IMG/VR virus record: IMGVR_UViG_3300046506_000212
Coordinates: 1 to 41,379 of that record
Direction: 5' to 3' (one strand)
Source: a virus
Length of the DNA stretch: 41,379 nucleotides
In this document: positions 1 to 41,379 of the stretch, piece by piece
Position numbering within the stretch: the stretch's first letter is position 1
Layout: each line of letters opens with the position of its first letter
Translations under genes and position numbers: made by a program
The notes under the pieces: generated by a model
Told to the model about the DNA's origin: nothing
What the model saw: the letters and a program-made list of their open reading frames with translations, nothing else
The model's database searches: none

Positions 1-24
1 GCCCCGCCCAGTGCGGGGCTTTTT
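1..24 (+). terminator. Rho-independent terminator between gpX and gpD
   Basis: Stem GCCCCGC (1-7), loop CCAGT, stem GCGGGGC (13-19), then TTTTT (20-24). On the circle it lies 35 bp after the gpX stop and 19 bp before the gpD start, so it probably lowers gpD expression relative to the other tail genes. gpD itself has no clear Shine-Dalgarno sequence. Confidence 0.75.
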
Positions 25-127
25 CATTTCTGAGAATCCCCCATGAAGCCAGTCCATAAGATCGTGGCCAATGGCCTCGACATTTCCGACGCCATCAACG
101 ACCGGCTGTTGAGTGCCCGCACCGTCG
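1..127. repeat. Terminal overlap, first copy (circular molecule)
   Basis: Bases 1-127 are identical to 41253-41379. The repeat begins in a terminator hairpin and ends inside the gpD coding sequence at an arbitrary codon, so it has no biological boundary. An exact 127-bp overlap is what a de Bruijn assembler with k=127 leaves on a circular contig. The true replicon is therefore inferred to be a 41,252-bp circle. Confidence 0.95.
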
Positions 128-1059
128 ACAAGCCCGGCATAGACTCGGATGACTTTGAGTTGCGCCTAGATGACCGGGACGGCGCCCTGGCGTTACCGTC
201 ACGTGGCGTCGAGCTGGCCGTGTACCTGGGCTGGGAAGGCGAAGAACTGGCCTTGCTGGGCAAGTACACGGTCGATGAGGTCGAAGTCTCCGGCCCGCCT
301 GACACTATCGTCATTCGCAGCAAGTCCAGCGACACACGCGGCCCGGCCAAGACGACCCGTAGCGACTCCTGGGAAGGCGTGCCGCTGGCCAGCATTGTGG
401 CCGACGTCGCGAAGCGCAACGGCTGGACGCCTGAGTGCCCGGTACAGACGCTGGTCGAGCGTGCCGACCAGTTGGGCGAGTCGGATCTGTCGTTTATCAC
501 CCGGCTGGCCAAGCAATACGGCTGCACAGCCAAGGTAGCGGACGGCAAGCTTTTGGTTCTGCCTATCGACAGCGGCAAGAGCGCAAGCGGTAAGGCTCTG
601 GCAAAGGTCACGATCAATAAAACGGATTGCAGCCGGTATCAGTTTCGCCTGGGCGACGACAGCGTGAAAGAGGCGTCCAAGGCGGCGTATCAGGACGGAG
701 ACGGCAACCTCAAGACGGTGCAAGTCGGCAACGACGGCTTGGATAACCAGGCCCCTGTCCACACTGATCGGCACATTCACCCCAACCAGTCGGCGGCCGA
801 GGCGGCAGCAAAAGCCAGGCTTGAGGGTTTCAACCGCTCCCAGGCGGACGTCAGGCTTGAAATGGTCGGGCGTACCGACGTGTTTGCAGAGTCCCCTATC
901 GGGGCTGTGGGCTTCAAGGATGAGCTTGACGGCGAGTATCTGGCCGACACGGTGACGCAGGACTGGAACGCCAGCGGCTGGGTTACGACGATTGAGTGCA
1001 ACGCGGGCAACAAGGGCGGGAAAAAGGACAAGCCGCTAAAGGTTATCGACGTTAGCTGA
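43..1059 (+). CDS. D: Phage tail protein D (late control gene D / baseplate hub)
   Basis: This 338-residue protein matches the P2 gpD / phage late control D family, the hub at the base of the contractile tail that joins tube to spike. Family-typical stretches are the N-terminal beta domain (IVANGLDISDAI), a middle LysM-like segment (WEGVPLASIVADVAKRNG) and the FITRLAKQYG motif followed by KLLVLP. The ending TTIECNAGNKGGKKD is also typical. It follows gpU and gpX across the circle junction, the P2 order X-U-D. The start at 43 gives the family N-terminus directly, although no good ribosome binding site is seen. The assignment is firm; the terminator just upstream is the odd point. Confidence 0.93.
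   Translation: MKPVHKIVANGLDISDAINDRLLSARTVDKPGIDSDDFELRLDDRDGALALPSRGVELAVYLGWEGEELALLGKYTVDEVEVSGPPDTIVIRSKSSDTRGPAKTTRSDSWEGVPLASIVADVAKRNGWTPECPVQTLVERADQLGESDLSFITRLAKQYGCTAKVADGKLLVLPIDSGKSASGKALAKVTINKTDCSRYQFRLGDDSVKEASKAAYQDGDGNLKTVQVGNDGLDNQAPVHTDRHIHPNQSAAEAAAKARLEGFNRSQADVRLEMVGRTDVFAESPIGAVGFKDELDGEYLADTVTQDWNASGWVTTIECNAGNKGGKKDKPLKVIDVS
191..203. repeat. Dispersed palindrome, one mismatch (CGTTAC-C-GTCACG)
   Basis: Inside gpD; one arm mismatch, 1-nt spacer. Confidence 0.45.
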
Positions 1060-1069
1060 TGGGGACGGT

Positions 1070-1083
1070 CCCGGCCAGCCGGG
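1070..1083 (+). other. GC hairpin after gpD
   Basis: CCCGGC-CA-GCCGGG lies 10 bp after the gpD stop. There is no T tract, so it may act as an mRNA 3-prime stabiliser or a weak terminator at the end of the long late operon. Confidence 0.4.
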
Positions 1084-1110
1084 GCGAAGTGGATAGGAGT
1101 ACAGATGTTT

Positions 1111-1130
1111 TACTGTATGCCTATCCAGTA
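1111..1130 (+). promoter_or_regulatory. LexA (SOS) box upstream of the 66-aa gene
   Basis: TACTGTATGCCTATCCAGTA matches the CTG-N10-CAG LexA core (1113-1128) and has the flanking TA dinucleotides on both sides, 16 of 20 positions of the palindromic gammaproteobacterial consensus. It lies 55 bp upstream of the ATG at 1185, where a promoter operator would sit. No other gene could be its target except by long range. Confidence 0.75.
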
Positions 1131-1184
1131 TTAAGGCTTGTCGATAGAATGCTGTTAGTCGCGTGATGGAACGGGAGAACTGAC

Positions 1185-1385
1185 ATGCATATACCCAATA
1201 ACCCTTTGCTGAAAAATGACGTGCGGTCTACTATCGAGGCCGCTTATTTTTACTGCGAGTACCTGTGCATCCTGAAATCAGGCGATGACCGGGCACATGT
1301 AGGAGAGTGGTTTCAGTTGGAAACACTGCGGCAGGCGCTGCTGTCTGTCCGTTCGGAAACTGCAATTACACAAAAAGTGGACTGA
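1185..1385 (+). CDS. Small LexA-controlled protein of unknown function (66 aa)
   Basis: Unrecognised 66-residue protein with two cysteines in an aromatic segment (YFYCEYLC, residues about 22-29) and a predicted helical C-terminal half (WFQLETLRQALLSV). GGGAGAA precedes the ATG at good spacing (CGGGAGAACTGACATG). It stands alone between the tail operon and repA, with its own LexA box and its own strong terminator at 1471-1501, so it is an independent SOS-induced unit. By analogy with Tum of phage 186 or the Gifsy anti-repressors it could be an anti-repressor, but nothing in the sequence proves this. An SOS-linked host-modulating protein is the alternative. Confidence 0.65.
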   Translation: MHIPNNPLLKNDVRSTIEAAYFYCEYLCILKSGDDRAHVGEWFQLETLRQALLSVRSETAITQKVD

Positions 1386-1470
1386 GCGAACGAGTCGAGT
1401 TATTCTGCGCACCTACGCCCGAAGAGGCGTTGTTAAAACAGAATTTTAGAATCAGGCAGGCTTAAAAAGA

Positions 1471-1501
1471 AAAACCCCCGAATGTGGCGTTCGGGGGTTT
1501 T
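1471..1501. terminator. Strong bidirectional terminator after the 66-aa gene
   Basis: AAAACCCCCGAA (1471-1482), 7-nt loop, TTCGGGGGTTTT (1490-1501). The perfect 12-bp stem with A and T flanks works in both directions and insulates repA from the SOS gene. Confidence 0.9.
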
Positions 1502-1516
1502 GGGTGAATAGCACAA

Positions 1517-1590
1517 GAATAGGCTCGCACCGACAAGCAAGGTAGAGTCTATTCGCTGATCACCGCTTAGGCAAGCCCTAGTCACTAGGG
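1517..1590 (+). promoter_or_regulatory. Structured repA leader
   Basis: Two inverted repeats lie between the terminator and repA. GAATAGGCTC (1517-1526) pairs with GAGTCTATTC (1545-1554) with one mismatch around an 18-nt loop. CCCTAGT-C-ACTAGGG (1576-1590) is a perfect palindrome whose right arm contains AGGG, the only ribosome binding site candidate for repA. The second structure could hide the ribosome binding site or be an operator for RepA. The first has the size of an antisense-RNA target loop. Copy-number control here is inference. Confidence 0.5.
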
Positions 1591-1597
1591 AATGGCG

Positions 1598-2602
1598 ATG
1601 GTCGAGGTATCCGCGAGCGCGGACCTTTCCCCCATGATGTGGGGAAAAAGCGCTTACTCGTATCCGGGTAAGTTTTTAGGCTCTGGCAATCGGTGCGGGC
1701 ATGATCCTGCGCGATTCTCGGCTGAGCGTCTGGCGCTGCCTGAAACAAAGAGCGGGCATCGCCTCTCTATCCTCCAAAAGCTCATTGACAGGGTGCAGGG
1801 CTACTTTCTGGACCCTGCAAGTATCCCCTTGCTCGCATACCGCGAAGACAAAAAAAAGCACGACGGTTCCTACCGGCAGAACCGTAGTGAAGCCCGCGAG
1901 GCCCACGGCCTTGTGGCCAGCACGATCATTGCCGATCTGGATCTTAAATCTCTGCGTGTGGGCAACTATGCCCCGAACGGCGAGTTTCGTTGCACGTCGT
2001 TCGACGAGTTGGCGCGGCGTTGCGGGCTGACCAAGCCTGCGGCGATCGCAACTGATAAGCCGGTGGCGAATAGCCGATTCTGGCGATGTGTCGCGCAGCT
2101 AAAGCGTGCGGGCATGTTCGAGGTATTCGAGCAGTACGAAGAAACCCCCGATGGCAAGCGGGGTCGCCCGGCTATCAAGGTCGTTAGCGAAAAATTCCTG
2201 CGCGTGCTGGGCGGGATTACCAAGGACGCCATGGGGGCCGCCCGGAAGAAGGCCACAAAAGCAGTGGCCAAGTTCATCGCGGGCGCCGTCGTCGGGGGCA
2301 TCCAGTCCAAGGATGAGCAAGACGAGCTAAGCGCCCAGGTGCGCAGTCAGCGCACGCGCAAAACGCTGTTCCCGAAGCCGGTTATCAAGAACCTGTCCCC
2401 TGGCGTGAGCAGCCCGGTCGGTGTGCTGGAGCCAGATAACAGCCTGCTGTTAGAAAGCTGGAAGGCGCACAGTGAACAGGTATACGCCGCCATGGCGGAA
2501 GCCCTCGGCCGTCGCCCGACGCTGGCCGAATCCCGAACGCGCTACGCCGAGTTCGGCGGCCTGACAACCGAAGAGTGGTCGGCGCGCCGCCGACGACTTT
2601 AG
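1598..2602 (+). CDS. repA: Plasmid replication initiator, RepA-like
   Basis: A 334-residue protein resembling plasmid RepA initiators of the winged-helix type. The central region, from RLSILQKLIDRVQGYFLDPA through ADLDLKSLRVGNYAPNGEF to a helix-turn-helix (TSFDELARRCGLTKPAA) and SRFWRCVAQLKRAGMFEVFE, has the arrangement seen in IncFII-like RepA proteins. It is followed by KVVSEKFLRVLGGI and a basic Lys/Ala-rich segment. The C-terminal 60 residues are Arg-rich and likely bind DNA. I prefer the ATG at 1598 because AGGG then sits 7 nt upstream; an ATG at 1592 leaves only 1 nt. The structured leader upstream and the 660-bp non-coding region downstream fit a replicon. The exact Rep family is not certain. 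Confidence 0.72.
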   Translation: MVEVSASADLSPMMWGKSAYSYPGKFLGSGNRCGHDPARFSAERLALPETKSGHRLSILQKLIDRVQGYFLDPASIPLLAYREDKKKHDGSYRQNRSEAREAHGLVASTIIADLDLKSLRVGNYAPNGEFRCTSFDELARRCGLTKPAAIATDKPVANSRFWRCVAQLKRAGMFEVFEQYEETPDGKRGRPAIKVVSEKFLRVLGGITKDAMGAARKKATKAVAKFIAGAVVGGIQSKDEQDELSAQVRSQRTRKTLFPKPVIKNLSPGVSSPVGVLEPDNSLLLESWKAHSEQVYAAMAEALGRRPTLAESRTRYAEFGGLTTEEWSARRRRL

Positions 2603-3264
2603 CCCACCCCGTCCTTTCTCCCCGAAGCCTCGGGCGCCTTGCTGTGGGCGCTCAGAGGCTTTAGTGCTGTCACCCCTCAAATCCCCCTTATTCCCTCTCG
2701 CTGGGCGCCTCAAAACGCGCCTGGAAGCCGCCTATTCGACCCCCTCAATGTCATCTAGCCCCAGCTCGGCGAACGCGTCGGGCCAGGTTGGAAAATTAAG
2801 TGCATACCCCGGATGTTAAGTCCGACAGAAGTACATTTAAGTCGATAGTGTTCTTTTCCCAAGAGCTTCTTAGAAACGGTGGGCCACCCTGCGGGCAGCC
2901 CTGTTAATGCCTCGGCAAAGCCGAGAATTGTTTGTTTTCGGCGCCGGTGGCGCCATCGAGGCTGCCCGCAATTCGTGCCTACGGCACGGCGGGACATGGG
3001 ATGTGGAGAGGCGAAGCCTGTGGCGTGCCTTCCTGAGCCGTTCCAGTTGCTGCACGGCGGTCGCAAATCGTAATCCTGATCCTAGCATAGGGTGCCGCCG
3101 TTTCGCGCCTTCACGCCTCGGGCTGCGCCCTGGTACGCCGCAAGCGGCGGGTTGATAGTGAGGGGAGGGGTCGTCAACAATCTGACGCGCCTGAATCGCC
3201 ACCTTCTGATAAAGTCGCCGCCAAGGTCGGGCATCTAGCCAAGACCGTTTTCCGGGAAATTCCG
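2603..3264. other. 660-bp non-coding region, candidate plasmid origin
   Basis: No convincing gene is present. The first part holds a hairpin. 2790-2870 is AT-rich with three TTAAGT hexamers at 2796, 2816 and 2837, spaced 20 and 21 bp, like weak iterons. 2891-3149 is GC-rich and packed with short hairpins: outer arms GCGGGCAGCC (2891-2900) and GGCTGCCCGC (2960-2969) enclose CTCGGC-AAA-GCCGAG (2911-2925) and GGCGCC-GGT-GGCGCC (2940-2954); then GTGCC-TAC-GGCAC (2975-2987), AGGC-GAA-GCCT (3009-3019) and CGCCGC-AA-GCGGCG (3136-3149). Position next to repA plus an AT-rich block suggests an origin; this is inference. Confidence 0.5.
2625..2662 (+). terminator. Possible terminator after repA
   Basis: AAGCCTC (2625-2631) pairs with GAGGCTT (2655-2661), with partial inner pairing of GGCGCC and GGCGCT. 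It has only a short T run, so it is moderate evidence. It begins 22 bp after the repA stop. Confidence 0.5.
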
Positions 3265-3564
3265 ATGACTAAACAAGCGCCGCACGTGGCCGCGCTCAAG
3301 GCCGATTTTCGCGACCGATTCGGGCACAGACTCAGCGCACGCAGCAGCCCAAGGGCGGGCGTTGAGGCCCTTCTGCTGTCAGTGCCTGCATTTGCTGGCC
3401 AGGGCGGCGCCCGTCCGTTACTCGTAACGATTGGTGCATGGCTCGAATCACGGGGGTTCTACCTCGATCAAGATCATGGTCGGGTCGGGCTGCTTTCGTT
3501 TCCTGACGGCTGGACTTGCTGGGAGTTGGGCATGTCGGTTCGCGTGCGATACAGGAGGGAGTGA
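3265..3564 (+). CDS. Hypothetical protein (99 aa)
   Basis: Unrecognised 99-residue protein starting with ATG at 3265. The N-terminal third is basic, followed by a hydrophobic stretch (VEALLLSVPAFAG) and an aromatic C-terminal part (SFPDGWTCWELGMSVRVRYRRE). It is the first gene after the origin candidate. It contains a perfect dispersed palindrome (3416-3429), and its stop codon lies inside a strong hairpin, which suggests post-transcriptional coupling to the next gene. No function can be assigned. Confidence 0.6.
   Translation: MTKQAPHVAALKADFRDRFGHRLSARSSPRAGVEALLLSVPAFAGQGGARPLLVTIGAWLESRGFYLDQDHGRVGLLSFPDGWTCWELGMSVRVRYRRE
3416..3429. repeat. Dispersed palindrome CGTTAC-TC-GTAACG
   Basis: Perfect 6-bp arms with spacer TC, inside the 99-aa gene. 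Member of the family described in the findings. Confidence 0.85.
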
Positions 3565-3606
3565 AGGGTATTCACTCCCTGGATTACCGCCGATGGTGTC
3601 GGCGGT
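3556..3606 (+). promoter_or_regulatory. Tandem perfect hairpins between two genes
   Basis: AGGGAGTGAA-GGGTA-TTCACTCCCT (3556-3580) is followed after 5 nt by ACCGCCGA-TGGTG-TCGGCGGT (3586-3606). The first contains the upstream stop codon; the second ends 8 nt before the GGAG ribosome binding site of the next gene. Neither has a T tract. They could be an attenuator, an RNA processing site or an operator. Confidence 0.65.
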
Positions 3607-3623
3607 TTGCAACGGAGTGGATT

Positions 3624-4034
3624 ATGTTCTGGCTGGTTGCGAGGGATGGTGTACGGACCTCGATTAACGCCGTGGATATGTGGGAGGCGATGCGGGATGC
3701 GTTGCGCTCCGATTGTGATTTGCTTGTCGCGGCTAGGCCTGGTCGCGTGCTGGGCCGGTCCGAATTGCTGGCCGCGCTCAAGTTGGGCCGCCCTGGCCTG
3801 TTTGATGACTACTTGCCCGGCTGGGAACCGCCTACCTTCGAAGAATTCCGCGAGCTGCTGCGTATTGCCCGGTTGACCGGCAGCATGGCTGCCGCCGTCG
3901 TCGGCGTGACGCCGGTCAAGATTCGCAAATGGGCGGGCGGCGATGGCAGCCCGCCGTATGCGGTCTGGCGTCTGCTGGCCATTTATGCCCGGCTCGCCGA
4001 GCCGTCGAGGGTGGAGCTGTCAGCGGCCGAATAA
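3624..4034 (+). CDS. Putative helix-turn-helix regulator (136 aa)
   Basis: The C-terminal half contains a helix-turn-helix-like segment (LTGSMAAAVVGVTPVKIRKW, followed by an aromatic helix ending LLAIYARL), similar in form to small phage/plasmid repressors. The N-terminal half (NAVDMWEAMRDALRSDCDLL) is helical and unrecognised. I chose ATG 3624 because GGAG sits 6-7 nt upstream and the longer start at 3516 would overlap the preceding gene and run through two hairpins. It lies just upstream of the partition cassette and may regulate replication or partition; that is inference. Confidence 0.6.
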   Translation: MFWLVARDGVRTSINAVDMWEAMRDALRSDCDLLVAARPGRVLGRSELLAALKLGRPGLFDDYLPGWEPPTFEEFRELLRIARLTGSMAAAVVGVTPVKIRKWAGGDGSPPYAVWRLLAIYARLAEPSRVELSAAE

Positions 4035-4040
4035 AATAAA

Positions 4041-4103
4041 GGATACCTATAGGATTGACATAGGATACTAAAGGGATATCCTTTGGGTATCTGTTCGGTA
4101 TCC
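4041..4103. repeat. parS: Partition iteron array 1 (six 11-bp repeats)
   Basis: Repeats with consensus GGATATCC start at 4041, 4052, 4063, 4074, 4085 and 4096, exactly 11 bp apart: GGATACCT, GGATTGAC, GGATACTA, GGATATCC, GGGTATCT, CGGTATCC. One repeat per helical turn directly upstream of parA is the pattern of a centromere/operator for a ribbon-helix-helix partition protein. Confidence 0.85.
4055..4082 (+). promoter_or_regulatory. parA promoter embedded in iterons
   Basis: TTGACA (4055-4060), 16-bp spacer, TATCCT (4077-4082). Both hexamers lie inside the iteron array, so binding of the partition protein should repress its own operon. Confidence 0.65.
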
Positions 4104-4118
4104 TTTGAGGGTTTAGGC

Positions 4119-4775
4119 ATGTCCATAATTTTGTTCGGCAATACCAAGGGCGGGATCGGCAAGTCGACGAGTTCGGTGCAAGTGGCCGTAGGCCGAGCGC
4201 TTCAGGGTAAAGACGTGCTGCTGGTCAATGGCGACCGGCAGTCATCGTCGGCAAAGGCCATCGGCCGTCGTGATGAGGCCGCCATTACCCCGAGCGTGAC
4301 GCTTGTGTCTTACCCTGAAGGCGACCAGTTGCGTACTCAGGTACTGCGGCTGGCCAGCAAGTACGATGACGTCATCATCGACGCGGGCGGGCGTGACAGT
4401 TCAGCACTGCGGCACGCGATGATGATTGCGGACGTCATGCTGGTGCCCATCGCCCCCGGCAACTTCGAGTTGGATGCCCTAGAGGATGAGTTAATACCGC
4501 TGATCCAAGAGATTCAGACCCTGCGCGGCGATAACCCGCTGCCGATCTACGCCTTTCTTAACAAGGCCGAGCCTAACAAGTTCTCAAGCGACAACATCGC
4601 AACGCGCAAATCCATAGAAAGCTTCCCTGAGTTGCAATTGCTGGATATCAACGTGGTGGATCGTAAGGCGATTGCTTCTGCCTCTACGACTGGTATCAGC
4701 GTTCGCGAAGCCAAAGTGAAGGACCCTAAAGCGGTCAGGGAAATTGACGCGCTCATGTCTGCGCTGTTTAATTAG
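4119..4775 (+). CDS. parA: ParA-family partition ATPase
   Basis: A 218-residue ParA/MinD-type ATPase. It has a deviant Walker A box KGGIGKST (residues 10-17, with the signature lysine at 10 and K15), a Walker A' region near LVNGD (about 32-36) and a Walker B-like strand DDVIIDAGG (about 88-96). It is short and lacks an N-terminal helix-turn-helix, as in type Ib systems that use a small ribbon-helix-helix partner, which is exactly what follows. The start is ATG 4119 with GAGGG 8 nt upstream; an earlier start at 4083 would fall inside the iteron array. It should segregate the plasmid prophage by moving on nucleoid DNA. Confidence 0.92.
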   Translation: MSIILFGNTKGGIGKSTSSVQVAVGRALQGKDVLLVNGDRQSSSAKAIGRRDEAAITPSVTLVSYPEGDQLRTQVLRLASKYDDVIIDAGGRDSSALRHAMMIADVMLVPIAPGNFELDALEDELIPLIQEIQTLRGDNPLPIYAFLNKAEPNKFSSDNIATRKSIESFPELQLLDINVVDRKAIASASTTGISVREAKVKDPKAVREIDALMSALFN

Positions 4776-4848
4776 GATATCGTTTAAATATCTAATGGGT
4801 ATCCCTTGGATATCTAAAAGACACTCTTTGAATATCTGGAAGGTATCT
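4775..4848. repeat. parS: Partition iteron array 2 (seven 11-bp repeats)
   Basis: Copies start at 4775, 4786, 4797, 4808, 4819, 4830 and 4841, again exactly 11 bp apart. The array begins on the last base of the parA stop codon and ends 1 bp before the ATG of the ribbon-helix-helix gene. 4819 is the weakest copy (AGACACT). The ribosome binding site GGAAGG (4838-4843) lies within the array. Confidence 0.85.
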
Positions 4849-4849
4849 T

Positions 4850-5104
4850 ATGGCATCAGTTATCAAGCGCGCCCCTAAGCCAGCGACAGCCGACCCGGCG
4901 TCGGATCAGGTAGCAACCAAGGCCGCCGCGACGGCGCCCGACAGCAAGGGGAAAAAGAACATGCGCGGAAAGCGCGAGATGTTCGCGGTGGGCTTTGAGC
5001 CGGAGCTTATGGCAGAGCTGGACGCCGCCCGTGCGCGGGTAGGTCTTTCGCGTCCGGCGCTGCTCAAGCTGGCCTTGCGGCGCCTGCTGGATTCCGGCGT
5101 TTAA
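4850..5104 (+). CDS. Ribbon-helix-helix centromere-binding protein (ParB/ParG-like)
   Basis: An 84-residue protein with an Ala/Lys-rich flexible N-terminus (residues 1-40) and a C-terminal ribbon-helix-helix fold: strand REMFAVGF (about 42-49), helix ELMAELDAARARVG, then the loop and helix LSRPALLKLALRRLLDSG. This is the architecture of ParG-type partners, in which the mobile N-tail stimulates the ParA ATPase, often through an arginine finger. It follows parA and is flanked on both sides by 11-bp iterons, its presumed binding sites. The gene and its role are well supported by context; the family name ParG versus CopG-like is not decided. Confidence 0.85.
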   Translation: MASVIKRAPKPATADPASDQVATKAAATAPDSKGKKNMRGKREMFAVGFEPELMAELDAARARVGLSRPALLKLALRRLLDSGV

Positions 5105-5114
5105 GGTGGCGTAA

Positions 5115-5166
5115 GGATCTATAAAAGATATTAAAAGGATATCCCTAGGATATTGTAAAGGTATCC
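5115..5166. repeat. parS: Partition iteron array 3 (five 11-bp repeats)
   Basis: Copies at 5115, 5126, 5137, 5148 and 5159 (GGATCTAT, AGATATTA, GGATATCC, GGATATTG, AGGTATCC), period 11 bp, between the ribbon-helix-helix gene and the next gene. Being downstream of the cassette, this array may be the segregation centromere proper, or may put the next gene under partition-protein control. Confidence 0.8.
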
Positions 5167-5214
5167 TTTAGGTTGTATAGTTCGTTCATCCAGTCAAACC
5201 AGGGATGTACGAAA

Positions 5215-5541
5215 ATGACGCAGTTCAAGCCGCAAACGGAAGCGCAGCAAATCGCCGGGGCCATCCTCGATCAGTTCGGCGCCCGTCGCTTCATGGTGAT
5301 GACCGGCGCTAGGGGCGTCGTTGCTCTGCCCCAAGGGCTGCAATTCCAGTTGCCTGCCAAGGCGGCGCGGGACGGGATCAACATGGTTCGCGTCGAGCTG
5401 GACGAGTTCGACTTGTACCGGGTCGTGGTGGGCCGCTGGCAGCGTCTGGACTTCACGGAAAAGGCCCGCGAGCAGGGCTTGCTGTGCGCGGATCTGCACG
5501 CCGCTTTCACCCGCCTGACCGGCCTCGAAACCCATCTATAA
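5215..5541 (+). CDS. Hypothetical protein (108 aa) next to the partition locus
   Basis: Unrecognised protein with a mixed alpha/beta look: helix QQIAGAILDQFGARRF, strands FMVMTGARGVVAL and QLPAKAARDGINMVRVELDEFDLYRVVVGRW, then a C-terminal helix. The start is ATG 5215 with AGGGA about 10 nt upstream. An earlier in-frame start at 5173 would fall just after iteron array 3. The location suggests a plasmid-maintenance role under partition-protein control, but this is only inference. Confidence 0.6.
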   Translation: MTQFKPQTEAQQIAGAILDQFGARRFMVMTGARGVVALPQGLQFQLPAKAARDGINMVRVELDEFDLYRVVVGRWQRLDFTEKAREQGLLCADLHAAFTRLTGLETHL

Positions 5542-5549
5542 GCAGCCCT

Positions 5550-5568
5550 GCCCCGGCTGCGCCGGGGC
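5550..5568 (+). other. GC hairpin
   Basis: GCCCCGGC-TGC-GCCGGGGC, a perfect 8-bp stem with a 3-nt loop between two genes, without a T tract. Possibly an attenuator or transcript-end stabiliser. Confidence 0.5.
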
Positions 5569-5584
5569 CTGTTGGAGTCGCACC

Positions 5585-6730
5585 ATGGCCCGTAAGCCCG
5601 TTCCCAAATACGTCCCCCTTGAACAGCGCCCGGCGTTCCTCGCGTCCGTCGAGGCGCTGCCCGTTGACCCGGCCGAACTGGAAGCGCTGGCCCGGCAAGC
5701 GCAGCAGCTCTATAACGATGCGGTCGTGGCCGGAGACGTTGAGCGGCTGGACGCGGCGCATGATGCTTATATGGCGGTGGTGGTGCGCCTCAATGGCAGC
5801 AATCCGGCCGGTTGCGGGCCGATCATCGGCGCGCTGGACAAGGCGCTGGCCGCTGCGCCGGGCCATGTGCCGGGCTGGGGGCAGGCCGGGCATTTCTTGC
5901 TTGAGGTGGACGGCCTGCGGGTGCAGGTGGTGGCCCGCTCCGGCACGCTGGAGAACCATTGCATTCATGATCTGATTGCGGTCGATCTGGACAAGCCATT
6001 TCCCAATGAGTCCGGCCGCAAGAGCCTGTACATGACCGTTACGCATCACCTGGGTGAAACGTTCGATCAGGCGGTGCGCCGGGCGGTGCGTGAGCTGCTG
6101 GTGATGGACGGCCAGATGGTCAGCATTGGCGCGGACGCCAAGCTGTTGCCGTCGCTGGCCAAGCGGCCGGGCTGGCTGGTCGATGCGCTGGCCGGGGTCA
6201 AGCCGGACGGTCAACTGGCGATGTTCGGCGATGCGCCGCCCGCCAAAGTCCCCTTGACCAACGCCCAGCGTCAGAAGGCATTGCGCGAGCGGCGCAAGCA
6301 GCAGCAATTGAAGCCGGTGATGCTGAACGAGCTGGACCGTAACGTGCTGCGCATGGCGTTGGACGCTTACGACTCGTTCGATGGCTGTTCGTCGACACCC
6401 GAGTACCGGTTGGGGTTGTTGCGGCGTCTGGTGCCGGGGGCCGATTGGTTCCCCGCCGAGCATCGCCAGTGCCAGCAACTGAAGCGCTTGCATGAGGCCG
6501 AGGTCGGCCGCTGGGTGCGCAAGAGCCAGGAGGGCAGCCAGGAGTCCAGCCGCTGGGCCGCCAAGGCGCGGGAATGGGAAGCTCAAGCCAAGGCCGCGCA
6601 GGCCTTGGAGAAAGAAAACGCCTTGCTGGAGAACGAGCGCAACGGCTCATTGGCGGCCGTCCAGACCTTGACCGAGCGCTTGCGCCGTGCGGGGTTGTGC
6701 ACTGACTACCGCAAGCAGCCGGGCGAATAG
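5585..6730 (+). CDS. Large hypothetical protein with C-terminal coiled coil (381 aa)
   Basis: Not recognised. The N-terminal third is helical. The middle contains a compact alpha/beta region (LLEVDGLRVQVVARSGTLEN, then DLIAVDLDKPFPNESGRKSL) and a run around FDQAVRRAVRELLVMDGQMVS. There is a basic linker (RQKALRERRKQQQLKP), and residues about 295-360 are rich in Glu, Ala, Gln and Lys and predicted coiled coil. Large coiled-coil proteins beside partition genes can be KfrA-like auxiliary segregation factors, but the N-terminal DNA-binding domain of KfrA is not evident. ATG 5585 lies 8 nt after a TTGGAG ribosome binding site. Confidence 0.65.
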   Translation: MARKPVPKYVPLEQRPAFLASVEALPVDPAELEALARQAQQLYNDAVVAGDVERLDAAHDAYMAVVVRLNGSNPAGCGPIIGALDKALAAAPGHVPGWGQAGHFLLEVDGLRVQVVARSGTLENHCIHDLIAVDLDKPFPNESGRKSLYMTVTHHLGETFDQAVRRAVRELLVMDGQMVSIGADAKLLPSLAKRPGWLVDALAGVKPDGQLAMFGDAPPAKVPLTNAQRQKALRERRKQQQLKPVMLNELDRNVLRMALDAYDSFDGCSSTPEYRLGLLRRLVPGADWFPAEHRQCQQLKRLHEAEVGRWVRKSQEGSQESSRWAAKAREWEAQAKAAQALEKENALLENERNGSLAAVQTLTERLRRAGLCTDYRKQPGE

Positions 6731-6743
6731 CGTGACCGTAACG
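6731..6743. repeat. Dispersed palindrome, one mismatch (CGTGAC-C-GTAACG)
   Basis: Directly after the stop of the 381-aa gene and before the hicAB promoter; spacer C, one arm mismatch. Confidence 0.55.
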
Positions 6744-6755
6744 GGGAAAATCAAT

Positions 6756-6796
6756 GCATCACAAGTGTTGCCATGGCATCACAAGTGATGCATAAT
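6756..6796 (+). promoter_or_regulatory. hicAB promoter with two HicB-type operators
   Basis: Two imperfectly identical palindromes 20 bp apart, GCATCAC-AA-GTGTTGC (6756-6771) and GCATCAC-AA-GTGATGC (6776-6791), overlie a promoter TTGCCA (6768-6773), 17 bp, CATAAT (6791-6796). The operators cover both promoter elements, the classic autorepression layout for an antitoxin with a DNA-binding domain. Confidence 0.85.
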
Positions 6797-6826
6797 GGCT
6801 CTACCGAAACAGCAAGGACGGAAGCA

Positions 6827-7009
6827 ATGAAGTGCAGCGAGTTTCGGCGGTGGTTAACGGCTCAAGGCGCAACGTTTAAACATGCCAAGGGCAGTCATTG
6901 GAAGGTGTACGTCAATGACAAAATGACCATCTTTGCGGACCACGGGGCGAAGGAAATGCACGAAGGGCTCCGCAAATCGACCATCAAACAACTGGGCCTC
7001 AAGGACTGA
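6827..7009 (+). CDS. hicA: HicA-type mRNA interferase toxin
   Basis: A 60-residue HicA protein with the double-stranded-RNA-binding-like fold: KCSEFRRWLTAQGATF, then the G-S-H catalytic motif with His24 (KGSHWKVYVND), and a C-terminal GLRKSTIKQLGL helix, all family hallmarks. It blocks translation by cleaving mRNA unless bound by HicB. Start ATG 6827 fits the family N-terminus (MKCSEF) with AAGGA upstream. The gene precedes the antitoxin, the usual hic order. Confidence 0.93.
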   Translation: MKCSEFRRWLTAQGATFKHAKGSHWKVYVNDKMTIFADHGAKEMHEGLRKSTIKQLGLKD

Positions 7010-7042
7010 GGCCCGGTTGTACCCCTGACCGGTGAGGCCTTT

Positions 7043-7468
7043 ATGTATCAGTACCCGTTGGAGCTGCACCACGAAGCCACTGGCGTGTGGCTGTCGTGCC
7101 CGGACGTGCCGGAGTTCAACGCCTCCGGCGACACCCTGGACGAGGCCCTGGACGAAGTGAGCAACGGCATGGAGGCGGCGCTGTCGCTGTACGTCGACCA
7201 GCGCCGCAAGATCCCGGCCGCCTCGGTCGAGGCCAGCGGTCAAGCGCTGGTCGTGCGTCTGCCCGCGTTGACCGTGGCCAAGGTCATGCTCTGGAATACC
7301 CTCTGCGACGAGGGCGTCAGTCGTGCCGAGCTGGCCCGGCGCATGGGCTGCACGCGGCAGATGGTCGACCGCCTTGTCGACTTCCTGCATACCTCGAAAA
7401 TCGAGCAGGTGGAGCGCGCCCTGGGCCACTTGGGGCGGCGGCTGTCGATCAGTGTCGAGGCGGCGTAG
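7043..7468 (+). CDS. hicB: HicB-type antitoxin with C-terminal helix-turn-helix
   Basis: A 141-residue HicB antitoxin. The N-terminal partial RNase-H-like fold (YPLELHHEATGVWLSCPDVPEFNAS, then GDTLDEALDEVSNGMEAAL) binds HicA. The C-terminal helix-turn-helix (VSRAELARRMGCTRQMVDRLVDF) should bind the two operators upstream of hicA. It starts 33 bp after hicA. The pair would act as an addiction module that stabilises the plasmid prophage, and HicAB pairs can also limit superinfecting phages. The assignment is firm. Confidence 0.93.
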   Translation: MYQYPLELHHEATGVWLSCPDVPEFNASGDTLDEALDEVSNGMEAALSLYVDQRRKIPAASVEASGQALVVRLPALTVAKVMLWNTLCDEGVSRAELARRMGCTRQMVDRLVDFLHTSKIEQVERALGHLGRRLSISVEAA

Positions 7469-7723
7469 TCACGGCGGCGGCGCCCGGAATTTCTCTCGTC
7501 TGATCGCCTGACGCAGCCAATAGATGGCAACCATGTGCCCGCCGACGTCGCGGTGCCACGCCTGTTCAATGCTGTCGGCCAGCCCGTCCAGTTCGGCCAG
7601 GACGTGCCGGTAACGCATGATTTCCAGGGTCATGCGGCGCACGTCCGGGTCGCGGTTGTTGGCGTAAATCCGCCGCAATTCGTAGACGCTGACCGGCTCG
7701 AAGGGCGGCAGTTTGTCGGCCAT
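7469..7723 (-). CDS. LexA-controlled conserved hypothetical protein (84 aa)
   Basis: Leftward 84-residue protein whose stop directly abuts the hicB stop. It begins MADKLPPFEPVSVYELRRIY and is predicted mostly helical (DPDVRRMTLEIMRYRHVLAEL, then SIEQAW and MVAIYWLRQAIRREKF). ATG 7723 has AGGTG 7 nt upstream; the longer reading frame starting further upstream would run through the LexA box. The box at 7736-7755 lies between transcription start region and start codon. It is the only leftward gene in this block. Function unknown; one of two candidates for an SOS-induced anti-repressor. Confidence 0.7.
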   Translation of the reverse strand: MADKLPPFEPVSVYELRRIYANNRDPDVRRMTLEIMRYRHVLAELDGLADSIEQAWHRDVGGHMVAIYWLRQAIRREKFRAPPP

Positions 7724-7735
7724 GGCGCACCTGTT

Positions 7736-7755
7736 GACTGTTTGGATATACAGTA
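7736..7755 (-). promoter_or_regulatory. LexA (SOS) box upstream of the 84-aa gene
   Basis: Read on the minus strand, TACTGTATATCCAAACAGTC: CTG-N10-CAG core (plus-strand 7738-7753) and 17 of 20 consensus matches. It lies 12 bp before the leftward ATG and within the divergent intergenic region with the gene at 7809, so LexA could affect both. Confidence 0.8.
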
Positions 7756-7808
7756 TTGTGCCATAGGTGCCGCCGTCCGGCCGCGCCGCCGATAAAAGGA
7801 ATCCCCCC

Positions 7809-8057
7809 ATGCCAACCGAGCCAACCCCCGCTGACCGCCGCGCCCAGGTGCTGGCGGATCTGCACGAAGCCATTAGCGACAAGGCCGCGTTGCTTGCGGA
7901 CCCCGAGGGGCATACGCGGGCCGTGACCGAGCGCTGTAAGGCGGCCTATGCCCAAGGCCTGATCGATGCCGACGACCAGTGCGAACAGCTCGAATGGATC
8001 GATGCGGGCTACGCCTGGGCGGTCGAGGAACTTATTACCCAAGGCGTGATTGAGTAG
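7809..8057 (+). CDS. Small hypothetical protein (82 aa)
   Basis: Acidic, helical 82-residue protein (ADRRAQVLADLHEAISDKAALL, and a C-terminal CEQLEWIDAGYAWAVEELITQG). Diverges from the SOS-controlled 84-aa gene. No family recognised. A palindromic operator lies 6 bp after its stop. Confidence 0.65.
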   Translation: MPTEPTPADRRAQVLADLHEAISDKAALLADPEGHTRAVTERCKAAYAQGLIDADDQCEQLEWIDAGYAWAVEELITQGVIE

Positions 8058-8063
8058 CCTTGC

Positions 8064-8113
8064 GAGAATAGGCAATCTTGCCTATTCTCTTGCATTAGGC
8101 AATTCTGCCTATT
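8064..8113. promoter_or_regulatory. Two operator-like palindromes
   Basis: Arms GAGAATAGGCAA and TTGCCTATTCTC form a perfect 12-bp inverted repeat around TC (8064-8089). A weaker copy, ATTAGGCA-ATTC-TGCCTATT (8094-8113), follows. They share the half-site TAGGCA and lie directly before a small helix-turn-helix gene, which probably binds them. The first could also act as a transcript-end hairpin for the upstream gene. Confidence 0.75.
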
Positions 8114-8130
8114 GGTAAGAGATTGACCCG

Positions 8131-8394
8131 ATGGACAACCGCGAGCGCTACCGGCAATTGCTGAAAGCCCACGGCATTACCCAAGCGAAAAGCGCGGTGC
8201 TGATTACCGCCGTGACCACGCGCCCGTGCTCAGAGCGCACGGTGCGCTCTTGGCTCAATGACCCGGATAAGCCCAGTTCCAGCCCGTGCCCGGCGTGGGC
8301 CGTGGCGGCCCTGGAAAAGGCCGTCAAGTACATGCAGCAAGCCCTGGCGCAGCGCGCCCAGGCCCATCCCCAGGACAAGGAAACCCCGCCATGA
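8131..8394 (+). CDS. Small helix-turn-helix DNA-binding protein (87 aa)
   Basis: An 87-residue protein with an Xre-like region: RERYRQLLKAHGITQAKSAV, then CSERTVRSWLNDPDKPSSS, where the TVRSW helix looks like a recognition helix, followed by CPAWAVAALEKAV. The two palindromes just upstream make autoregulation likely. Its stop overlaps the next start (ATGA), so the two are translationally coupled. Target genes beyond its own operon are unknown. Confidence 0.7.
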   Translation: MDNRERYRQLLKAHGITQAKSAVLITAVTTRPCSERTVRSWLNDPDKPSSSPCPAWAVAALEKAVKYMQQALAQRAQAHPQDKETPP

Positions 8395-8603
8395 CTCCGG
8401 CGCAATCGAAACGCTTTAATAAGCTGTGCAAGGATCTGCGCGCCTTGCTTGAGGAACTGGAGGCCGAGCACCCGGATGTGGTGCTGTTCGCTGAGGACAG
8501 TTGCTTAGCGCTGTACGACTGGCCCGAGGACGAAGACCGGCGCCCGGATGAATCTTTTTCTGACACCCAGTACATCGGCAATGTCAGCGGTGGCGGCCGG
8601 TAG
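8391..8603 (+). CDS. Small acidic hypothetical protein (70 aa)
   Basis: A 70-residue protein with a basic N-terminal helix (KRFNKLCKDLRALLEELEAEH) and a highly acidic second half (LYDWPEDEDRRPDESFSD). It overlaps the helix-turn-helix gene by 4 bp. Acidic small early phage proteins are sometimes DNA mimics that block host defences, but this is only a possibility. Confidence 0.6.
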   Translation: MTPAQSKRFNKLCKDLRALLEELEAEHPDVVLFAEDSCLALYDWPEDEDRRPDESFSDTQYIGNVSGGGR

Positions 8604-8609
8604 TCGGCC

Positions 8610-8623
8610 CGTTACGCATAACG
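8610..8623. repeat. Dispersed palindrome, one mismatch (CGTTAC-GC-ATAACG)
   Basis: Intergenic copy between the 70-aa and 77-aa genes; 11 of 12 arm positions. Confidence 0.6.
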
Positions 8624-8643
8624 AACGACAAGGAAACCCCGCA

Positions 8644-8877
8644 ATGACTGGAATTAATACGAGTTGTCACAGCGTCATGGTGCAAAAGGCTCGCGCTACG
8701 GGCTTTGAGTGCGAGTTGTATGGCAGTGAACTGGAAGCCGGTTTGCAGTTGCTTTGGCAGCATTTGGTTCATGCCCCTGATGGCGCCAAGGCGCTGGCCG
8801 CGCTGCGTGCGCAAATGGACATTGACTGGGCGCTGTTTGAGAACGAGCTGGCCGACGAGGCGGCCGCCCAGGGGTAG
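8644..8877 (+). CDS. Small hypothetical protein (77 aa)
   Basis: Predicted alpha/beta then helical protein with MVQKARATGFECELYGSELE and a C-terminal acidic helix (QMDIDWALFENELADEAA). ATG 8644 follows an AAGGAAA ribosome binding site. It is the last gene before a terminator. Not recognised. Confidence 0.6.
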   Translation: MTGINTSCHSVMVQKARATGFECELYGSELEAGLQLLWQHLVHAPDGAKALAALRAQMDIDWALFENELADEAAAQG

Positions 8878-8915
8878 CCCGGCGACGTACCCATAACGCC
8901 ACTTATGTTCAATAG

Positions 8916-8950
8916 GCCCCGTCATTTCGAGAGAAGTCGCGGGGCTTTTT
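8916..8950 (+). terminator. Terminator closing the small-gene operon
   Basis: GCCCCG (8916-8921) pairs with CGGGGC (8940-8945) around an 18-nt loop, followed by TTTTT. Ends transcription from 8131-8877. Confidence 0.7.
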
Positions 8951-8964
8951 GTCGTCTGCTGTTT

Positions 8965-9008
8965 ATCACTTTGCCGTAAAGTGATGTATCATTTTGCCAT
9001 AAAGTGAT
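8965..9008. promoter_or_regulatory. Twin 21-bp operator-like palindromes
   Basis: 8965-8985 has arms ATCACTTT and AAAGTGAT around GCCGT; 8988-9008 has ATCATTTT and AAAGTGAT around GCCAT. The copies are 23 bp apart (about two helical turns), 35 bp before the ATG at 9044. The protein that binds them is not obvious; no neighbouring gene is a clear repressor. Confidence 0.75.
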
Positions 9009-9043
9009 TTTACGCAGACCCCAACCCCCAGGACGACCCCGCC

Positions 9044-9490
9044 ATGAGCATCGAGCAAGGCAACGGCCCCGACGCCGAATATCGGTTTTTCGTTTACGAC
9101 CCCCAAGACGGCGAATTCACCTACTACAAGACCGCCGAGGCCCGCGACCAGGGCGCCGAGGCCGTGATTAATCTGTTCCTCGACGACGGCTGGGACGAGC
9201 TGGTGGAGCAGGTCGTGGCCGGTGAGCTGACGCACCTGTGCGTACAGGTCGGCCGCCAGGACCGCCCGGACGCCGCCGAGTTGGACGCCGAGGGCCGCGA
9301 CAAAGAGGGCCAGCACTGGGGTGACTTTAAGTACGTCTGCAATTACGCACTGGAGGCCCTGCCGCCCGCGCCTGAAGCGTTTTCGACGGTCGTCACGACG
9401 GCCGGGGCCGAGTTGGTGGAGCAGTACCAGGGCATTCCCGGTACGGCGTTTCAGGCGTTCAACGCCAAAGCCTGCGCGGGGGATCTGTAA
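9044..9490 (+). CDS. Hypothetical protein (148 aa)
   Basis: Acidic alpha/beta protein: RFFVYDPQDGEFTYYKTAEA, then INLFLDDGWDELVEQVVAGE, a strand LTHLCVQVGRQDRPD and a C-terminal helical part. The modular hydrophobic pattern suggests a folded cytosolic domain. It is the first gene of an operon of overlapping genes running to 10947 under the twin operators. No family recognised. Confidence 0.65.
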   Translation: MSIEQGNGPDAEYRFFVYDPQDGEFTYYKTAEARDQGAEAVINLFLDDGWDELVEQVVAGELTHLCVQVGRQDRPDAAELDAEGRDKEGQHWGDFKYVCNYALEALPPAPEAFSTVVTTAGAELVEQYQGIPGTAFQAFNAKACAGDL

Positions 9491-9805
9491 ATGTCCGTTC
9501 CTGATCTGATCTTGCCGAGCGTGACCGTCGAAGGCGGCGAGCTGGTCATCCGTATCGCCGTCGACACGCTTTGTCATGCTGTCACCATGGGTGATAACTG
9601 GCCGGTCGACTACAAGGGCGAATCGCGGGCGACCATCGTCAATAAGCCTCTGTTCGCGCATGAGCTGGCCGCACAGTTGCTCAATGAAAATGAGCAGGGC
9701 GATACGCCGTTGCATTTCCTGTTCGATGACGCGGCGCTGGTCCTGATCGAGGCGGGCAGCGAAGCGGTAGAGCTGCACGAAGACGCCGAAGGGGACGATC
9801 AGTAA
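9491..9805 (+). CDS. Hypothetical acidic protein (104 aa)
   Basis: Starts one base after the previous stop. The first half is beta-rich (VTVEGGELVIRIAVDTLCHAV), the middle reads KPLFAHELAAQLLNENEQGD, and the end is strongly acidic (LHEDAEGDDQ). Its last base overlaps the next ATG, so the block is translationally coupled. Not recognised. Confidence 0.65.
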   Translation: MSVPDLILPSVTVEGGELVIRIAVDTLCHAVTMGDNWPVDYKGESRATIVNKPLFAHELAAQLLNENEQGDTPLHFLFDDAALVLIEAGSEAVELHEDAEGDDQ

Positions 9806-10152
9806 TGAGCGAAGTCGTGGATATCGACGAGCAGGTCACGCAGCTATTCGAGGCCCTGGGCGACATTGAGGGCGATGCCGCCATGGTGCCCGCGCTGCTG
9901 GTCCATGCCGACCGCCTGCGCGCCCTGGCCGCTGCCTGCGAGCAGACCGAACTGTTCCGCCAGTCGGCCGAGCAATACGCCGCATTTCAGATTCAAATTG
10001 AAGTGGACCACGAACCGGCTGACCGGCTGTACGCGACGTGGGTGCATTTCCTTGACCGGGCGCTTGAAGCCCCGACCGATCTGCATAGGCTGGCGGCGGT
10101 GCGTATCTGCCTGCCGCTGGTGGCGCATTATCTGCCCAAGGTGTCCGTATGA
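9805..10152 (+). CDS. Hypothetical helical protein (115 aa)
   Basis: Almost entirely helical and acidic (DEQVTQLFEALGDIEGDAAM, LRALAAACEQTELFRQSAEQ, LYATWVHFLDRALEAPTDL). It overlaps the next gene by 4 bp. No DNA-binding motif or membrane segment is seen. Confidence 0.65.
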   Translation: MSEVVDIDEQVTQLFEALGDIEGDAAMVPALLVHADRLRALAAACEQTELFRQSAEQYAAFQIQIEVDHEPADRLYATWVHFLDRALEAPTDLHRLAAVRICLPLVAHYLPKVSV

Positions 10153-10415
10153 GCCTGACTGCCCGGCAGCAACAAATATTGGAGTGGATCGATCAGGGCA
10201 ATAACGCGGACGTATTGAACGTCGATTTCGAAGAGTTCCTTCACCTGAAGTTGGGCGGTATCAGCCTTAAAACCGCCATGAAGGACGTACGGCATCTTTA
10301 TGCCGAAGGATGGTTGCGGCGCTCTGCAATGGCTACCGGCATGCCGTTTGCGGGTGGTGCAAAATGGGTGCGCAGCTACGTTTCGAAAAACAAAGTATTC
10401 GGCGTGTCGCGGTGA
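10149..10415 (+). CDS. Putative small winged-helix protein (88 aa)
   Basis: SLTARQQQILEWIDQGNNAD, followed by LKLGGISLKTAMKDVRHLYAEGWLRR, reads as a winged-helix fold with a helix-turn-helix centred on residues 35-50, and the C-terminus is basic. It may be a small regulator of this operon and is a candidate binder of the twin palindromes at 8965-9008, but no proof is visible. Confidence 0.55.
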   Translation: MSLTARQQQILEWIDQGNNADVLNVDFEEFLHLKLGGISLKTAMKDVRHLYAEGWLRRSAMATGMPFAGGAKWVRSYVSKNKVFGVSR

Positions 10416-10690
10416 GTGCTGCCCTCAAGCGCCCCCAGGCCACAGCAGTGCAGTGGCGCGCCGCTAAGGCGGTGTTGGGCCAGCAGGTCGCCGCCGTTGA
10501 GCGAGCGGACAGTCTGGAGCAGGTCAAGCACCTGCAGGACGTTGCCTTAGATTGGATCAATAGCTTGCTCGCCCTGGGCCTGTCGTCCGGCGCGGCCAGT
10601 CACTACCGGGCGGCCCTGCGTGTCGTCGTGCGCGCAACGCGGCGCCGCCTTAACGAAAGCGTTACCGTAACGAAGGAGACAATTGCATGA
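10412..10690 (+). CDS. Hypothetical helical protein, GTG start (92 aa)
   Basis: GTG 10412 overlaps the preceding stop (GTGA), and the 92-residue product is basic and helical (WRAAKAVLGQQVAAVERAD, WINSLLALGLSSGAASHYRA, LRVVVRATRRRL). An ATG further upstream (10310) would overlap the previous gene by 100 bp and is rejected. It contains a perfect dispersed palindrome near its end. Not recognised. Confidence 0.55.
   Translation: MSAALKRPQATAVQWRAAKAVLGQQVAAVERADSLEQVKHLQDVALDWINSLLALGLSSGAASHYRAALRVVVRATRRRLNESVTVTKETIA
10660..10672. repeat. Dispersed palindrome CGTTAC-C-GTAACG
   Basis: Perfect arms with a 1-nt spacer, just before the ribosome binding site (AAGGAG) of the 86-aa gene. Confidence 0.8.
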
Positions 10691-10947
10691 ATCAGGATCT
10701 GACGCGCCCGCTCCGGGCTTTTTGGGTAGGTGACTACGACATTTTCGCCGCGTTCGACGAGGCTCAGGCATTGCGCCTGGGCAACGTTTGGGCCATGGAC
10801 CCCGAGACGTTTGCAGAGGATGAGGTGGAGGAAGTTTCCGCCGAGACGCTGGGCGAGCCAGTGGCGAAAGACTTTCCAGACGTGACCCTTCGCGGCCTTC
10901 TGTATGCCATGAAAGAGCCGGGACATATGGCGGGTTATGAGCGCTGA
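10687..10947 (+). CDS. Hypothetical acidic protein (86 aa)
   Basis: Begins MNQDLTRPLRAFWVGDYDIF and has an acidic centre (ETFAEDEVEEVSAETLGE). It overlaps the preceding stop (ATGA) and has AAGGAG upstream. Last gene of the coupled 9044-10947 operon. Not recognised; the acidic composition makes it one of several candidates for a host-factor inhibitor. Confidence 0.6.
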   Translation: MNQDLTRPLRAFWVGDYDIFAAFDEAQALRLGNVWAMDPETFAEDEVEEVSAETLGEPVAKDFPDVTLRGLLYAMKEPGHMAGYER

Positions 10948-11030
10948 TCGGTGCGTAGGCCTGGCTACGGCTGGACAAAGGCCGGGTCTGCCTTCAGGCT
11001 CTCGCCGCGCTGACTGACAACGAGGTTTGA

Positions 11031-11078
11031 ATGGGCGAGAAAATGTATACGGTCGCTGAATTTGCTGGGCTGTCCTGA
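11031..11078 (+). pseudogene. 15-codon frame ending in TGA, in frame with the next gene
   Basis: ATG 11031 follows a GAGG ribosome binding site and encodes MGEKMYTVAEFAGLS, then TGA (11076-11078), one sense codon, and the ATG at 11082 in the same frame. The YTVAEFAGLS segment looks like the first helix of an excisionase/MerR-type winged helix. Either the ancestral gene started at 11031 and was interrupted by a nonsense codon, or this is a leader peptide. A sequencing error is also possible. Confidence 0.4.
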
Positions 11079-11081
11079 CTC

Positions 11082-11339
11082 ATGTCTGGCTGGTCCGCAA
11101 AGGACGCCATTTATGAAGATGACCTTCGGCGCTACGTTGAACAGCACATTGTCCGCGAAGTGCTGGTGAGCCGCTTCGAGGGCGGCGAGTGGTGCTTGTG
11201 CGTGCGCCTGGGCGGTCCCACGTCGCGGTGGATTCCGGTTCGCTCACAGCGCGAGACGGTGCGTACCTGGGCAAGTCTGGACACGCTGACCAAGTGGGCC
11301 GACCGTTTAGGCCTGCGCGGTTATGCGTTGCAGATGTGA
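11082..11339 (+). CDS. Hypothetical protein (85 aa), possibly 5-prime truncated
   Basis: Begins MSGWSAKDAIYEDDLRRYVE and continues with a beta-rich part (VLVSRFEGGEWCLCVRLGG, then RWIPVRSQRETVRTWASLD). In frame upstream, past a TGA, lies a ribosome binding site and a helix-turn-helix-like start, so the present product may be the remainder of a longer DNA-binding protein. ATG 11082 has no good ribosome binding site. Its stop codon lies inside a repeated palindrome (11335-11348). Confidence 0.5.
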   Translation: MSGWSAKDAIYEDDLRRYVEQHIVREVLVSRFEGGEWCLCVRLGGPTSRWIPVRSQRETVRTWASLDTLTKWADRLGLRGYALQM

Positions 11340-11348
11340 CATGTCACA
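11335..11348. repeat. Palindrome TGTGACATGTCACA (copy 1)
   Basis: Perfect 14-bp palindrome that contains the stop codon of the 85-aa gene. With flanks, it shares a 17-base match (ATGTGACATGTCACAAG) with copy 4 at 19949. Confidence 0.8.
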
Positions 11349-11484
11349 AGCGCAGATTGCGCCGCGAAGTATTAGGCTATTCCCTCTGCGTACATCGATC
11401 CCCGCACCCCGTTATCCCTGACGGCCTGTCGGCCGGTGGTGGGGTTGTCCCACACGCTATCCCACACACTGACGCACAAATAAG

Positions 11485-11508
11485 AAGCCCCGCAAGTAGC
11501 GGGGCTTT
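11485..11508. terminator. Bidirectional terminator between convergent genes
   Basis: AAGCCCCGC-AAGTA-GCGGGGCTT with flanking A and T residues, between the rightward 85-aa gene and the leftward LuxR-type gene. It ends both transcripts. Confidence 0.85.
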
Positions 11509-11917
11509 AGGCGACGGCTCGCAGTGGAGGCCCGCCAGCCGGTGAGGTTGAGTTACGCGAGCAGCGTGACGTTTCCGTCATCGTTCTATCACGGCGGTGC
11601 CTACTGGGCCTTGTGCAGTCGTTCTCAATCTCAAACACTGCGGCGATGCACAGTAGCATGCACAGCGCTTGGGGGATGAGAACGCCCAAGGTAAAGGCGC
11701 GGGTGATCATGTGGACTTTGTTGCGTGCGCCTAGCTTGGCCATGATGGCCGATTCAACTTGGCGCATGCTTACCGGGTCAATGTCCAAGTGCTGCGCGAT
11801 GATGGGGGTGGGCACGCCGTCTGCCAGCCTGACCAGCACGTTCAATTCTTGATTGGATAGGTGCTGACCCGGCAGGCCTATTACTTCGTCGCCCACGATA
11901 GTGGCTTGTGCGGTCAT
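11507..11917 (-). CDS. LuxR-type helix-turn-helix protein with membrane-like segment
   Basis: A 136-residue protein with a GerE/LuxR-type DNA-binding domain: LSNQELNVLVRLADGVPTPI, IIAQHLDIDPVSMRQVESAI and MAKLGARNKVHMITRAFTLG (residues 20-79). It continues into a hydrophobic stretch (VLIPQALCMLLCIAAVF) that could be a membrane anchor, then an Arg/Ser-rich tail. There is no receiver or autoinducer domain. It is the third leftward gene behind the CI-like repressor, so it may be expressed in the lysogen. A lysogenic conversion or immunity function is possible. Confidence 0.7.
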   Translation of the reverse strand: MTAQATIVGDEVIGLPGQHLSNQELNVLVRLADGVPTPIIAQHLDIDPVSMRQVESAIMAKLGARNKVHMITRAFTLGVLIPQALCMLLCIAAVFEIENDCTRPSRHRRDRTMTETSRCSRNSTSPAGGPPLRAVA

Positions 11918-11944
11918 TGTTCGTGCTTCCTTGCGCGGATGAGG

Positions 11945-12196
11945 TTAGGCGGCGTGAACGGCGGCCTGAAGGGCTATTAGCTTGTCGCGCAACATGTGTA
12001 TGAGCGCGTGTATGTCCTCGGCGTTTTCGACAGTCACGGCGCCTTCATAGATAGACAGGCTTGCGATTGCGCCAATCCCTGAACACATGGCAATCGAGCT
12101 GCCAATGGCAGCGAATAGATGCTGTTTGCGTTCAAGGGGGAGGGTGTCAGTGTTCTGGTTTTGAGTGAGGGTTTTACTGCTGCTGCCATGCTGCAT
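11945..12196 (-). CDS. Hypothetical protein downstream of the repressor (83 aa)
   Basis: Leftward 83-residue protein with a polar N-terminus and a hydrophobic alanine/isoleucine segment (FAAIGSSIAMCSGIGAIASL) followed by helix DIHALIHMLRDKLIALQAAV. The start at 12196 is chosen because the longer start at 12271 would place the CI-type operator (12227-12250) inside the gene. It sits between the repressor and the LuxR-type gene. Function unknown. Confidence 0.55.
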   Translation of the reverse strand: MQHGSSSKTLTQNQNTDTLPLERKQHLFAAIGSSIAMCSGIGAIASLSIYEGAVTVENAEDIHALIHMLRDKLIALQAAVHAA

Positions 12197-12226
12197 GGTT
12201 GTGGGCCTTGCGAATCCTATGTGTAC

Positions 12227-12250
12227 GTGTAATGTTACACATAAAGTGGA
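12227..12250. promoter_or_regulatory. CI-type operator upstream of the 83-aa gene
   Basis: TACACATAAAGTGGA (12236-12250) matches the 15-bp operator TACAC-N5-GTGTA with one mismatch. A further GTGTA half-site lies 4 bp to the left (12227-12231), repeating the three-half-site layout seen at 13019-13042. Confidence 0.6.
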
Positions 12251-12288
12251 ATCCACGACAGCGAAAAGCATGGCCTTGTGACATTATT

Positions 12289-12954
12289 TTAACGGTCGGT
12301 CGCGATTCTAACGACTCTTCCGACGACCTGTACCTTGTCCATTTCCTCGCGGGACAGGTGTTGGTCCGGGTACTCGCTTTGATTTTGAGCCAGCAAGGTA
12401 AAGCTGCCGTCTGTTTCCTGGCGAATGCGGCGAATCCAGATTTTATCGGCTACGACAATGCCGAACAGGTCGACGCCTTCCGGTTTAGTCCGGGTGCAGT
12501 CGAGCAGTACCTCGGCCTTTTCCTCGATCAGGGGTGACATGGACGAATCGAGCTGGTGAATAGCTAAAAGCTTGCTGCTATCTAAGCCGCGACGCTCAAG
12601 GTAAGGGATGTGGTAAGCGCTGTTTGCGCATGATTGAGGCACGGCGATGGTGCCCGCATCGGTAGTAATAATGGGGCTGTTCGCGGTTACGTAGTTTGTT
12701 TTAGCGCCGGTTCCGTCTTCATCATTGGTATAGCCGTTTAGCCACGCGGGGGTTTTCCCAAGAACTACGGCAAGGCGCATTAGGTTTTCGGTCTTTGGCG
12801 CTCGTACTTCAAGTTCCCAGTTGTAATAGGCGGACATGGATATTTTGGCGCCACTCATGGCGTTGATACGGGCAACAACTTCATCGGGTGTCAGTTTCGA
12901 TTCGGCGCGGGCCTGCCTGATGCGATGTCCGATGATTTTGTGAAGCTCGTTCAT
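12289..12954 (-). CDS. CI-like prophage repressor (helix-turn-helix + S24-like domain)
   Basis: A 221-residue phage repressor. The N-terminal Xre/lambda-type DNA-binding domain (IIGHRIRQARAESKLTPDEV, then ISMSAYYNWELEVRAPKTEN, about residues 7-72) is followed by a linker and a C-terminal LexA/CI S24-like fold with the serine motif SSMSP (Ser138). Where LexA has V-K-R-L with the catalytic lysine, this protein reads I-R-R-I (residues 174-177), so the lysine is replaced by Arg175. Self-cleavage is therefore doubtful, although an Ala-Gly pair occurs at 100-101. It should bind the TACAC-N5-GTGTA sites and maintain lysogeny. Leftward, divergent from the Cro-like gene. Confidence 0.9.
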   Translation of the reverse strand: MNELHKIIGHRIRQARAESKLTPDEVVARINAMSGAKISMSAYYNWELEVRAPKTENLMRLAVVLGKTPAWLNGYTNDEDGTGAKTNYVTANSPIITTDAGTIAVPQSCANSAYHIPYLERRGLDSSKLLAIHQLDSSMSPLIEEKAEVLLDCTRTKPEGVDLFGIVVADKIWIRRIRQETDGSFTLLAQNQSEYPDQHLSREEMDKVQVVGRVVRIATDR

Positions 12955-13018
12955 TGGTCGGCTCTCTAAAGCGGCTGATATATGCGTATGACAAGGCCTG
13001 AATTTGATAATTCAGTTC

Positions 13019-13042
13019 GTGTAAAAATACACTTAAAGTGTA
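13019..13042. promoter_or_regulatory. CI operator with three half-sites
   Basis: GTGTA (13019), 4 bp, TACAC (13028), 5 bp, GTGTA (13038). The right pair is a perfect TACAC-N5-GTGTA inverted repeat, extended to 17 bp by flanking A and T. Confidence 0.8.
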
Positions 13043-13052
13043 TGGAGCGCAA
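13024..13052 (-). promoter_or_regulatory. Repressor-maintenance promoter (PRM-like)
   Basis: On the minus strand TTGCGC (plus 13047-13052), 17-bp spacer, TATTTT (plus 13024-13029). The operator half-sites at 13028-13042 fill the spacer, so the repressor can regulate itself. Confidence 0.6.
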
Positions 13053-13061
13053 AAAAACAAC

Positions 13062-13090
13062 TTGAGCTGTTCAGGAACCTGACATAGAGT
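13062..13090 (+). promoter_or_regulatory. Early rightward promoter (PR-like)
   Basis: TTGAGC (13062-13067), 17-bp spacer, TAGAGT (13085-13090), directly followed by operator 13091-13105, which would cover the transcription start. Confidence 0.6.
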
Positions 13091-13105
13091 TACACAAATA
13101 GTGTA
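13091..13105. promoter_or_regulatory. CI operator at the early promoter
   Basis: TACACAAATAGTGTA, a perfect copy of TACAC-N5-GTGTA, 17 bp before the Cro-like start codon. Confidence 0.8.
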
Positions 13106-13121
13106 ATTTTTTGGTGTCGCA

Positions 13122-13388
13122 GTGGACCTCAATAGTTGGATTGATCAAGTCAGTGAGGCTAAAACGTCTCTGCGTCAGGGCATGCGCCATGTCGTACCGG
13201 CTGCCGTCCTACTGAATGAAAATCCCCGCACTGTCTATTCGTGGTATCGCCGCGAGCGATCCCCGGCCTTTCCTGCTGCCATGAAGATCGTCACCATTTC
13301 GGGCGGCGCTGTTGACTACAACGGCATTTTCCAGCCATTCCAGCAGGCTGCCGAGCGCGCCAAGGTTTCCAGCAGTGGCGGCCTTTAA
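13122..13388 (+). CDS. Cro-like helix-turn-helix protein (88 aa), GTG start
   Basis: Small DNA-binding protein divergent from the CI-like gene. The region VVPAAVLLNENPRTVYSWYRRERSPAFP has a helix-turn-helix with recognition helix near PRTVYSWYRR, followed by AMKIVTISGGAVDY, a pattern seen in small Cro/YdaS-type phage regulators. GTG 13122 is the first start that keeps the N-terminal helix; the ribosome binding site is weak. Position and size support the Cro role. It overlaps the next gene by 14 bp. Confidence 0.72.
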   Translation: MDLNSWIDQVSEAKTSLRQGMRHVVPAAVLLNENPRTVYSWYRRERSPAFPAAMKIVTISGGAVDYNGIFQPFQQAAERAKVSSSGGL

Positions 13389-13962
13389 GCTCGACGCCGG
13401 TTTTTCCTCGCGGCCTGAAGTCAAAAAGGTTGAGCAGCGCTTCGCCCTTGCGGGCATGGCTCGTATGGTCAAGATCCTTGAATTGCTGACCGGCAGCCCA
13501 GACCCCGCCAGCGGCGTTATTGAAATGCCTGTCAGTGATTGGGAGGAAGTCATGCAGCAAGGCTCTGTCCTGCTTATGCCGTTCCTGAGCTACTTGCAAC
13601 AAGCCGATTGGCTGACTGTAGATCCCGACGTTGAAGTTGGCGCGCCGTTACGAGTAACGGTCAGCAATCCCCAGCAATATCTCGTTTCGGACGCGGCATT
13701 GCCGACGTATCCCCAGCTTTTCAGCCAGCCCGCCGAGTGGCGCGACTGGTTCGTCACTGAGCTGACGTCTCCCGGCTACGCCGTCGATACGCCGGAGACG
13801 CAGCAGCTTTTCCGGCGTTGGTGCGCAACCAACGTCACGTTGACCGAAATACAGGCCGCCATAGAGCTGGCTATTACTGCGAGGCAGGCGCCGACCCCGG
13901 CTGCACTGCACGAATACATTAAGGCTGTGCGCAAACTCAAGTTAGAGGACGCCCGACGCTGA
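13375..13962 (+). CDS. Putative phage replication-associated protein (195 aa)
   Basis: GTG 13375 with AAGG 9 nt upstream gives a protein starting VAAFKLDAGFSSRPEVKKVE. This opening, with ARMVKILELLTG and SDWEEVMQQ after it, resembles the winged-helix N-terminal domain of Lin1244/Lin1753-like phage replication proteins. The C-terminal region (EWRDWFVTEL, FRRWCATNVTLTEIQAAIEL) is helical, as in DnaT-like primosomal proteins. It is the first gene after Cro in the early rightward operon. The family call is tentative; replication in the lytic cycle is the inferred role. Confidence 0.55.
   Translation: MAAFKLDAGFSSRPEVKKVEQRFALAGMARMVKILELLTGSPDPASGVIEMPVSDWEEVMQQGSVLLMPFLSYLQQADWLTVDPDVEVGAPLRVTVSNPQQYLVSDAALPTYPQLFSQPAEWRDWFVTELTSPGYAVDTPETQQLFRRWCATNVTLTEIQAAIELAITARQAPTPAALHEYIKAVRKLKLEDARR
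13646..13659. repeat. Dispersed palindrome CGTTAC-GA-GTAACG
   Basis: Perfect arms, spacer GA, inside the replication-associated gene. Confidence 0.8.
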
Positions 13963-13990
13963 CGCGTAAGGGTTGAGGGAGCGCTGTTTC

Positions 13991-14419
13991 ATGTTGATTG
14001 CACTTTCCGGTGGAACTGCGGCCGAGCGTAAAGAGCTGGCCGAATCCTTGCGAGCTGATAGTCGTGGTGGTTTGGTCCTGCATGAGCAGGAAAGGCCGGG
14101 CATGCCATCGGCTACAAATCGTTGTTCTCCCGCCACTGTTTCCACCCTTCGGGCTGGCCTGCTGGCTGAAATTCTGTCGGGTCGCTCGCCTCGAAACGCG
14201 CTGATTCTGGTGCATTGCTTGGCTGAGCAAGAGGCTGATCTTGTGCGCGCCCAGGGCGGCAGCGTGTGGCACCTGTATGGCGAGCCGTCGCGTCATGTGG
14301 TGATCCGAAAGGGCGACCCGATTGTCTCGCGCCTGCGCGGCGTGCCTGGGCACGTTGTTGAGCCGCTGGAGGCCTATTCGCAGATGGTTTTGGCCAAGCG
14401 GGCCGGTCGTCATGTCTAG
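13991..14419 (+). CDS. Degenerate nucleotide-kinase-like protein (142 aa)
   Basis: The N-terminus MLIALSGGTAAERKELAESL has the position and hydrophobic strand of a P-loop (GxxxxGK[ST]) but lacks the second glycine and the canonical lysine/serine order. The C-terminal part (LVRAQGGSVWHLYGEPSRHV) resembles the end of phage deoxynucleoside monophosphate kinases. I infer a relative of those kinases with a degraded nucleotide site; activity is doubtful. The start has GAGGGAG upstream. Confidence 0.5.
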   Translation: MLIALSGGTAAERKELAESLRADSRGGLVLHEQERPGMPSATNRCSPATVSTLRAGLLAEILSGRSPRNALILVHCLAEQEADLVRAQGGSVWHLYGEPSRHVVIRKGDPIVSRLRGVPGHVVEPLEAYSQMVLAKRAGRHV

Positions 14420-14624
14420 TTCAGTCTTTACGATCCTGCCCCAGTACGCCTATGGCGACCCGGCGCGCATCGTTGAACAGCAGCAGTTGCGCGACCTGGG
14501 CTGTCGCGCCTGCGTCCGCTCTGAGCTGGCATTCGGCATCGCTATATGTGGGAAGTCGCTCAAGTTCCCAGCCTGCCGTCGCGTACAGAACGGCTATCAG
14601 TTGCGGCCCGAGGCCGAGGGGTAG
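14412..14624 (+). CDS. Small cysteine-containing phage protein (70 aa)
   Basis: A 70-residue protein overlapping the preceding gene by 8 bp. Four cysteines in the pattern C-x2-C, then C (AICGKS) and C (PACRRV), between residues 31 and 56, could bind zinc. Such proteins sit next to antiterminator genes in many Pseudomonas phages, but no function is known to me. Confidence 0.6.
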   Translation: MSSSVFTILPQYAYGDPARIVEQQQLRDLGCRACVRSELAFGIAICGKSLKFPACRRVQNGYQLRPEAEG

Positions 14625-14630
14625 CGCTCA

Positions 14631-15059
14631 ATGGCTCGACGCAAGAGCGACAACCAGTTGGATCGGGCGATAGAGCTGTGGGCTATCTGGTGCTATCGCG
14701 GACAGAGCGCGGCGGCCGGTAAGTCCATGCTTGCCCGGCTGATCGACAACAAGGGCGAGCTGATGTTTAGCGGCTCTGGCGGGCGCTCTTTTGGCTGTGG
14801 CGATGACCTTGAAAGCAGCATTGAGTCGTGTGTTAACCGCATGTTTCAAGAAAGCCCAATAAAGGCTGACGTGCTGCGTCTGGAGTACGGCGTGGGTGAC
14901 TGGGAGGTAGTCCAGCGCCGGAAAATCGGGGGCTATGACTTCGAGCATGCCAAGCAACTGGATAAGGCGCTGTTCCTGGGTGTCAGCTACGCGACTTATC
15001 GGCGCCACCTTGCGGCTGCACGCCTGGCTATTGAGGCGATGTTGGGGGGTGCCACATGA
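14631..15059 (+). CDS. Q-like late antiterminator
   Basis: A 142-residue protein of the phage Q/antitermination type. The C-terminal half (IKADVLRLEYGVGD, then FLGVSYATYRRHLAAARLAI) has the sigma-region-4-like helix-turn-helix seen at the end of these small antiterminators. The N-terminal ELWAIWCYRG segment also fits. Its place at the end of the early operon, upstream of a late promoter with a terminator about 80 nt after it (17878-17997), supports a role in switching on lysis and structural genes. An ArpU-type late activator is the alternative. Confidence 0.65.
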   Translation: MARRKSDNQLDRAIELWAIWCYRGQSAAAGKSMLARLIDNKGELMFSGSGGRSFGCGDDLESSIESCVNRMFQESPIKADVLRLEYGVGDWEVVQRRKIGGYDFEHAKQLDKALFLGVSYATYRRHLAAARLAIEAMLGGAT

Positions 15060-15217
15060 GCGTGCCTTTATCGGATGCGCAGCCGTTGCGCTCGGCTTGG
15101 CTGGTCATCGTACCCGGCTGGCCTCCGTTCCCAATGACGTGCAGCCCTTGTACGCGGGAGCAGGCCTTAGACGTGGCTCGGGGCATCTGGCCTGCGGCTG
15201 AGATAGGCATTTATTGA
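15056..15217 (+). CDS. Small proline/tryptophan-rich protein (53 aa)
   Basis: ATGA overlap with the antiterminator stop; reads MSVPLSDAQPLRSAWLVIVP, then GWPPFPMTCSPCTREQALDV and ends with WPAAEIGIY. The CSPC pair and the coupled start support a real gene. Function unknown. Confidence 0.55.
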   Translation: MSVPLSDAQPLRSAWLVIVPGWPPFPMTCSPCTREQALDVARGIWPAAEIGIY

Positions 15218-15222
15218 TTCAG

Positions 15223-15236
15223 CGTTACGCGTAACG
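15223..15236. repeat. Dispersed palindrome CGTTAC-GC-GTAACG
   Basis: Perfect 14-bp palindrome in the intergenic space before ninX. Confidence 0.85.
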
Positions 15237-15307
15237 GATTCATCTTTTCAACATGGGCAAGTGTGGCCCACGGGTTCGCTTTGCCTGAAATAAGCCAAGG
15301 GGGCTAT

Positions 15308-15742
15308 ATGTCTGAAGAAGCGGCCGCAAAGGCCTGGGCAAGAGTAGACACGCTGGAGCTGACCGGCCCCGCGCTTGCGTGGGCCGTGGCGACGGTCAAG
15401 ATGCTGAAAGGCGAGCTGACGCAACCCCGCGTGGTGCGGGGCGGGACATACGGCGAGCCGGATTCGCTGTGGTTCATCGCGTACGGCCCGGCAGGCGTCG
15501 ACTGCAATGTATGGGCGCCACACAAGGACTGGTCCCAGGGCGGTCCGCTGCTGGAAGGAATCGTTATAGCGGGTGGTCGTTGGTCGCTCACTGATAGCGT
15601 CTTTATGGTTCTCGCTCGCGGGCACCACGGGGAGCTTATTAAGGCCGAGGGTCTTGCGCTGTTAGAGAGCGTTTGCCGGGCTTACGTGGCGGTTTGGTGC
15701 GGTCTGTCGGTTAACGTCCCGGCCGAGCTGGTGACGCCATGA
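15308..15742 (+). CDS. ninX: NinX-like protein (DUF2591)
   Basis: A 144-residue protein with the DUF2591 hallmarks: ELTGPALAWAVATVKM at the start, HKDWSQGGPLLE in the middle (the family reads tdW..GGpLIE), and SVCRAYVAVWCGLSVNVPAE at the end. Role unknown; ninX genes lie in the nin region of lambdoid phages close to Q, as here. ATG 15308 has AAGGGGG upstream. Confidence 0.8.
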   Translation: MSEEAAAKAWARVDTLELTGPALAWAVATVKMLKGELTQPRVVRGGTYGEPDSLWFIAYGPAGVDCNVWAPHKDWSQGGPLLEGIVIAGGRWSLTDSVFMVLARGHHGELIKAEGLALLESVCRAYVAVWCGLSVNVPAELVTP

Positions 15743-15990
15743 GCCTGCCCGTCCGCCGCTATGTCCTGCACCCTGGGCCGGTGACAAGTCGGACAGATGG
15801 GCAGCGGCATTACGTCGGCGCCGGGCCGCTCGCAAGCTGCTACCGCGTCAGCATGCGTGAATGCGTGGTGTATCCCAGCGGCACAGATGACGAAGCGGTT
15901 ATTCGGCGGCGGATCTGGCGCGACCCTCCTGGGGCTATCCATCTATACCCCCGATATGACGGCAATTACGAGCTGCCACCTTCTACCTAA
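15739..15990 (+). CDS. Hypothetical protein (83 aa)
   Basis: Overlaps ninX by 4 bp (ATGA). Basic, beta-rich (RYVLHPGPVTSRTDGQRHYV, then CYRVSMRECVVYPSGTDDEA) and possibly a small nucleic-acid-associated protein. Not recognised. It ends 48 bp before the integrase. Confidence 0.55.
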   Translation: MSLPVRRYVLHPGPVTSRTDGQRHYVGAGPLASCYRVSMRECVVYPSGTDDEAVIRRRIWRDPPGAIHLYPRYDGNYELPPST

Positions 15991-16038
15991 TCCGTCTCGC
16001 GCTCGCGGGGCGTTCCTGCGGGCGCTTGTGAGTGCCTT

Positions 16039-17310
16039 ATGTCAACAATTCTTCAAGTCGCGGTCTCTGATGCCTCTATAAAGAAGCATGCGGCCGACCT
16101 GGGCGTCATCGAGCTGAAAGACCCGCGTTACCCGTTACGCTTCCGCTACCGCAAAGACCGCACCCGAGGCAGTTGGCATGTGGTCCGCTACGAAGGTCGG
16201 GCGGTCTGGCGCAAGGCGGGTAACTGGCCGGACGTGTCGGCCCGCTCGATGCTCGACAGCCTGCCCGATGTACTTAAGCGCCTTATGGTTGACCCGTCCT
16301 GCACGGCAACCGTGGACGGCTGGGAAACCGTGGGCGAGCTGCTGGACTGGTTTTCGTCTCGCGTTGAGGCCGACCGGGGGCTAACCGAGGGGCGCCGGTC
16401 AACCGTTCTATCTGCTATCCGCTGCCATTTGAAACCCTGCCTCGGTGTGCTGCGGCTCGATGCCCTGAATAAGGCCAGGATCGACGACCGGTTGATTCAG
16501 CCGATGCGGGCAGAGTCCAGCTTGTCACACGTCAAATCGGTTTTCGGCGTCCTGCAGAACGCTTTCCGTCGTGCGCTGAGTCTGGCCAAGCTGTCGTCAA
16601 ACCCCATCGACCGCGTGACATTCGGCAACTTCAGTAAAGAGAAGATCAAGCCCAAGGGGGCCAGTCTGCGCCATGTGCATGCCGTCGACCTGTTGGCCAG
16701 TTGGGCAGACCTGTACGAAGAAAAGCCGGTAGACGTGACGTTTGCCGCGCTGATGCTGACCCATGGGACGCGCATCACTGAAACCCGCCTGACCAAGTGG
16801 AAAGACCTTTCTCTTATAGAGGGAGGGGAGTGGTTCATACCGGCCACACATACCAAGTCACGCCGGGACCATCGCTTGCCGCTGACCGCCCAAGCCATCG
16901 CTCTCTTAATCCGTTACCGCGAATGGCAGCAGGCAAGGGGGTATGCCGGTGCCTACGTCTTCCCATCGACCAAGCGCCCAGGCAAGCCGGTGTCACGCGG
17001 GCAGTCTTTCGACATGTTCCAGTCCCTGGGCGCCAGTGAATGGACCAGTCACGACCTACGCAAGCTCGCCCGGACGACCTGGGGGGATTTGAACGTGGAT
17101 AGCCTTGTGGGCCGCCTGCTGTTGAACCACGCCCTAACCGATCTTGAGGCGACTTACTTCCAATCGACCGGCGAGGCCCTGAAGCGCGCCGCCCTGGAAA
17201 AGTGGCATGCATGGCTCGACGCCCAGGGCTTCGACGCACTCCACAGCAAGACAGGAGCAAGACGGACCGAACGACCCATATCGCTAGACCCCGCTGGCTG
17301 GCTGGTCTGA
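16039..17310 (+). CDS. int: Tyrosine recombinase (phage integrase)
   Basis: A 423-residue tyrosine recombinase. An arm-binding-type N-terminal region (FRYRKDRTRGSWHVVRYEGR) is followed by a core-binding SAM-like domain (about residues 95-185) and the catalytic domain with the full active set: Arg245 in TRITE, Lys273, His338 and Arg341 in HDLR, His364 in LNHAL and nucleophile Tyr373. It is rightward, in line with the early genes, with no attP-like repeats or tRNA fragment beside it. Because the element also has repA and par genes, it may act in integration, in dimer resolution of the plasmid, or be a relic of an integrative ancestor. Confidence 0.92.
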   Translation: MSTILQVAVSDASIKKHAADLGVIELKDPRYPLRFRYRKDRTRGSWHVVRYEGRAVWRKAGNWPDVSARSMLDSLPDVLKRLMVDPSCTATVDGWETVGELLDWFSSRVEADRGLTEGRRSTVLSAIRCHLKPCLGVLRLDALNKARIDDRLIQPMRAESSLSHVKSVFGVLQNAFRRALSLAKLSSNPIDRVTFGNFSKEKIKPKGASLRHVHAVDLLASWADLYEEKPVDVTFAALMLTHGTRITETRLTKWKDLSLIEGGEWFIPATHTKSRRDHRLPLTAQAIALLIRYREWQQARGYAGAYVFPSTKRPGKPVSRGQSFDMFQSLGASEWTSHDLRKLARTTWGDLNVDSLVGRLLLNHALTDLEATYFQSTGEALKRAALEKWHAWLDAQGFDALHSKTGARRTERPISLDPAGWLV

Positions 17311-17350
17311 GCGCCATTTACCCAATCCATTCTATAAGAGGATCGTTTCA

Positions 17351-17818
17351 ATGACCGATGTGCCTGTTTTGCCGTATGTGGTGGGTGGCTTGGACGTAGC
17401 GACGGATCGAATTGAGGGGCCTTTGCTGCACTGGAGCGCGGCCACTGATGAGCTTGTGACAGGTCACAGCGATGCGGAAAGCGATCTAAGTCCCGAGGCG
17501 CAGCGCAAGCGCGAACAGCGCGACCGCGAAAAAGCGGCCGGGGTTGAGGTGTTTGAGCTGAAATTCAGCGCCTTCGAACGGGCCGAACTGGACGAAGGCC
17601 GCGTAGGCCGTGGCTCTCAGGGTGAGCCGTATACAGCAACCGAGTACGTCAAAACGCTGATCCGCAACGACGTGAAGCGGTTGCGCATTGAGCAAGGGAA
17701 ACTCGCCGGGCGGATCTGCAAGAATTGCTCGAAGGCTCTACCACGGGGCTGTGGCGGCACATGGGGGAGCGAGCAGCGGTGTTTGTTGCGGGCTTCAGAG
17801 GTGGCGTTATCGCTTTGA
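17351..17818 (+). CDS. Hypothetical protein with RHH-like segment and Cys cluster (155 aa)
   Basis: Residues about 50-115 (SPEAQRKREQRDREKAAGVE, then FELKFSAFERAELDEGRVGR and ATEYVKTLIRNDVKRL) resemble small ribbon-helix-helix-type proteins with a basic helix in front. The C-terminus has C-x2-C and two more cysteines (ICKNCSKALPRGC, EQRC), a possible zinc ribbon. It contains one copy of the TGTGACAGGTCACA palindrome. It sits between int and the late promoter, where a late regulator would fit; this is inference. Confidence 0.6.
   Translation: MTDVPVLPYVVGGLDVATDRIEGPLLHWSAATDELVTGHSDAESDLSPEAQRKREQRDREKAAGVEVFELKFSAFERAELDEGRVGRGSQGEPYTATEYVKTLIRNDVKRLRIEQGKLAGRICKNCSKALPRGCGGTWGSEQRCLLRASEVALSL
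17455..17468. repeat. Palindrome TGTGACAGGTCACA (copy 2)
   Basis: Inside the 155-aa gene, encoding part of LVTGHS. The surrounding 19 bases (17453-17471) are identical to copy 3 at 18720-18738. Confidence 0.75.
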
Positions 17819-17846
17819 GGCTACCCATACTTGCCTCGCGTGCCCG

Positions 17847-17906
17847 TACACCGTTTGTGTAGTAATTACACTTTTTGTTGACAGGCCTGAGCGTTTCCCA
17901 TATCTT
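17847..17906 (+). promoter_or_regulatory. Late promoter with CI-type operators
   Basis: TTGACA (17878-17883), 17-bp spacer, TATCTT (17901-17906) is the best sigma-70 promoter seen in the window. TACACCGTTTGTGTA (17847-17861) is a perfect TACAC-N5-GTGTA operator. A second, two-mismatch site (TACACTTTTTGTTGA, 17867-17881) overlaps the -35 element. The lytic late operon is thus under the same operator as the immunity region. Confidence 0.8.
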
Positions 17907-17963
17907 TCGCCTCATTGTGGTGTTGGTGCGCCACGGTGGATGCACAGCCAAGAAATTCCCTTT

Positions 17964-17997
17964 ACCCCCGGACCTATTAGGCCGGGGGTTTTTTTAT
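17964..17997 (+). terminator. Terminator just downstream of the late promoter (tR'-like)
   Basis: ACCCCCGG (17964-17971), loop, CCGGGGGT (17982-17989), then a run of T. It lies about 75-80 nt after the expected start of late transcription and before the lysis genes, as lambda tR' follows pR'. Read-through would need the Q-like protein. Confidence 0.85.
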
Positions 17998-18014
17998 GCC
18001 CGGAGAAAACCCCA

Positions 18015-18221
18015 ATGAGTACCGTCACTAGCGACATGGTAGAGCGCGTTGTTGCTATGCCGCCCGCCGTGGCTGCGGCGGCTACTTTCTGCGGTTGGCC
18101 CCTTTCTGATGTGTCCTCGGCCGTCTTTATCGTTTATGGGCTGCTGATGATTGCGTGGCATGTCAAAACGAAATGGCTGGCTAAGTGGCTGGCTAAGTCG
18201 GGGGTTCCTGATGAGTCTTAA
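18015..18221 (+). CDS. Holin
   Basis: A 68-residue membrane protein with two hydrophobic segments (MPPAVAAAATFCGWPLS and SAVFIVYGLLMIAW) and a basic Lys/Trp tail (HVKTKWLAKWLAK). This is the class II (S21-like) holin pattern. It is the first gene of the lysis cassette and overlaps the endolysin start by 11 bp. With a SAR endolysin it probably forms pinholes that depolarise the membrane. Confidence 0.85.
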   Translation: MSTVTSDMVERVVAMPPAVAAAATFCGWPLSDVSSAVFIVYGLLMIAWHVKTKWLAKWLAKSGVPDES

Positions 18222-18726
18222 GGCCCGGCTGATACCCGCCGTTATCGCGGCCGTTCTGGCTTCGGGCGGCACGGCGTTGCAGGTCATGGAGGCCGGTGTG
18301 CCGGTTGTTGAGGGTGAGCGCTACGTCGCCTATCTCGACTCCGGTGGCTTGCCGACCATCTGCGCCGGTATTACCCGAGGCGTAAAGCTGGGTGATGTTG
18401 AGACGCCCGAAGGCTGCAAGCGCCGTAATGCCGAGGCGATTCGCACAGGCTTGCAGGACGTCGAGACCTGTTCCGGCGACCTGTCCACGGTCCCGCGTTC
18501 TGTCCTCGGCGGCATGGGGATGTTCGCTTACAACGTCGGCAGACCGAAGTATTGCGGGTCAACCGCTGCCACTTACGTCCGTGCTGGCAAGTACCTGGAG
18601 GCCTGCCGACAACTGCCGCGATGGCGGTATGTCGGGGGCAAGGACTGCGCCATAGCGGCCAACAACTGCCGAGGCATCATCGAGCGCCGGGCTATCGAGG
18701 AAGCGATATGCGAGTACGACTTGTGA
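18211..18726 (+). CDS. SAR endolysin (R21-type lysozyme, GH24)
   Basis: A 171-residue lysozyme. The N-terminus (LIPAVIAAVLASGGTALQVM) is a weakly hydrophobic, Ala/Gly-rich signal-arrest-release segment. The T4-lysozyme catalytic triad is in place as E34-x8-D43-x5-T49 (EGERYVAYLDSGGLPT), followed by ICAGITRGVKLG. Start ATG 18211 is preferred over upstream options, which would lengthen the N-terminus beyond the SAR segment. It hydrolyses the murein glycan strands after release from the membrane. The stop lies in the palindrome 18722-18735. Confidence 0.92.
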   Translation: MSLKARLIPAVIAAVLASGGTALQVMEAGVPVVEGERYVAYLDSGGLPTICAGITRGVKLGDVETPEGCKRRNAEAIRTGLQDVETCSGDLSTVPRSVLGGMGMFAYNVGRPKYCGSTAATYVRAGKYLEACRQLPRWRYVGGKDCAIAANNCRGIIERRAIEEAICEYDL

Positions 18727-18824
18727 CAGGTCACAGCGCTGCGCGTGCGGCCCTTTTGAGCGTGGCTCTGTTCGTTGTTGCGGCATCGCTTGCGCTGCTG
18801 CCTGCGCCGGGGGCGTTCGTATGA
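18708..18824 (+). CDS. Small single-span membrane protein in the lysis cassette (38 aa)
   Basis: MRVRLVTGHSAARAALLSVA followed by a hydrophobic stretch LFVVAASLALLPAPGAFV: one membrane span after a positively charged N-terminus. It overlaps the endolysin end by 19 bp and the Rz start by 4 bp (ATGA), so the layout argues for translation. It could be an antiholin or second holin; nothing direct shows this. Confidence 0.5.
   Translation: MRVRLVTGHSAARAALLSVALFVVAASLALLPAPGAFV
18722..18735. repeat. Palindrome TGTGACAGGTCACA (copy 3)
   Basis: Contains the endolysin stop codon and encodes LVTGH in the overlapping 38-aa frame. Confidence 0.75.
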
Positions 18825-19273
18825 GCCTGTACGGATGGATTGCCCTGGCCTTCGCTGTCGTTCTGGCGGGCTGGCAGTGGGACCACAACCGGAACGAAGT
18901 TGCCGCCCTAGAGCACGCCGCCACGGCGCAGCAGCAGGAAGTCGACCGGCTGGCATCGTCCAATAGCCAGTTCGCCCAACTGCTGATCGACCGGCACGCC
19001 CTGGACGAAAGGCTGGGCCTTATCAGTGTGCAAACGCAGACAACCAATCAAACGTTAGCCGGGCAGGGCGCCCAGTGGCGTCAGGCCTTCGCGGAGCTGA
19101 AACGCAATGACGATCAAGTTCGGGTTTATCTGGCTGCTCCTGTCCCTGTTGCTCTCGGCCTGCGCTACGCCCGCCCCGCAACCACTGACCCCCTTGCCTG
19201 GGGAGCGGGACAGGCCGCGCCTTTGTCCGTTGGTGGCCTGCCCACTGCCGGGCCGCCCGGCGCCGGGCCATAA
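18821..19273 (+). CDS. Rz: Inner-membrane spanin (Rz)
   Basis: A 150-residue protein with an N-terminal membrane anchor (LYGWIALAFAVVLAGWQW) and a long periplasmic coiled coil rich in Ala, Gln and Glu (EVAALEHAATAQQQEVDRLA and onward), then a Pro/Ala-rich tail. It contains the Rz1 gene in another frame, the typical spanin arrangement. With Rz1 it fuses inner and outer membranes in the last step of lysis. Confidence 0.88.
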   Translation: MSLYGWIALAFAVVLAGWQWDHNRNEVAALEHAATAQQQEVDRLASSNSQFAQLLIDRHALDERLGLISVQTQTTNQTLAGQGAQWRQAFAELKRNDDQVRVYLAAPVPVALGLRYARPATTDPLAWGAGQAAPLSVGGLPTAGPPGAGP

Positions 19274-19400
19274 CGAGGACATGACGGCCGCGCTCGATGA
19301 TACCGAGGCGGCCTTGAAGGCCTGCGCAGTTCAAGTGTTGGACTGCATTCAGCGACAGGACGCTGCGGCGTCCGTTACGGGTAACGAGGTTTCAAAGTGA
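19107..19400 (+). CDS. Rz1: Outer-membrane spanin lipoprotein (Rz1)
   Basis: A 97-residue lipoprotein embedded out of frame in Rz. The signal peptide MTIKFGFIWLLLSLLLSAC ends in the lipobox L-S-A-C (Cys19), followed by a proline-rich stretch (ATPAPQPLTPLPGERDRP). It extends beyond Rz by 127 bp, longer than classical Rz1, with a helical C-terminus (ALDDTEAALKACAVQVLDC). Confidence 0.88.
   Translation: MTIKFGFIWLLLSLLLSACATPAPQPLTPLPGERDRPRLCPLVACPLPGRPAPGHNEDMTAALDDTEAALKACAVQVLDCIQRQDAAASVTGNEVSK
19373..19386. repeat. Dispersed palindrome CGTTAC-GG-GTAACG
   Basis: Perfect copy at the end of Rz1, 10 bp before the next GTG start. Confidence 0.85.
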
Positions 19401-19936
19401 GCAAAAGCAAAGAGCAGTTGAAGGTTTTTGTCGTTACTGGTGATGGCGTGCCGCTCACTCGCGTAACTGCGGGTGGTTTCAGCGCTTTCCCCGAAGGTAT
19501 TCAGTTCTACGGCCTGCCCCGCGAGCGAGGTCGGGGTACTGAGCTGTTGGCGTATTTTCCGCGCCACTGTTCCGTTGTTCTCGAAAGCGCATTGAGCGGC
19601 GCTGCGCCGAGCGCGATGCCGACCCCGGCTGCGCCGGTCGAAATGGTCGTGGGTGAGGCTCTTTTCGAGCCGGGCCCGACTATCGGCAAGGTCACAATCA
19701 ATGTTACTGCCGGTGCGTTGCCGGATCTGACCAGCCTGCGCGAGGTGCTGGAGCAGATGCGGGGAAAGCTTCCCGCTTCTGACCGTAATGAGTGCCTGAA
19801 CGCCATCCTGCACTTTGTTGGGGTTCTGGCTGCGCCTGGCTCCCGTCCTGTCGCTGAAGACTTGATGACTATCAGCGATCTGGCCACGGCTGTCAGTCGC
19901 ATGAAGCACGTTGCTCATAAGCGTTTGAACGAGTGA
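19397..19936 (+). CDS. Hypothetical protein after the lysis cassette (179 aa)
   Basis: GTG 19397 overlaps the Rz1 stop. N-terminal beta part (LKVFVVTGDGVPLTRVTAGG, FSAFPEGIQFYGLP), a Pro/Ala linker (SAMPTPAAPVEMVVGEAL) and a helical C-terminus (LTSLREVLEQMRGKLPASDR and onward). Not recognised. Position between lysis and head genes suggests a virion or accessory role. Confidence 0.6.
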   Translation: MSKSKEQLKVFVVTGDGVPLTRVTAGGFSAFPEGIQFYGLPRERGRGTELLAYFPRHCSVVLESALSGAAPSAMPTPAAPVEMVVGEALFEPGPTIGKVTINVTAGALPDLTSLREVLEQMRGKLPASDRNECLNAILHFVGVLAAPGSRPVAEDLMTISDLATAVSRMKHVAHKRLNE

Positions 19937-19948
19937 CAAGTAATGATA

Positions 19949-19962
19949 TGTGACATGTCACA
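19949..19962. repeat. Palindrome TGTGACATGTCACA (copy 4)
   Basis: Intergenic, 12 bp after the 179-aa gene. It carries the stop codon of a possible leftward reading frame (19958-20143). Confidence 0.8.
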
Positions 19963-20143
19963 AGGTATCGCCGCCATGAAGTAAGTGCAGGGCCTCCCCG
20001 GCCGAAAAGGGGCGCTCATTGGTTAGCCGCGAAAGGCCCAGCGCTAGGCACGACGAGAGAATATCGGCCCGGAGTGCGTCGGTTTTGCCCCCGACCCCGA
20101 TAGCCATGAGGCCCATAGTGAGGCCCTGACATAGCACGGTCAT
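19958..20143 (-). CDS. Possible leftward small gene (61 aa)
   Basis: The only candidate in the 262-bp gap 19937-20198. From ATG 20143 it reads MTVLCQGLTMGLMAIGVGGK, then TDALRADILSSCLALGLSRL and ends EALHLLHGGDTL. Third positions are GC-rich as in true genes here, but no ribosome binding site or promoter is clear and it faces the late transcript. Kept at low confidence. Confidence 0.3.
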   Translation of the reverse strand: MTVLCQGLTMGLMAIGVGGKTDALRADILSSCLALGLSRLTNERPFSAGEALHLLHGGDTL

Positions 20144-20198
20144 AGGCACTGACGCCGGAGACGTAACCGGCCACGAATTCAACTGAGCGAGGCGCGCG

Positions 20199-20915
20199 AT
20201 GCTGCGGATTACTACAGAAGGCGCGGCCTCTGTTCGGCAGAAGCTGACCGAGATTGAAAAGCGTCAGCTCCCGTTCGCCACGATGACCGCGCTTAACCGC
20301 GTGGCCGTGGCGGTCAAGGCGGCAGAGGTGGACGCCATGCGTGCCCAGTTCGACCGGCCTACACGCTTCACCCTGAACAGCCTGTTTATCAAGCCTGCCA
20401 AGAAAGGGAAGCTTGAGGCAAAGGTGTGGGTCAAGGATTACGCATCGAAGGCCCAGGCCCCTACATGGTGGCTGCTGCCGGAAGTGATGGGCGGTGCCCG
20501 TGGCCAGAAGCGCAGCGAGAAGCTGTTGGCCGGTAAGGGGATCTTGCCCGGTGGTAAGTCGCTGATGCCTGGGCAGGGCATGAAGCTGGACGGGCAGGGC
20601 AACGTCAGTCGCGGGCAGATGCAAAAGATCCTGTCAGGCCTTGGCGCCCAGGGTGACAGGCACGCGAACAGTACGGACAGCAGGCGCAGCGCGGGCAACC
20701 GTAAGCGCTTCTTTGTCCTGGGCAAAGGTGCCAATGCCATCGGCATCGCTGAGCGCACAGGCAAGGGGCGTATGCAGATGGTGCTGGCCTTCGGGGCTAC
20801 CCCGTCCTACAGCTCGCGACTCGACTTCTTCGGCATCGCCAATCGGATCGTCCGGCAGCGGCTGCCCGCTGAGATGCGGCAGGCGCTCAACGAGGCGGTA
20901 CTGTCGGCCCGGTGA
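20199..20915 (+). CDS. Putative minor tail/head morphogenesis protein (238 aa)
   Basis: Basic protein. The start (LRITTEGAASVRQKLTEIEK, then LPFATMTALNRVAVAVKAAE) and the end (SRLDFFGIANRIVRQRLPAE) resemble minor tail protein Z-like and related virion morphogenesis proteins. It lies immediately before the terminase genes. The assignment is by pattern only and the exact role is uncertain. Confidence 0.5.
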   Translation: MLRITTEGAASVRQKLTEIEKRQLPFATMTALNRVAVAVKAAEVDAMRAQFDRPTRFTLNSLFIKPAKKGKLEAKVWVKDYASKAQAPTWWLLPEVMGGARGQKRSEKLLAGKGILPGGKSLMPGQGMKLDGQGNVSRGQMQKILSGLGAQGDRHANSTDSRRSAGNRKRFFVLGKGANAIGIAERTGKGRMQMVLAFGATPSYSSRLDFFGIANRIVRQRLPAEMRQALNEAVLSAR

Positions 20916-20981
20916 AAAAAGGTTGAAAAAAAGTGAAGAAAAGTGTTGACGAAATTGCAAAAGGTACTCCCGGCCATACCG

Positions 20982-20993
20982 CCCCCTAGGGGG
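20982..20993. other. Palindrome CCCCC-TA-GGGGG upstream of terminase (possible cos/pac)
   Basis: A perfect 12-bp palindrome between 20915 and the terminase small subunit, with a second hairpin CCCC-TTTT-GGGG at 21026-21037. Phages of this head type usually carry their packaging site beside or in the small terminase gene. This is a location-based guess. Confidence 0.35.
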
Positions 20994-21057
20994 TAATTCG
21001 AGGCCCGTCGTTTCAGTACATATGACCCCTTTTGGGGCAGAGGTTGTTGTTTATCCC

Positions 21058-21603
21058 ATGGCAAATCCGACCATTACCCGTGAGCCGCATTGGCTCAATA
21101 AGGTGCGTATGGCGGCCAGTCTCGGCATTTCCGTTCAAGCCTTTGATAAATGGGGCGTCAAGCCGATTGCAAAGATCGGCCGCGAAACGTTTTACGACGT
21201 CCGTTCGGTGCTGGACAACCGGTTAAAACACCAAGGCGACAAACATCAACCTGGCGCCGATGTGGTCGATCCGCTGATTGGCTACAAGATCGATCTTGAG
21301 CGCCTGCGCCTGACGAAAGAACAGGCTGACGCCCAGGCCCGGAAAAACCGGGTTGGCGATAAGGAGTTGGTGCCGGTTGGATTCATGGTTTACGCGCTGG
21401 CCAATCTGTCGGCGCGCCTCGCTTCGACCCTTAACACCGTTCACAAGAACGTAAAACGTCAGCACCCGGATATCAGCGTTCGCCACCTTGAAGCGGTGGA
21501 AACCGAGATCGCCGTTACTCGTAACGCGGCTGCCGGTTTGGCTGATCGCATACCGGAATTACTCGATGAATATGTCGCCACTTTGGATGCGGGATCTAGT
21601 TGA
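21058..21603 (+). CDS. Terminase small subunit (DUF1441/Nu1-like)
   Basis: A 181-residue protein. The N-terminal winged-helix-like part (WLNKVRMAASLGISVQAFDK) recognises packaging DNA. The middle is a Lys/Arg-rich coiled coil (YKIDLERLRLTKEQADAQAR, RKNRVGDKELVPVGFMV), the DUF1441 signature. ATG 21058 gives the conserved start MANPTITREP; ATG 21022 has no ribosome binding site. Overlaps the large subunit by 38 bp. Confidence 0.85.
   Translation: MANPTITREPHWLNKVRMAASLGISVQAFDKWGVKPIAKIGRETFYDVRSVLDNRLKHQGDKHQPGADVVDPLIGYKIDLERLRLTKEQADAQARKNRVGDKELVPVGFMVYALANLSARLASTLNTVHKNVKRQHPDISVRHLEAVETEIAVTRNAAAGLADRIPELLDEYVATLDAGSS
21513..21526. repeat. Dispersed palindrome CGTTAC-TC-GTAACG
   Basis: Perfect copy inside the small terminase gene, same spacer as the copy at 3416. 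Confidence 0.8.
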
Positions 21604-23623
21604 GGCTGTCCGCCGTGGCCTGAAGAACCTTGAAGTAGATCCGCCCATGACCGCCGTCGAGTGGGCCGACGAATATTTCTATATGTCGTCTGAATCCTCC
21701 TACGGTGAAGGCAAGTGGACGACTGAGCCGTTTCAGGTGGCGTTGCTGAACGCCATGGGTAACGACCTGATCGACGAATTCAATCTGCCGAAGTCTGCGC
21801 GTATTGGTTATACCAAGATGCTGATGGCGAACATCGCCTACAAGCTCAAGCACAAGAAACGCAGTATTTGCATGTGGAGCCCAACGGACGACGACGCCAA
21901 GGGCATCATGAAAAAGCACGTCGACCCGATGATTCGCGACGTGCCGGTGATCAAGGCCATGGCGCCCTGGTTCGGCAAGAAACACAAGGACAATACCGAG
22001 GATCAAAAGACCTTCGAGAACCGCAAGGTTCTGTGGTGGTTGGGCGGTAAGGCTGCGGGCAACTACCGGGAGAAAAGCCCGGACGAAGTTGGCTACGACG
22101 AGCTTTCAAGCTTCGACGCAGACATTCAGGGCGAAGGCTCGCCGACGTTCCTCGGGGATAAGCGCCTTGAGGGCGCGACCTTCCCTAAGTCAATCCGTGG
22201 GTCTACTCCCAAGCTTGCGGGTAGCTGCCAGATTACGCGGGCGGCTGAAGAATCGGCCTACCTGCTGCGGTTCCATATCCGGTGCCCACACTGCAAGACG
22301 GAACAGACGCTGAAGTGGGGCGGCAAGGACGAGCCATACGGCCTCAAGTGGTCGAAGGATGAGCGCGGGGAGGTCGACAAGGCCTGGTATCTGTGCGAGT
22401 CCGGCAACGGTTGCAGCTTCGAGCATTACCAGATGATCGAAGCGTCACGCTCTGGCCGGTACATCTGCGACCGGACGGGGATCTGGACCCGCGACAGCAT
22501 GGAATGGTTCGGGCGGGATGATCAGCCCATTCGGACGCCGCGCCGCCTGACGTTCCATATCTGGACGATTTATTCGACCTTCACCACTTGGGTGAAGATC
22601 GCAGACGAGCGGACCAAGGCCGGTAAGGACCGGGGCAAGCTGAAAACCTTCGTCAACACGACGTTGGGCGAAGCCTGGGAAGAAGACCTAACCGAAAAGG
22701 TCGACTGGGAACTGCTGTATGCCCGGCGCGAGGTGTACCCCGCCCAGGTGCCGCCGCGTGTGGTGGTGCTGACCGGCTCGATAGATACCCAAGACGACCG
22801 TTACGAGCTACGGGTTTGGGGCTGGGGCGCTGGTGAGGAATCGTGGCTTGTGTGGCGCAAGATCCTGACCGGAGACCCGGAAAGCGCGGTTCTGAAACGC
22901 AAGGTCGGGTTAGAGCTGCACCGTCAGTTCACCCGCTCCGATGGCGCGGTTATGCGGGTGGAGCGTTGGTGCTGGGACTCCGGTGGCCACCACTCCGACA
23001 CCGTTCGGGCCGAGAGTCGTAAACATGGCGTGCATTGGGTAATCCCAATCTTCGGCGCCAGTGTCTACGGCAAGCCGATTGCGAGCTTTCCACGGCGCAA
23101 GGAAAAGAAATCCAAGACCTACCTTACCGAGGTCGGTACGGACAACGCCAAAGAGGTGATCTACAACCGCCTCAAGCTGCAAAAGGACGGCAACCGTCCT
23201 GTGCCTGGGTTGGTTCACTTCCCGGCAGATGACTTGATCTGCGACGAAACCGAGCTGAAGCAGCTAACCAGCGAAACCAAGAAATGGATCATGGCCCGTG
23301 GGCGTCGTGTGCTGCGCTGGGATGCCAGCAAGCGGCGTAACGAAGCGCTCGATTGCTTTGTGTACGCCCTGGCCGCGCTGCGGATCTGTCAGGAGAAATT
23401 CGGCCTCGATCTTGAGTATCTGGCCGGACAGAACGCGGCGGGTGGCGTTCCTGAGCTGCCAGACGACCCGGAGGACTCTGACGAGCCTGAAGGCGACGAC
23501 GAGCCAGAAGCCCCAGCGCCTGAGCCTGAGCAAGAACCGGCCCCGGCGCCGATCCAGCCCCAACCAGACCACCAGCCCGCCGTTGGCGGCTGGATTGAAA
23601 CAGGAGCAAACGCATGGCTGTGA
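21566..23623 (+). CDS. Terminase large subunit (GpA family)
   Basis: A 685-residue lambda gpA-type packaging motor. Visible marks are YGEGKWTTEPFQVALLNAMG (the conserved W-T near the N-terminus), a P-loop region around PKSARIGYTKMLMANIAYKL, the Walker B-like DEVGYDELSSFD, a zinc-finger-like C-x2-C with later cysteines (RCPHCKTEQT, CESGNGC) and nuclease-region acidic residues (LTGSIDTQDDRYELRVWGWG, EALDCFVYALAALRI). The C-terminal 60 residues are Pro/Glu/Asp-rich and variable. Start ATG 21566 (MNMSPLW) is chosen over an upstream option inside the small subunit gene. Confidence 0.93.
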   Translation: MNMSPLWMRDLVEAVRRGLKNLEVDPPMTAVEWADEYFYMSSESSYGEGKWTTEPFQVALLNAMGNDLIDEFNLPKSARIGYTKMLMANIAYKLKHKKRSICMWSPTDDDAKGIMKKHVDPMIRDVPVIKAMAPWFGKKHKDNTEDQKTFENRKVLWWLGGKAAGNYREKSPDEVGYDELSSFDADIQGEGSPTFLGDKRLEGATFPKSIRGSTPKLAGSCQITRAAEESAYLLRFHIRCPHCKTEQTLKWGGKDEPYGLKWSKDERGEVDKAWYLCESGNGCSFEHYQMIEASRSGRYICDRTGIWTRDSMEWFGRDDQPIRTPRRLTFHIWTIYSTFTTWVKIADERTKAGKDRGKLKTFVNTTLGEAWEEDLTEKVDWELLYARREVYPAQVPPRVVVLTGSIDTQDDRYELRVWGWGAGEESWLVWRKILTGDPESAVLKRKVGLELHRQFTRSDGAVMRVERWCWDSGGHHSDTVRAESRKHGVHWVIPIFGASVYGKPIASFPRRKEKKSKTYLTEVGTDNAKEVIYNRLKLQKDGNRPVPGLVHFPADDLICDETELKQLTSETKKWIMARGRRVLRWDASKRRNEALDCFVYALAALRICQEKFGLDLEYLAGQNAAGGVPELPDDPEDSDEPEGDDEPEAPAPEPEQEPAPAPIQPQPDHQPAVGGWIETGANAWL

Positions 23624-23820
23624 TAGCTCGGGAAATGCTCGACAAGTACCTGGCTGCCGAGGCGGCGGTATTGGATGGCAAAGAAATCATGTTCGGCGGT
23701 CGAAAGGTCGTTTACGCGGATCTGCCGCAAATCATTGCGGGCCGAAAGGAGTGGGAGCGCCGGGTGGCGCTGGAAATGCGCGGGGGGCGTCCGGGCTATT
23801 CCCTGGCGTCGTTTGAATGA
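23614..23820 (+). CDS. W: Head-tail joining protein gpW
   Basis: A 68-residue gpW-type protein: EMLDKYLAAEAAVLDGKEIM, FGGRKVVYADLPQIIAGRKE and EWERRVALE match the lambda gpW fold (two helices and a beta hairpin with a conserved LxxI...REW pattern). It overlaps TerL by 10 bp and the portal by 4 bp. Seals DNA in the head after packaging. Confidence 0.9.
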   Translation: MAVIAREMLDKYLAAEAAVLDGKEIMFGGRKVVYADLPQIIAGRKEWERRVALEMRGGRPGYSLASFE

Positions 23821-25361
23821 GCCGTATGAACCTGTTGGACAAGGCTCTGGCTCCGATCTTCCCCGGCATGGTGGCTGAGCGTCTGCGGGCCAGGAACGTG
23901 ATCATGGCCTTTGAAGCCGCGACCCCGAGCCGGACGCACAAGGCCAAGAAGCAACCGCGAAGTGCCGACGCTTCACTGAATCGCACACTGAAGTCGTTGC
24001 GCGAGCAATGCCGCAAGCTGGACGAGGACCACGACATTGTGACCGGTCTGTTTGACCGCCTGGAGGAACGGGTGGTTGGCGGGCCGGGCATTGCCGTTGA
24101 GCCTATCCCGCTGGACCGTGACGGTAACGTGCATGTGGCGTTCGCGGCGGCCATTAAATCGCTGTGGGGTGAATGGTCGCTGTCGCCCGAGGCTTCGGGC
24201 GAGCTGAGTCGGCCCCAAATGGAGCGGCTTGTGTGCCGGACCTGGCTGCGCGATGGCGAGGCCTTGGCACAGATGCTGCGGGGAGATGTTCCCGGCTACC
24301 AGCACCTACACGGTGTCCCTTTTGCCCTGGAGATGTTAGAGCCGGACTACCTGCCTATCGAGTACACCGACCCTTCCCAGGGCATCGTGCAAGGAGTTGA
24401 GCGTAATGCATGGCGCCGTGTCCGGGCCTACCACTTGCTCAAGGTTCACCCAGGGGATTTGCGCGGCAACCTCGCTCAGAACACCAAACGGGTTACGTCC
24501 GATCAGGTGATTCACATTGCGCACCGTAAGCGCATCGGCCAGAACCGGGGGCAGCCGCTGTTGCATGCGGTCCTGATCCGGTTGGCGGATATCAAGGATT
24601 ACGAGGAAAGCGAGCGGGTGGCAGCGCGGATTAGCGCGGCGCTAGCCATGTACATCAAGAAGGGTACGGGCGAGGACTTCGTACCGCCTGCGAACGGTGA
24701 GGTTCGCTCTGAGCGGAGTTTCCCGATTGCCCCCGGCATTGTGATTGACACCCTGTTGCCCGGTGAAGACGTCGGGATGATCGAAAGCAACCGGCCTAAC
24801 CCGTTCCTTGAAGGGTTCCGCAATGGCCAGTTGAAGGCCGTGGCGGCAGGTTCACGCAGTACCTATTCCAGCGTGGCGCGCAGCTACGACGGTACTTACT
24901 CGGCCCAGCGTCAAGAGCTGGTCGAGGGGCAGTTGGGTTACGACCTTTTGCAGCATGAGTTTATCGACTACTGGTGCCGCCCGGTTTATCGGGAATGGCT
25001 GCGCATGGCGATCATGAGCGGCCAACTGGTCGTGCCTGGGGATGTAGATCCCCTAACGATCTACGGCGCGTTTTATCAGGGGCCGGTGATGCCCTGGATT
25101 AACCCGGTGCATGAGGCCACGGCCTGGAAACTTCTTGTTGAGGCCGGGTTTGCTGATGAGGCCGAGGTGGCCCGTTCGCGTCAGCGCAACCCTTCAGAAC
25201 TCAAGGCGTCGCGCAAGGCTGAAGTAGCCGCGAACCGAGAGGACGGGCTTGTATTTAGCTCGGACTACTACCACCAAATCTACGGGAAGAATCAGCCCAA
25301 TGATGACGAAAAACAACGAACCGCTGATGCGGCCACAGGGGTCGACCCCAAGCACGAATAG
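23817..25361 (+). CDS. Portal protein (lambda gpB family)
   Basis: A 514-residue portal. Family features include SLREQCRKLDEDHDIVTGLF near the N-terminus, LWGEWSLSPEASGELSRPQM, MLRGDVPGYQHLHGVPFALE, the VIHIAHRKRIGQNRGQPLLH core and YSSVARSYDGTYSAQRQELV. The portal forms the dodecameric DNA gate at one capsid vertex. It overlaps the protease-capsid gene by 62 bp in another frame. Confidence 0.93.
   Translation: MSRMNLLDKALAPIFPGMVAERLRARNVIMAFEAATPSRTHKAKKQPRSADASLNRTLKSLREQCRKLDEDHDIVTGLFDRLEERVVGGPGIAVEPIPLDRDGNVHVAFAAAIKSLWGEWSLSPEASGELSRPQMERLVCRTWLRDGEALAQMLRGDVPGYQHLHGVPFALEMLEPDYLPIEYTDPSQGIVQGVERNAWRRVRAYHLLKVHPGDLRGNLAQNTKRVTSDQVIHIAHRKRIGQNRGQPLLHAVLIRLADIKDYEESERVAARISAALAMYIKKGTGEDFVPPANGEVRSERSFPIAPGIVIDTLLPGEDVGMIESNRPNPFLEGFRNGQLKAVAAGSRSTYSSVARSYDGTYSAQRQELVEGQLGYDLLQHEFIDYWCRPVYREWLRMAIMSGQLVVPGDVDPLTIYGAFYQGPVMPWINPVHEATAWKLLVEAGFADEAEVARSRQRNPSELKASRKAEVAANREDGLVFSSDYYHQIYGKNQPNDDEKQRTADAATGVDPKHE
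24117..24129. repeat. Dispersed palindrome, one mismatch (CGTGAC-G-GTAACG)
   Basis: Inside the portal gene, spacer G, same mismatch as the copy at 6731. Confidence 0.45.
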
Positions 25362-27360
25362 CCCGAGCGGCGGCGAGAGCTGGTATCGGCTGCGGGCCTC
25401 TGCTGGCGGCGTCGTGGAAATGCTGCTGTACGGGGATATCGGTTCCTGGGGCATCACGGCCAACCAGTTTTCCAACGATCTGAAGGCCCTCGGCGACGTT
25501 TCACAAATCAACCTGCACGTTCACTCCCCAGGCGGTGACGTGTTTGAAGGCATGGCCATTTACAACCTGCTGAAGAATCACCCGGCACGGGTTGAGGGCA
25601 CGGTAGACGGCTTGGCCGCGTCCATGGGGAGCGTGATTCTCATGGCTTCCGATGTGATCCGCATCCCGGCCAACGCCATGATCATGGTGCATAAGCCGTG
25701 GGGGATTCAGGGCGGTGACGCCGATGAAATGCGCCGTTATGCCGACCTTCTCGACAAGGTTGAAGACTCGTTGGTAGCGGCTTACACCAACAAGACCGGC
25801 AAGACCTCGGACGAAGTAAAAGCCTTGCTCGCTGCTGAAACCTGGATGACCGGCGTTGAAGCGGTCGAGCTGGGTTTCGCTGACGAGCTGGTCGAGCCCG
25901 TGGCCGCCTTCGCCAAAATCAATTCACAACGCATGCAGGACTTCCAAAAAATGCCCGATTCTCTGAAAAACCTGTTCGATCCTCGCGGTTCTGCGCCTGC
26001 GCCTGTGGCCGCGCCACCTGCGCCGGTCGCCGCTGCGCCTGCTGCCCCTGCTGCGCTGACGCCCGATCAAATCATGGCCCAGGGCGCTGCGGCAGAAGCG
26101 GCGCGCCGTAATGCCATCAATGCGGCCTTTGCGCCGTTCGCAGTCCATGTCGCGCTACGTGATACCTGCCTGGATGACTTCGCCTGTACGGTGGATCAGG
26201 CTAACGCGAAGCTCCTGGCGGCCATCGGCCAAGGCACCACGCCTACGGCCACTACCCGTCACCCTGGCCATATCACTAACGGCAATCTGGTGGGCGATTC
26301 GGTCCGTGCTTCGCTGTACGGCCGCCTCGGCCTGGAAGAAAACGAAGCGGACAACGCTTACAACTTCATGACCCTGCGCGAGCTGGCCCGCGCCTCGCTC
26401 GCTGATCGCGCCATTGGCGTGGCCAGCCTGCGGCCGATGGATATGGTCGGTCTGGCGTTCACTCATGACGCGAGCGACTTCGGCAACATCCTGTTGGATG
26501 CTTCGCACCGTTCCTTGTTGGAAGGCTGGGAGCAGGCGACCGAGACCTATCAGTTGTGGACCCGTGCGGGTCGACTGAGCGACTTCAAGGTGGCGAACCG
26601 TGTCGGCCTGGGTTCGTTCTCGACGCTGCGTGAAGTGCGTCCGGGTGCTGAATATAAGTACATCACCCTCGGCGACAGCGGTGAAACCATCCGTCTGGCC
26701 ACCTACGGCGAAATCTTCAGCATCAACCGTCAGGCGATCATCAACGACGATCTGGACGCCTTGAGCGCGATCCCGCGCATGATGGGCGAAGCCGCTCGCG
26801 CAACCATCGGTGATCTGGTGTATGACACCCTGATCAACAACGGCAAGATGCGCGACGGTAAACCGCTGTTTGATGCCTCGCGCAAAAACCTGTTCTCCGG
26901 TGCTAACTCGGCGCTGTCTATCGAATCGATGAGTGCCGCGAAAAGCGCCATGGCGCTGCAAAAGGCCAAGGTGGCCAAGGACGGCGACAAGGCGCGAACG
27001 CTGAACATTCGCCCTGCCTTCCTGCTGTGCCCGGTTGCCCTGGAAGACAAGGCCAATCAGTTGATCCGTTCCACTTCTGTGCCGACCGCCACGGTCAATG
27101 CCGGTGTGGTTAACCCGATCAAGGACTTCGCCCAGGTCATCGGCGAACCGCGCCTCGACGATGCGTCGTCCGCGTCGTGGTATCTGGCCGGTCGCCAGAA
27201 TAGCGACACTATCGAGGTGGCCTATCTGGACGGCATCGACGTGCCGTATATCGACCAGCAGGAAGGCTTTACCAGCGACGGTATCGCGACGAAGGTCCGT
27301 ATCGATGCGGGCGTGTCTGCGCTCGACTCGCGTGGCCTGAACAAGTCTGTCGGCGCGTAA
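25300..27360 (+). CDS. ClpP-type prohead protease fused to major capsid protein
   Basis: A 686-residue fusion. Residues about 20-215 are a ClpP-like prohead protease: LHVHSPGGDVFEGMAIYNLL, catalytic Ser108 in GLAASMGSV, His131 in MVHKPWG and the following helical domain to FADELVEPV. A Pro/Ala-rich linker (about 230-265) leads to the capsid domain, which has Mu gpT-like segments: LAFTHDASDFGNILLDASHR, LATYGEIFSINRQAIINDDL, IGDLVYDTLINNGKM and YIDQQEGFTSDG. Start ATG 25300 follows GGGAAG; an upstream start at 25249 lies deep in the portal gene. The protease presumably frees the capsid domain during assembly. Confidence 0.9.
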   Translation: MMTKNNEPLMRPQGSTPSTNSPSGGESWYRLRASAGGVVEMLLYGDIGSWGITANQFSNDLKALGDVSQINLHVHSPGGDVFEGMAIYNLLKNHPARVEGTVDGLAASMGSVILMASDVIRIPANAMIMVHKPWGIQGGDADEMRRYADLLDKVEDSLVAAYTNKTGKTSDEVKALLAAETWMTGVEAVELGFADELVEPVAAFAKINSQRMQDFQKMPDSLKNLFDPRGSAPAPVAAPPAPVAAAPAAPAALTPDQIMAQGAAAEAARRNAINAAFAPFAVHVALRDTCLDDFACTVDQANAKLLAAIGQGTTPTATTRHPGHITNGNLVGDSVRASLYGRLGLEENEADNAYNFMTLRELARASLADRAIGVASLRPMDMVGLAFTHDASDFGNILLDASHRSLLEGWEQATETYQLWTRAGRLSDFKVANRVGLGSFSTLREVRPGAEYKYITLGDSGETIRLATYGEIFSINRQAIINDDLDALSAIPRMMGEAARATIGDLVYDTLINNGKMRDGKPLFDASRKNLFSGANSALSIESMSAAKSAMALQKAKVAKDGDKARTLNIRPAFLLCPVALEDKANQLIRSTSVPTATVNAGVVNPIKDFAQVIGEPRLDDASSASWYLAGRQNSDTIEVAYLDGIDVPYIDQQEGFTSDGIATKVRIDAGVSALDSRGLNKSVGA

Positions 27361-27379
27361 CCCGCTGCCATCCCCATAG

Positions 27380-27399
27380 CCCCGCCTTGAGCGGGGTTT
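27380..27399 (+). terminator. Terminator after the capsid gene
   Basis: CCCCGC-CTTGA-GCGGGG-TTT. Partial termination here would lower expression of downstream genes relative to capsid protein. Confidence 0.6.
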
Positions 27400-27421
27400 G
27401 TTGTTTCTGGACAGGAGAAAA

Positions 27422-27742
27422 ATGGCCATGGCCACTAACTATGTAAGCAATGGCGCGACCGTTACCGCTGTAGCCCCTACGGGCGGATCTGTGGCGGGCG
27501 TACCCCAAGTGATCGGCGACCTGGCGGTGATGCCGCTGCAAAGCGGTTCAAAGGGTGCTGTGATCGTGTATCGCACTGACGGCAATTGGAGCGTTCCGGC
27601 TGACGCGGCGCTCAAGTTCGGTATGAGCGTCAACGTCAAGGCGGGCGGGCTGGTTGCGCCCGGCACGGCGGATTCGGCGCCTTACGGCAAGCTGTTGACC
27701 GATGCGGTCGGCGGTTTTGCCGAAGTGCTGATCGTCCAGTAA
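27422..27742 (+). CDS. Capsid decoration/cement protein (DUF2190)
   Basis: A 106-residue beta-rich protein: NYVSNGATVTAVAPTGGSVA, VPQVIGDLAVMPLQSGSKGA and VIVYRTDGNWSVPADAALKF match DUF2190 proteins, small trimeric cement proteins following the capsid gene in many phages. ATG 27422 has AGGAGAAAA upstream. Stabilises the expanded head. Confidence 0.85.
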   Translation: MAMATNYVSNGATVTAVAPTGGSVAGVPQVIGDLAVMPLQSGSKGAVIVYRTDGNWSVPADAALKFGMSVNVKAGGLVAPGTADSAPYGKLLTDAVGGFAEVLIVQ

Positions 27743-28098
27743 TGCCAGTCGGTCGCTTTCGCGATATCACGGCACGGATGGACGCCGTGCTGGTGGCCCG
27801 CCTGGGCGACCGGGCGGTTCGTGCGGATGGCGTCGAGGTTTTTGGCGCTTTCCTGTCGCCGTTCTCCGGCGCTGAGCTGGGCGCGGGGCAGTTCAAGATC
27901 GGGGCCGGGATCAACACGGACGAAGTGATTGAACCGACGTTCACCCTTCGCCATGTCGACGCCGTTGGGCTGGTGGCGAAAGCCTTCATTGTGGTTGACG
28001 TGCCCTTAGCCGATGGCGGTGGCCGTTACCAAGTGATCAAGACCGAGCCGGACGGAACGGGCATGGTCACGCTTAAGCTGAAATTGGTGAGTTCATGA
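27742..28098 (+). CDS. Head-tail attachment protein (gpFII-like)
   Basis: A 118-residue protein (MPVGRFRDITARMDAVLVAR, FGAFLSPFSGAELGAGQFKI, LRHVDAVGLVAKAFIVVDVP, GGGRYQVIKTEPDGTGMVTL) of the type found between decoration and tail genes, consistent with the lambda gpFII-like attachment family. It shares one base with the previous gene and overlaps the next by 4 bp. Confidence 0.7.
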   Translation: MPVGRFRDITARMDAVLVARLGDRAVRADGVEVFGAFLSPFSGAELGAGQFKIGAGINTDEVIEPTFTLRHVDAVGLVAKAFIVVDVPLADGGGRYQVIKTEPDGTGMVTLKLKLVSS

Positions 28099-28589
28099 CA
28101 GAAGACGACGCGCTTGCATTGCTGCATGACCGCATCACTGAAACGCTTCTTGCGAAACTGCCCGGCGTGGTTCATGTCGAGGCATACCCCGATCTGGAAA
28201 AGGTTGTAACGGTCCCGGCGGTGTTTTTCGGCATGCCCGAGTTTGCTCCTGGGCCGGACAGCGGCACGGGTAAAACAGCGATCCATGGGAAGTTTCAGGC
28301 GTTGATTCTGGTCGATGCGACTGATCCGCACGCGCCAGTACAAGGCATGTGGCTGGCGGCCCGTATGGCGTCGCTGCTGCGCGGTCAGTATTGGGAATTG
28401 GACTATGTGGAGGAAACCAAGGACGTTATGGCGGCCCTGGATAACTCCAATCCGGCGCTGGAGCAATTCGTGACCTGGGGCGTCAGTTGGTCCCAGGACT
28501 TTCACGTTGGTGATAATGCCGAATGGCCGTGGCCGGATCTTAAGCCGACGCCCTTCGGGCCTGAAAGCCCCGAGGCGGTGACGCCGTGA
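28095..28589 (+). CDS. Tail terminator/completion protein (Mu gp37-like, DUF1834)
   Basis: A 164-residue protein with DALALLHDRITETLLAKLPG, VVHVEAYPDLEKVVTVPAVF and LEQFVTWGVSWSQDFHVGDN, resembling gp37/DUF1834 proteins that cap the tail tube and shape the head-tail junction. Placed directly before the baseplate gene V. Confidence 0.65.
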   Translation: MTEDDALALLHDRITETLLAKLPGVVHVEAYPDLEKVVTVPAVFFGMPEFAPGPDSGTGKTAIHGKFQALILVDATDPHAPVQGMWLAARMASLLRGQYWELDYVEETKDVMAALDNSNPALEQFVTWGVSWSQDFHVGDNAEWPWPDLKPTPFGPESPEAVTP

Positions 28590-29176
28590 ATAAGCCCAGC
28601 GTTGGCGAACATGACCGCATTATCGCGGCCATGCTCATGCCCGGCAAAGTCTCGGCCGTGGATCTGAAAAAGGGCAAGGTCCGCATTACGTCGCGTGAAG
28701 GCTGGGTAAGCCCCTGGATTCGCTGGTTTAGCAAGGCGGCAGGCAGCGCTCGGCACTGGCGTGCGCCGTCCATGAACGAGCAAGGCATGATCTTCAACCC
28801 CAGCGGGCAGCCGGGTTTGGGGGGCTTCGCGCCGGGCCTGTTCAGCGAAGCCGGTGGCGCGCCTGATGACCGGGATCATGTCGAGGTCTGGGAATTCCCG
28901 GACGGCGGTCGGCTGGTCTACGACTGGGAAGCCAAGACCTACGACATAACCTTGCCCACGGGCACGGTGACGACAAAGGTCGGCAGTACAACGTCGGTCG
29001 TTACGGATAACGCGGCATCGATCAAGGTCGGTGGTGCTGCATTCGAAATGACGCCGGGCAGCATCAAACTTACCGGCGAAGTGCAAATCGTAGGCGGCCT
29101 AAAGGTCACTCAAGACATTTTCGGCGGCGGCCAAATCATCGATACGGGTGGCAACACGCCGAATCACAAGCACTAA
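28586..29176 (+). CDS. V: Baseplate spike protein gpV
   Basis: A 196-residue gpV protein starting with GTG 28586. The N-terminal OB-fold region (MPGKVSAVDLKKGKVRITSR, EGWVSPWIRWFSKAAG) and the C-terminal beta-helix repeats (TLPTGTVTTKVGSTTSVVTD, SIKLTGEVQIVGGLKVTQDI) end in N-H-K-H, the HxH type iron-binding tip of P2-like spikes. The spike pierces the outer membrane. Confidence 0.93.
   Translation: MNKPSVGEHDRIIAAMLMPGKVSAVDLKKGKVRITSREGWVSPWIRWFSKAAGSARHWRAPSMNEQGMIFNPSGQPGLGGFAPGLFSEAGGAPDDRDHVEVWEFPDGGRLVYDWEAKTYDITLPTGTVTTKVGSTTSVVTDNAASIKVGGAAFEMTPGSIKLTGEVQIVGGLKVTQDIFGGGQIIDTGGNTPNHKH
28999..29012. repeat. Dispersed palindrome, one mismatch (CGTTAC-GG-ATAACG)
   Basis: Inside gene V; same mismatch type as the copy at 8610. 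Confidence 0.5.
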
Positions 29177-29193
29177 AACCTGAGTCATTCACG

Positions 29194-29216
29194 ACCCGCC
29201 TTGAGCGGGTTTTTTT
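29194..29216 (+). terminator. Terminator after gene V
   Basis: ACCCGC-CTTGA-GCGGGT followed by a run of seven T. The end of the T run and the next ribosome binding site (TTTTTTATGCC-GGAGAAA pattern, with one variable base) also occurs at 17990-18008, so a terminator plus ribosome-binding-site module has been duplicated. Confidence 0.85.
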
Positions 29217-29232
29217 ATGCCTGGAGAAACAC

Positions 29233-29496
29233 ATGGCCACGTCTACGAAAGCAGCAAAAGAAACCTCTGCCGTAACGGCTGAAACCCCCGTCTCTGAAGG
29301 CGCGCAGGCGGTTTCGGAAGTTGTGCCGGCACAAGCCGCAAAAGTGCCCGTTTTCCGCGACAAAGAATTCACGTCGCGCACGCTGATTCTGCCCCAGGGT
29401 CGCACCGTTGAAGTGAAGCGCGGGCAGGTCGAGGCCGTCGACGCTGAGCTGTCGGCGTTCCTGAAGGCGCGCCAGGACTTCGAGCCGCTGGAGTGA
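29233..29496 (+). CDS. Hypothetical phage protein (87 aa)
   Basis: Low-complexity Ala/Thr/Glu N-terminus (residues 1-38), then a small beta domain (VFRDKEFTSRTLILPQGRTV, EVKRGQVEAVDAELSAFLKA). Found between gpV and gpW, so probably a minor virion protein. The beta part resembles small phage proteins of unknown role. Confidence 0.65.
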   Translation: MATSTKAAKETSAVTAETPVSEGAQAVSEVVPAQAAKVPVFRDKEFTSRTLILPQGRTVEVKRGQVEAVDAELSAFLKARQDFEPLE

Positions 29497-29501
29497 AGTA
29501 A

Positions 29502-29837
29502 ATGATCGGACGGGACCGCCGAACAGGGCTGCCGCTGTCGGGCTTCGCTCATGCGATGCAGTCCATTGAAGACATTTTGACGACCAAGATCGGCAGTCGG
29601 CGAATGCTGCCCGAGTACGGCAGCACGCTTAAAGACTACGTGGACTTGCCGGTTAACGATGGTTGGAAAGGCGCCGTAGCGGCCGAAGTGATTCGCGCCG
29701 TGGGCCGCTGGGAAAAGCGCGTGAGGCTTAGCCAGGTCACGGTCATTTCCATGGTCGGCGGGCAAATCACCCTGCGCTTACAGGGCGAGTACCTGGGCGA
29801 TACCCCCGAGGCCCTGGATCAAAAGGTGACTGTATGA
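29502..29837 (+). CDS. W: Baseplate wedge protein gpW (gp25-like)
   Basis: A 111-residue protein of the gp25/P2 gpW family: HAMQSIEDILTTKIGSRRML followed by PEYGSTLKDYVDLPVND, the conserved GSR-x-P-x-Y-G-S signature. Forms the baseplate core and starts sheath polymerisation. Overlaps gpJ by 4 bp. Confidence 0.93.
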   Translation: MIGRDRRTGLPLSGFAHAMQSIEDILTTKIGSRRMLPEYGSTLKDYVDLPVNDGWKGAVAAEVIRAVGRWEKRVRLSQVTVISMVGGQITLRLQGEYLGDTPEALDQKVTV

Positions 29838-30691
29838 CGATGCTGGATTTATCGCTGATTCCGGCGCCTGACGTGATTGAAACACTCTCTTTCGAGGATG
29901 TGTTTCAAAACATCTTGCAGCGCTTCCGGGTGGCGATCGGGGATCAGTGGAACGCTGCAATTGAGTCTGATCCAGTCATGAAAGAGCTGGAGACGATCGC
30001 CTATGAAATCGTCACGTTGCGTGCCCGGATTAACAGCGCCGGTAAAGCCAACATGTTGCCGTCCAGTTCGGGCAATGACTTGGACAACCTGCTGGCGCTG
30101 CTGGGTGCAAAGCGGCTGGAAGACGAGCTAGACCCGGCGTTCCGGGAACGCGGCAGGCAGGCCCCGTATGGGTTCAGCACGGCCGGGCCGCTGGCGGCGT
30201 ACAAGTACCACGCGGCCAGCGCACACGACGATATCCGGGACGTGCGCGTGGATTCCCCCGCCCCTGGCGATATCCGTATCACGGTGCTGAGCCGGGTCGG
30301 TGATGGCGTGCCGACGCAAGAAGTGCTCGATGCTGTCAGGGATCGGCTTTCACCCGAAGACATGCGCCCAACAAACGACACGGTGATTGTTGAACCGGCG
30401 TACCCGATGCCGTGGCAACTGGTTGCAGAGGTGCATTTCCCGACCGGCGCTGCCTATGAGCCGATCATGGTGGCCGCTCAGGCCGCTGCTGAGGCGTATG
30501 CGCTCGCGCAGAACAAAATCAATGCTGCGGTAAAGGTAAGCAAGATTATCGCCGCTGCCGCGCTGCCAGGGACTTCGGACGTCAAGGTGATGAGTCCGAC
30601 CGGTGATATCGAGCCGGAGACTCAAGGCGCGCCGTACTGCACGCAAATCATCCTGACGCCGAGGGTGGTTTATGACCAGCAGCTCAGCTGA
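29834..30691 (+). CDS. J: Baseplate assembly protein gpJ
   Basis: A 285-residue P2 gpJ-type protein: DLSLIPAPDVIETLSFEDVF, LRARINSAGKANMLPSSSGN, DLDNLLALLGAKRLEDELD, DDIRDVRVDSPAPGDIRITV and VRDRLSPEDMRPTNDTVIVE are typical. Wedge component with gpW and gpI. Confidence 0.93.
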   Translation: MTMLDLSLIPAPDVIETLSFEDVFQNILQRFRVAIGDQWNAAIESDPVMKELETIAYEIVTLRARINSAGKANMLPSSSGNDLDNLLALLGAKRLEDELDPAFRERGRQAPYGFSTAGPLAAYKYHAASAHDDIRDVRVDSPAPGDIRITVLSRVGDGVPTQEVLDAVRDRLSPEDMRPTNDTVIVEPAYPMPWQLVAEVHFPTGAAYEPIMVAAQAAAEAYALAQNKINAAVKVSKIIAAAALPGTSDVKVMSPTGDIEPETQGAPYCTQIILTPRVVYDQQLS

Positions 30692-31307
30692 CCTGTTGCC
30701 CGGTAACAGCGTGGCCCTTGAGCGCGCTGTGGTCGAGTCGAGCGGCATTCGTACGCTTGACCCCGACATCATTCGCTTGCTCTGGGATGCCGACAAGTGT
30801 CCGCCCCAGTACCTGCCGTATCTGGCCTGGGCCTTGGCGGTGGACTTCTGGGAGCTGGCCAAGACCGATCAGCAGCGCCGCAACCTGATCAAGGGCGCGA
30901 TTCAGTGGCATCGCAAGCGCGGCACGCCCTGGGCGGTCAAGGAAGCTTTGGCGGCGTTCGAGTTCGGCGGGTTCGTCTTTGACTGGGACCTGAAGAACAA
31001 GGGCGGCCACTGGGCAGAGTTCGACGTGGAATTCAACGTCACTGACCAGTCAGTGACCGAAGAAACCTATGCCCAGGTACTGCGCCTTATCGATGCCTTC
31101 AAGGCTGGCCGGTCGCACTTGCGCAACCTGCGCACGGTGTTGACGACGCAGGCGGCCGTTTTCGTGGCGTGCGCGACCTATGGCGGCGACACCGTGACTG
31201 TTTACCCGCTCTCGCCAAAAGACATTTCCGCGCAGCCTGCGGGCGTGTCGGTGGGTGTCGGCGCGCATGACTTCGCCACCACTACGATTTACCCGAGGAC
31301 ACCATGA
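30672..31307 (+). CDS. I: Tail protein I (baseplate wedge)
   Basis: A 211-residue P2 gpI-type protein: LLPGNSVALERAVVESSGIR, LWDADKCPPQYLPYLAWALA, VDFWELAKTDQQRRNLIKGA and WHRKRGTPWAVKEALAAFEF. Overlaps gpJ by 20 bp and the fibre gene by 4 bp. It links wedge to tail fibre. Confidence 0.93.
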   Translation: MTSSSADLLPGNSVALERAVVESSGIRTLDPDIIRLLWDADKCPPQYLPYLAWALAVDFWELAKTDQQRRNLIKGAIQWHRKRGTPWAVKEALAAFEFGGFVFDWDLKNKGGHWAEFDVEFNVTDQSVTEETYAQVLRLIDAFKAGRSHLRNLRTVLTTQAAVFVACATYGGDTVTVYPLSPKDISAQPAGVSVGVGAHDFATTTIYPRTP

Positions 31308-32152
31308 CCGAACAAACGATGCTGAGCGCCGCGCAGGCGCTTGTCGCGGCCCTTGAAGGCACGCCGGGGGTTTCGCTCGATGCTGCACGCACATTGCTTC
31401 AGCTTGTGTCTGTATCGCCTCTGGCGGCCTTGAGCGCGGCGGCGGATCAGTTCTACACGCTGTTAACCATGGAAGGGGCAACGGAGTTCATCGCCGCCCA
31501 GGCGGCAGCAGGCGACGTCAAAGTGCCGTTTACCCATATTGCCCTGGGCGATGGCAACGGCCTGCCGGTCACGCCAAACGAGGCCATGACGGGCCTTGTT
31601 AACGAGGTCTACCGGGTTCCCATCACCAGTATCACGGTGGACCCGAACAACTCGAAATACTTGATCCTTGAGGCCGTTATTCCGACAGTGGTCGGCGGCT
31701 GGACGGTCAACGAGGTGTCGGCCATTGGCGGCCGGGCCGGTGGCCTGACGTTGGCGGTGGGCAACTTCCCGCCGACCTATAAGCCCATGCTGAGCCAGGG
31801 CAGTGCCCGCGACATGGTTGTTCGCATGGTTATTCAGGTGGGCAACGCTTCGGTGGTGAGTTTCGCCATTGACCCGTCCGTAGCCGTGGCGACGAATCAG
31901 GCAATCATCAACGCGATGAACGCGCACTTGCTGGAGGTCAACCCGCACCCGCAATACGCGATGTTGGCGGATCTGGTGCATCACTTGATGGCGCTCGATC
32001 CACACCCGATGTACGCCAAAGGTGACGTTCTCACGGCTCATGCCAACGACCCCCACGCGCACGGAATTTACCTCACTTCGGCCGATCTGGACGCGGCTAT
32101 GTTGGCCGCCAAGCCCAACCCGGCATTGGTCCATTTCCGCACCACTATGTAA
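31304..32152 (+). CDS. Tail-collar/fibre N-terminal protein (DUF3751-like)
   Basis: A 282-residue protein. Residues about 60-200 match the phage tail-collar fibre domain: FTHIALGDGNGLPVTPNEAM, LVNEVYRVPITSITVDPNNS, VIPTVVGGWTVNEVSAIGG. The C-terminal part has a loose tandem motif NPHPQYA, DPHPMYA, DPHAHGIY, the histidine-rich segments found before fibre tips. It is shorter than usual H-type fibres and ends without a receptor-binding tip, so the next two genes probably complete the fibre. Confidence 0.85.
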   Translation: MTEQTMLSAAQALVAALEGTPGVSLDAARTLLQLVSVSPLAALSAAADQFYTLLTMEGATEFIAAQAAAGDVKVPFTHIALGDGNGLPVTPNEAMTGLVNEVYRVPITSITVDPNNSKYLILEAVIPTVVGGWTVNEVSAIGGRAGGLTLAVGNFPPTYKPMLSQGSARDMVVRMVIQVGNASVVSFAIDPSVAVATNQAIINAMNAHLLEVNPHPQYAMLADLVHHLMALDPHPMYAKGDVLTAHANDPHAHGIYLTSADLDAAMLAAKPNPALVHFRTTM

Positions 32153-32165
32153 GGAGTAGGCCGTT

Positions 32166-32501
32166 ATGAGTAACGGGCTTTACGGTCAAATCTCGCCCGC
32201 TGCGGGCATATTGACCAAGGCAACAACTATCGCCGTTCCGGCCAACAAGACGCGCTCTGTGATCCTCGGCGCCTGCAATACCTCGGATGAGTCGACCGCC
32301 AAAATTTACATTGCGGTCACTGATGCGGCGTCGGCTGTGACTGTTCCTGTGGCGGCTTACAAGTCATTCGGGCGCAAGCTTGGGCCGGGCGACGAGTACG
32401 AACGGAGCGTGCTGCTGGGTCCCGGTGAAAACGTGTGGTTCAAGTCAGATAAGGCGGGCGTAGCTTTCGACGTTCGCGGTTTTGAAGGGGATGCAGCATG
32501 A
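32166..32501 (+). CDS. Hypothetical fibre-associated protein (111 aa)
   Basis: Beta-rich (TTIAVPANKTRSVILGACNT, AKIYIAVTDAASAVTVPVAA, ERSVLLGPGENVWFKSDKAG), like small domains that sit on fibres or cap trimers. Overlaps the 661-aa gene by 4 bp. Not recognised. Confidence 0.65.
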   Translation: MSNGLYGQISPAAGILTKATTIAVPANKTRSVILGACNTSDESTAKIYIAVTDAASAVTVPVAAYKSFGRKLGPGDEYERSVLLGPGENVWFKSDKAGVAFDVRGFEGDAA

Positions 32502-34483
32502 CGATTAACTATCTGCCTAACTCCACGGCCAGCGTGCTGGGGGCGGTATCCTCGGGCGGCACTCAGACGCAACTGAACGTTACTGCGAATGCGCCGTTCG
32601 AGCTGAATGATCTGGTTTACGTCGACTGGAAGACGGGGGCCATTGTCAATCAGTCCGGTATGCCGCCCAAGGCGGCGTTGGCTACCGGGCCGTCGTTGCA
32701 GACATTCCTCTATGACGACTTCCCGGGCGCTACGGCGAACTCTGTAGGGTCGATCAGTCAAATCGGCCCGGATGGTTCGATGTATCTGCTGGGCAGCGGC
32801 TTTAGCGGTTCCGGGCCATATCGCCGGTCGATTATCCTGTACAAGTACAATGCCAGGGGGATTTTGCAGTCTAAAGGCCAGGTCTTTAACGTATCGAACG
32901 ATATTAGCGTTGCGATTCTGGTTAACACTTGCTCGTTCGCACTGCTGAGCAATGGCAATATCCTTGTCACTTGGCTGACTGGTTCAAACACTTCGACAAT
33001 CTCGTGGTCCATCCTTAATACGTCGCTGCGGACAATTTATAGCGGCACAATTGTTGCCGCTGCTGGTGCTGGCGTGGGTGGCGGGGTTGCGCATATCCAG
33101 CCGACCAACAACGGCGGCGCAATTCTATTTTCCAGTAACGGCATTGACTATATTTCTGCGGTCGGAGTTACGAGCAGGCCCGTTACTAGCCTTCTTTCGG
33201 CGCTGGCATGGCACAACCATTTGAAGGATGCAAACGCGCCATATGACACCTACGCGAAGCCCGTGCCAGTTAAAAGCGGTACTGCTGGTGCATTTGGCTA
33301 TGTATATACTTCGTCGTCGGGCAGTGGAGGTTGTTACTATGCGGTAATCGAGGCCGACGGGAGTCTGCGCGGCGCGGTTGTAACGCTGATCGCGGCTGTT
33401 TATCAGCAAATGTGCATTGCTGTTTCCCCTACAACCAATAACATTATGTGGTCAAACTACATTAGTGGTTATTATGGTGTGGTGAGTGATTCGGGTGTTG
33501 TTGTAAAGGCTTCTAGTGCGCTGATAAACGCCAATACAACTATCGGCATTCGCCTGTCTTCCGACGCTGGCGGAAACTTTCTTATTGTTAGTTGCAGCTT
33601 GGCTGATTACAAATGGTACTTGCGTTACATGACTCCGGCGGGTGTCGATGTTTCGCAAGCGTCGGTAATTGCGAGCCTTGGCAGTAACGTCGGGCCGTAT
33701 AGCGCGCCAGTGGTAGCAAAGCTTACGACTGGTACGGTTTATCTGCTGCCTGGTTCTACAAATACGTCTTGGGTTTACTATGCATTTGTAAACAATGCCG
33801 GGGTGATTGCTAAACAAGAGTTGCTGTTGAATTTTGGCTATTCTGGTGGTGGTACAGGCCTGGCGTTTACGGTTACTGTTTACAACGATACAGTGTATGG
33901 CCTGGCAAGCGTTGGTCTTACGACGAGCCCGGTTGATGTTCTGACGTTCACAATTTCCAATGCCGGAGTGACGACGCTTAGCGGTGACGCTACAAATGGC
34001 ATTATCGGACGTTCGACAATTGACGTCGGCTATCCAATCCGGTCATTTATAGATGAGACTGGCAAGTATCTGTACTTTGTTTGTACGGTTAGCGCCTCGT
34101 CTACGGTGGTGATTACCTATGACTTAAATCTGAATTTCCTGTCTTATTCGATTTTTGGCACGGTATCGCAGACGTTTTTCAATTCGTCAACTATTCGCGT
34201 ATTTGCGCAAGGTTTGCTGTTTAGCGGGGCGAGCGGTTATTCCGACGCTTCGACTGTCGGCACTCTGGCGGTATTTATCAAGCCAAAGACAACGATATTG
34301 CTCGGGGTGGCAGCAAATGCGGCTGCTGAGGGTGGTGCGCTGGCCGTAAATACCAAAGGTGTTTTTCCTGTTCCCGCATCTTGGAAGGCTGTATTTCAGA
34401 CCTTCGATGCCAGTGCAAATACTCCGGCTGGTAATTCGGGTTTTATTGCTAGTGGGTTTATCAACTTGAAGGGGTTTAGTTAA
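32498..34483 (+). CDS. Putative receptor-binding tail fibre (661 aa)
   Basis: Not recognised by family, but clearly a beta-propeller or beta-solenoid-like fibre protein: repeated short strands rich in Ser, Thr, Gly, Val, Tyr, with recurring SSDAGGNFLIVS-, NGNILVTWLTGSN-type units. The gene is visibly richer in A and T, especially 32900-34450, than its GC-rich neighbours, and uses codons such as TTT, AAT and TAT freely. That is typical of horizontally exchanged receptor-binding proteins. No endosialidase or depolymerase motif is evident. It sets host range, by inference. Confidence 0.75.
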   Translation: MTINYLPNSTASVLGAVSSGGTQTQLNVTANAPFELNDLVYVDWKTGAIVNQSGMPPKAALATGPSLQTFLYDDFPGATANSVGSISQIGPDGSMYLLGSGFSGSGPYRRSIILYKYNARGILQSKGQVFNVSNDISVAILVNTCSFALLSNGNILVTWLTGSNTSTISWSILNTSLRTIYSGTIVAAAGAGVGGGVAHIQPTNNGGAILFSSNGIDYISAVGVTSRPVTSLLSALAWHNHLKDANAPYDTYAKPVPVKSGTAGAFGYVYTSSSGSGGCYYAVIEADGSLRGAVVTLIAAVYQQMCIAVSPTTNNIMWSNYISGYYGVVSDSGVVVKASSALINANTTIGIRLSSDAGGNFLIVSCSLADYKWYLRYMTPAGVDVSQASVIASLGSNVGPYSAPVVAKLTTGTVYLLPGSTNTSWVYYAFVNNAGVIAKQELLLNFGYSGGGTGLAFTVTVYNDTVYGLASVGLTTSPVDVLTFTISNAGVTTLSGDATNGIIGRSTIDVGYPIRSFIDETGKYLYFVCTVSASSTVVITYDLNLNFLSYSIFGTVSQTFFNSSTIRVFAQGLLFSGASGYSDASTVGTLAVFIKPKTTILLGVAANAAAEGGALAVNTKGVFPVPASWKAVFQTFDASANTPAGNSGFIASGFINLKGFS

Positions 34484-34905
34484 TGCCGATGCTCATTGGT
34501 AAAGATGGGGCGACTTATCCCTATCAGACGCTTCAGGACTACGGCGTCAGCTTTTGCCTTGATGGCAGTACGTTTATTCAGATGCCACTGTCTGAATTCA
34601 CGATTGCCGATCAGTCCAGCCTGACGTTTATCACGGTCCTGGCGTACCGCAACCGCTTCACTGAGGCGGAAAAGGTCGATATCGAAATGGCCGCGCTCGA
34701 TGACCCATCCGCCGCCATGACGGCCCGCAAGCAAGCCGCGAATGTCCGGGTTTATCTGGCGGATCTGTCGACGGCCAAATTCATCGACTTGCAGGACGAA
34801 GCAACCCGAGCAGGCGCCCAGGCGCTGGAAGCGGCCGGGCTGCTGGCCAAGGGTCGCGCCCTGGAAATCCTCGACGCGCCAATCGAGGCGAAAGAACGCC
34901 TGTAG
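34483..34905 (+). CDS. Putative tail fibre assembly protein (140 aa)
   Basis: Shares one base with the fibre gene. N-terminal beta part (LIGKDGATYPYQTLQDYGVS), then a long helical, Ala-rich part (RFTEAEKVDIEMAALDDPSA, AGAQALEAAGLLAKGRALEI). Its position directly after the fibre gene is where chaperones or assembly proteins lie; no family match is clear. Confidence 0.55.
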   Translation: MPMLIGKDGATYPYQTLQDYGVSFCLDGSTFIQMPLSEFTIADQSSLTFITVLAYRNRFTEAEKVDIEMAALDDPSAAMTARKQAANVRVYLADLSTAKFIDLQDEATRAGAQALEAAGLLAKGRALEILDAPIEAKERL

Positions 34906-34927
34906 CCCAGGACCGCAAGACCACAAG

Positions 34928-34949
34928 CGCCCCGCATCGTCGGGGCGTT
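34928..34949 (+). terminator. Terminator after the fibre module
   Basis: CGCCCCG-CATCGT-CGGGGCG then TTGTCGTTT; a moderate rho-independent terminator. Confidence 0.6.
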
Positions 34950-34977
34950 GTCGTTTCTGACGTAAGGAGAAGTGCGA

Positions 34978-35286
34978 TTGAAACAGCGACTCGGAATGCT
35001 CTTGCTGGCCCTGCTGTGCGCCCTGGCGGCGGTCGTGGGCTGGCTCTGGATGTTGGGGGCCGCCCTGGGCGGCAGTGATCGAGCGCGGCGCTTGGCTGTC
35101 TCTTTCGACCAGTTGGCCAACACGGCCTTCGGCGGCAACGAAGACGAGACCATCAGTTCCCGCGCTGCCAAGGCGGCCCGCGAGCATCGAGCGTGGGGCT
35201 GCGTGCTGTGCAAGGCGCTGGACTGGTTCGAAAAGGACCACTGCGAGCTGAGCATTGAGCCGGACCGGGGCAAGCCCCTGCGCTGA
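34978..35286 (+). CDS. Small membrane protein of tailed phages (102 aa)
   Basis: An N-terminal membrane anchor (MLLLALLCALAAVVGWLWML) is followed by a motif I have seen in small phage proteins: LANTAFGGNEDETISSRAAK, then WGCVLCKALDWFEKDHCELS with three cysteines. The start is TTG 34978, 9 nt after AAGGAG; GTG 34972 is too close. It stands between fibre and sheath modules with terminators on both sides, so it is an independently regulated, moron-like insertion. Function unknown. Confidence 0.7.
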   Translation: MKQRLGMLLLALLCALAAVVGWLWMLGAALGGSDRARRLAVSFDQLANTAFGGNEDETISSRAAKAAREHRAWGCVLCKALDWFEKDHCELSIEPDRGKPLR

Positions 35287-35291
35287 TCCGT

Positions 35292-35304
35292 CGTTACCGT
35301 AACG
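35292..35304. repeat. Dispersed palindrome CGTTAC-C-GTAACG
   Basis: Perfect arms with 1-nt spacer, directly after the 102-aa gene and before the terminator at 35323. Confidence 0.85.
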
Positions 35305-35322
35305 CAACCGTTTTACCGAGAC

Positions 35323-35343
35323 CCCGCCAAGTGCGGGTTTTTT
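35323..35343 (+). terminator. Terminator before the sheath gene
   Basis: CCCGC-CAAGT-GCGGG followed by a run of T, 20 bp before the sheath start codon. Confidence 0.75.
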
Positions 35344-35362
35344 CGTTTTTGGAGATTGATTT

Positions 35363-36544
35363 ATGAGTGGCAGCGCCTTTTTTCACGGGATCACGACCAC
35401 TGCCGTAACCGGTGGTGCGCGGACTATCTCGGTCCCGTCGTCGTCCGTTATCGGGCTTGTGGCGGTCCTGCCCGAGGGCTATGCAGCCCTGGCCAACGGC
35501 GTGACGCCGGGTAAGCCGGTGCTGATTACCAGCGAGCGCGAAGCCATCGCGGTCGGCGGTGAAAGCTCGCCTTTCACGAAAGCCTGTCAGGCGATCTACA
35601 CCCGCGCCAAGGCTGTGATTGTGGCCGTGCCCCTGGCCCCGGTTGTCGATGCTGCGGCACTGACTTCGGCCGTCATCGGCGGCGTGAAGGTCGACGGCAC
35701 CCGTACCGGGCTGCAAGCCCTGATCGACGGTAAAAGCTTGTTCAACGCACAGCCGCGGCTGTTGATTGCGCCGGGTCATTCCGCAACGCTGGCCGTCGCC
35801 ACGGCGATGGAAGCGGTGGCCGAAAAGCTGTCTGCAATCGCGATCATCGACGGCCCCAACACGACCGACGAGGCGGCCATGGCCTACGCGACCAGCTTCG
35901 GCGGCAAGCGTCTGTACATGGTCGACCCCGGCGTTATGTCCTGGGACACCACGGCAAACGCAGACGTCGGTTCTCCGGCCTCGGCCTGGGTGGCTGGCCT
36001 GTTCGCCTGGACTGACACCACTTACGGTTTTTGGGCGTCCCCGTCGAACAAGACGTTCCTCGGCGTGACCGGCACGAAGCGGCCTATCGAGTTCCTGGAC
36101 GGCGACGCCACTTGCCGGGCAAACCTGCTGAACAATGCGTTTATCGCGACGATCATTCGCGACGAGGGTTTCCGCCTGTGGGGCAACCGCACGCTGTCCA
36201 GTGACCCGAAGTGGACCATGGTAACTCGCGTGCGCACCTTCGATATGGTCATGGCCGCCCTGTTGTACGGCACGAAATGGGCGGTCGATGAGCCAATCAC
36301 GAAGGGCTACGTCAAGGCGATGCTCGAAAGCCTGCACGGCTTCATGCGCGACCTGAAGGCCAAGGGCGCTGTTATCAACTTCGACGTGTTCATTGATACC
36401 GAACGCAACACGGCGACCGAACTGGAGCAGGGCCGTATTTTCTTCGGCGTTGAGTTTACCGACTCCCCGCCCGCTGAAAACCCGACCTTCCTTGTTGACG
36501 TTAACAACAAGTGGATTACCGAAGTTCTCGACACTCGTTCGTAA
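35363..36544 (+). CDS. FI: Contractile tail sheath protein (gpFI)
   Basis: A 393-residue P2 FI-type sheath protein: SVIGLVAVLPEGYAALANGV, FTKACQAIYTRAKAVIVAVP, RLLIAPGHSATLAVATAMEA, VAEKLSAIAIIDGPNTTDEA and FRLWGNRTLSSDPKWTMVTR are conserved. Its presence proves a contractile (myovirus) tail. Confidence 0.95.
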   Translation: MSGSAFFHGITTTAVTGGARTISVPSSSVIGLVAVLPEGYAALANGVTPGKPVLITSEREAIAVGGESSPFTKACQAIYTRAKAVIVAVPLAPVVDAAALTSAVIGGVKVDGTRTGLQALIDGKSLFNAQPRLLIAPGHSATLAVATAMEAVAEKLSAIAIIDGPNTTDEAAMAYATSFGGKRLYMVDPGVMSWDTTANADVGSPASAWVAGLFAWTDTTYGFWASPSNKTFLGVTGTKRPIEFLDGDATCRANLLNNAFIATIIRDEGFRLWGNRTLSSDPKWTMVTRVRTFDMVMAALLYGTKWAVDEPITKGYVKAMLESLHGFMRDLKAKGAVINFDVFIDTERNTATELEQGRIFFGVEFTDSPPAENPTFLVDVNNKWITEVLDTRS

Positions 36545-36556
36545 GGAGCGCGCTAC

Positions 36557-37060
36557 ATGATTCCACAAGTATTGTTTAATACGAACCTGTTCGTCGGCAC
36601 TACCAGTTTCGCGGGCGATGTTCCAAGCCTCACACTTCCCAAGATGAAAAAGAAACTTGAACCGTACCGCGCTGGCGGTATGGATGCCGAGATTGACATG
36701 GACATGGGCCTGGAAAAGATGGACGCCGCGTTTACTACGACCGGCGTTCGTAAAGAATCCATGCTCAAGTTCGGCCTTGTCGATCAGAACGCATTCGAGG
36801 GCACATTCCGTGGCGCCTTCAAGGGCCAGGGCGGCGTCATGACCGGTGCTGTCGCCACCATTCGCGGCCAGTTGACCGAGCTGGATGCAGGCGACTGGAA
36901 GGCCGGTGATAAGGCCGAATTCAAGTACACCGTCAACTGCACCTACTACAAGTTCGAAGTAGATGGCGCGGTCTGGTTCGAGTTCGACCCGGTTAACAGC
37001 ATTCGTATCGTCGATGGCGTCGACCAGCTCGACAAGATGCGCGAAATCCTCGGCATCTAA
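36557..37060 (+). CDS. FII: Tail tube protein (gpFII)
   Basis: A 167-residue P2 FII-type tube protein: NLFVGTTSFAGDVPSLTLPK, MKKKLEPYRAGGMDAEIDMD, and YTVNCTYYKFEVDGAVWFEF near the end. AAGGAG precedes the ATG. Forms the inner tube with the sheath. Confidence 0.95.
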   Translation: MIPQVLFNTNLFVGTTSFAGDVPSLTLPKMKKKLEPYRAGGMDAEIDMDMGLEKMDAAFTTTGVRKESMLKFGLVDQNAFEGTFRGAFKGQGGVMTGAVATIRGQLTELDAGDWKAGDKAEFKYTVNCTYYKFEVDGAVWFEFDPVNSIRIVDGVDQLDKMREILGI

Positions 37061-37089
37061 ACAACTTCGTTATTTAAGGAAACAAGATT

Positions 37090-37389
37090 ATGTCCGTTGA
37101 AAAAATTCCGGCTTGGCTGACCATTACCCAAGAATCGGCAACTATTAAACTGAGCAAGCCAAGTACGGCGAACGGTATTGAAGTGGATACCGTCGTCATG
37201 CGCTCGCCTTCGTTGCGCGAAGTGCGCGCCATTGACGCGATTTATCCGAAAGATCAAAACGCGCACGAACTGGCGCTGTTCGCGTCCCTGACCGATATCG
37301 GGGAAAAGGATCTGCAAGAGTTCAGATTGAAGGACCACATGCGCCTTCAGCGTGGCTATTTTCGTCTGGTTACAGACGACGAAGTTTGA
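37090..37389 (+). CDS. E: Tail assembly chaperone gpE
   Basis: A 99-residue P2 gpE-type chaperone: TIKLSKPSTANGIEVDTVVM, RSPSLREVRAIDAIYPKDQN. It lies between tube and tape measure, the fixed position of tail assembly chaperones. The stop TGA at 37387-37389 is bypassed in a second frame (see next entry). Together the two products help fold the tape measure protein. Confidence 0.9.
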   Translation: MSVEKIPAWLTITQESATIKLSKPSTANGIEVDTVVMRSPSLREVRAIDAIYPKDQNAHELALFASLTDIGEKDLQEFRLKDHMRLQRGYFRLVTDDEV

Positions 37390-37504
37390 CGTTTCGACCT
37401 TGAAACTCGCGGCAAAGCGACTCGCCAAGGCCACGGGGTTCACCCTGGCCGAAATCGAGTCGATGCCGTTTCATGAAATGCTGTGGTGGCTCATGGATGA
37501 GTGA
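37331..37504 (+). CDS. gpE' extension, made by ribosomal frameshift
   Basis: The frame +1 (equal to -2) relative to gpE is open from 37331 to the TGA at 37502-37504 and encodes VSTLKLAAKRLAKATGFTLA, then EIESMPFHEMLWWLMDE after the gpE stop. The W-W-x-M ending is like GpE' extensions. It has no start codon with a ribosome binding site, so it should be reached by frameshift. Candidate slip sites are TTT-C at 37360-37363, where Phe-tRNA can re-pair on TTC, and GTT-TGA-C at the stop, which resembles the prfB site. The direction differs from the -1 shift of P2. Confidence 0.65.
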   Translation, partial: RTTCAFSVAIFVWLQTTKFDVSTLKLAAKRLAKATGFTLAEIESMPFHEMLWWLMDE

Positions 37505-37528
37505 CCACGCGGGGCTTGAGGTAGGGGC

Positions 37529-40174
37529 ATGTCGGAAGCATTAGCGCTAAGTCTTGTAATCGGCGGCGCGGTCGCGGGGTCCCTCGGCAAGGCCTTTGGA
37601 GACGTCGATAAGCGCGTTAAGAACCTTCAGTCGGTGTCGGGTAAGGCCAGGGTCCTGCAATCGGTTGTAGGCGAAACCAAGGCCTTGCAAGACCAATGGC
37701 GCAAGGCGCACATGGCGGGCGAGGCCGGGGCTGACGGGCTGCGCAAGAAGCTGGAGGCCCAGCTTGACATGCTCAAGCGTAATGGCGTCGAGGTCGGCAA
37801 CCTGGGCAAGGCCTATCAGCGTCTCGAACGCCAGGCCAGGGGCGCGGAACTCAAGGAAAAGGGGCAGCAGCAAATCAGGGACGGCGGCCGTGGCCTACGT
37901 AACGTCGGCATTGGCGTTGCGGCCGGTGCCGCCGCCATCGCGATCCCAGCGAAGGTAAGCGCGGAATACAACGCGATCATCCGTGACATTGCGATCAAGG
38001 CCGGTATTGCCAACAAGCCGGAAGAGGCGCAGGTCTCGCGCAAGATCATTGATACGTCGCACGCCAGCGGCCTGGGGCGTAATGAAACTGCGGATCTGGT
38101 CAACGCGCTGGTAGGTGCCGGTATGGACCTGACCAAGGCCATGGAGTACGCGCCGGTTGCGGCGAAATTCGTGGTCGGTCAGGGCGCCGATGGCGTCGAC
38201 ACGGCCAAGATGATCATGGCCCTGGGGCAGAACGCCAAGATTACCGACCCGGCCATGATGGAAAAGGCCCTGGAAGGCATCGCGTTTCAAGGTCAGGCGG
38301 GCAGCTTCGAGGCCTCGGACATGGCCAAATGGTTCCCCGAGCTGCTGGCTGGCATGGGGAAATTGGGCATTACCGGCACCGATGCGGCCGCCCAGTTGGG
38401 CGCCATGCTGCAAGTGCAAATGAAGACGGCGGGCAGCAGCGACGAGGCGGCGAACAACCTCAAGAACTGGATGGAAAAGATCGGTTCAGGGGACGTTGTA
38501 AAGGCCTACAAAGACGCTGGGATCGACTATCAAGGGTCCATGAATACGGGCCTTGAAAAGGGCAAGTCGACGCTAGAAACCAGCTTCGCGTTGGCTCAGA
38601 AGTACATTGAGAAAACGGACCCGAAGAAAGCCAAGCAAATGGCCGAAGCGGTGTCGAAGATCAGCAAGGAAGCGGACCCGGCCAAAGCCAAGGAAATGAT
38701 GGCGTCCCTTGAAACGGCATTGCGCACGGGCGACCTGTTCAGCGACATGCAGGTAAAGGCGGCGCTCACTGCGTATTCGCAGAACAAGGACCTGTACGAG
38801 CAGCTTAAAAAGGACTCTGGCAACGCTAAAGGCATTCTGGATAAGAACCTTGCAGAGCGGCGCGAGACGTCATCGCAGAAGTGGAAAGAGGCCGGTAACA
38901 GCTCCGACGACGCCTTGCGCGCAATCGGTGATGCCCTGGCCCCGATTACCGACCGCGTAGCCGTTGGCGTCAAGACGGTGGCCGACAGCCTGGGCGAACT
39001 GGCCGATGCGTCCCCCCGTGTCGTGAGTGGTGTTGTTGCCGTGGGCGGCGCTATCGCTGCCATGGCGGCCGGTTACAGCGCGTTCAAGGTTGCGAGGGGC
39101 GTGGCCAACATCGGGCGCGGCACGCTCATGGGTGGCGATCCTAACCGTGTGCAAAAGGTCGAGATTGTTAACGGCTTTCCGGGCGGTGGTGGCGGTGGCC
39201 ATGGTGGTGCCGGTCCGGGCGCGGGTCCTGGCGGTGGCGGCCCTGGCGGTGGCCCGGCGCCTAACGGCCCGGCTCGTCGTTGGTGGCGCCGCAACCCGGC
39301 GCCAGTGCCACCAGTTCCACCAGTGCCACACATTCCACCGGCACCACACGTACCGCCCGCGCCGCATGTGCCCCCGCCAGCACCGCACGTTCCCCCTGTG
39401 CCCCCAGGACCGCCAGCGCCACCCGGCCCAGGTGGTCCCCCGCATCCGCCCGGACCGGGCGGCGGTGGTGGCATGCGCTTTCACGGCGGGTCGGCGCTCA
39501 AAGAGTCGTGGCCCGAGGAGCTGTTGAATGCGGGCCTCAAGATCAAGGAGGTGTACGACTCTGACGCCTCCAAGGAAGACAAGGCCGTGGGTTACGGCGA
39601 GGCGGGCGGCACCATGGCGGGCACGCTGGCCGGTGCTGCGGCGGGTGCGGCCATTGGTTCGGTCGTGCCGGTCATTGGTACGGCCATCGGCGCAATGATT
39701 GGCGGCTGGCTTGGCTCTATGGGCGGCGAGGCCCTGGGCGGCTACGCCGGTAAAACGCTGTTCGGTGGGGATGACGACGCCAAGGCCGAGCCGGGTACGC
39801 CGCTGATGATGGCGGCGGCCGGGCAGACGGCTGGCCCTGGCCCGGAGATTCCAACCCTTTCGCAGTTTGCCAATGCCTACGGCCCCGGCGTTACGGGTAA
39901 CGCGGACGGGCAGGTTATGGCCGAGCTGATGAAAAAGCCCGACCCGGCCAACCCATCCCCGGCTATCTCGTTGTTGGCCTCGGCCAAACCTGCCCAGGCG
40001 GCGCCGGTCGAGCAAAGCACGACTTATTCGCCGGTCATTCAAATTACCGTCAACGGCGATGCAAAGGACCCCCGGCAGATGGCTGACACCCTGATGCCGG
40101 AGATTAAACGCCAGCTTGAGGACATGGCACGCCAGCAGACGCGGCGCAGCATGACCGATGAATCGCACACGTAA
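37529..40174 (+). CDS. T: Tail tape measure protein
   Basis: An 881-residue TP901-type tape measure protein: long helical N-terminal part (residues 1-130), a family core with ETADLVNALVGAGMDLTKAM and FEASDMAKWFPELLAGMGKL, a hydrophobic membrane-like part (ASPRVVSGVVAVGGAIAAMA) and a second Gly/Ala-rich hydrophobic segment near 705-745. Residues about 550-650 are an unusual Gly/Pro/His-rich linker. Length would correspond to a tail of roughly 130 nm, if 1.5 angstrom per residue holds. AGGTAGGGG precedes the ATG. Confidence 0.93.
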   Translation: MSEALALSLVIGGAVAGSLGKAFGDVDKRVKNLQSVSGKARVLQSVVGETKALQDQWRKAHMAGEAGADGLRKKLEAQLDMLKRNGVEVGNLGKAYQRLERQARGAELKEKGQQQIRDGGRGLRNVGIGVAAGAAAIAIPAKVSAEYNAIIRDIAIKAGIANKPEEAQVSRKIIDTSHASGLGRNETADLVNALVGAGMDLTKAMEYAPVAAKFVVGQGADGVDTAKMIMALGQNAKITDPAMMEKALEGIAFQGQAGSFEASDMAKWFPELLAGMGKLGITGTDAAAQLGAMLQVQMKTAGSSDEAANNLKNWMEKIGSGDVVKAYKDAGIDYQGSMNTGLEKGKSTLETSFALAQKYIEKTDPKKAKQMAEAVSKISKEADPAKAKEMMASLETALRTGDLFSDMQVKAALTAYSQNKDLYEQLKKDSGNAKGILDKNLAERRETSSQKWKEAGNSSDDALRAIGDALAPITDRVAVGVKTVADSLGELADASPRVVSGVVAVGGAIAAMAAGYSAFKVARGVANIGRGTLMGGDPNRVQKVEIVNGFPGGGGGGHGGAGPGAGPGGGGPGGGPAPNGPARRWWRRNPAPVPPVPPVPHIPPAPHVPPAPHVPPPAPHVPPVPPGPPAPPGPGGPPHPPGPGGGGGMRFHGGSALKESWPEELLNAGLKIKEVYDSDASKEDKAVGYGEAGGTMAGTLAGAAAGAAIGSVVPVIGTAIGAMIGGWLGSMGGEALGGYAGKTLFGGDDDAKAEPGTPLMMAAAGQTAGPGPEIPTLSQFANAYGPGVTGNADGQVMAELMKKPDPANPSPAISLLASAKPAQAAPVEQSTTYSPVIQITVNGDAKDPRQMADTLMPEIKRQLEDMARQQTRRSMTDESHT
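39180..39475 (+). repeat. Gly-rich then Pro-His-rich low-complexity tract in the tape measure gene
   Basis: Glycine-rich coding (GGN repeats) to about 39265, then repeated CCACC/CCGCC units encoding PPVPH, PPAPH and PPGPP motifs to about 39475. Codons vary between units, so the protein repeat is under selection rather than a fresh DNA slippage product. Confidence 0.8.
39889..39902. repeat. Dispersed palindrome CGTTAC-GG-GTAACG
   Basis: Perfect copy inside the tape measure gene, same spacer as the copy in Rz1. Confidence 0.8.
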
Positions 40175-40182
40175 GGAGGCCT

Positions 40183-41037
40183 ATGGAATACGTCGACAAG
40201 CTCCAAACGGGGTTGCAATACATGGTCGATGCGGGGGAGGCTGGCCGTACTCAAGTGGGCGGCATGCTGTCGCCCGTCACCAATGCCGCGAGCTGGATAT
40301 CTGGCGCTGCTGACGATCTGGAGAGCCTGCCCTTTGTCGGGCCTGCCATCGGCGCCAAGCTCAGTCGGGTGATGGGCGCCATCGGGTCAGCACAGAGCAA
40401 GGTCAATCAGGTGCTTGGCACTTATGACCGTGCTGTCGCGGGCGTGGATACGGTCAAGGAACGGCTCGGCGGGCTTGATACCCAAGTCGACCGGGCCAAG
40501 GCCGCCGTAGGCAAGCTTGCGGCCAAGGTCTCGCCGGAGGTGCAAACGGTCGTCCCTACGGCCGCCCTGGCGCCCAAGGCGGCCAACCCCACGCCGATGC
40601 CTGAAGCGGTCGGCGCATCGGCGCACCTTATGGTGCTCATGCCCGCCAAAGGCGCCGCGCAACCGTTCTATTTCAACATCGACACCGCCGCTCACAGCGA
40701 GCTACAGCGCACGAATGCGTATCGCTGGGCGGCCCAAGAGCGTTTAGGGCGCCGTCCGGGCATGCAGGCGGTCGGCATCGGTGAGGAAAAAATCACCATG
40801 CGCGGCGTCATCTTCGGGGCCTGGAAGGGCGGTATCAAGCAACTGGACAAGCTGCGGACCATCGGTAACGCCATGGTTCCCCTGGGCATGACAACCGGCT
40901 ACGGCCTCGCCCTGGGCAATTGGTGCCTGATGAATATCAGCGAGGATCAGGGGTTTCTACTGAAGAACGGCGCGCCCCGCAAGCAGACATGGACATTGGA
41001 GTTTTCCCGTTATGGCGATGACCTGCAGAACGGCTGA
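40183..41037 (+). CDS. U: Tail protein gpU with N-terminal extension
   Basis: The C-terminal 140 residues are P2 gpU-like (LMVLMPAKGAAQPFYFNIDT, RWAAQERLGRRPGMQAVGIG, EEKITMRGVIFGAWKGGIKQ, GYGLALGNWCLMNISEDQGF). The N-terminal 140 residues (GLQYMVDAGEAGRTQVGGML and a helical Ala/Val-rich part) are an extension about as long as the whole classical gpU. AAGGAGG gives a strong start at 40183. gpU ends the tube near the baseplate. Confidence 0.9.
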   Translation: MEYVDKLQTGLQYMVDAGEAGRTQVGGMLSPVTNAASWISGAADDLESLPFVGPAIGAKLSRVMGAIGSAQSKVNQVLGTYDRAVAGVDTVKERLGGLDTQVDRAKAAVGKLAAKVSPEVQTVVPTAALAPKAANPTPMPEAVGASAHLMVLMPAKGAAQPFYFNIDTAAHSELQRTNAYRWAAQERLGRRPGMQAVGIGEEKITMRGVIFGAWKGGIKQLDKLRTIGNAMVPLGMTTGYGLALGNWCLMNISEDQGFLLKNGAPRKQTWTLEFSRYGDDLQNG

Positions 41038-41218
41038 GGGCGACATGCTCGATACCATTTGCAACAACTACTACGGCAACTTGCGCGGCACGGTGGAAGC
41101 CGTGTTGAGCGCAAACGAAGGGCTGGGCCGTGAGCCGCAACCCTTTAAGTCCGGGCTGCTGATCGTGCTGCCCGATATCGTAGAGACCAAGGAAACCACG
41201 GTTCGCCTGTGGTCCTGA
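41012..41218 (+). CDS. X: Tail protein gpX (LysM-like)
   Basis: A 68-residue protein: MTCRTAEGDMLDTICNNYYG followed by VEAVLSANEGLGREPQPFKS and IVLPDIVE, the LysM-like P2 gpX pattern; it joins the hub. Overlaps gpU by 26 bp. Start 41012 is chosen because GGAG lies 10 nt upstream; 41018 gives the core domain too. Confidence 0.92.
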   Translation: MAMTCRTAEGDMLDTICNNYYGNLRGTVEAVLSANEGLGREPQPFKSGLLIVLPDIVETKETTVRLWS

Positions 41219-41252
41219 CGCCCCCGCTCTAACCCCCTCGCATCACCCCCAA

Positions 41253-41379
41253 GCCCCGCCCAGTGCGGGGCTTTTTCATTTCTGAGAATCCCCCATGAAG
41301 CCAGTCCATAAGATCGTGGCCAATGGCCTCGACATTTCCGACGCCATCAACGACCGGCTGTTGAGTGCCCGCACCGTCG
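41253..41379. repeat. Terminal overlap, second copy
   Basis: Second copy of bases 1-127. It contains the gpX-gpD terminator and the first 85 bases of gpD (41295-41379), which is not a second gene but the same gene met again on the circle. Confidence 0.95.

Follow-up and report, generated by a model that had tools for sequence, protein, structure and literature searches.

A dispersed palindrome selected at the DNA level in phage-plasmids, with a KlcB-like protein as the prime candidate binder

Introduction

The KorB operators (OB) of the IncP-1 plasmid RK2 are palindromes scattered over the plasmid, near or far from promoters, and serve a global plasmid-borne regulator; the klcB gene belongs to the same plasmid world. 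Among temperate phages, mycobacteriophage L5 and other cluster A phages carry more than 20 short stoperators over the genome, at promoters and in short intergenic gaps, which are asymmetric 13-bp sites oriented with transcription and bound by the immunity repressor. The SAS/ESAS of cluster K mycobacteriophages are repeated elements placed right before start codons, some of them accompanied by inverted repeats with a variable spacer. The linear plasmid prophage N15 has dispersed palindromic centromeres, and in P1 many dispersed, asymmetric operators serve the single regulator C1.

Here we analyze the palindrome CGTTAC-N1/2-GTAACG, termed M1, a dyad of 12 fixed letters, in a viral DNA of 41,379 nucleotides (the window, meaning this whole stretch). 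Like the KorB operators, M1 consists of palindromes dispersed on a plasmid backbone, but its sequence differs, it also lies inside virion genes, and IncP and IncW plasmids that bear a distant KlcB have no M1. The sequence-only reading had likened M1 to the L5 stoperators. This comparison was not borne out because M1 is a dyad rather than an asymmetric 13-mer, and the cI-type control region contains another palindrome and no M1. M1 is shorter than SAS/ESAS, has a spacer of 1-2 and is often found at gene ends or within genes, lacking the consistent position before start codons. It is scattered on a phage-plasmid as the N15 centromeres are, although its count is higher and the partition module of the window has separate iterons and a ribbon-helix-helix (RHH) protein. 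The many dispersed operators of P1 C1 resemble what we propose for M1, although M1 is palindromic and shows no link to the repressor gene. A literature search for the exact motif found nothing relevant.

Results

M1 is far more frequent than expected by chance

The 41-kb circle carries eight perfect and seven one-mismatch copies of M1. All eight perfect copies listed in the sequence-only reading were found again at the same coordinates, as were its five one-mismatch copies, albeit two more were missing from its list (at 16126 and 32162). Its estimate that such a motif is expected far less than once also held. In genomes simulated with Markov models of order 2 and 4, 0.005-0.013 perfect copies were expected, with a simulated maximum of 1, and 0.15-0.32 copies with up to one mismatch, with a maximum of 3, as opposed to 8 and 15 observed. 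CGTTAC is the 6-mer gapped palindrome with the highest count in the window (eight copies, the runner-up having five), and of the spacers 0-12 tested, only 1 and 2 were present. M1 is a perfect dyad with both half-sites equally fixed. M1 tops the gapped palindromes by over-representation in about 34 related Pseudomonas phages, where it exceeds the expectation from composition more than 1000-fold with both spacers. An apparent strand asymmetry of M1 variants mostly reflected homologous positions counted repeatedly. The fairly even spacing noticed at first is real in the window, where the coefficient of variation (CV) of the gaps, 0.38, was below all 5000 random placements; it is not a family trait, since eleven tested relatives showed no clear regularity (CV 0.58-0.89, lowest P 0.04).

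Two perfect copies have the sequence CGTTACTCGTAACG, one upstream of a helix-turn-helix (HTH) gene at 3516/3624-4034 (3416..3429) and the other where the 3' end of TerS meets the 5' end of TerL (21513..21526), a position kept in nearly all relatives. CGTTACCGTAACG occurs a short distance upstream of a ribosome-binding site and the start at 10687 (10660..10672), and again upstream of the tail-sheath gene, six nucleotides after a stop codon (35292..35304). CGTTACGGGTAACG is found at the end of the gene 19107-19400, upstream of the start at 19397 (19373..19386), and in the tape-measure gene (39889..39902). The remaining perfect copies are CGTTACGAGTAACG (13646..13659) within 13375-13962, where the offset of 271 is the same in several relatives, and the intergenic CGTTACGCGTAACG (15223..15236). 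The one-mismatch copies comprise CGTTACCGTCACG within the baseplate-hub gene (191..203), CGTGACCGTAACG immediately 3' of the stop codon of a KlcB-like gene (6731..6743), a position common to several relatives, CGTTACGCATAACG seven nucleotides after a stop codon (8610..8623), CGTTACCCGTTACG in the 5' part of the tyrosine-recombinase gene (16126..16139), CGTGACGGTAACG in the portal ORF (24117..24129), CGTTACGGATAACG at a conserved position in the gpV-like spike gene (28999..29012), and CGTTATGAGTAACG at a gene junction (32162..32175).

M1 is maintained by selection on DNA

While 59% of M1 copies lie within predicted genes, they concentrate at the ends and starts of genes, and many follow stop codons or lie mid-gene. 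In phage-plasmids, 47% have a gene boundary no more than 60 nt away, as opposed to 25% expected (P 1.7e-9). In related phages, the sites are conserved at non-coding positions, the check that had been proposed for M1, and at coding ones as well. The gpV site retains CG-TTA-CNC-GTA-ACG although TTA accounts for 2.4% of Leu codons, and the middle residue varies among H, R and L. By codon identity, the M1 windows ranked 6 of 175 in TerS and 15 of 188 in gpV. Those in the sheath, gpE, gpJ and integrase genes did not rank high because the site there is either complete or wholly lost. Since intragenic M1 is retained as a unit, with rare Leu-TTA and Val-GTA codons while adjacent residues vary, selection acts on the DNA, and M1 is maintained by natural selection at this level.

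M1 follows phage-plasmids rather than hosts or tail modules

The sequence-only reading took the window for a plasmid prophage, and the gene content agrees. The record is circular with a 127-bp terminal overlap, phage structural genes stand beside ParA and RHH partition genes, and the relatives pPL-38ph and pHN2 were deposited as plasmids. M1 is carried by phage-plasmids of Pseudomonas and even Delftia at about 3.5 (3-4) copies per 10 kb in early and late regions alike, whatever the late genes. From 7 to 16 copies each are also present in independent phage-plasmids whose late modules are unrelated or of another kind, namely pPL-38ph, pHN2, pPAC1.3b, Delftia pHQS1 and Pseudomonas phage PARCL1pr; pHQS1 and PARCL1pr are HK97-type siphophages. 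The early regions of phage-plasmids contain 3.9 copies per 10 kb, as opposed to none in 19 integrative genomes, where M1 is confined to late modules in common with phage-plasmids. In host chromosomes outside prophages, M1 occurs at chance level. The apparent depletion there results from the rarity of the half-sites (3.6 expected per 6.2 Mb), and the chromosomal matches, considered as a possible host regulon, are scattered, and the flanking C/G is missing from them. M1 is thus a real, DNA-level selected element linked to phage-plasmids, with no such set in host chromosomes. A binder encoded in the tail module had been suggested by a correlation of gene content with P2-like tail genes. It was ruled out because G002, pHQS1 and PARCL1pr carry M1 with other tails, and the P2-like tail module, where it is present in G068 and G073, contains almost no M1.

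A KlcB-like gene tracks M1

Several regulators of the window were considered as binders. ParA (4083..4775, plus strand) and the RHH protein (4850..5104, plus strand), likely its centromere-binding partner, form a plasmid partition module. Iterons of the (A)GGATAT/GGTATCC type, situated upstream of parA (4039..4112) and with similar ones at about 4770-4850 and 5110-5180, are the probable centromere and are unlike M1. A cI-like repressor of the S24/LexA type (12289..12954, minus strand) was excluded as the obvious M1 binder; the palindromes of the repressor region (13027..13113), ATACACTT-N-AAGTGTAT and GTTACAC-N5-GTGTAA, are probably cI/Cro operators and likewise unlike M1. A LuxR/GerE-type HTH gene (11507..11917), which lies on the minus strand like cI and two genes downstream of it, was demoted as a candidate. 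None of the cI-like repressor, ParA and the LuxR-type gene discriminates between site-rich and site-poor phage-plasmids, and a putative transcriptional regulator (phrog_536; 17351..17818, plus strand), whose gene holds an M2 site, is also found in site-poor ones. No KorB/ParB-type HTH domain was found with Pfam in about 18 window proteins, a subset of the ORFs.

The best candidate is a KlcB-like gene (5585..6730, plus strand) encoding the 381-residue protein P0003, which narrows a binding factor that the sequence-only reading had called not evident to one candidate family. Its family is present in 17 of 18 site-rich and 0 of 10 site-poor phage-plasmids, genomes that are not phylogenetically independent, and is the sole early gene cluster that tracks M1 genome-wide in this set. 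The exception, G020, has retained only a stretch resembling the last codons of the KlcB-like gene (FERPPGE*), which adjoins M1. M1 also occurs on the Pseudomonas plasmids pA506, pHPA0875-3, pCR1 and pPH1PALO530, which have no phage genes and encode a 38-41% identical homologue. Because pA506 has a HicAB-adjacent site context in common with phages, its M1 may stem from an exchanged module. P0003 matches 320 plasmid records, the best at 38-47% over about 270 residues, and KlcB is the annotation on pA506 and, more distantly, on IncP plasmids, in keeping with membership of the KlcB family. To our knowledge, KlcB-family genes have no established function. P0003 comprises an N-domain, an invariant R-Q-x3-R basic stretch and a long C-terminal helix; with no Pfam domain, PDB sequence relative or significant fold match, the conserved basic helix is what suggests DNA binding. 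Late-module M1 is in good condition in integrative phages without the gene, which calls for frequent module exchange or another binder, and the KlcB-like gene could be a linked passenger.

Discussion

From sequence comparison, we give an even chance to the reading that the M1 copies are operators scattered over the genome for a global DNA-binding protein borne by the plasmid, with the KlcB-like protein as prime suspect, which would silence or organize the plasmid prophage. M1 would be a double-stranded, sequence-specific recognition site for a dimeric protein tolerating a one-base change in spacing. The binder would be a core product of the phage-plasmids, most likely the KlcB-like protein or a partner dependent on it. 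When occupied, sites at gene ends, in leaders and inside operons would act as genome-wide roadblocks or as an architectural scaffold keeping the plasmid prophage quiet and stable, by a logic like that of the KorB operators on RK2 or of stoperators. The suggestion of a genome-wide silencer or maintenance factor thus remains the best reading, supported by the phage-plasmid nature of the carriers, the chance level in hosts and the conserved sites, while binding and function are what we infer from this pattern.

Among the alternatives, a partition protein could segregate the plasmid prophage through M1, which would then be a dispersed centromere of the N15 kind. M1 is tied to phage-plasmids, and every site-rich one has ParA, but so does every site-poor one; moreover, the ParA-RHH module of the window comes with AGGATATC-type iterons of its own, two different partition modules occur with M1 to an equal extent, and integrative phages retain the late sites, making this role unlikely. 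The LuxR/GerE-type protein, encoded in the repressor operon, might instead bind M1 and silence the lysogen. Its gene was found in 16 of 16 Pseudomonas-type site-rich phage-plasmids, with a conserved recognition helix, and in 0 of 3 site-poor ones (G100-G102). However, proteins up to 50% identical occur in Edwardsiella, Aeromonas and Vibrio phage-plasmids devoid of M1, whereas the Delftia and PARCL1pr proteins, at 34-35% identity, are accompanied by M1, and we regard this binder as rather improbable.

It is very unlikely that M1 sites are stoperators at which the cI-like immunity repressor halts elongation genome-wide. As in L5, they run through early and late operons close to gene ends and starts, but the dyad has none of the orientation of the L5 sites, TACAC..GTGTA palindromes take the place of M1 in the cI control region, and all site-poor phage-plasmids have cI-type repressors. 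The use of M1 by a host-encoded nucleoid protein or regulator seems scarcely probable. The majority of carriers infect Pseudomonas, but the chromosomes show no regulon, unrelated phages lack M1, in that most of the 80 loci fetched after scanning IMG/VR without bias code for relatives of the window phage, and G039, without a perfect M1, shares a host genome with the site-rich G024. That M1 marks recombination joints of exchangeable modules is extremely unlikely: homologous blocks end no more than 20 nt from M1 in 3.7% of cases against 1.0% for random points, but gene boundaries generally reach 2.3%, alignments naturally stop at a conserved word, and many M1 lie deep within conserved genes. The chance that M1 acts as an mRNA hairpin with a 5-bp stem is negligible, for although many copies lie in leaders directly before ribosome-binding sites or before terminators, the stem letters are constant in 136 independent contexts, alternative stems are almost absent, and the common variants CGTGAC..GTAACG break the stem.

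Returning to the KlcB-like protein as the suspected binder, a wider and more tentative proposal, which we hold to be somewhat doubtful, is that a KlcB-type protein without a recognizable solved fold would be, in phage-plasmids and in some plasmids of Pseudomonas, a hitherto unrecognized global DNA-binding protein that silences or organizes the whole replicon via M1, with site-laden modules moving between plasmid and integrative phages. Genes of the KlcB family have a wide distribution among plasmids, as the 320 matching records indicate, and a motif tracking one subfamily offers a direct and cheap binding test. If the proposal is true, M1 would be a ready signature for detecting such phage-plasmids in metagenomes, phage-plasmids would gain a plasmid-type global regulator, and a late virion module could bring regulatory marks of a plasmid past into integrative phages.

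M1 in the window and in related phages

The palindrome CGTTAC-N1/2-GTAACG (M1) is present in the window as the sequence-only reading had described it, in eight perfect copies with a spacer of one or two bases. The one-mismatch copies listed in that reading are likewise real; two more, at 16126 and 32162, had been missed, and the total is seven. Its estimate that so many copies would hardly arise by chance was borne out by genomes generated from order 2 and order 4 Markov backgrounds built from the window, which yielded 0.005-0.013 perfect and 0.15-0.32 near sites. No perfect CGTTAC/GTAACG pair occurs in the window at any other spacer from 0 to 12, and no rival 6-mer gapped palindrome there comes near M1's count.

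Across 34 related phages, the two spacings occur in 105 and 73 copies, compared with 0.06 expected for each. When IMG/VR was scanned without bias for CGTTACGCGTAACG, at least 80 loci matched, and of the 80 retrieved the majority encode relatives of the window phage. Host DNA, the comparison proposed earlier, gave a different picture: across 12 host genomes (4-7 Mb each), GTTAC-N1/2-GTAAC, the core of the site, was found 1-14 times per genome, with most copies clustered within prophages, and outside prophages only at the expectation from half-site frequencies. M1 is a family trait of these phages, not of host DNA.

Two unusual arrangements were also observed. Locus L334 (8378-8756, corresponding to 31613-31991 of phage G068) contains eight tandem units of about 52 bp with an M1 palindrome in each, one of the eight bearing a mismatch; the array lies near Dam-like methylase and umuDC-like genes, and the tail genes of G068 have no M1. 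In the Halomonas qaidamensis plasmid L517, a related palindrome based on GCGTTA-N2-TAACGC occurs 4-5 times and may be the local form of a dispersed site.

Comparison of coding sequences established that M1 is under selection as DNA. In the gpV gene, a perfect M1 occupies identical codons in 21 of 31 phages: the Leu codon TTA, a rare one at 2.4% of all Leu codons, is retained together with Val GTA, while the amino acid in between varies among His, Arg and Leu. The TerS codons read GTT-ACG-CGT-AAC in site-bearing phages, in contrast to CTG-GCG-CGN-AAC or similar in site-free relatives, and in gpE, gpJ and the sheath gene M1 is usually all there or wholly absent. Many non-genic copies lie a few bases past a stop codon and ahead of the next ribosome-binding site, and others between a stop codon and a terminator; in phage-plasmids, 47% of copies are near gene boundaries versus 25% expected. 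All of these analyses used a simple home-made gene caller whose individual starts are approximate.

Phage-plasmids and integrative relatives

The window element is a phage-plasmid. Its record is circular, with a 127-bp overlap between the termini, and encodes P2-like tail genes, a lambda-type terminase, a cI-like repressor and a tyrosine recombinase, the terminase and portal being named after annotated relatives. It also encodes ParA (4083-4775) and a ribbon-helix-helix protein (4850-5104). Around these two genes lie AGGATATC/GGTATCC-type iterons (4039-4112, 4770-4850 and 5110-5180), likely the partition centromere. Prophages in genomes of the Pseudomonas fluorescens and P. putida groups contain relatives of the terminase, and circular plasmid deposits such as P. 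lundensis pPL-38ph and pHN2 share the early genes. The record of pHN2, 82 kb long and with the same genes recurring about every 41 kb, appears to be one phage-plasmid in dimeric form. Another phage-plasmid, from P. aeruginosa (CP124676.1), carries mercury-resistance transposons, one of which splits the tail-sheath gene.

Phage-plasmids carry M1 at 3.9 per 10 kb in early and 3.3 per 10 kb in late regions, whereas integrative relatives have it in late modules alone, at 2.7 per 10 kb, and 19 such genomes contained no copy, one-mismatch forms included, in their early regions. The early modules of integrative relatives resemble those of site-free phages. Judging from TerL similarity, which does not track early type, late modules have evidently been swapped between phage-plasmids and integrative relatives. 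Dispersed M1 persists in phage-plasmids with different late modules, including G002, whose contractile tail is of another kind, P. aeruginosa pPAC1.3b (10 sites), and the HK97-type siphophages Delftia lacustris plasmid pHQS1 (14 sites) and Pseudomonas phage PARCL1pr (15 sites). M1 is therefore established as part of the phage-plasmid core. Integrative phages would hold M1 through continual uptake of late modules; some of their gpV sites show single-base decay, which is suggestive only.

Candidate binding proteins

We compared gene content between 18 M1-rich and 10 M1-poor phage-plasmids, the latter being Vibrio, Aeromonas, Edwardsiella and Halomonas elements and three IMG/VR contigs (G100-G102). 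cI, ParA, integrase and most early genes are common to both sets. The LuxR/GerE-HTH gene adjoining cI was at first the sole perfect correlate, but it was dropped because 7 of the 10 M1-poor elements have it. This gene adjoins cI in Pseudomonas, Delftia, Vibrio, Aeromonas and Edwardsiella phage-plasmids; in the window (11507-11917) it encodes a small protein in which a hydrophobic segment is conserved and the tail is Arg-rich.

The only early cluster present in the rich and absent from the poor set is the KlcB-like family (window 5585-6730), found in 17 of 18 and 0 of 10, respectively (Fisher P 8e-7, ignoring relatedness, among related and unevenly sampled genomes of which several IMG/VR records are fragments). 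The sole M1-rich exception, G020, has apparent last codons of the gene beside an M1 site. Four non-phage Pseudomonas plasmids (pA506, pHPA0875-3, pCR1 and pPH1PALO530) combine a 38-41% identical homologue with 3-6 M1-type sites, whereas M1 is absent from IncP and IncW plasmids that encode a distant KlcB. These four are not fully independent cases because several are closely similar to one another and pA506 shares klcB-hicAB with phage-plasmids. In pA506 (L524 7377-10884), the surroundings of M1 in the klcB-hicA-hicB stretch are as in phage-plasmids; the module has probably been exchanged between this conjugative plasmid and phages. Downstream of the KlcB-like gene in the window, 6827-7468 encodes a probable HicA/HicB toxin-antitoxin pair, as judged by comparison with pPL-38ph and pHN2.

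The association of the KlcB-like gene with M1, as it appears from gene content, is one of presence and absence and no proof of binding. The gene has further plasmid genes as close neighbours and may be no more than a passenger. Aligned KlcB-like proteins have an N-terminal domain followed by a variable helical C-terminus, with an Arg-Gln-x3-Arg basic stretch invariant in all 12 members, the shortened G002 form included. In the AlphaFold model, a confidently predicted N-domain (10-175) is followed by a basic helix (226-240) and a long helix (321-368); searches found no Pfam domain, PDB sequence match or significant fold match. This protein may belong to a novel class of DNA-binding proteins, or else it may be a partner, or a passenger, of the protein that actually binds M1.

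A second dispersed palindrome, YGTGAC-N2-GTCACR (M2), occurs in four copies in the window (11335, 17455, 18722 and 19949). Relatives conserve it at the stop codon of the 11082-11339 homologue, inside the phrog_536 gene or at its end, and at the 5' end of the 3624-4034 homologue. The M2 binder probably differs from that of M1, because M2 also occurs in M1-poor phage-plasmids (G099-G102).

Proposed action of M1

M1 is unlikely to act merely as a centromere for the window's ParA and ribbon-helix-helix proteins, whose genes have iterons of their own. Identity with the stoperators of L5, to which the sequence-only reading had compared the pattern, did not hold either: L5 sites are asymmetric and oriented, whereas M1 is a dyad, and the window's cI control region has no M1, with ATACACTT/AAGTGTAT-type palindromes there instead. 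The SAS/ESAS elements of cluster K share the leader preference of M1 but not its mid-gene sites, and we found no published description of the motif. M1 may be bound by a dimer that tolerates a one-base change in spacing. Placed at gene ends and within leaders and operons, such dimers would silence the plasmid prophage or organise it, in a manner comparable to KorB on RK2 or to stoperators.

Follow-up and report, generated by a model that had tools for sequence, protein, structure and literature searches.

The locus described here raises the question of what a set of short, regularly spaced repeats does around a parA gene and the gene of its RHH partner, and whether such repeats combine two styles of plasmid partition when the motor beside them is a ParA ATPase, as had been proposed from the letters of the DNA alone. 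The window (the whole stretch of DNA analyzed, 41,379 nucleotides of the IMG/VR virus record IMGVR_UViG_3300046506_000212) was examined for repeats, genes and promoter-like sites, and its par genes were compared with those of plasmids, phages and other viral contigs.

Three phased 11-bp arrays around parA

Eighteen consecutive 11-bp units (6 + 7 + 5), exactly in phase, make up three arrays (Table 1). The sequence-only reading had counted the same units and had their positions right, but its ranges (4041-4103, 4775-4848 and 5115-5166) end a few bases short of ours. As it also held, the arrays occupy all three gaps around parA and the RHH gene, one on either side of the pair and one between the two, with array 2 overlapping the last base of the parA stop codon and extending into the RHH start codon. 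Each array was scored by its self-match at a given lag against 1000 dinucleotide shuffles. At lag 11, array 1 matches itself at 38 of 66 positions (z 5.8) and at lag 22 it reaches z 5.3, while array 3 reaches z 4.6 and 4.3 at these two lags; none of the 1000 shuffles attained any of these values. The lag-11 signal of array 2 is weaker (z 2.5, reached by 13 of 1000 shuffles), and its signals at lags 22 and 33 stand at z 5.4 and 3.8 (0 of 1000 shuffles each). Considering that no shuffle matched the observed value at lag 22 in any array, or at lag 11 in arrays 1 and 3, chance is excluded as the source of the period. The highest lag-11 values for 70-bp windows in the whole 41 kb fall at 4031-4041 and 5096-5116.

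Column counts over the 18 units give about RGRTATCYWWW, a near-palindrome on ATAT. With a matrix trained on these same units, each unit scores between 5.8 and 15.2 bits, and the weak ones are GGATTGACATA (4052, which contains the -35 box of a promoter-like site), GGATACTAAAG (4063), AGACACTCTTT (4819) and GAATATCTGGA (4830). For in-phase triplets, the maximum is 38.9, within the arrays, compared with at most 13.1 on the plus strand and 14.8 on the minus strand elsewhere in the window; in other words, the matrix scan of both strands found no comparable in-phase run of the array unit in the rest of the window. Tandem Repeats Finder recovered parts of arrays 1 and 3 (scores 41 and 37) but missed array 2, for which it is too strict because the copies are degenerate. 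The DNA helix makes one turn in about 10.5 bp. The spacing had been taken to imply a protein filament on one face of the DNA, and an ordered RHH coat with a dimer per turn is indeed plausible, but with 11 bp set against about 10.5 bp per turn such a coat would drift slowly round the helix.

Table 1. Features of the par region and of the same replicon, in window positions
Feature	Position	Strand	Description
RepA-like initiator, same replicon	1592..2602	+	336 aa; tblastn; phrog_20951
Array 1, putative centromere and operator	4041..4106	.	six 11-bp units upstream of parA; contains the parA promoter-like site
parA promoter-like site	4055..4082	+	TTGACA - 16 bp - TATCCT, 10/12 consensus matches; -35 in unit 2, -10 in unit 4
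parA	4119..4775	+	218 aa; small deviant-Walker ATPase without N-terminal DNA-binding domain
Array 2	4775..4851	.	seven 11-bp units in the parA-RHH gap
Putative RHH centromere-binding protein / repressor	4850..5104	+	84 aa; N-terminal tail, then C-terminal strand-helix-helix
Array 3	5115..5169	.	five 11-bp units following the RHH gene; overlaps the promoter-like site of the next operon
Promoter-like site at array 3 end	5153..5181	+	TTGTAA - 17 bp - TATAGT, 9/12 matches; -35 in units 4-5, -10 just past the array
Gene after array 3	5215..5541	+	108 aa; phrog_9437 (5.9e-16), function unknown
Second gene after array 3	5585-6730		381 aa

The par proteins and their replicon

The parA product carries its KGGIGKS motif at the very N-terminus (from residue 10), matches PF13614 (1.7e-16) and the ParA-like partition proteins of phrog_164 (1.6e-36), and has ParF among its nearest solved relatives (E 1.5e-12, profile A2); against the NCBIfam model NF041546 (ParA family partition ATPase) it scores 113.6 bits, below the curated cut-off of 180. 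Its 84-aa partner scores 20.1 bits (E 6.2e-4) against PF01402, where the cut-off is 20.5, and 20.6 bits on the open frame; the Pfam RHH_1 cut-off is passed by four of the six RHH relatives tested. A profile (A3) of the RHH protein matches CopG (1.5e-4) and Rv0298 (3e-6), and residues 41-84 of its structural model overlay PutA, CopG and Arc with Z 6.5-6.9 and an rmsd of 1.4-1.8 over 43-44 aa, a Z of about 6.5 being common by that tool's own grading. Foldseek returned no match for the model below E 0.001, and the fold call therefore rests on the profile matches and the Z of about 6.5. TP228 ParG, omega and ParR were not among the fold-comparison matches listed, which excludes nothing. A single-sequence PDB search with the RHH protein gave mostly chance histone matches and was replaced by the profile search. 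Taken together, PF13614, phrog_164 and the RHH profile and fold matches bear out the earlier identification of a small ParA with an RHH partner as a par locus. The two genes also occur together: the 29 plasmid records with a ParA at least 60% identical to that of the window are the same 29 that have a window-type RHH gene.

The N-terminal half of the RHH protein is modelled at low confidence. In an alignment of 39 clade members (see below), three residues, A29, P30 and D31, reach 90% conservation or more; they lie in a motif I.KRP...APD(A/S), of which the window copy reads I.KRAP...APDS. Because the flexible N-terminal tail of the RHH ParB activates ParA in type Ib systems (PMC5016525), this motif is likely to be a ParA-activating tail. 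Public annotation shortens the RHH gene in two relatives: ORF3 of FLC5 is given only 93 bp (L016 1702-2007), and the gene of pPL-38ph (L006 2788-3036) is annotated from 2884. Likewise, the ParA of Pseudomonas phage PARCL1pr (L013 5397-6056) carries the annotation bchL (protochlorophyllide reductase subunit), likely in error.

The two ends of the record share an exact 127-bp direct repeat (window 1-127 and 41253-41379), and the window is therefore a complete circular genome of about 41.25 kb (41,252 bp without the repeat), written once around; its database entry carries no completeness value. Its gene order matches that of the circular Pseudomonas lundensis plasmid pPL-38ph: a RepA-like gene, parA, RHH, HicAB, repressor, integrase, terminase and virion genes. 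The RepA-like protein is 45% identical over 61% of the query, by tblastn, to a "plasmid replication protein repA" of an Aeromonas plasmid, and it gave no match in Pfam. On the strength of this initiator and of the pPL-38ph-like layout, the window most likely represents a phage-plasmid that, at a presumably low copy number, has to segregate its copies.

Several other features of the replicon deserve mention. A HicA toxin and HicB antitoxin pair (window 6773-7468) is common to pPL-38ph and other Pseudomonas plasmids. Besides its rep and par genes, the replicon encodes a tyrosine recombinase (window 16039-17310) that may act as an integrase or resolve multimers; the corresponding place in pPL-38ph is taken by a gene for a site-specific integrase. 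At window 8964-9008, a 23-bp unit, TATCACTTTGCCATAAAGTGATG, stands in two adjoining copies with an inverted repeat inside each, a possible operator pair. An Rfam scan of the window found no RNA family.

Probable assignment to type Ib and proposed mode of action

A small ParA, an RHH ParB and a repeat-array centromere characterize type Ib (PMC5016525, PMC3235114, PMC13245405), for which size ranges of 192-308 aa (ParA) and 46-131 aa (RHH ParB) are given (PMC3235114). With 218 and 84 aa, both window proteins fall within these ranges; the ParA has no N-terminal DNA-binding domain, the RHH gene lies just downstream of parA, and array 1 provides the short-repeat array upstream of the operon, over a promoter-like site. 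The ParB_N model (PF02195), used to look for ParBs of the HTH/CTPase kind, matched nothing in the window; its control matched in 11 of 14 genomes. We take the locus to be, very probably, a partition system of type Ib (type-I RHH-ParB) that serves a phage-plasmid, with the 84-aa protein as its predicted ParB and the coated arrays as putative operator and centromere at once. The idea of a hybrid, in which an RHH protein on iterons (type II style) is mixed with a ParA motor (type I style), was rejected, because the combination of RHH protein and ParA itself defines type Ib.

Array 1 had been said to contain the parA promoter, and by consensus match it does, with TTGACA at 4055. The promoter scan gave 3 sites in the region against 1.1 in shuffles, which is weak on its own, and found no promoter-like site in array 2. 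By eye, a TTGACA-like box lies at the same place in Pseudomonas relatives, and a TATA-type -10-like box lies just past array 3 in five relatives (L001, L004, L005, L006 and L013). With arrays 1 and 3 on promoter-like sites, with RHH relatives annotated as transcriptional repressors, and with the operator and centromere of TP228 described as separate stretches (PMC5016525), one may also think of the arrays as operators only, the RHH protein being an autorepressor that sets the levels of the Par proteins and of downstream products, and the centromere lying elsewhere or in just one array. We regard this as improbable. No other in-phase run of the unit is present in the window, and array 2 stands between genes, with no promoter-like site found there; moreover, each array holds 5-7 contiguous units where ParA activation in pSM19035 is reported to need a minimum of four contiguous heptads, and the arrays of that plasmid double as operator and centromere (PMC9499535).

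For the type Ib reading, the mechanism that we infer runs as follows. Each 11-bp unit would take up one RHH dimer on its palindromic GGATATCC-like core, and binding would be cooperative along each contiguous array, so that a coat forms. Coated arrays would repress the promoters embedded in them, that of parA-RHH in array 1 and that of the next operon in array 3, and Par levels would stay low. The same coated arrays would also act as the partition complex; its N-terminal tails (I.KRP...GAPDA/S), left free, would engage nucleoid-bound ParA-ATP and trigger ATP hydrolysis by ParA, upon which plasmid copies would move apart. The two genes that follow array 3 are candidates for its regulon; the 381-aa product of the second matched no Pfam family.

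An 11-bp period shared by a ParA clade

For each relative, we determined the best period between 7 and 16 by scoring the lags p, 2p and 3p together, as a comb, over upstream and intergenic DNA; the comb was adopted because single-lag z values on 150 bp of upstream DNA were noisy. This scored 108 of 178 records, leaving out the duplicates L001 and L101 and records with no usable ParA match, a ParA alignment below 190 columns or less than 100 bp upstream. A scan of genome contigs yielded mostly remote ParA proteins (at most 34% identity over long alignments), which were used as outgroup only. The best period was 11 in all 14 loci with at least 60% ParA identity, in both of those at 45-60% and in 25 of 25 at 38-45%, then in 7 of 16 at 33-38% and 4 of 51 below 33%. 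Thus, all 41 homologues with at least 38% identity scored best at 11 (33 with z of at least 3, 8 with z below 3), and the strong period signals among remote ParA loci were mostly 8 or 12.

A tree of 103 of the 108 ParA proteins (those of 170-260 aa with no internal stop), built with no array DNA, places the window in a clade of 49 rows with support 97, and IQ-TREE returned the same split with support 98. The best period is 11 in 48 of these 49 members, against 4 of the 54 rows outside, all four with z of at most 2.0. Since the clade contains near-copies, its 49 rows do not count as independent events, and at least six changes of period state are required on the tree. Upstream DNA alone gives 11 as best period in 44 of 49 members, and the parA-RHH gap alone in 32 of the 33 members in which it spans at least 36 bp; in one member, L127, no array was seen. 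Of the 42 members with enough sequence, 13 have a significant third array downstream: 11 of Pseudomonas type, the Yersinia plasmid pYR4 and one Dolichospermum phage.

The unit itself changes by subclade around a retained ATAT palindrome: GGATATCC in Pseudomonas, TTGATATCAA in KS14-like phages, the GC-richer TCGATATCGA in other viral contigs and TTAATATTAA in Yersinia. The unit models behind this comparison were seeded with an ATAT core, so that the core is biased by the start, a bias that does not extend to the flanks or to the preference for 11 among periods from 8 to 13; the RHH strings of L117 and L118, which are wrong-frame ORFs, were left out. In the per-group models of the three large groups, period 11 outscores every other period between 8 and 13 two- to threefold and lies above each of 12 shuffles, and in a free-register consensus the palindrome scores at or slightly above shuffled columns in most single loci. 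A binding protein that co-evolves with its sites would be expected to leave just this picture, constant spacing while the letters change. An 11-bp pitch combined with an ATAT-centered palindrome is a heritable trait of this ParA/RHH clade.

These data also bear on two other readings of the arrays. Helically phased, AT-rich DNA could be bent or bound by host proteins (IHF, H-NS, or in the manner of an UP element) with no dedicated binder, and the arrays do have a GC content of 0.32-0.39 in a genome of about 60% GC, with a period near one helical turn. On the other hand, a specific palindrome is kept while its flanks, including the GC-richer TCGATATCGA, vary by clade, host-factor sites would not follow the ParA/RHH clade, and ATAT alternation is not an A-tract; we give this reading next to no weight. 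Phased iterons are typical of theta origins. The replicon encodes a RepA-like protein, and the arrays might accordingly be replication iterons bound by that initiator, which we judge very improbable, if slightly less so: they lie 1.4-2.6 kb from rep, within and around the par operon; there is no repeat family of their kind around rep; and all 41 relatives with at least 38% ParA identity keep the period beside parA although their replicons differ. The arrays track the par genes rather than the replicon, standing beside different replicons in KS14, in pPT23A-type plasmids and in the window phage.

A partition role for the window locus is backed indirectly by two members of its ParA/RHH clade. 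Phage KS14 lysogenises as a plasmid, and the available passages of its description call the RHH gene "unknown" and, where they deal with repeats, concern insertion sequences (PMC3091744). In Pseudomonas savastanoi, SD1 of pPsv48A (ParA + RHH) is one of seven loci reported each to raise plasmid stability, in P. syringae B728a (PMC6354349). The SD1 ParA is only 38.5% identical to that of the window, yet it falls in the same clade (support 98), and the 130 bp upstream of it have 11 as best period (z 3.0).

What looks new in the locus is the 11-bp pitch. An 11-bp RHH-ParB class was not found in the open-access literature searched, and may stand in subscription papers, for example on pTAR, pRA2, pCXC100, pB171 or RedRock. 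It is conceivable, though we would not call it probable, that these loci form a distinct class of centromere, a clade spread over plasmids and phages of Pseudomonas, Burkholderia, Yersinia ruckeri and Dolichospermum. In such a class, one dimer would sit on each ATAT-centered palindrome once per turn in a nearly straight, single-start coat, unlike the 7-bp omega helix; specificity among co-resident plasmids would arise solely from swaps of the bases flanking ATAT (GG/CC, TTG/CAA, TCG/CGA, TTA/TAA) along with changes in the RHH strand; and in three-array members array 3 would tie the state of segregation to expression of the next operon. If this is right, a whole partition clade can be recognized from its repeat period, and centromeres and incompatibility groups would therefore be predictable from sequence for many phage-plasmids and for P. 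syringae plasmids of the pPT23A type. A fixed pitch with varying flanks would also offer natural variants for studying how RHH proteins read DNA, and the same variants bear on how coat pitch affects ParA activation, a question raised for the 7-bp pSM19035 system (PMC9499535).

Comparison with known partition systems

The nearest layout is that of delta-omega/parS of pSM19035 (type Ib, Firmicutes), which likewise has a small ParA, a small RHH ParB and three arrays of short repeats; each of its arrays lies on a promoter and acts as operator and centromere at once, a precedent for arrays 1 and 3 of the window (PMC5016525, PMC9499535). The likeness is one of layout, not of protein comparison, and the details differ: the pSM19035 unit is a non-palindromic 7-bp heptad in 7-10 copies per site, whereas the window has palindrome-centered 11-bp units in 5-7 copies per array, and delta and omega have separate promoters whereas parA and the RHH gene stand in tandem. 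The 7-bp heptads that mark the pSM19035 family are thus replaced here by a period of 11. In pSM19035, which serves as working model for the locus, the bound protein is described as not spreading past the array, and at least four contiguous units are needed there to fire the ParA ATPase (PMC9499535, PMC5016525), a minimum that every window array exceeds with at least five.

TP228 parFGH (type Ib) resembles the locus in its ParF-kind ParA, in an RHH protein with a flexible N-terminal tail and in a repeat-rich upstream operator; it differs in having direct and inverted repeats with AT-rich spacers, and the portion of the account available mentions no 11-bp comb (PMC5016525). The mycobacteriophages RedRock and Miko are extrachromosomal prophages in which parAB is flanked by parS arrays, with an additional parS beside repA in Miko; they differ from the window in their 8-bp units, eight copies per site in RedRock, and in their actinobacterial lineage (PMC7157519). 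The Burkholderia plasmid prophages KS14, FLC5 and FLC10 and SD1 of pPsv48A belong to the ParA/RHH clade of the window and have 11-bp arrays; KS14 differs by its core, TTGATATCAA, and by a third array that was not detected.

The parMRC system of R1 (type II) also has 11-bp repeats, which lie on both sides of its par promoter and to which an RHH protein binds (PMC9426499, PMC5016525). What R1 parC has in common with the window is unit length and this split, not the motor, which is the actin-like ParM in R1 and a ParA in the window operon, so that a similar period occurs with a different family. The ParM model PF06406 had no match in the window, in a search whose control was also silent, and it does match the ParM of pYR4. 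ParR combines an N-terminal RHH with a motor-binding C-terminal domain, whereas the RHH part of the window protein is C-terminal (residues 41-84) and follows the low-confidence tail. In Yersinia ruckeri pYR4 (L012 1317-2694 and 2998-3966), parM and a plasmid-stability gene stand head-to-head with a parA/RHH module of the clade. Because pYR4 has a true ParM system beside a clade member, two partition types can adjoin without being mixed.
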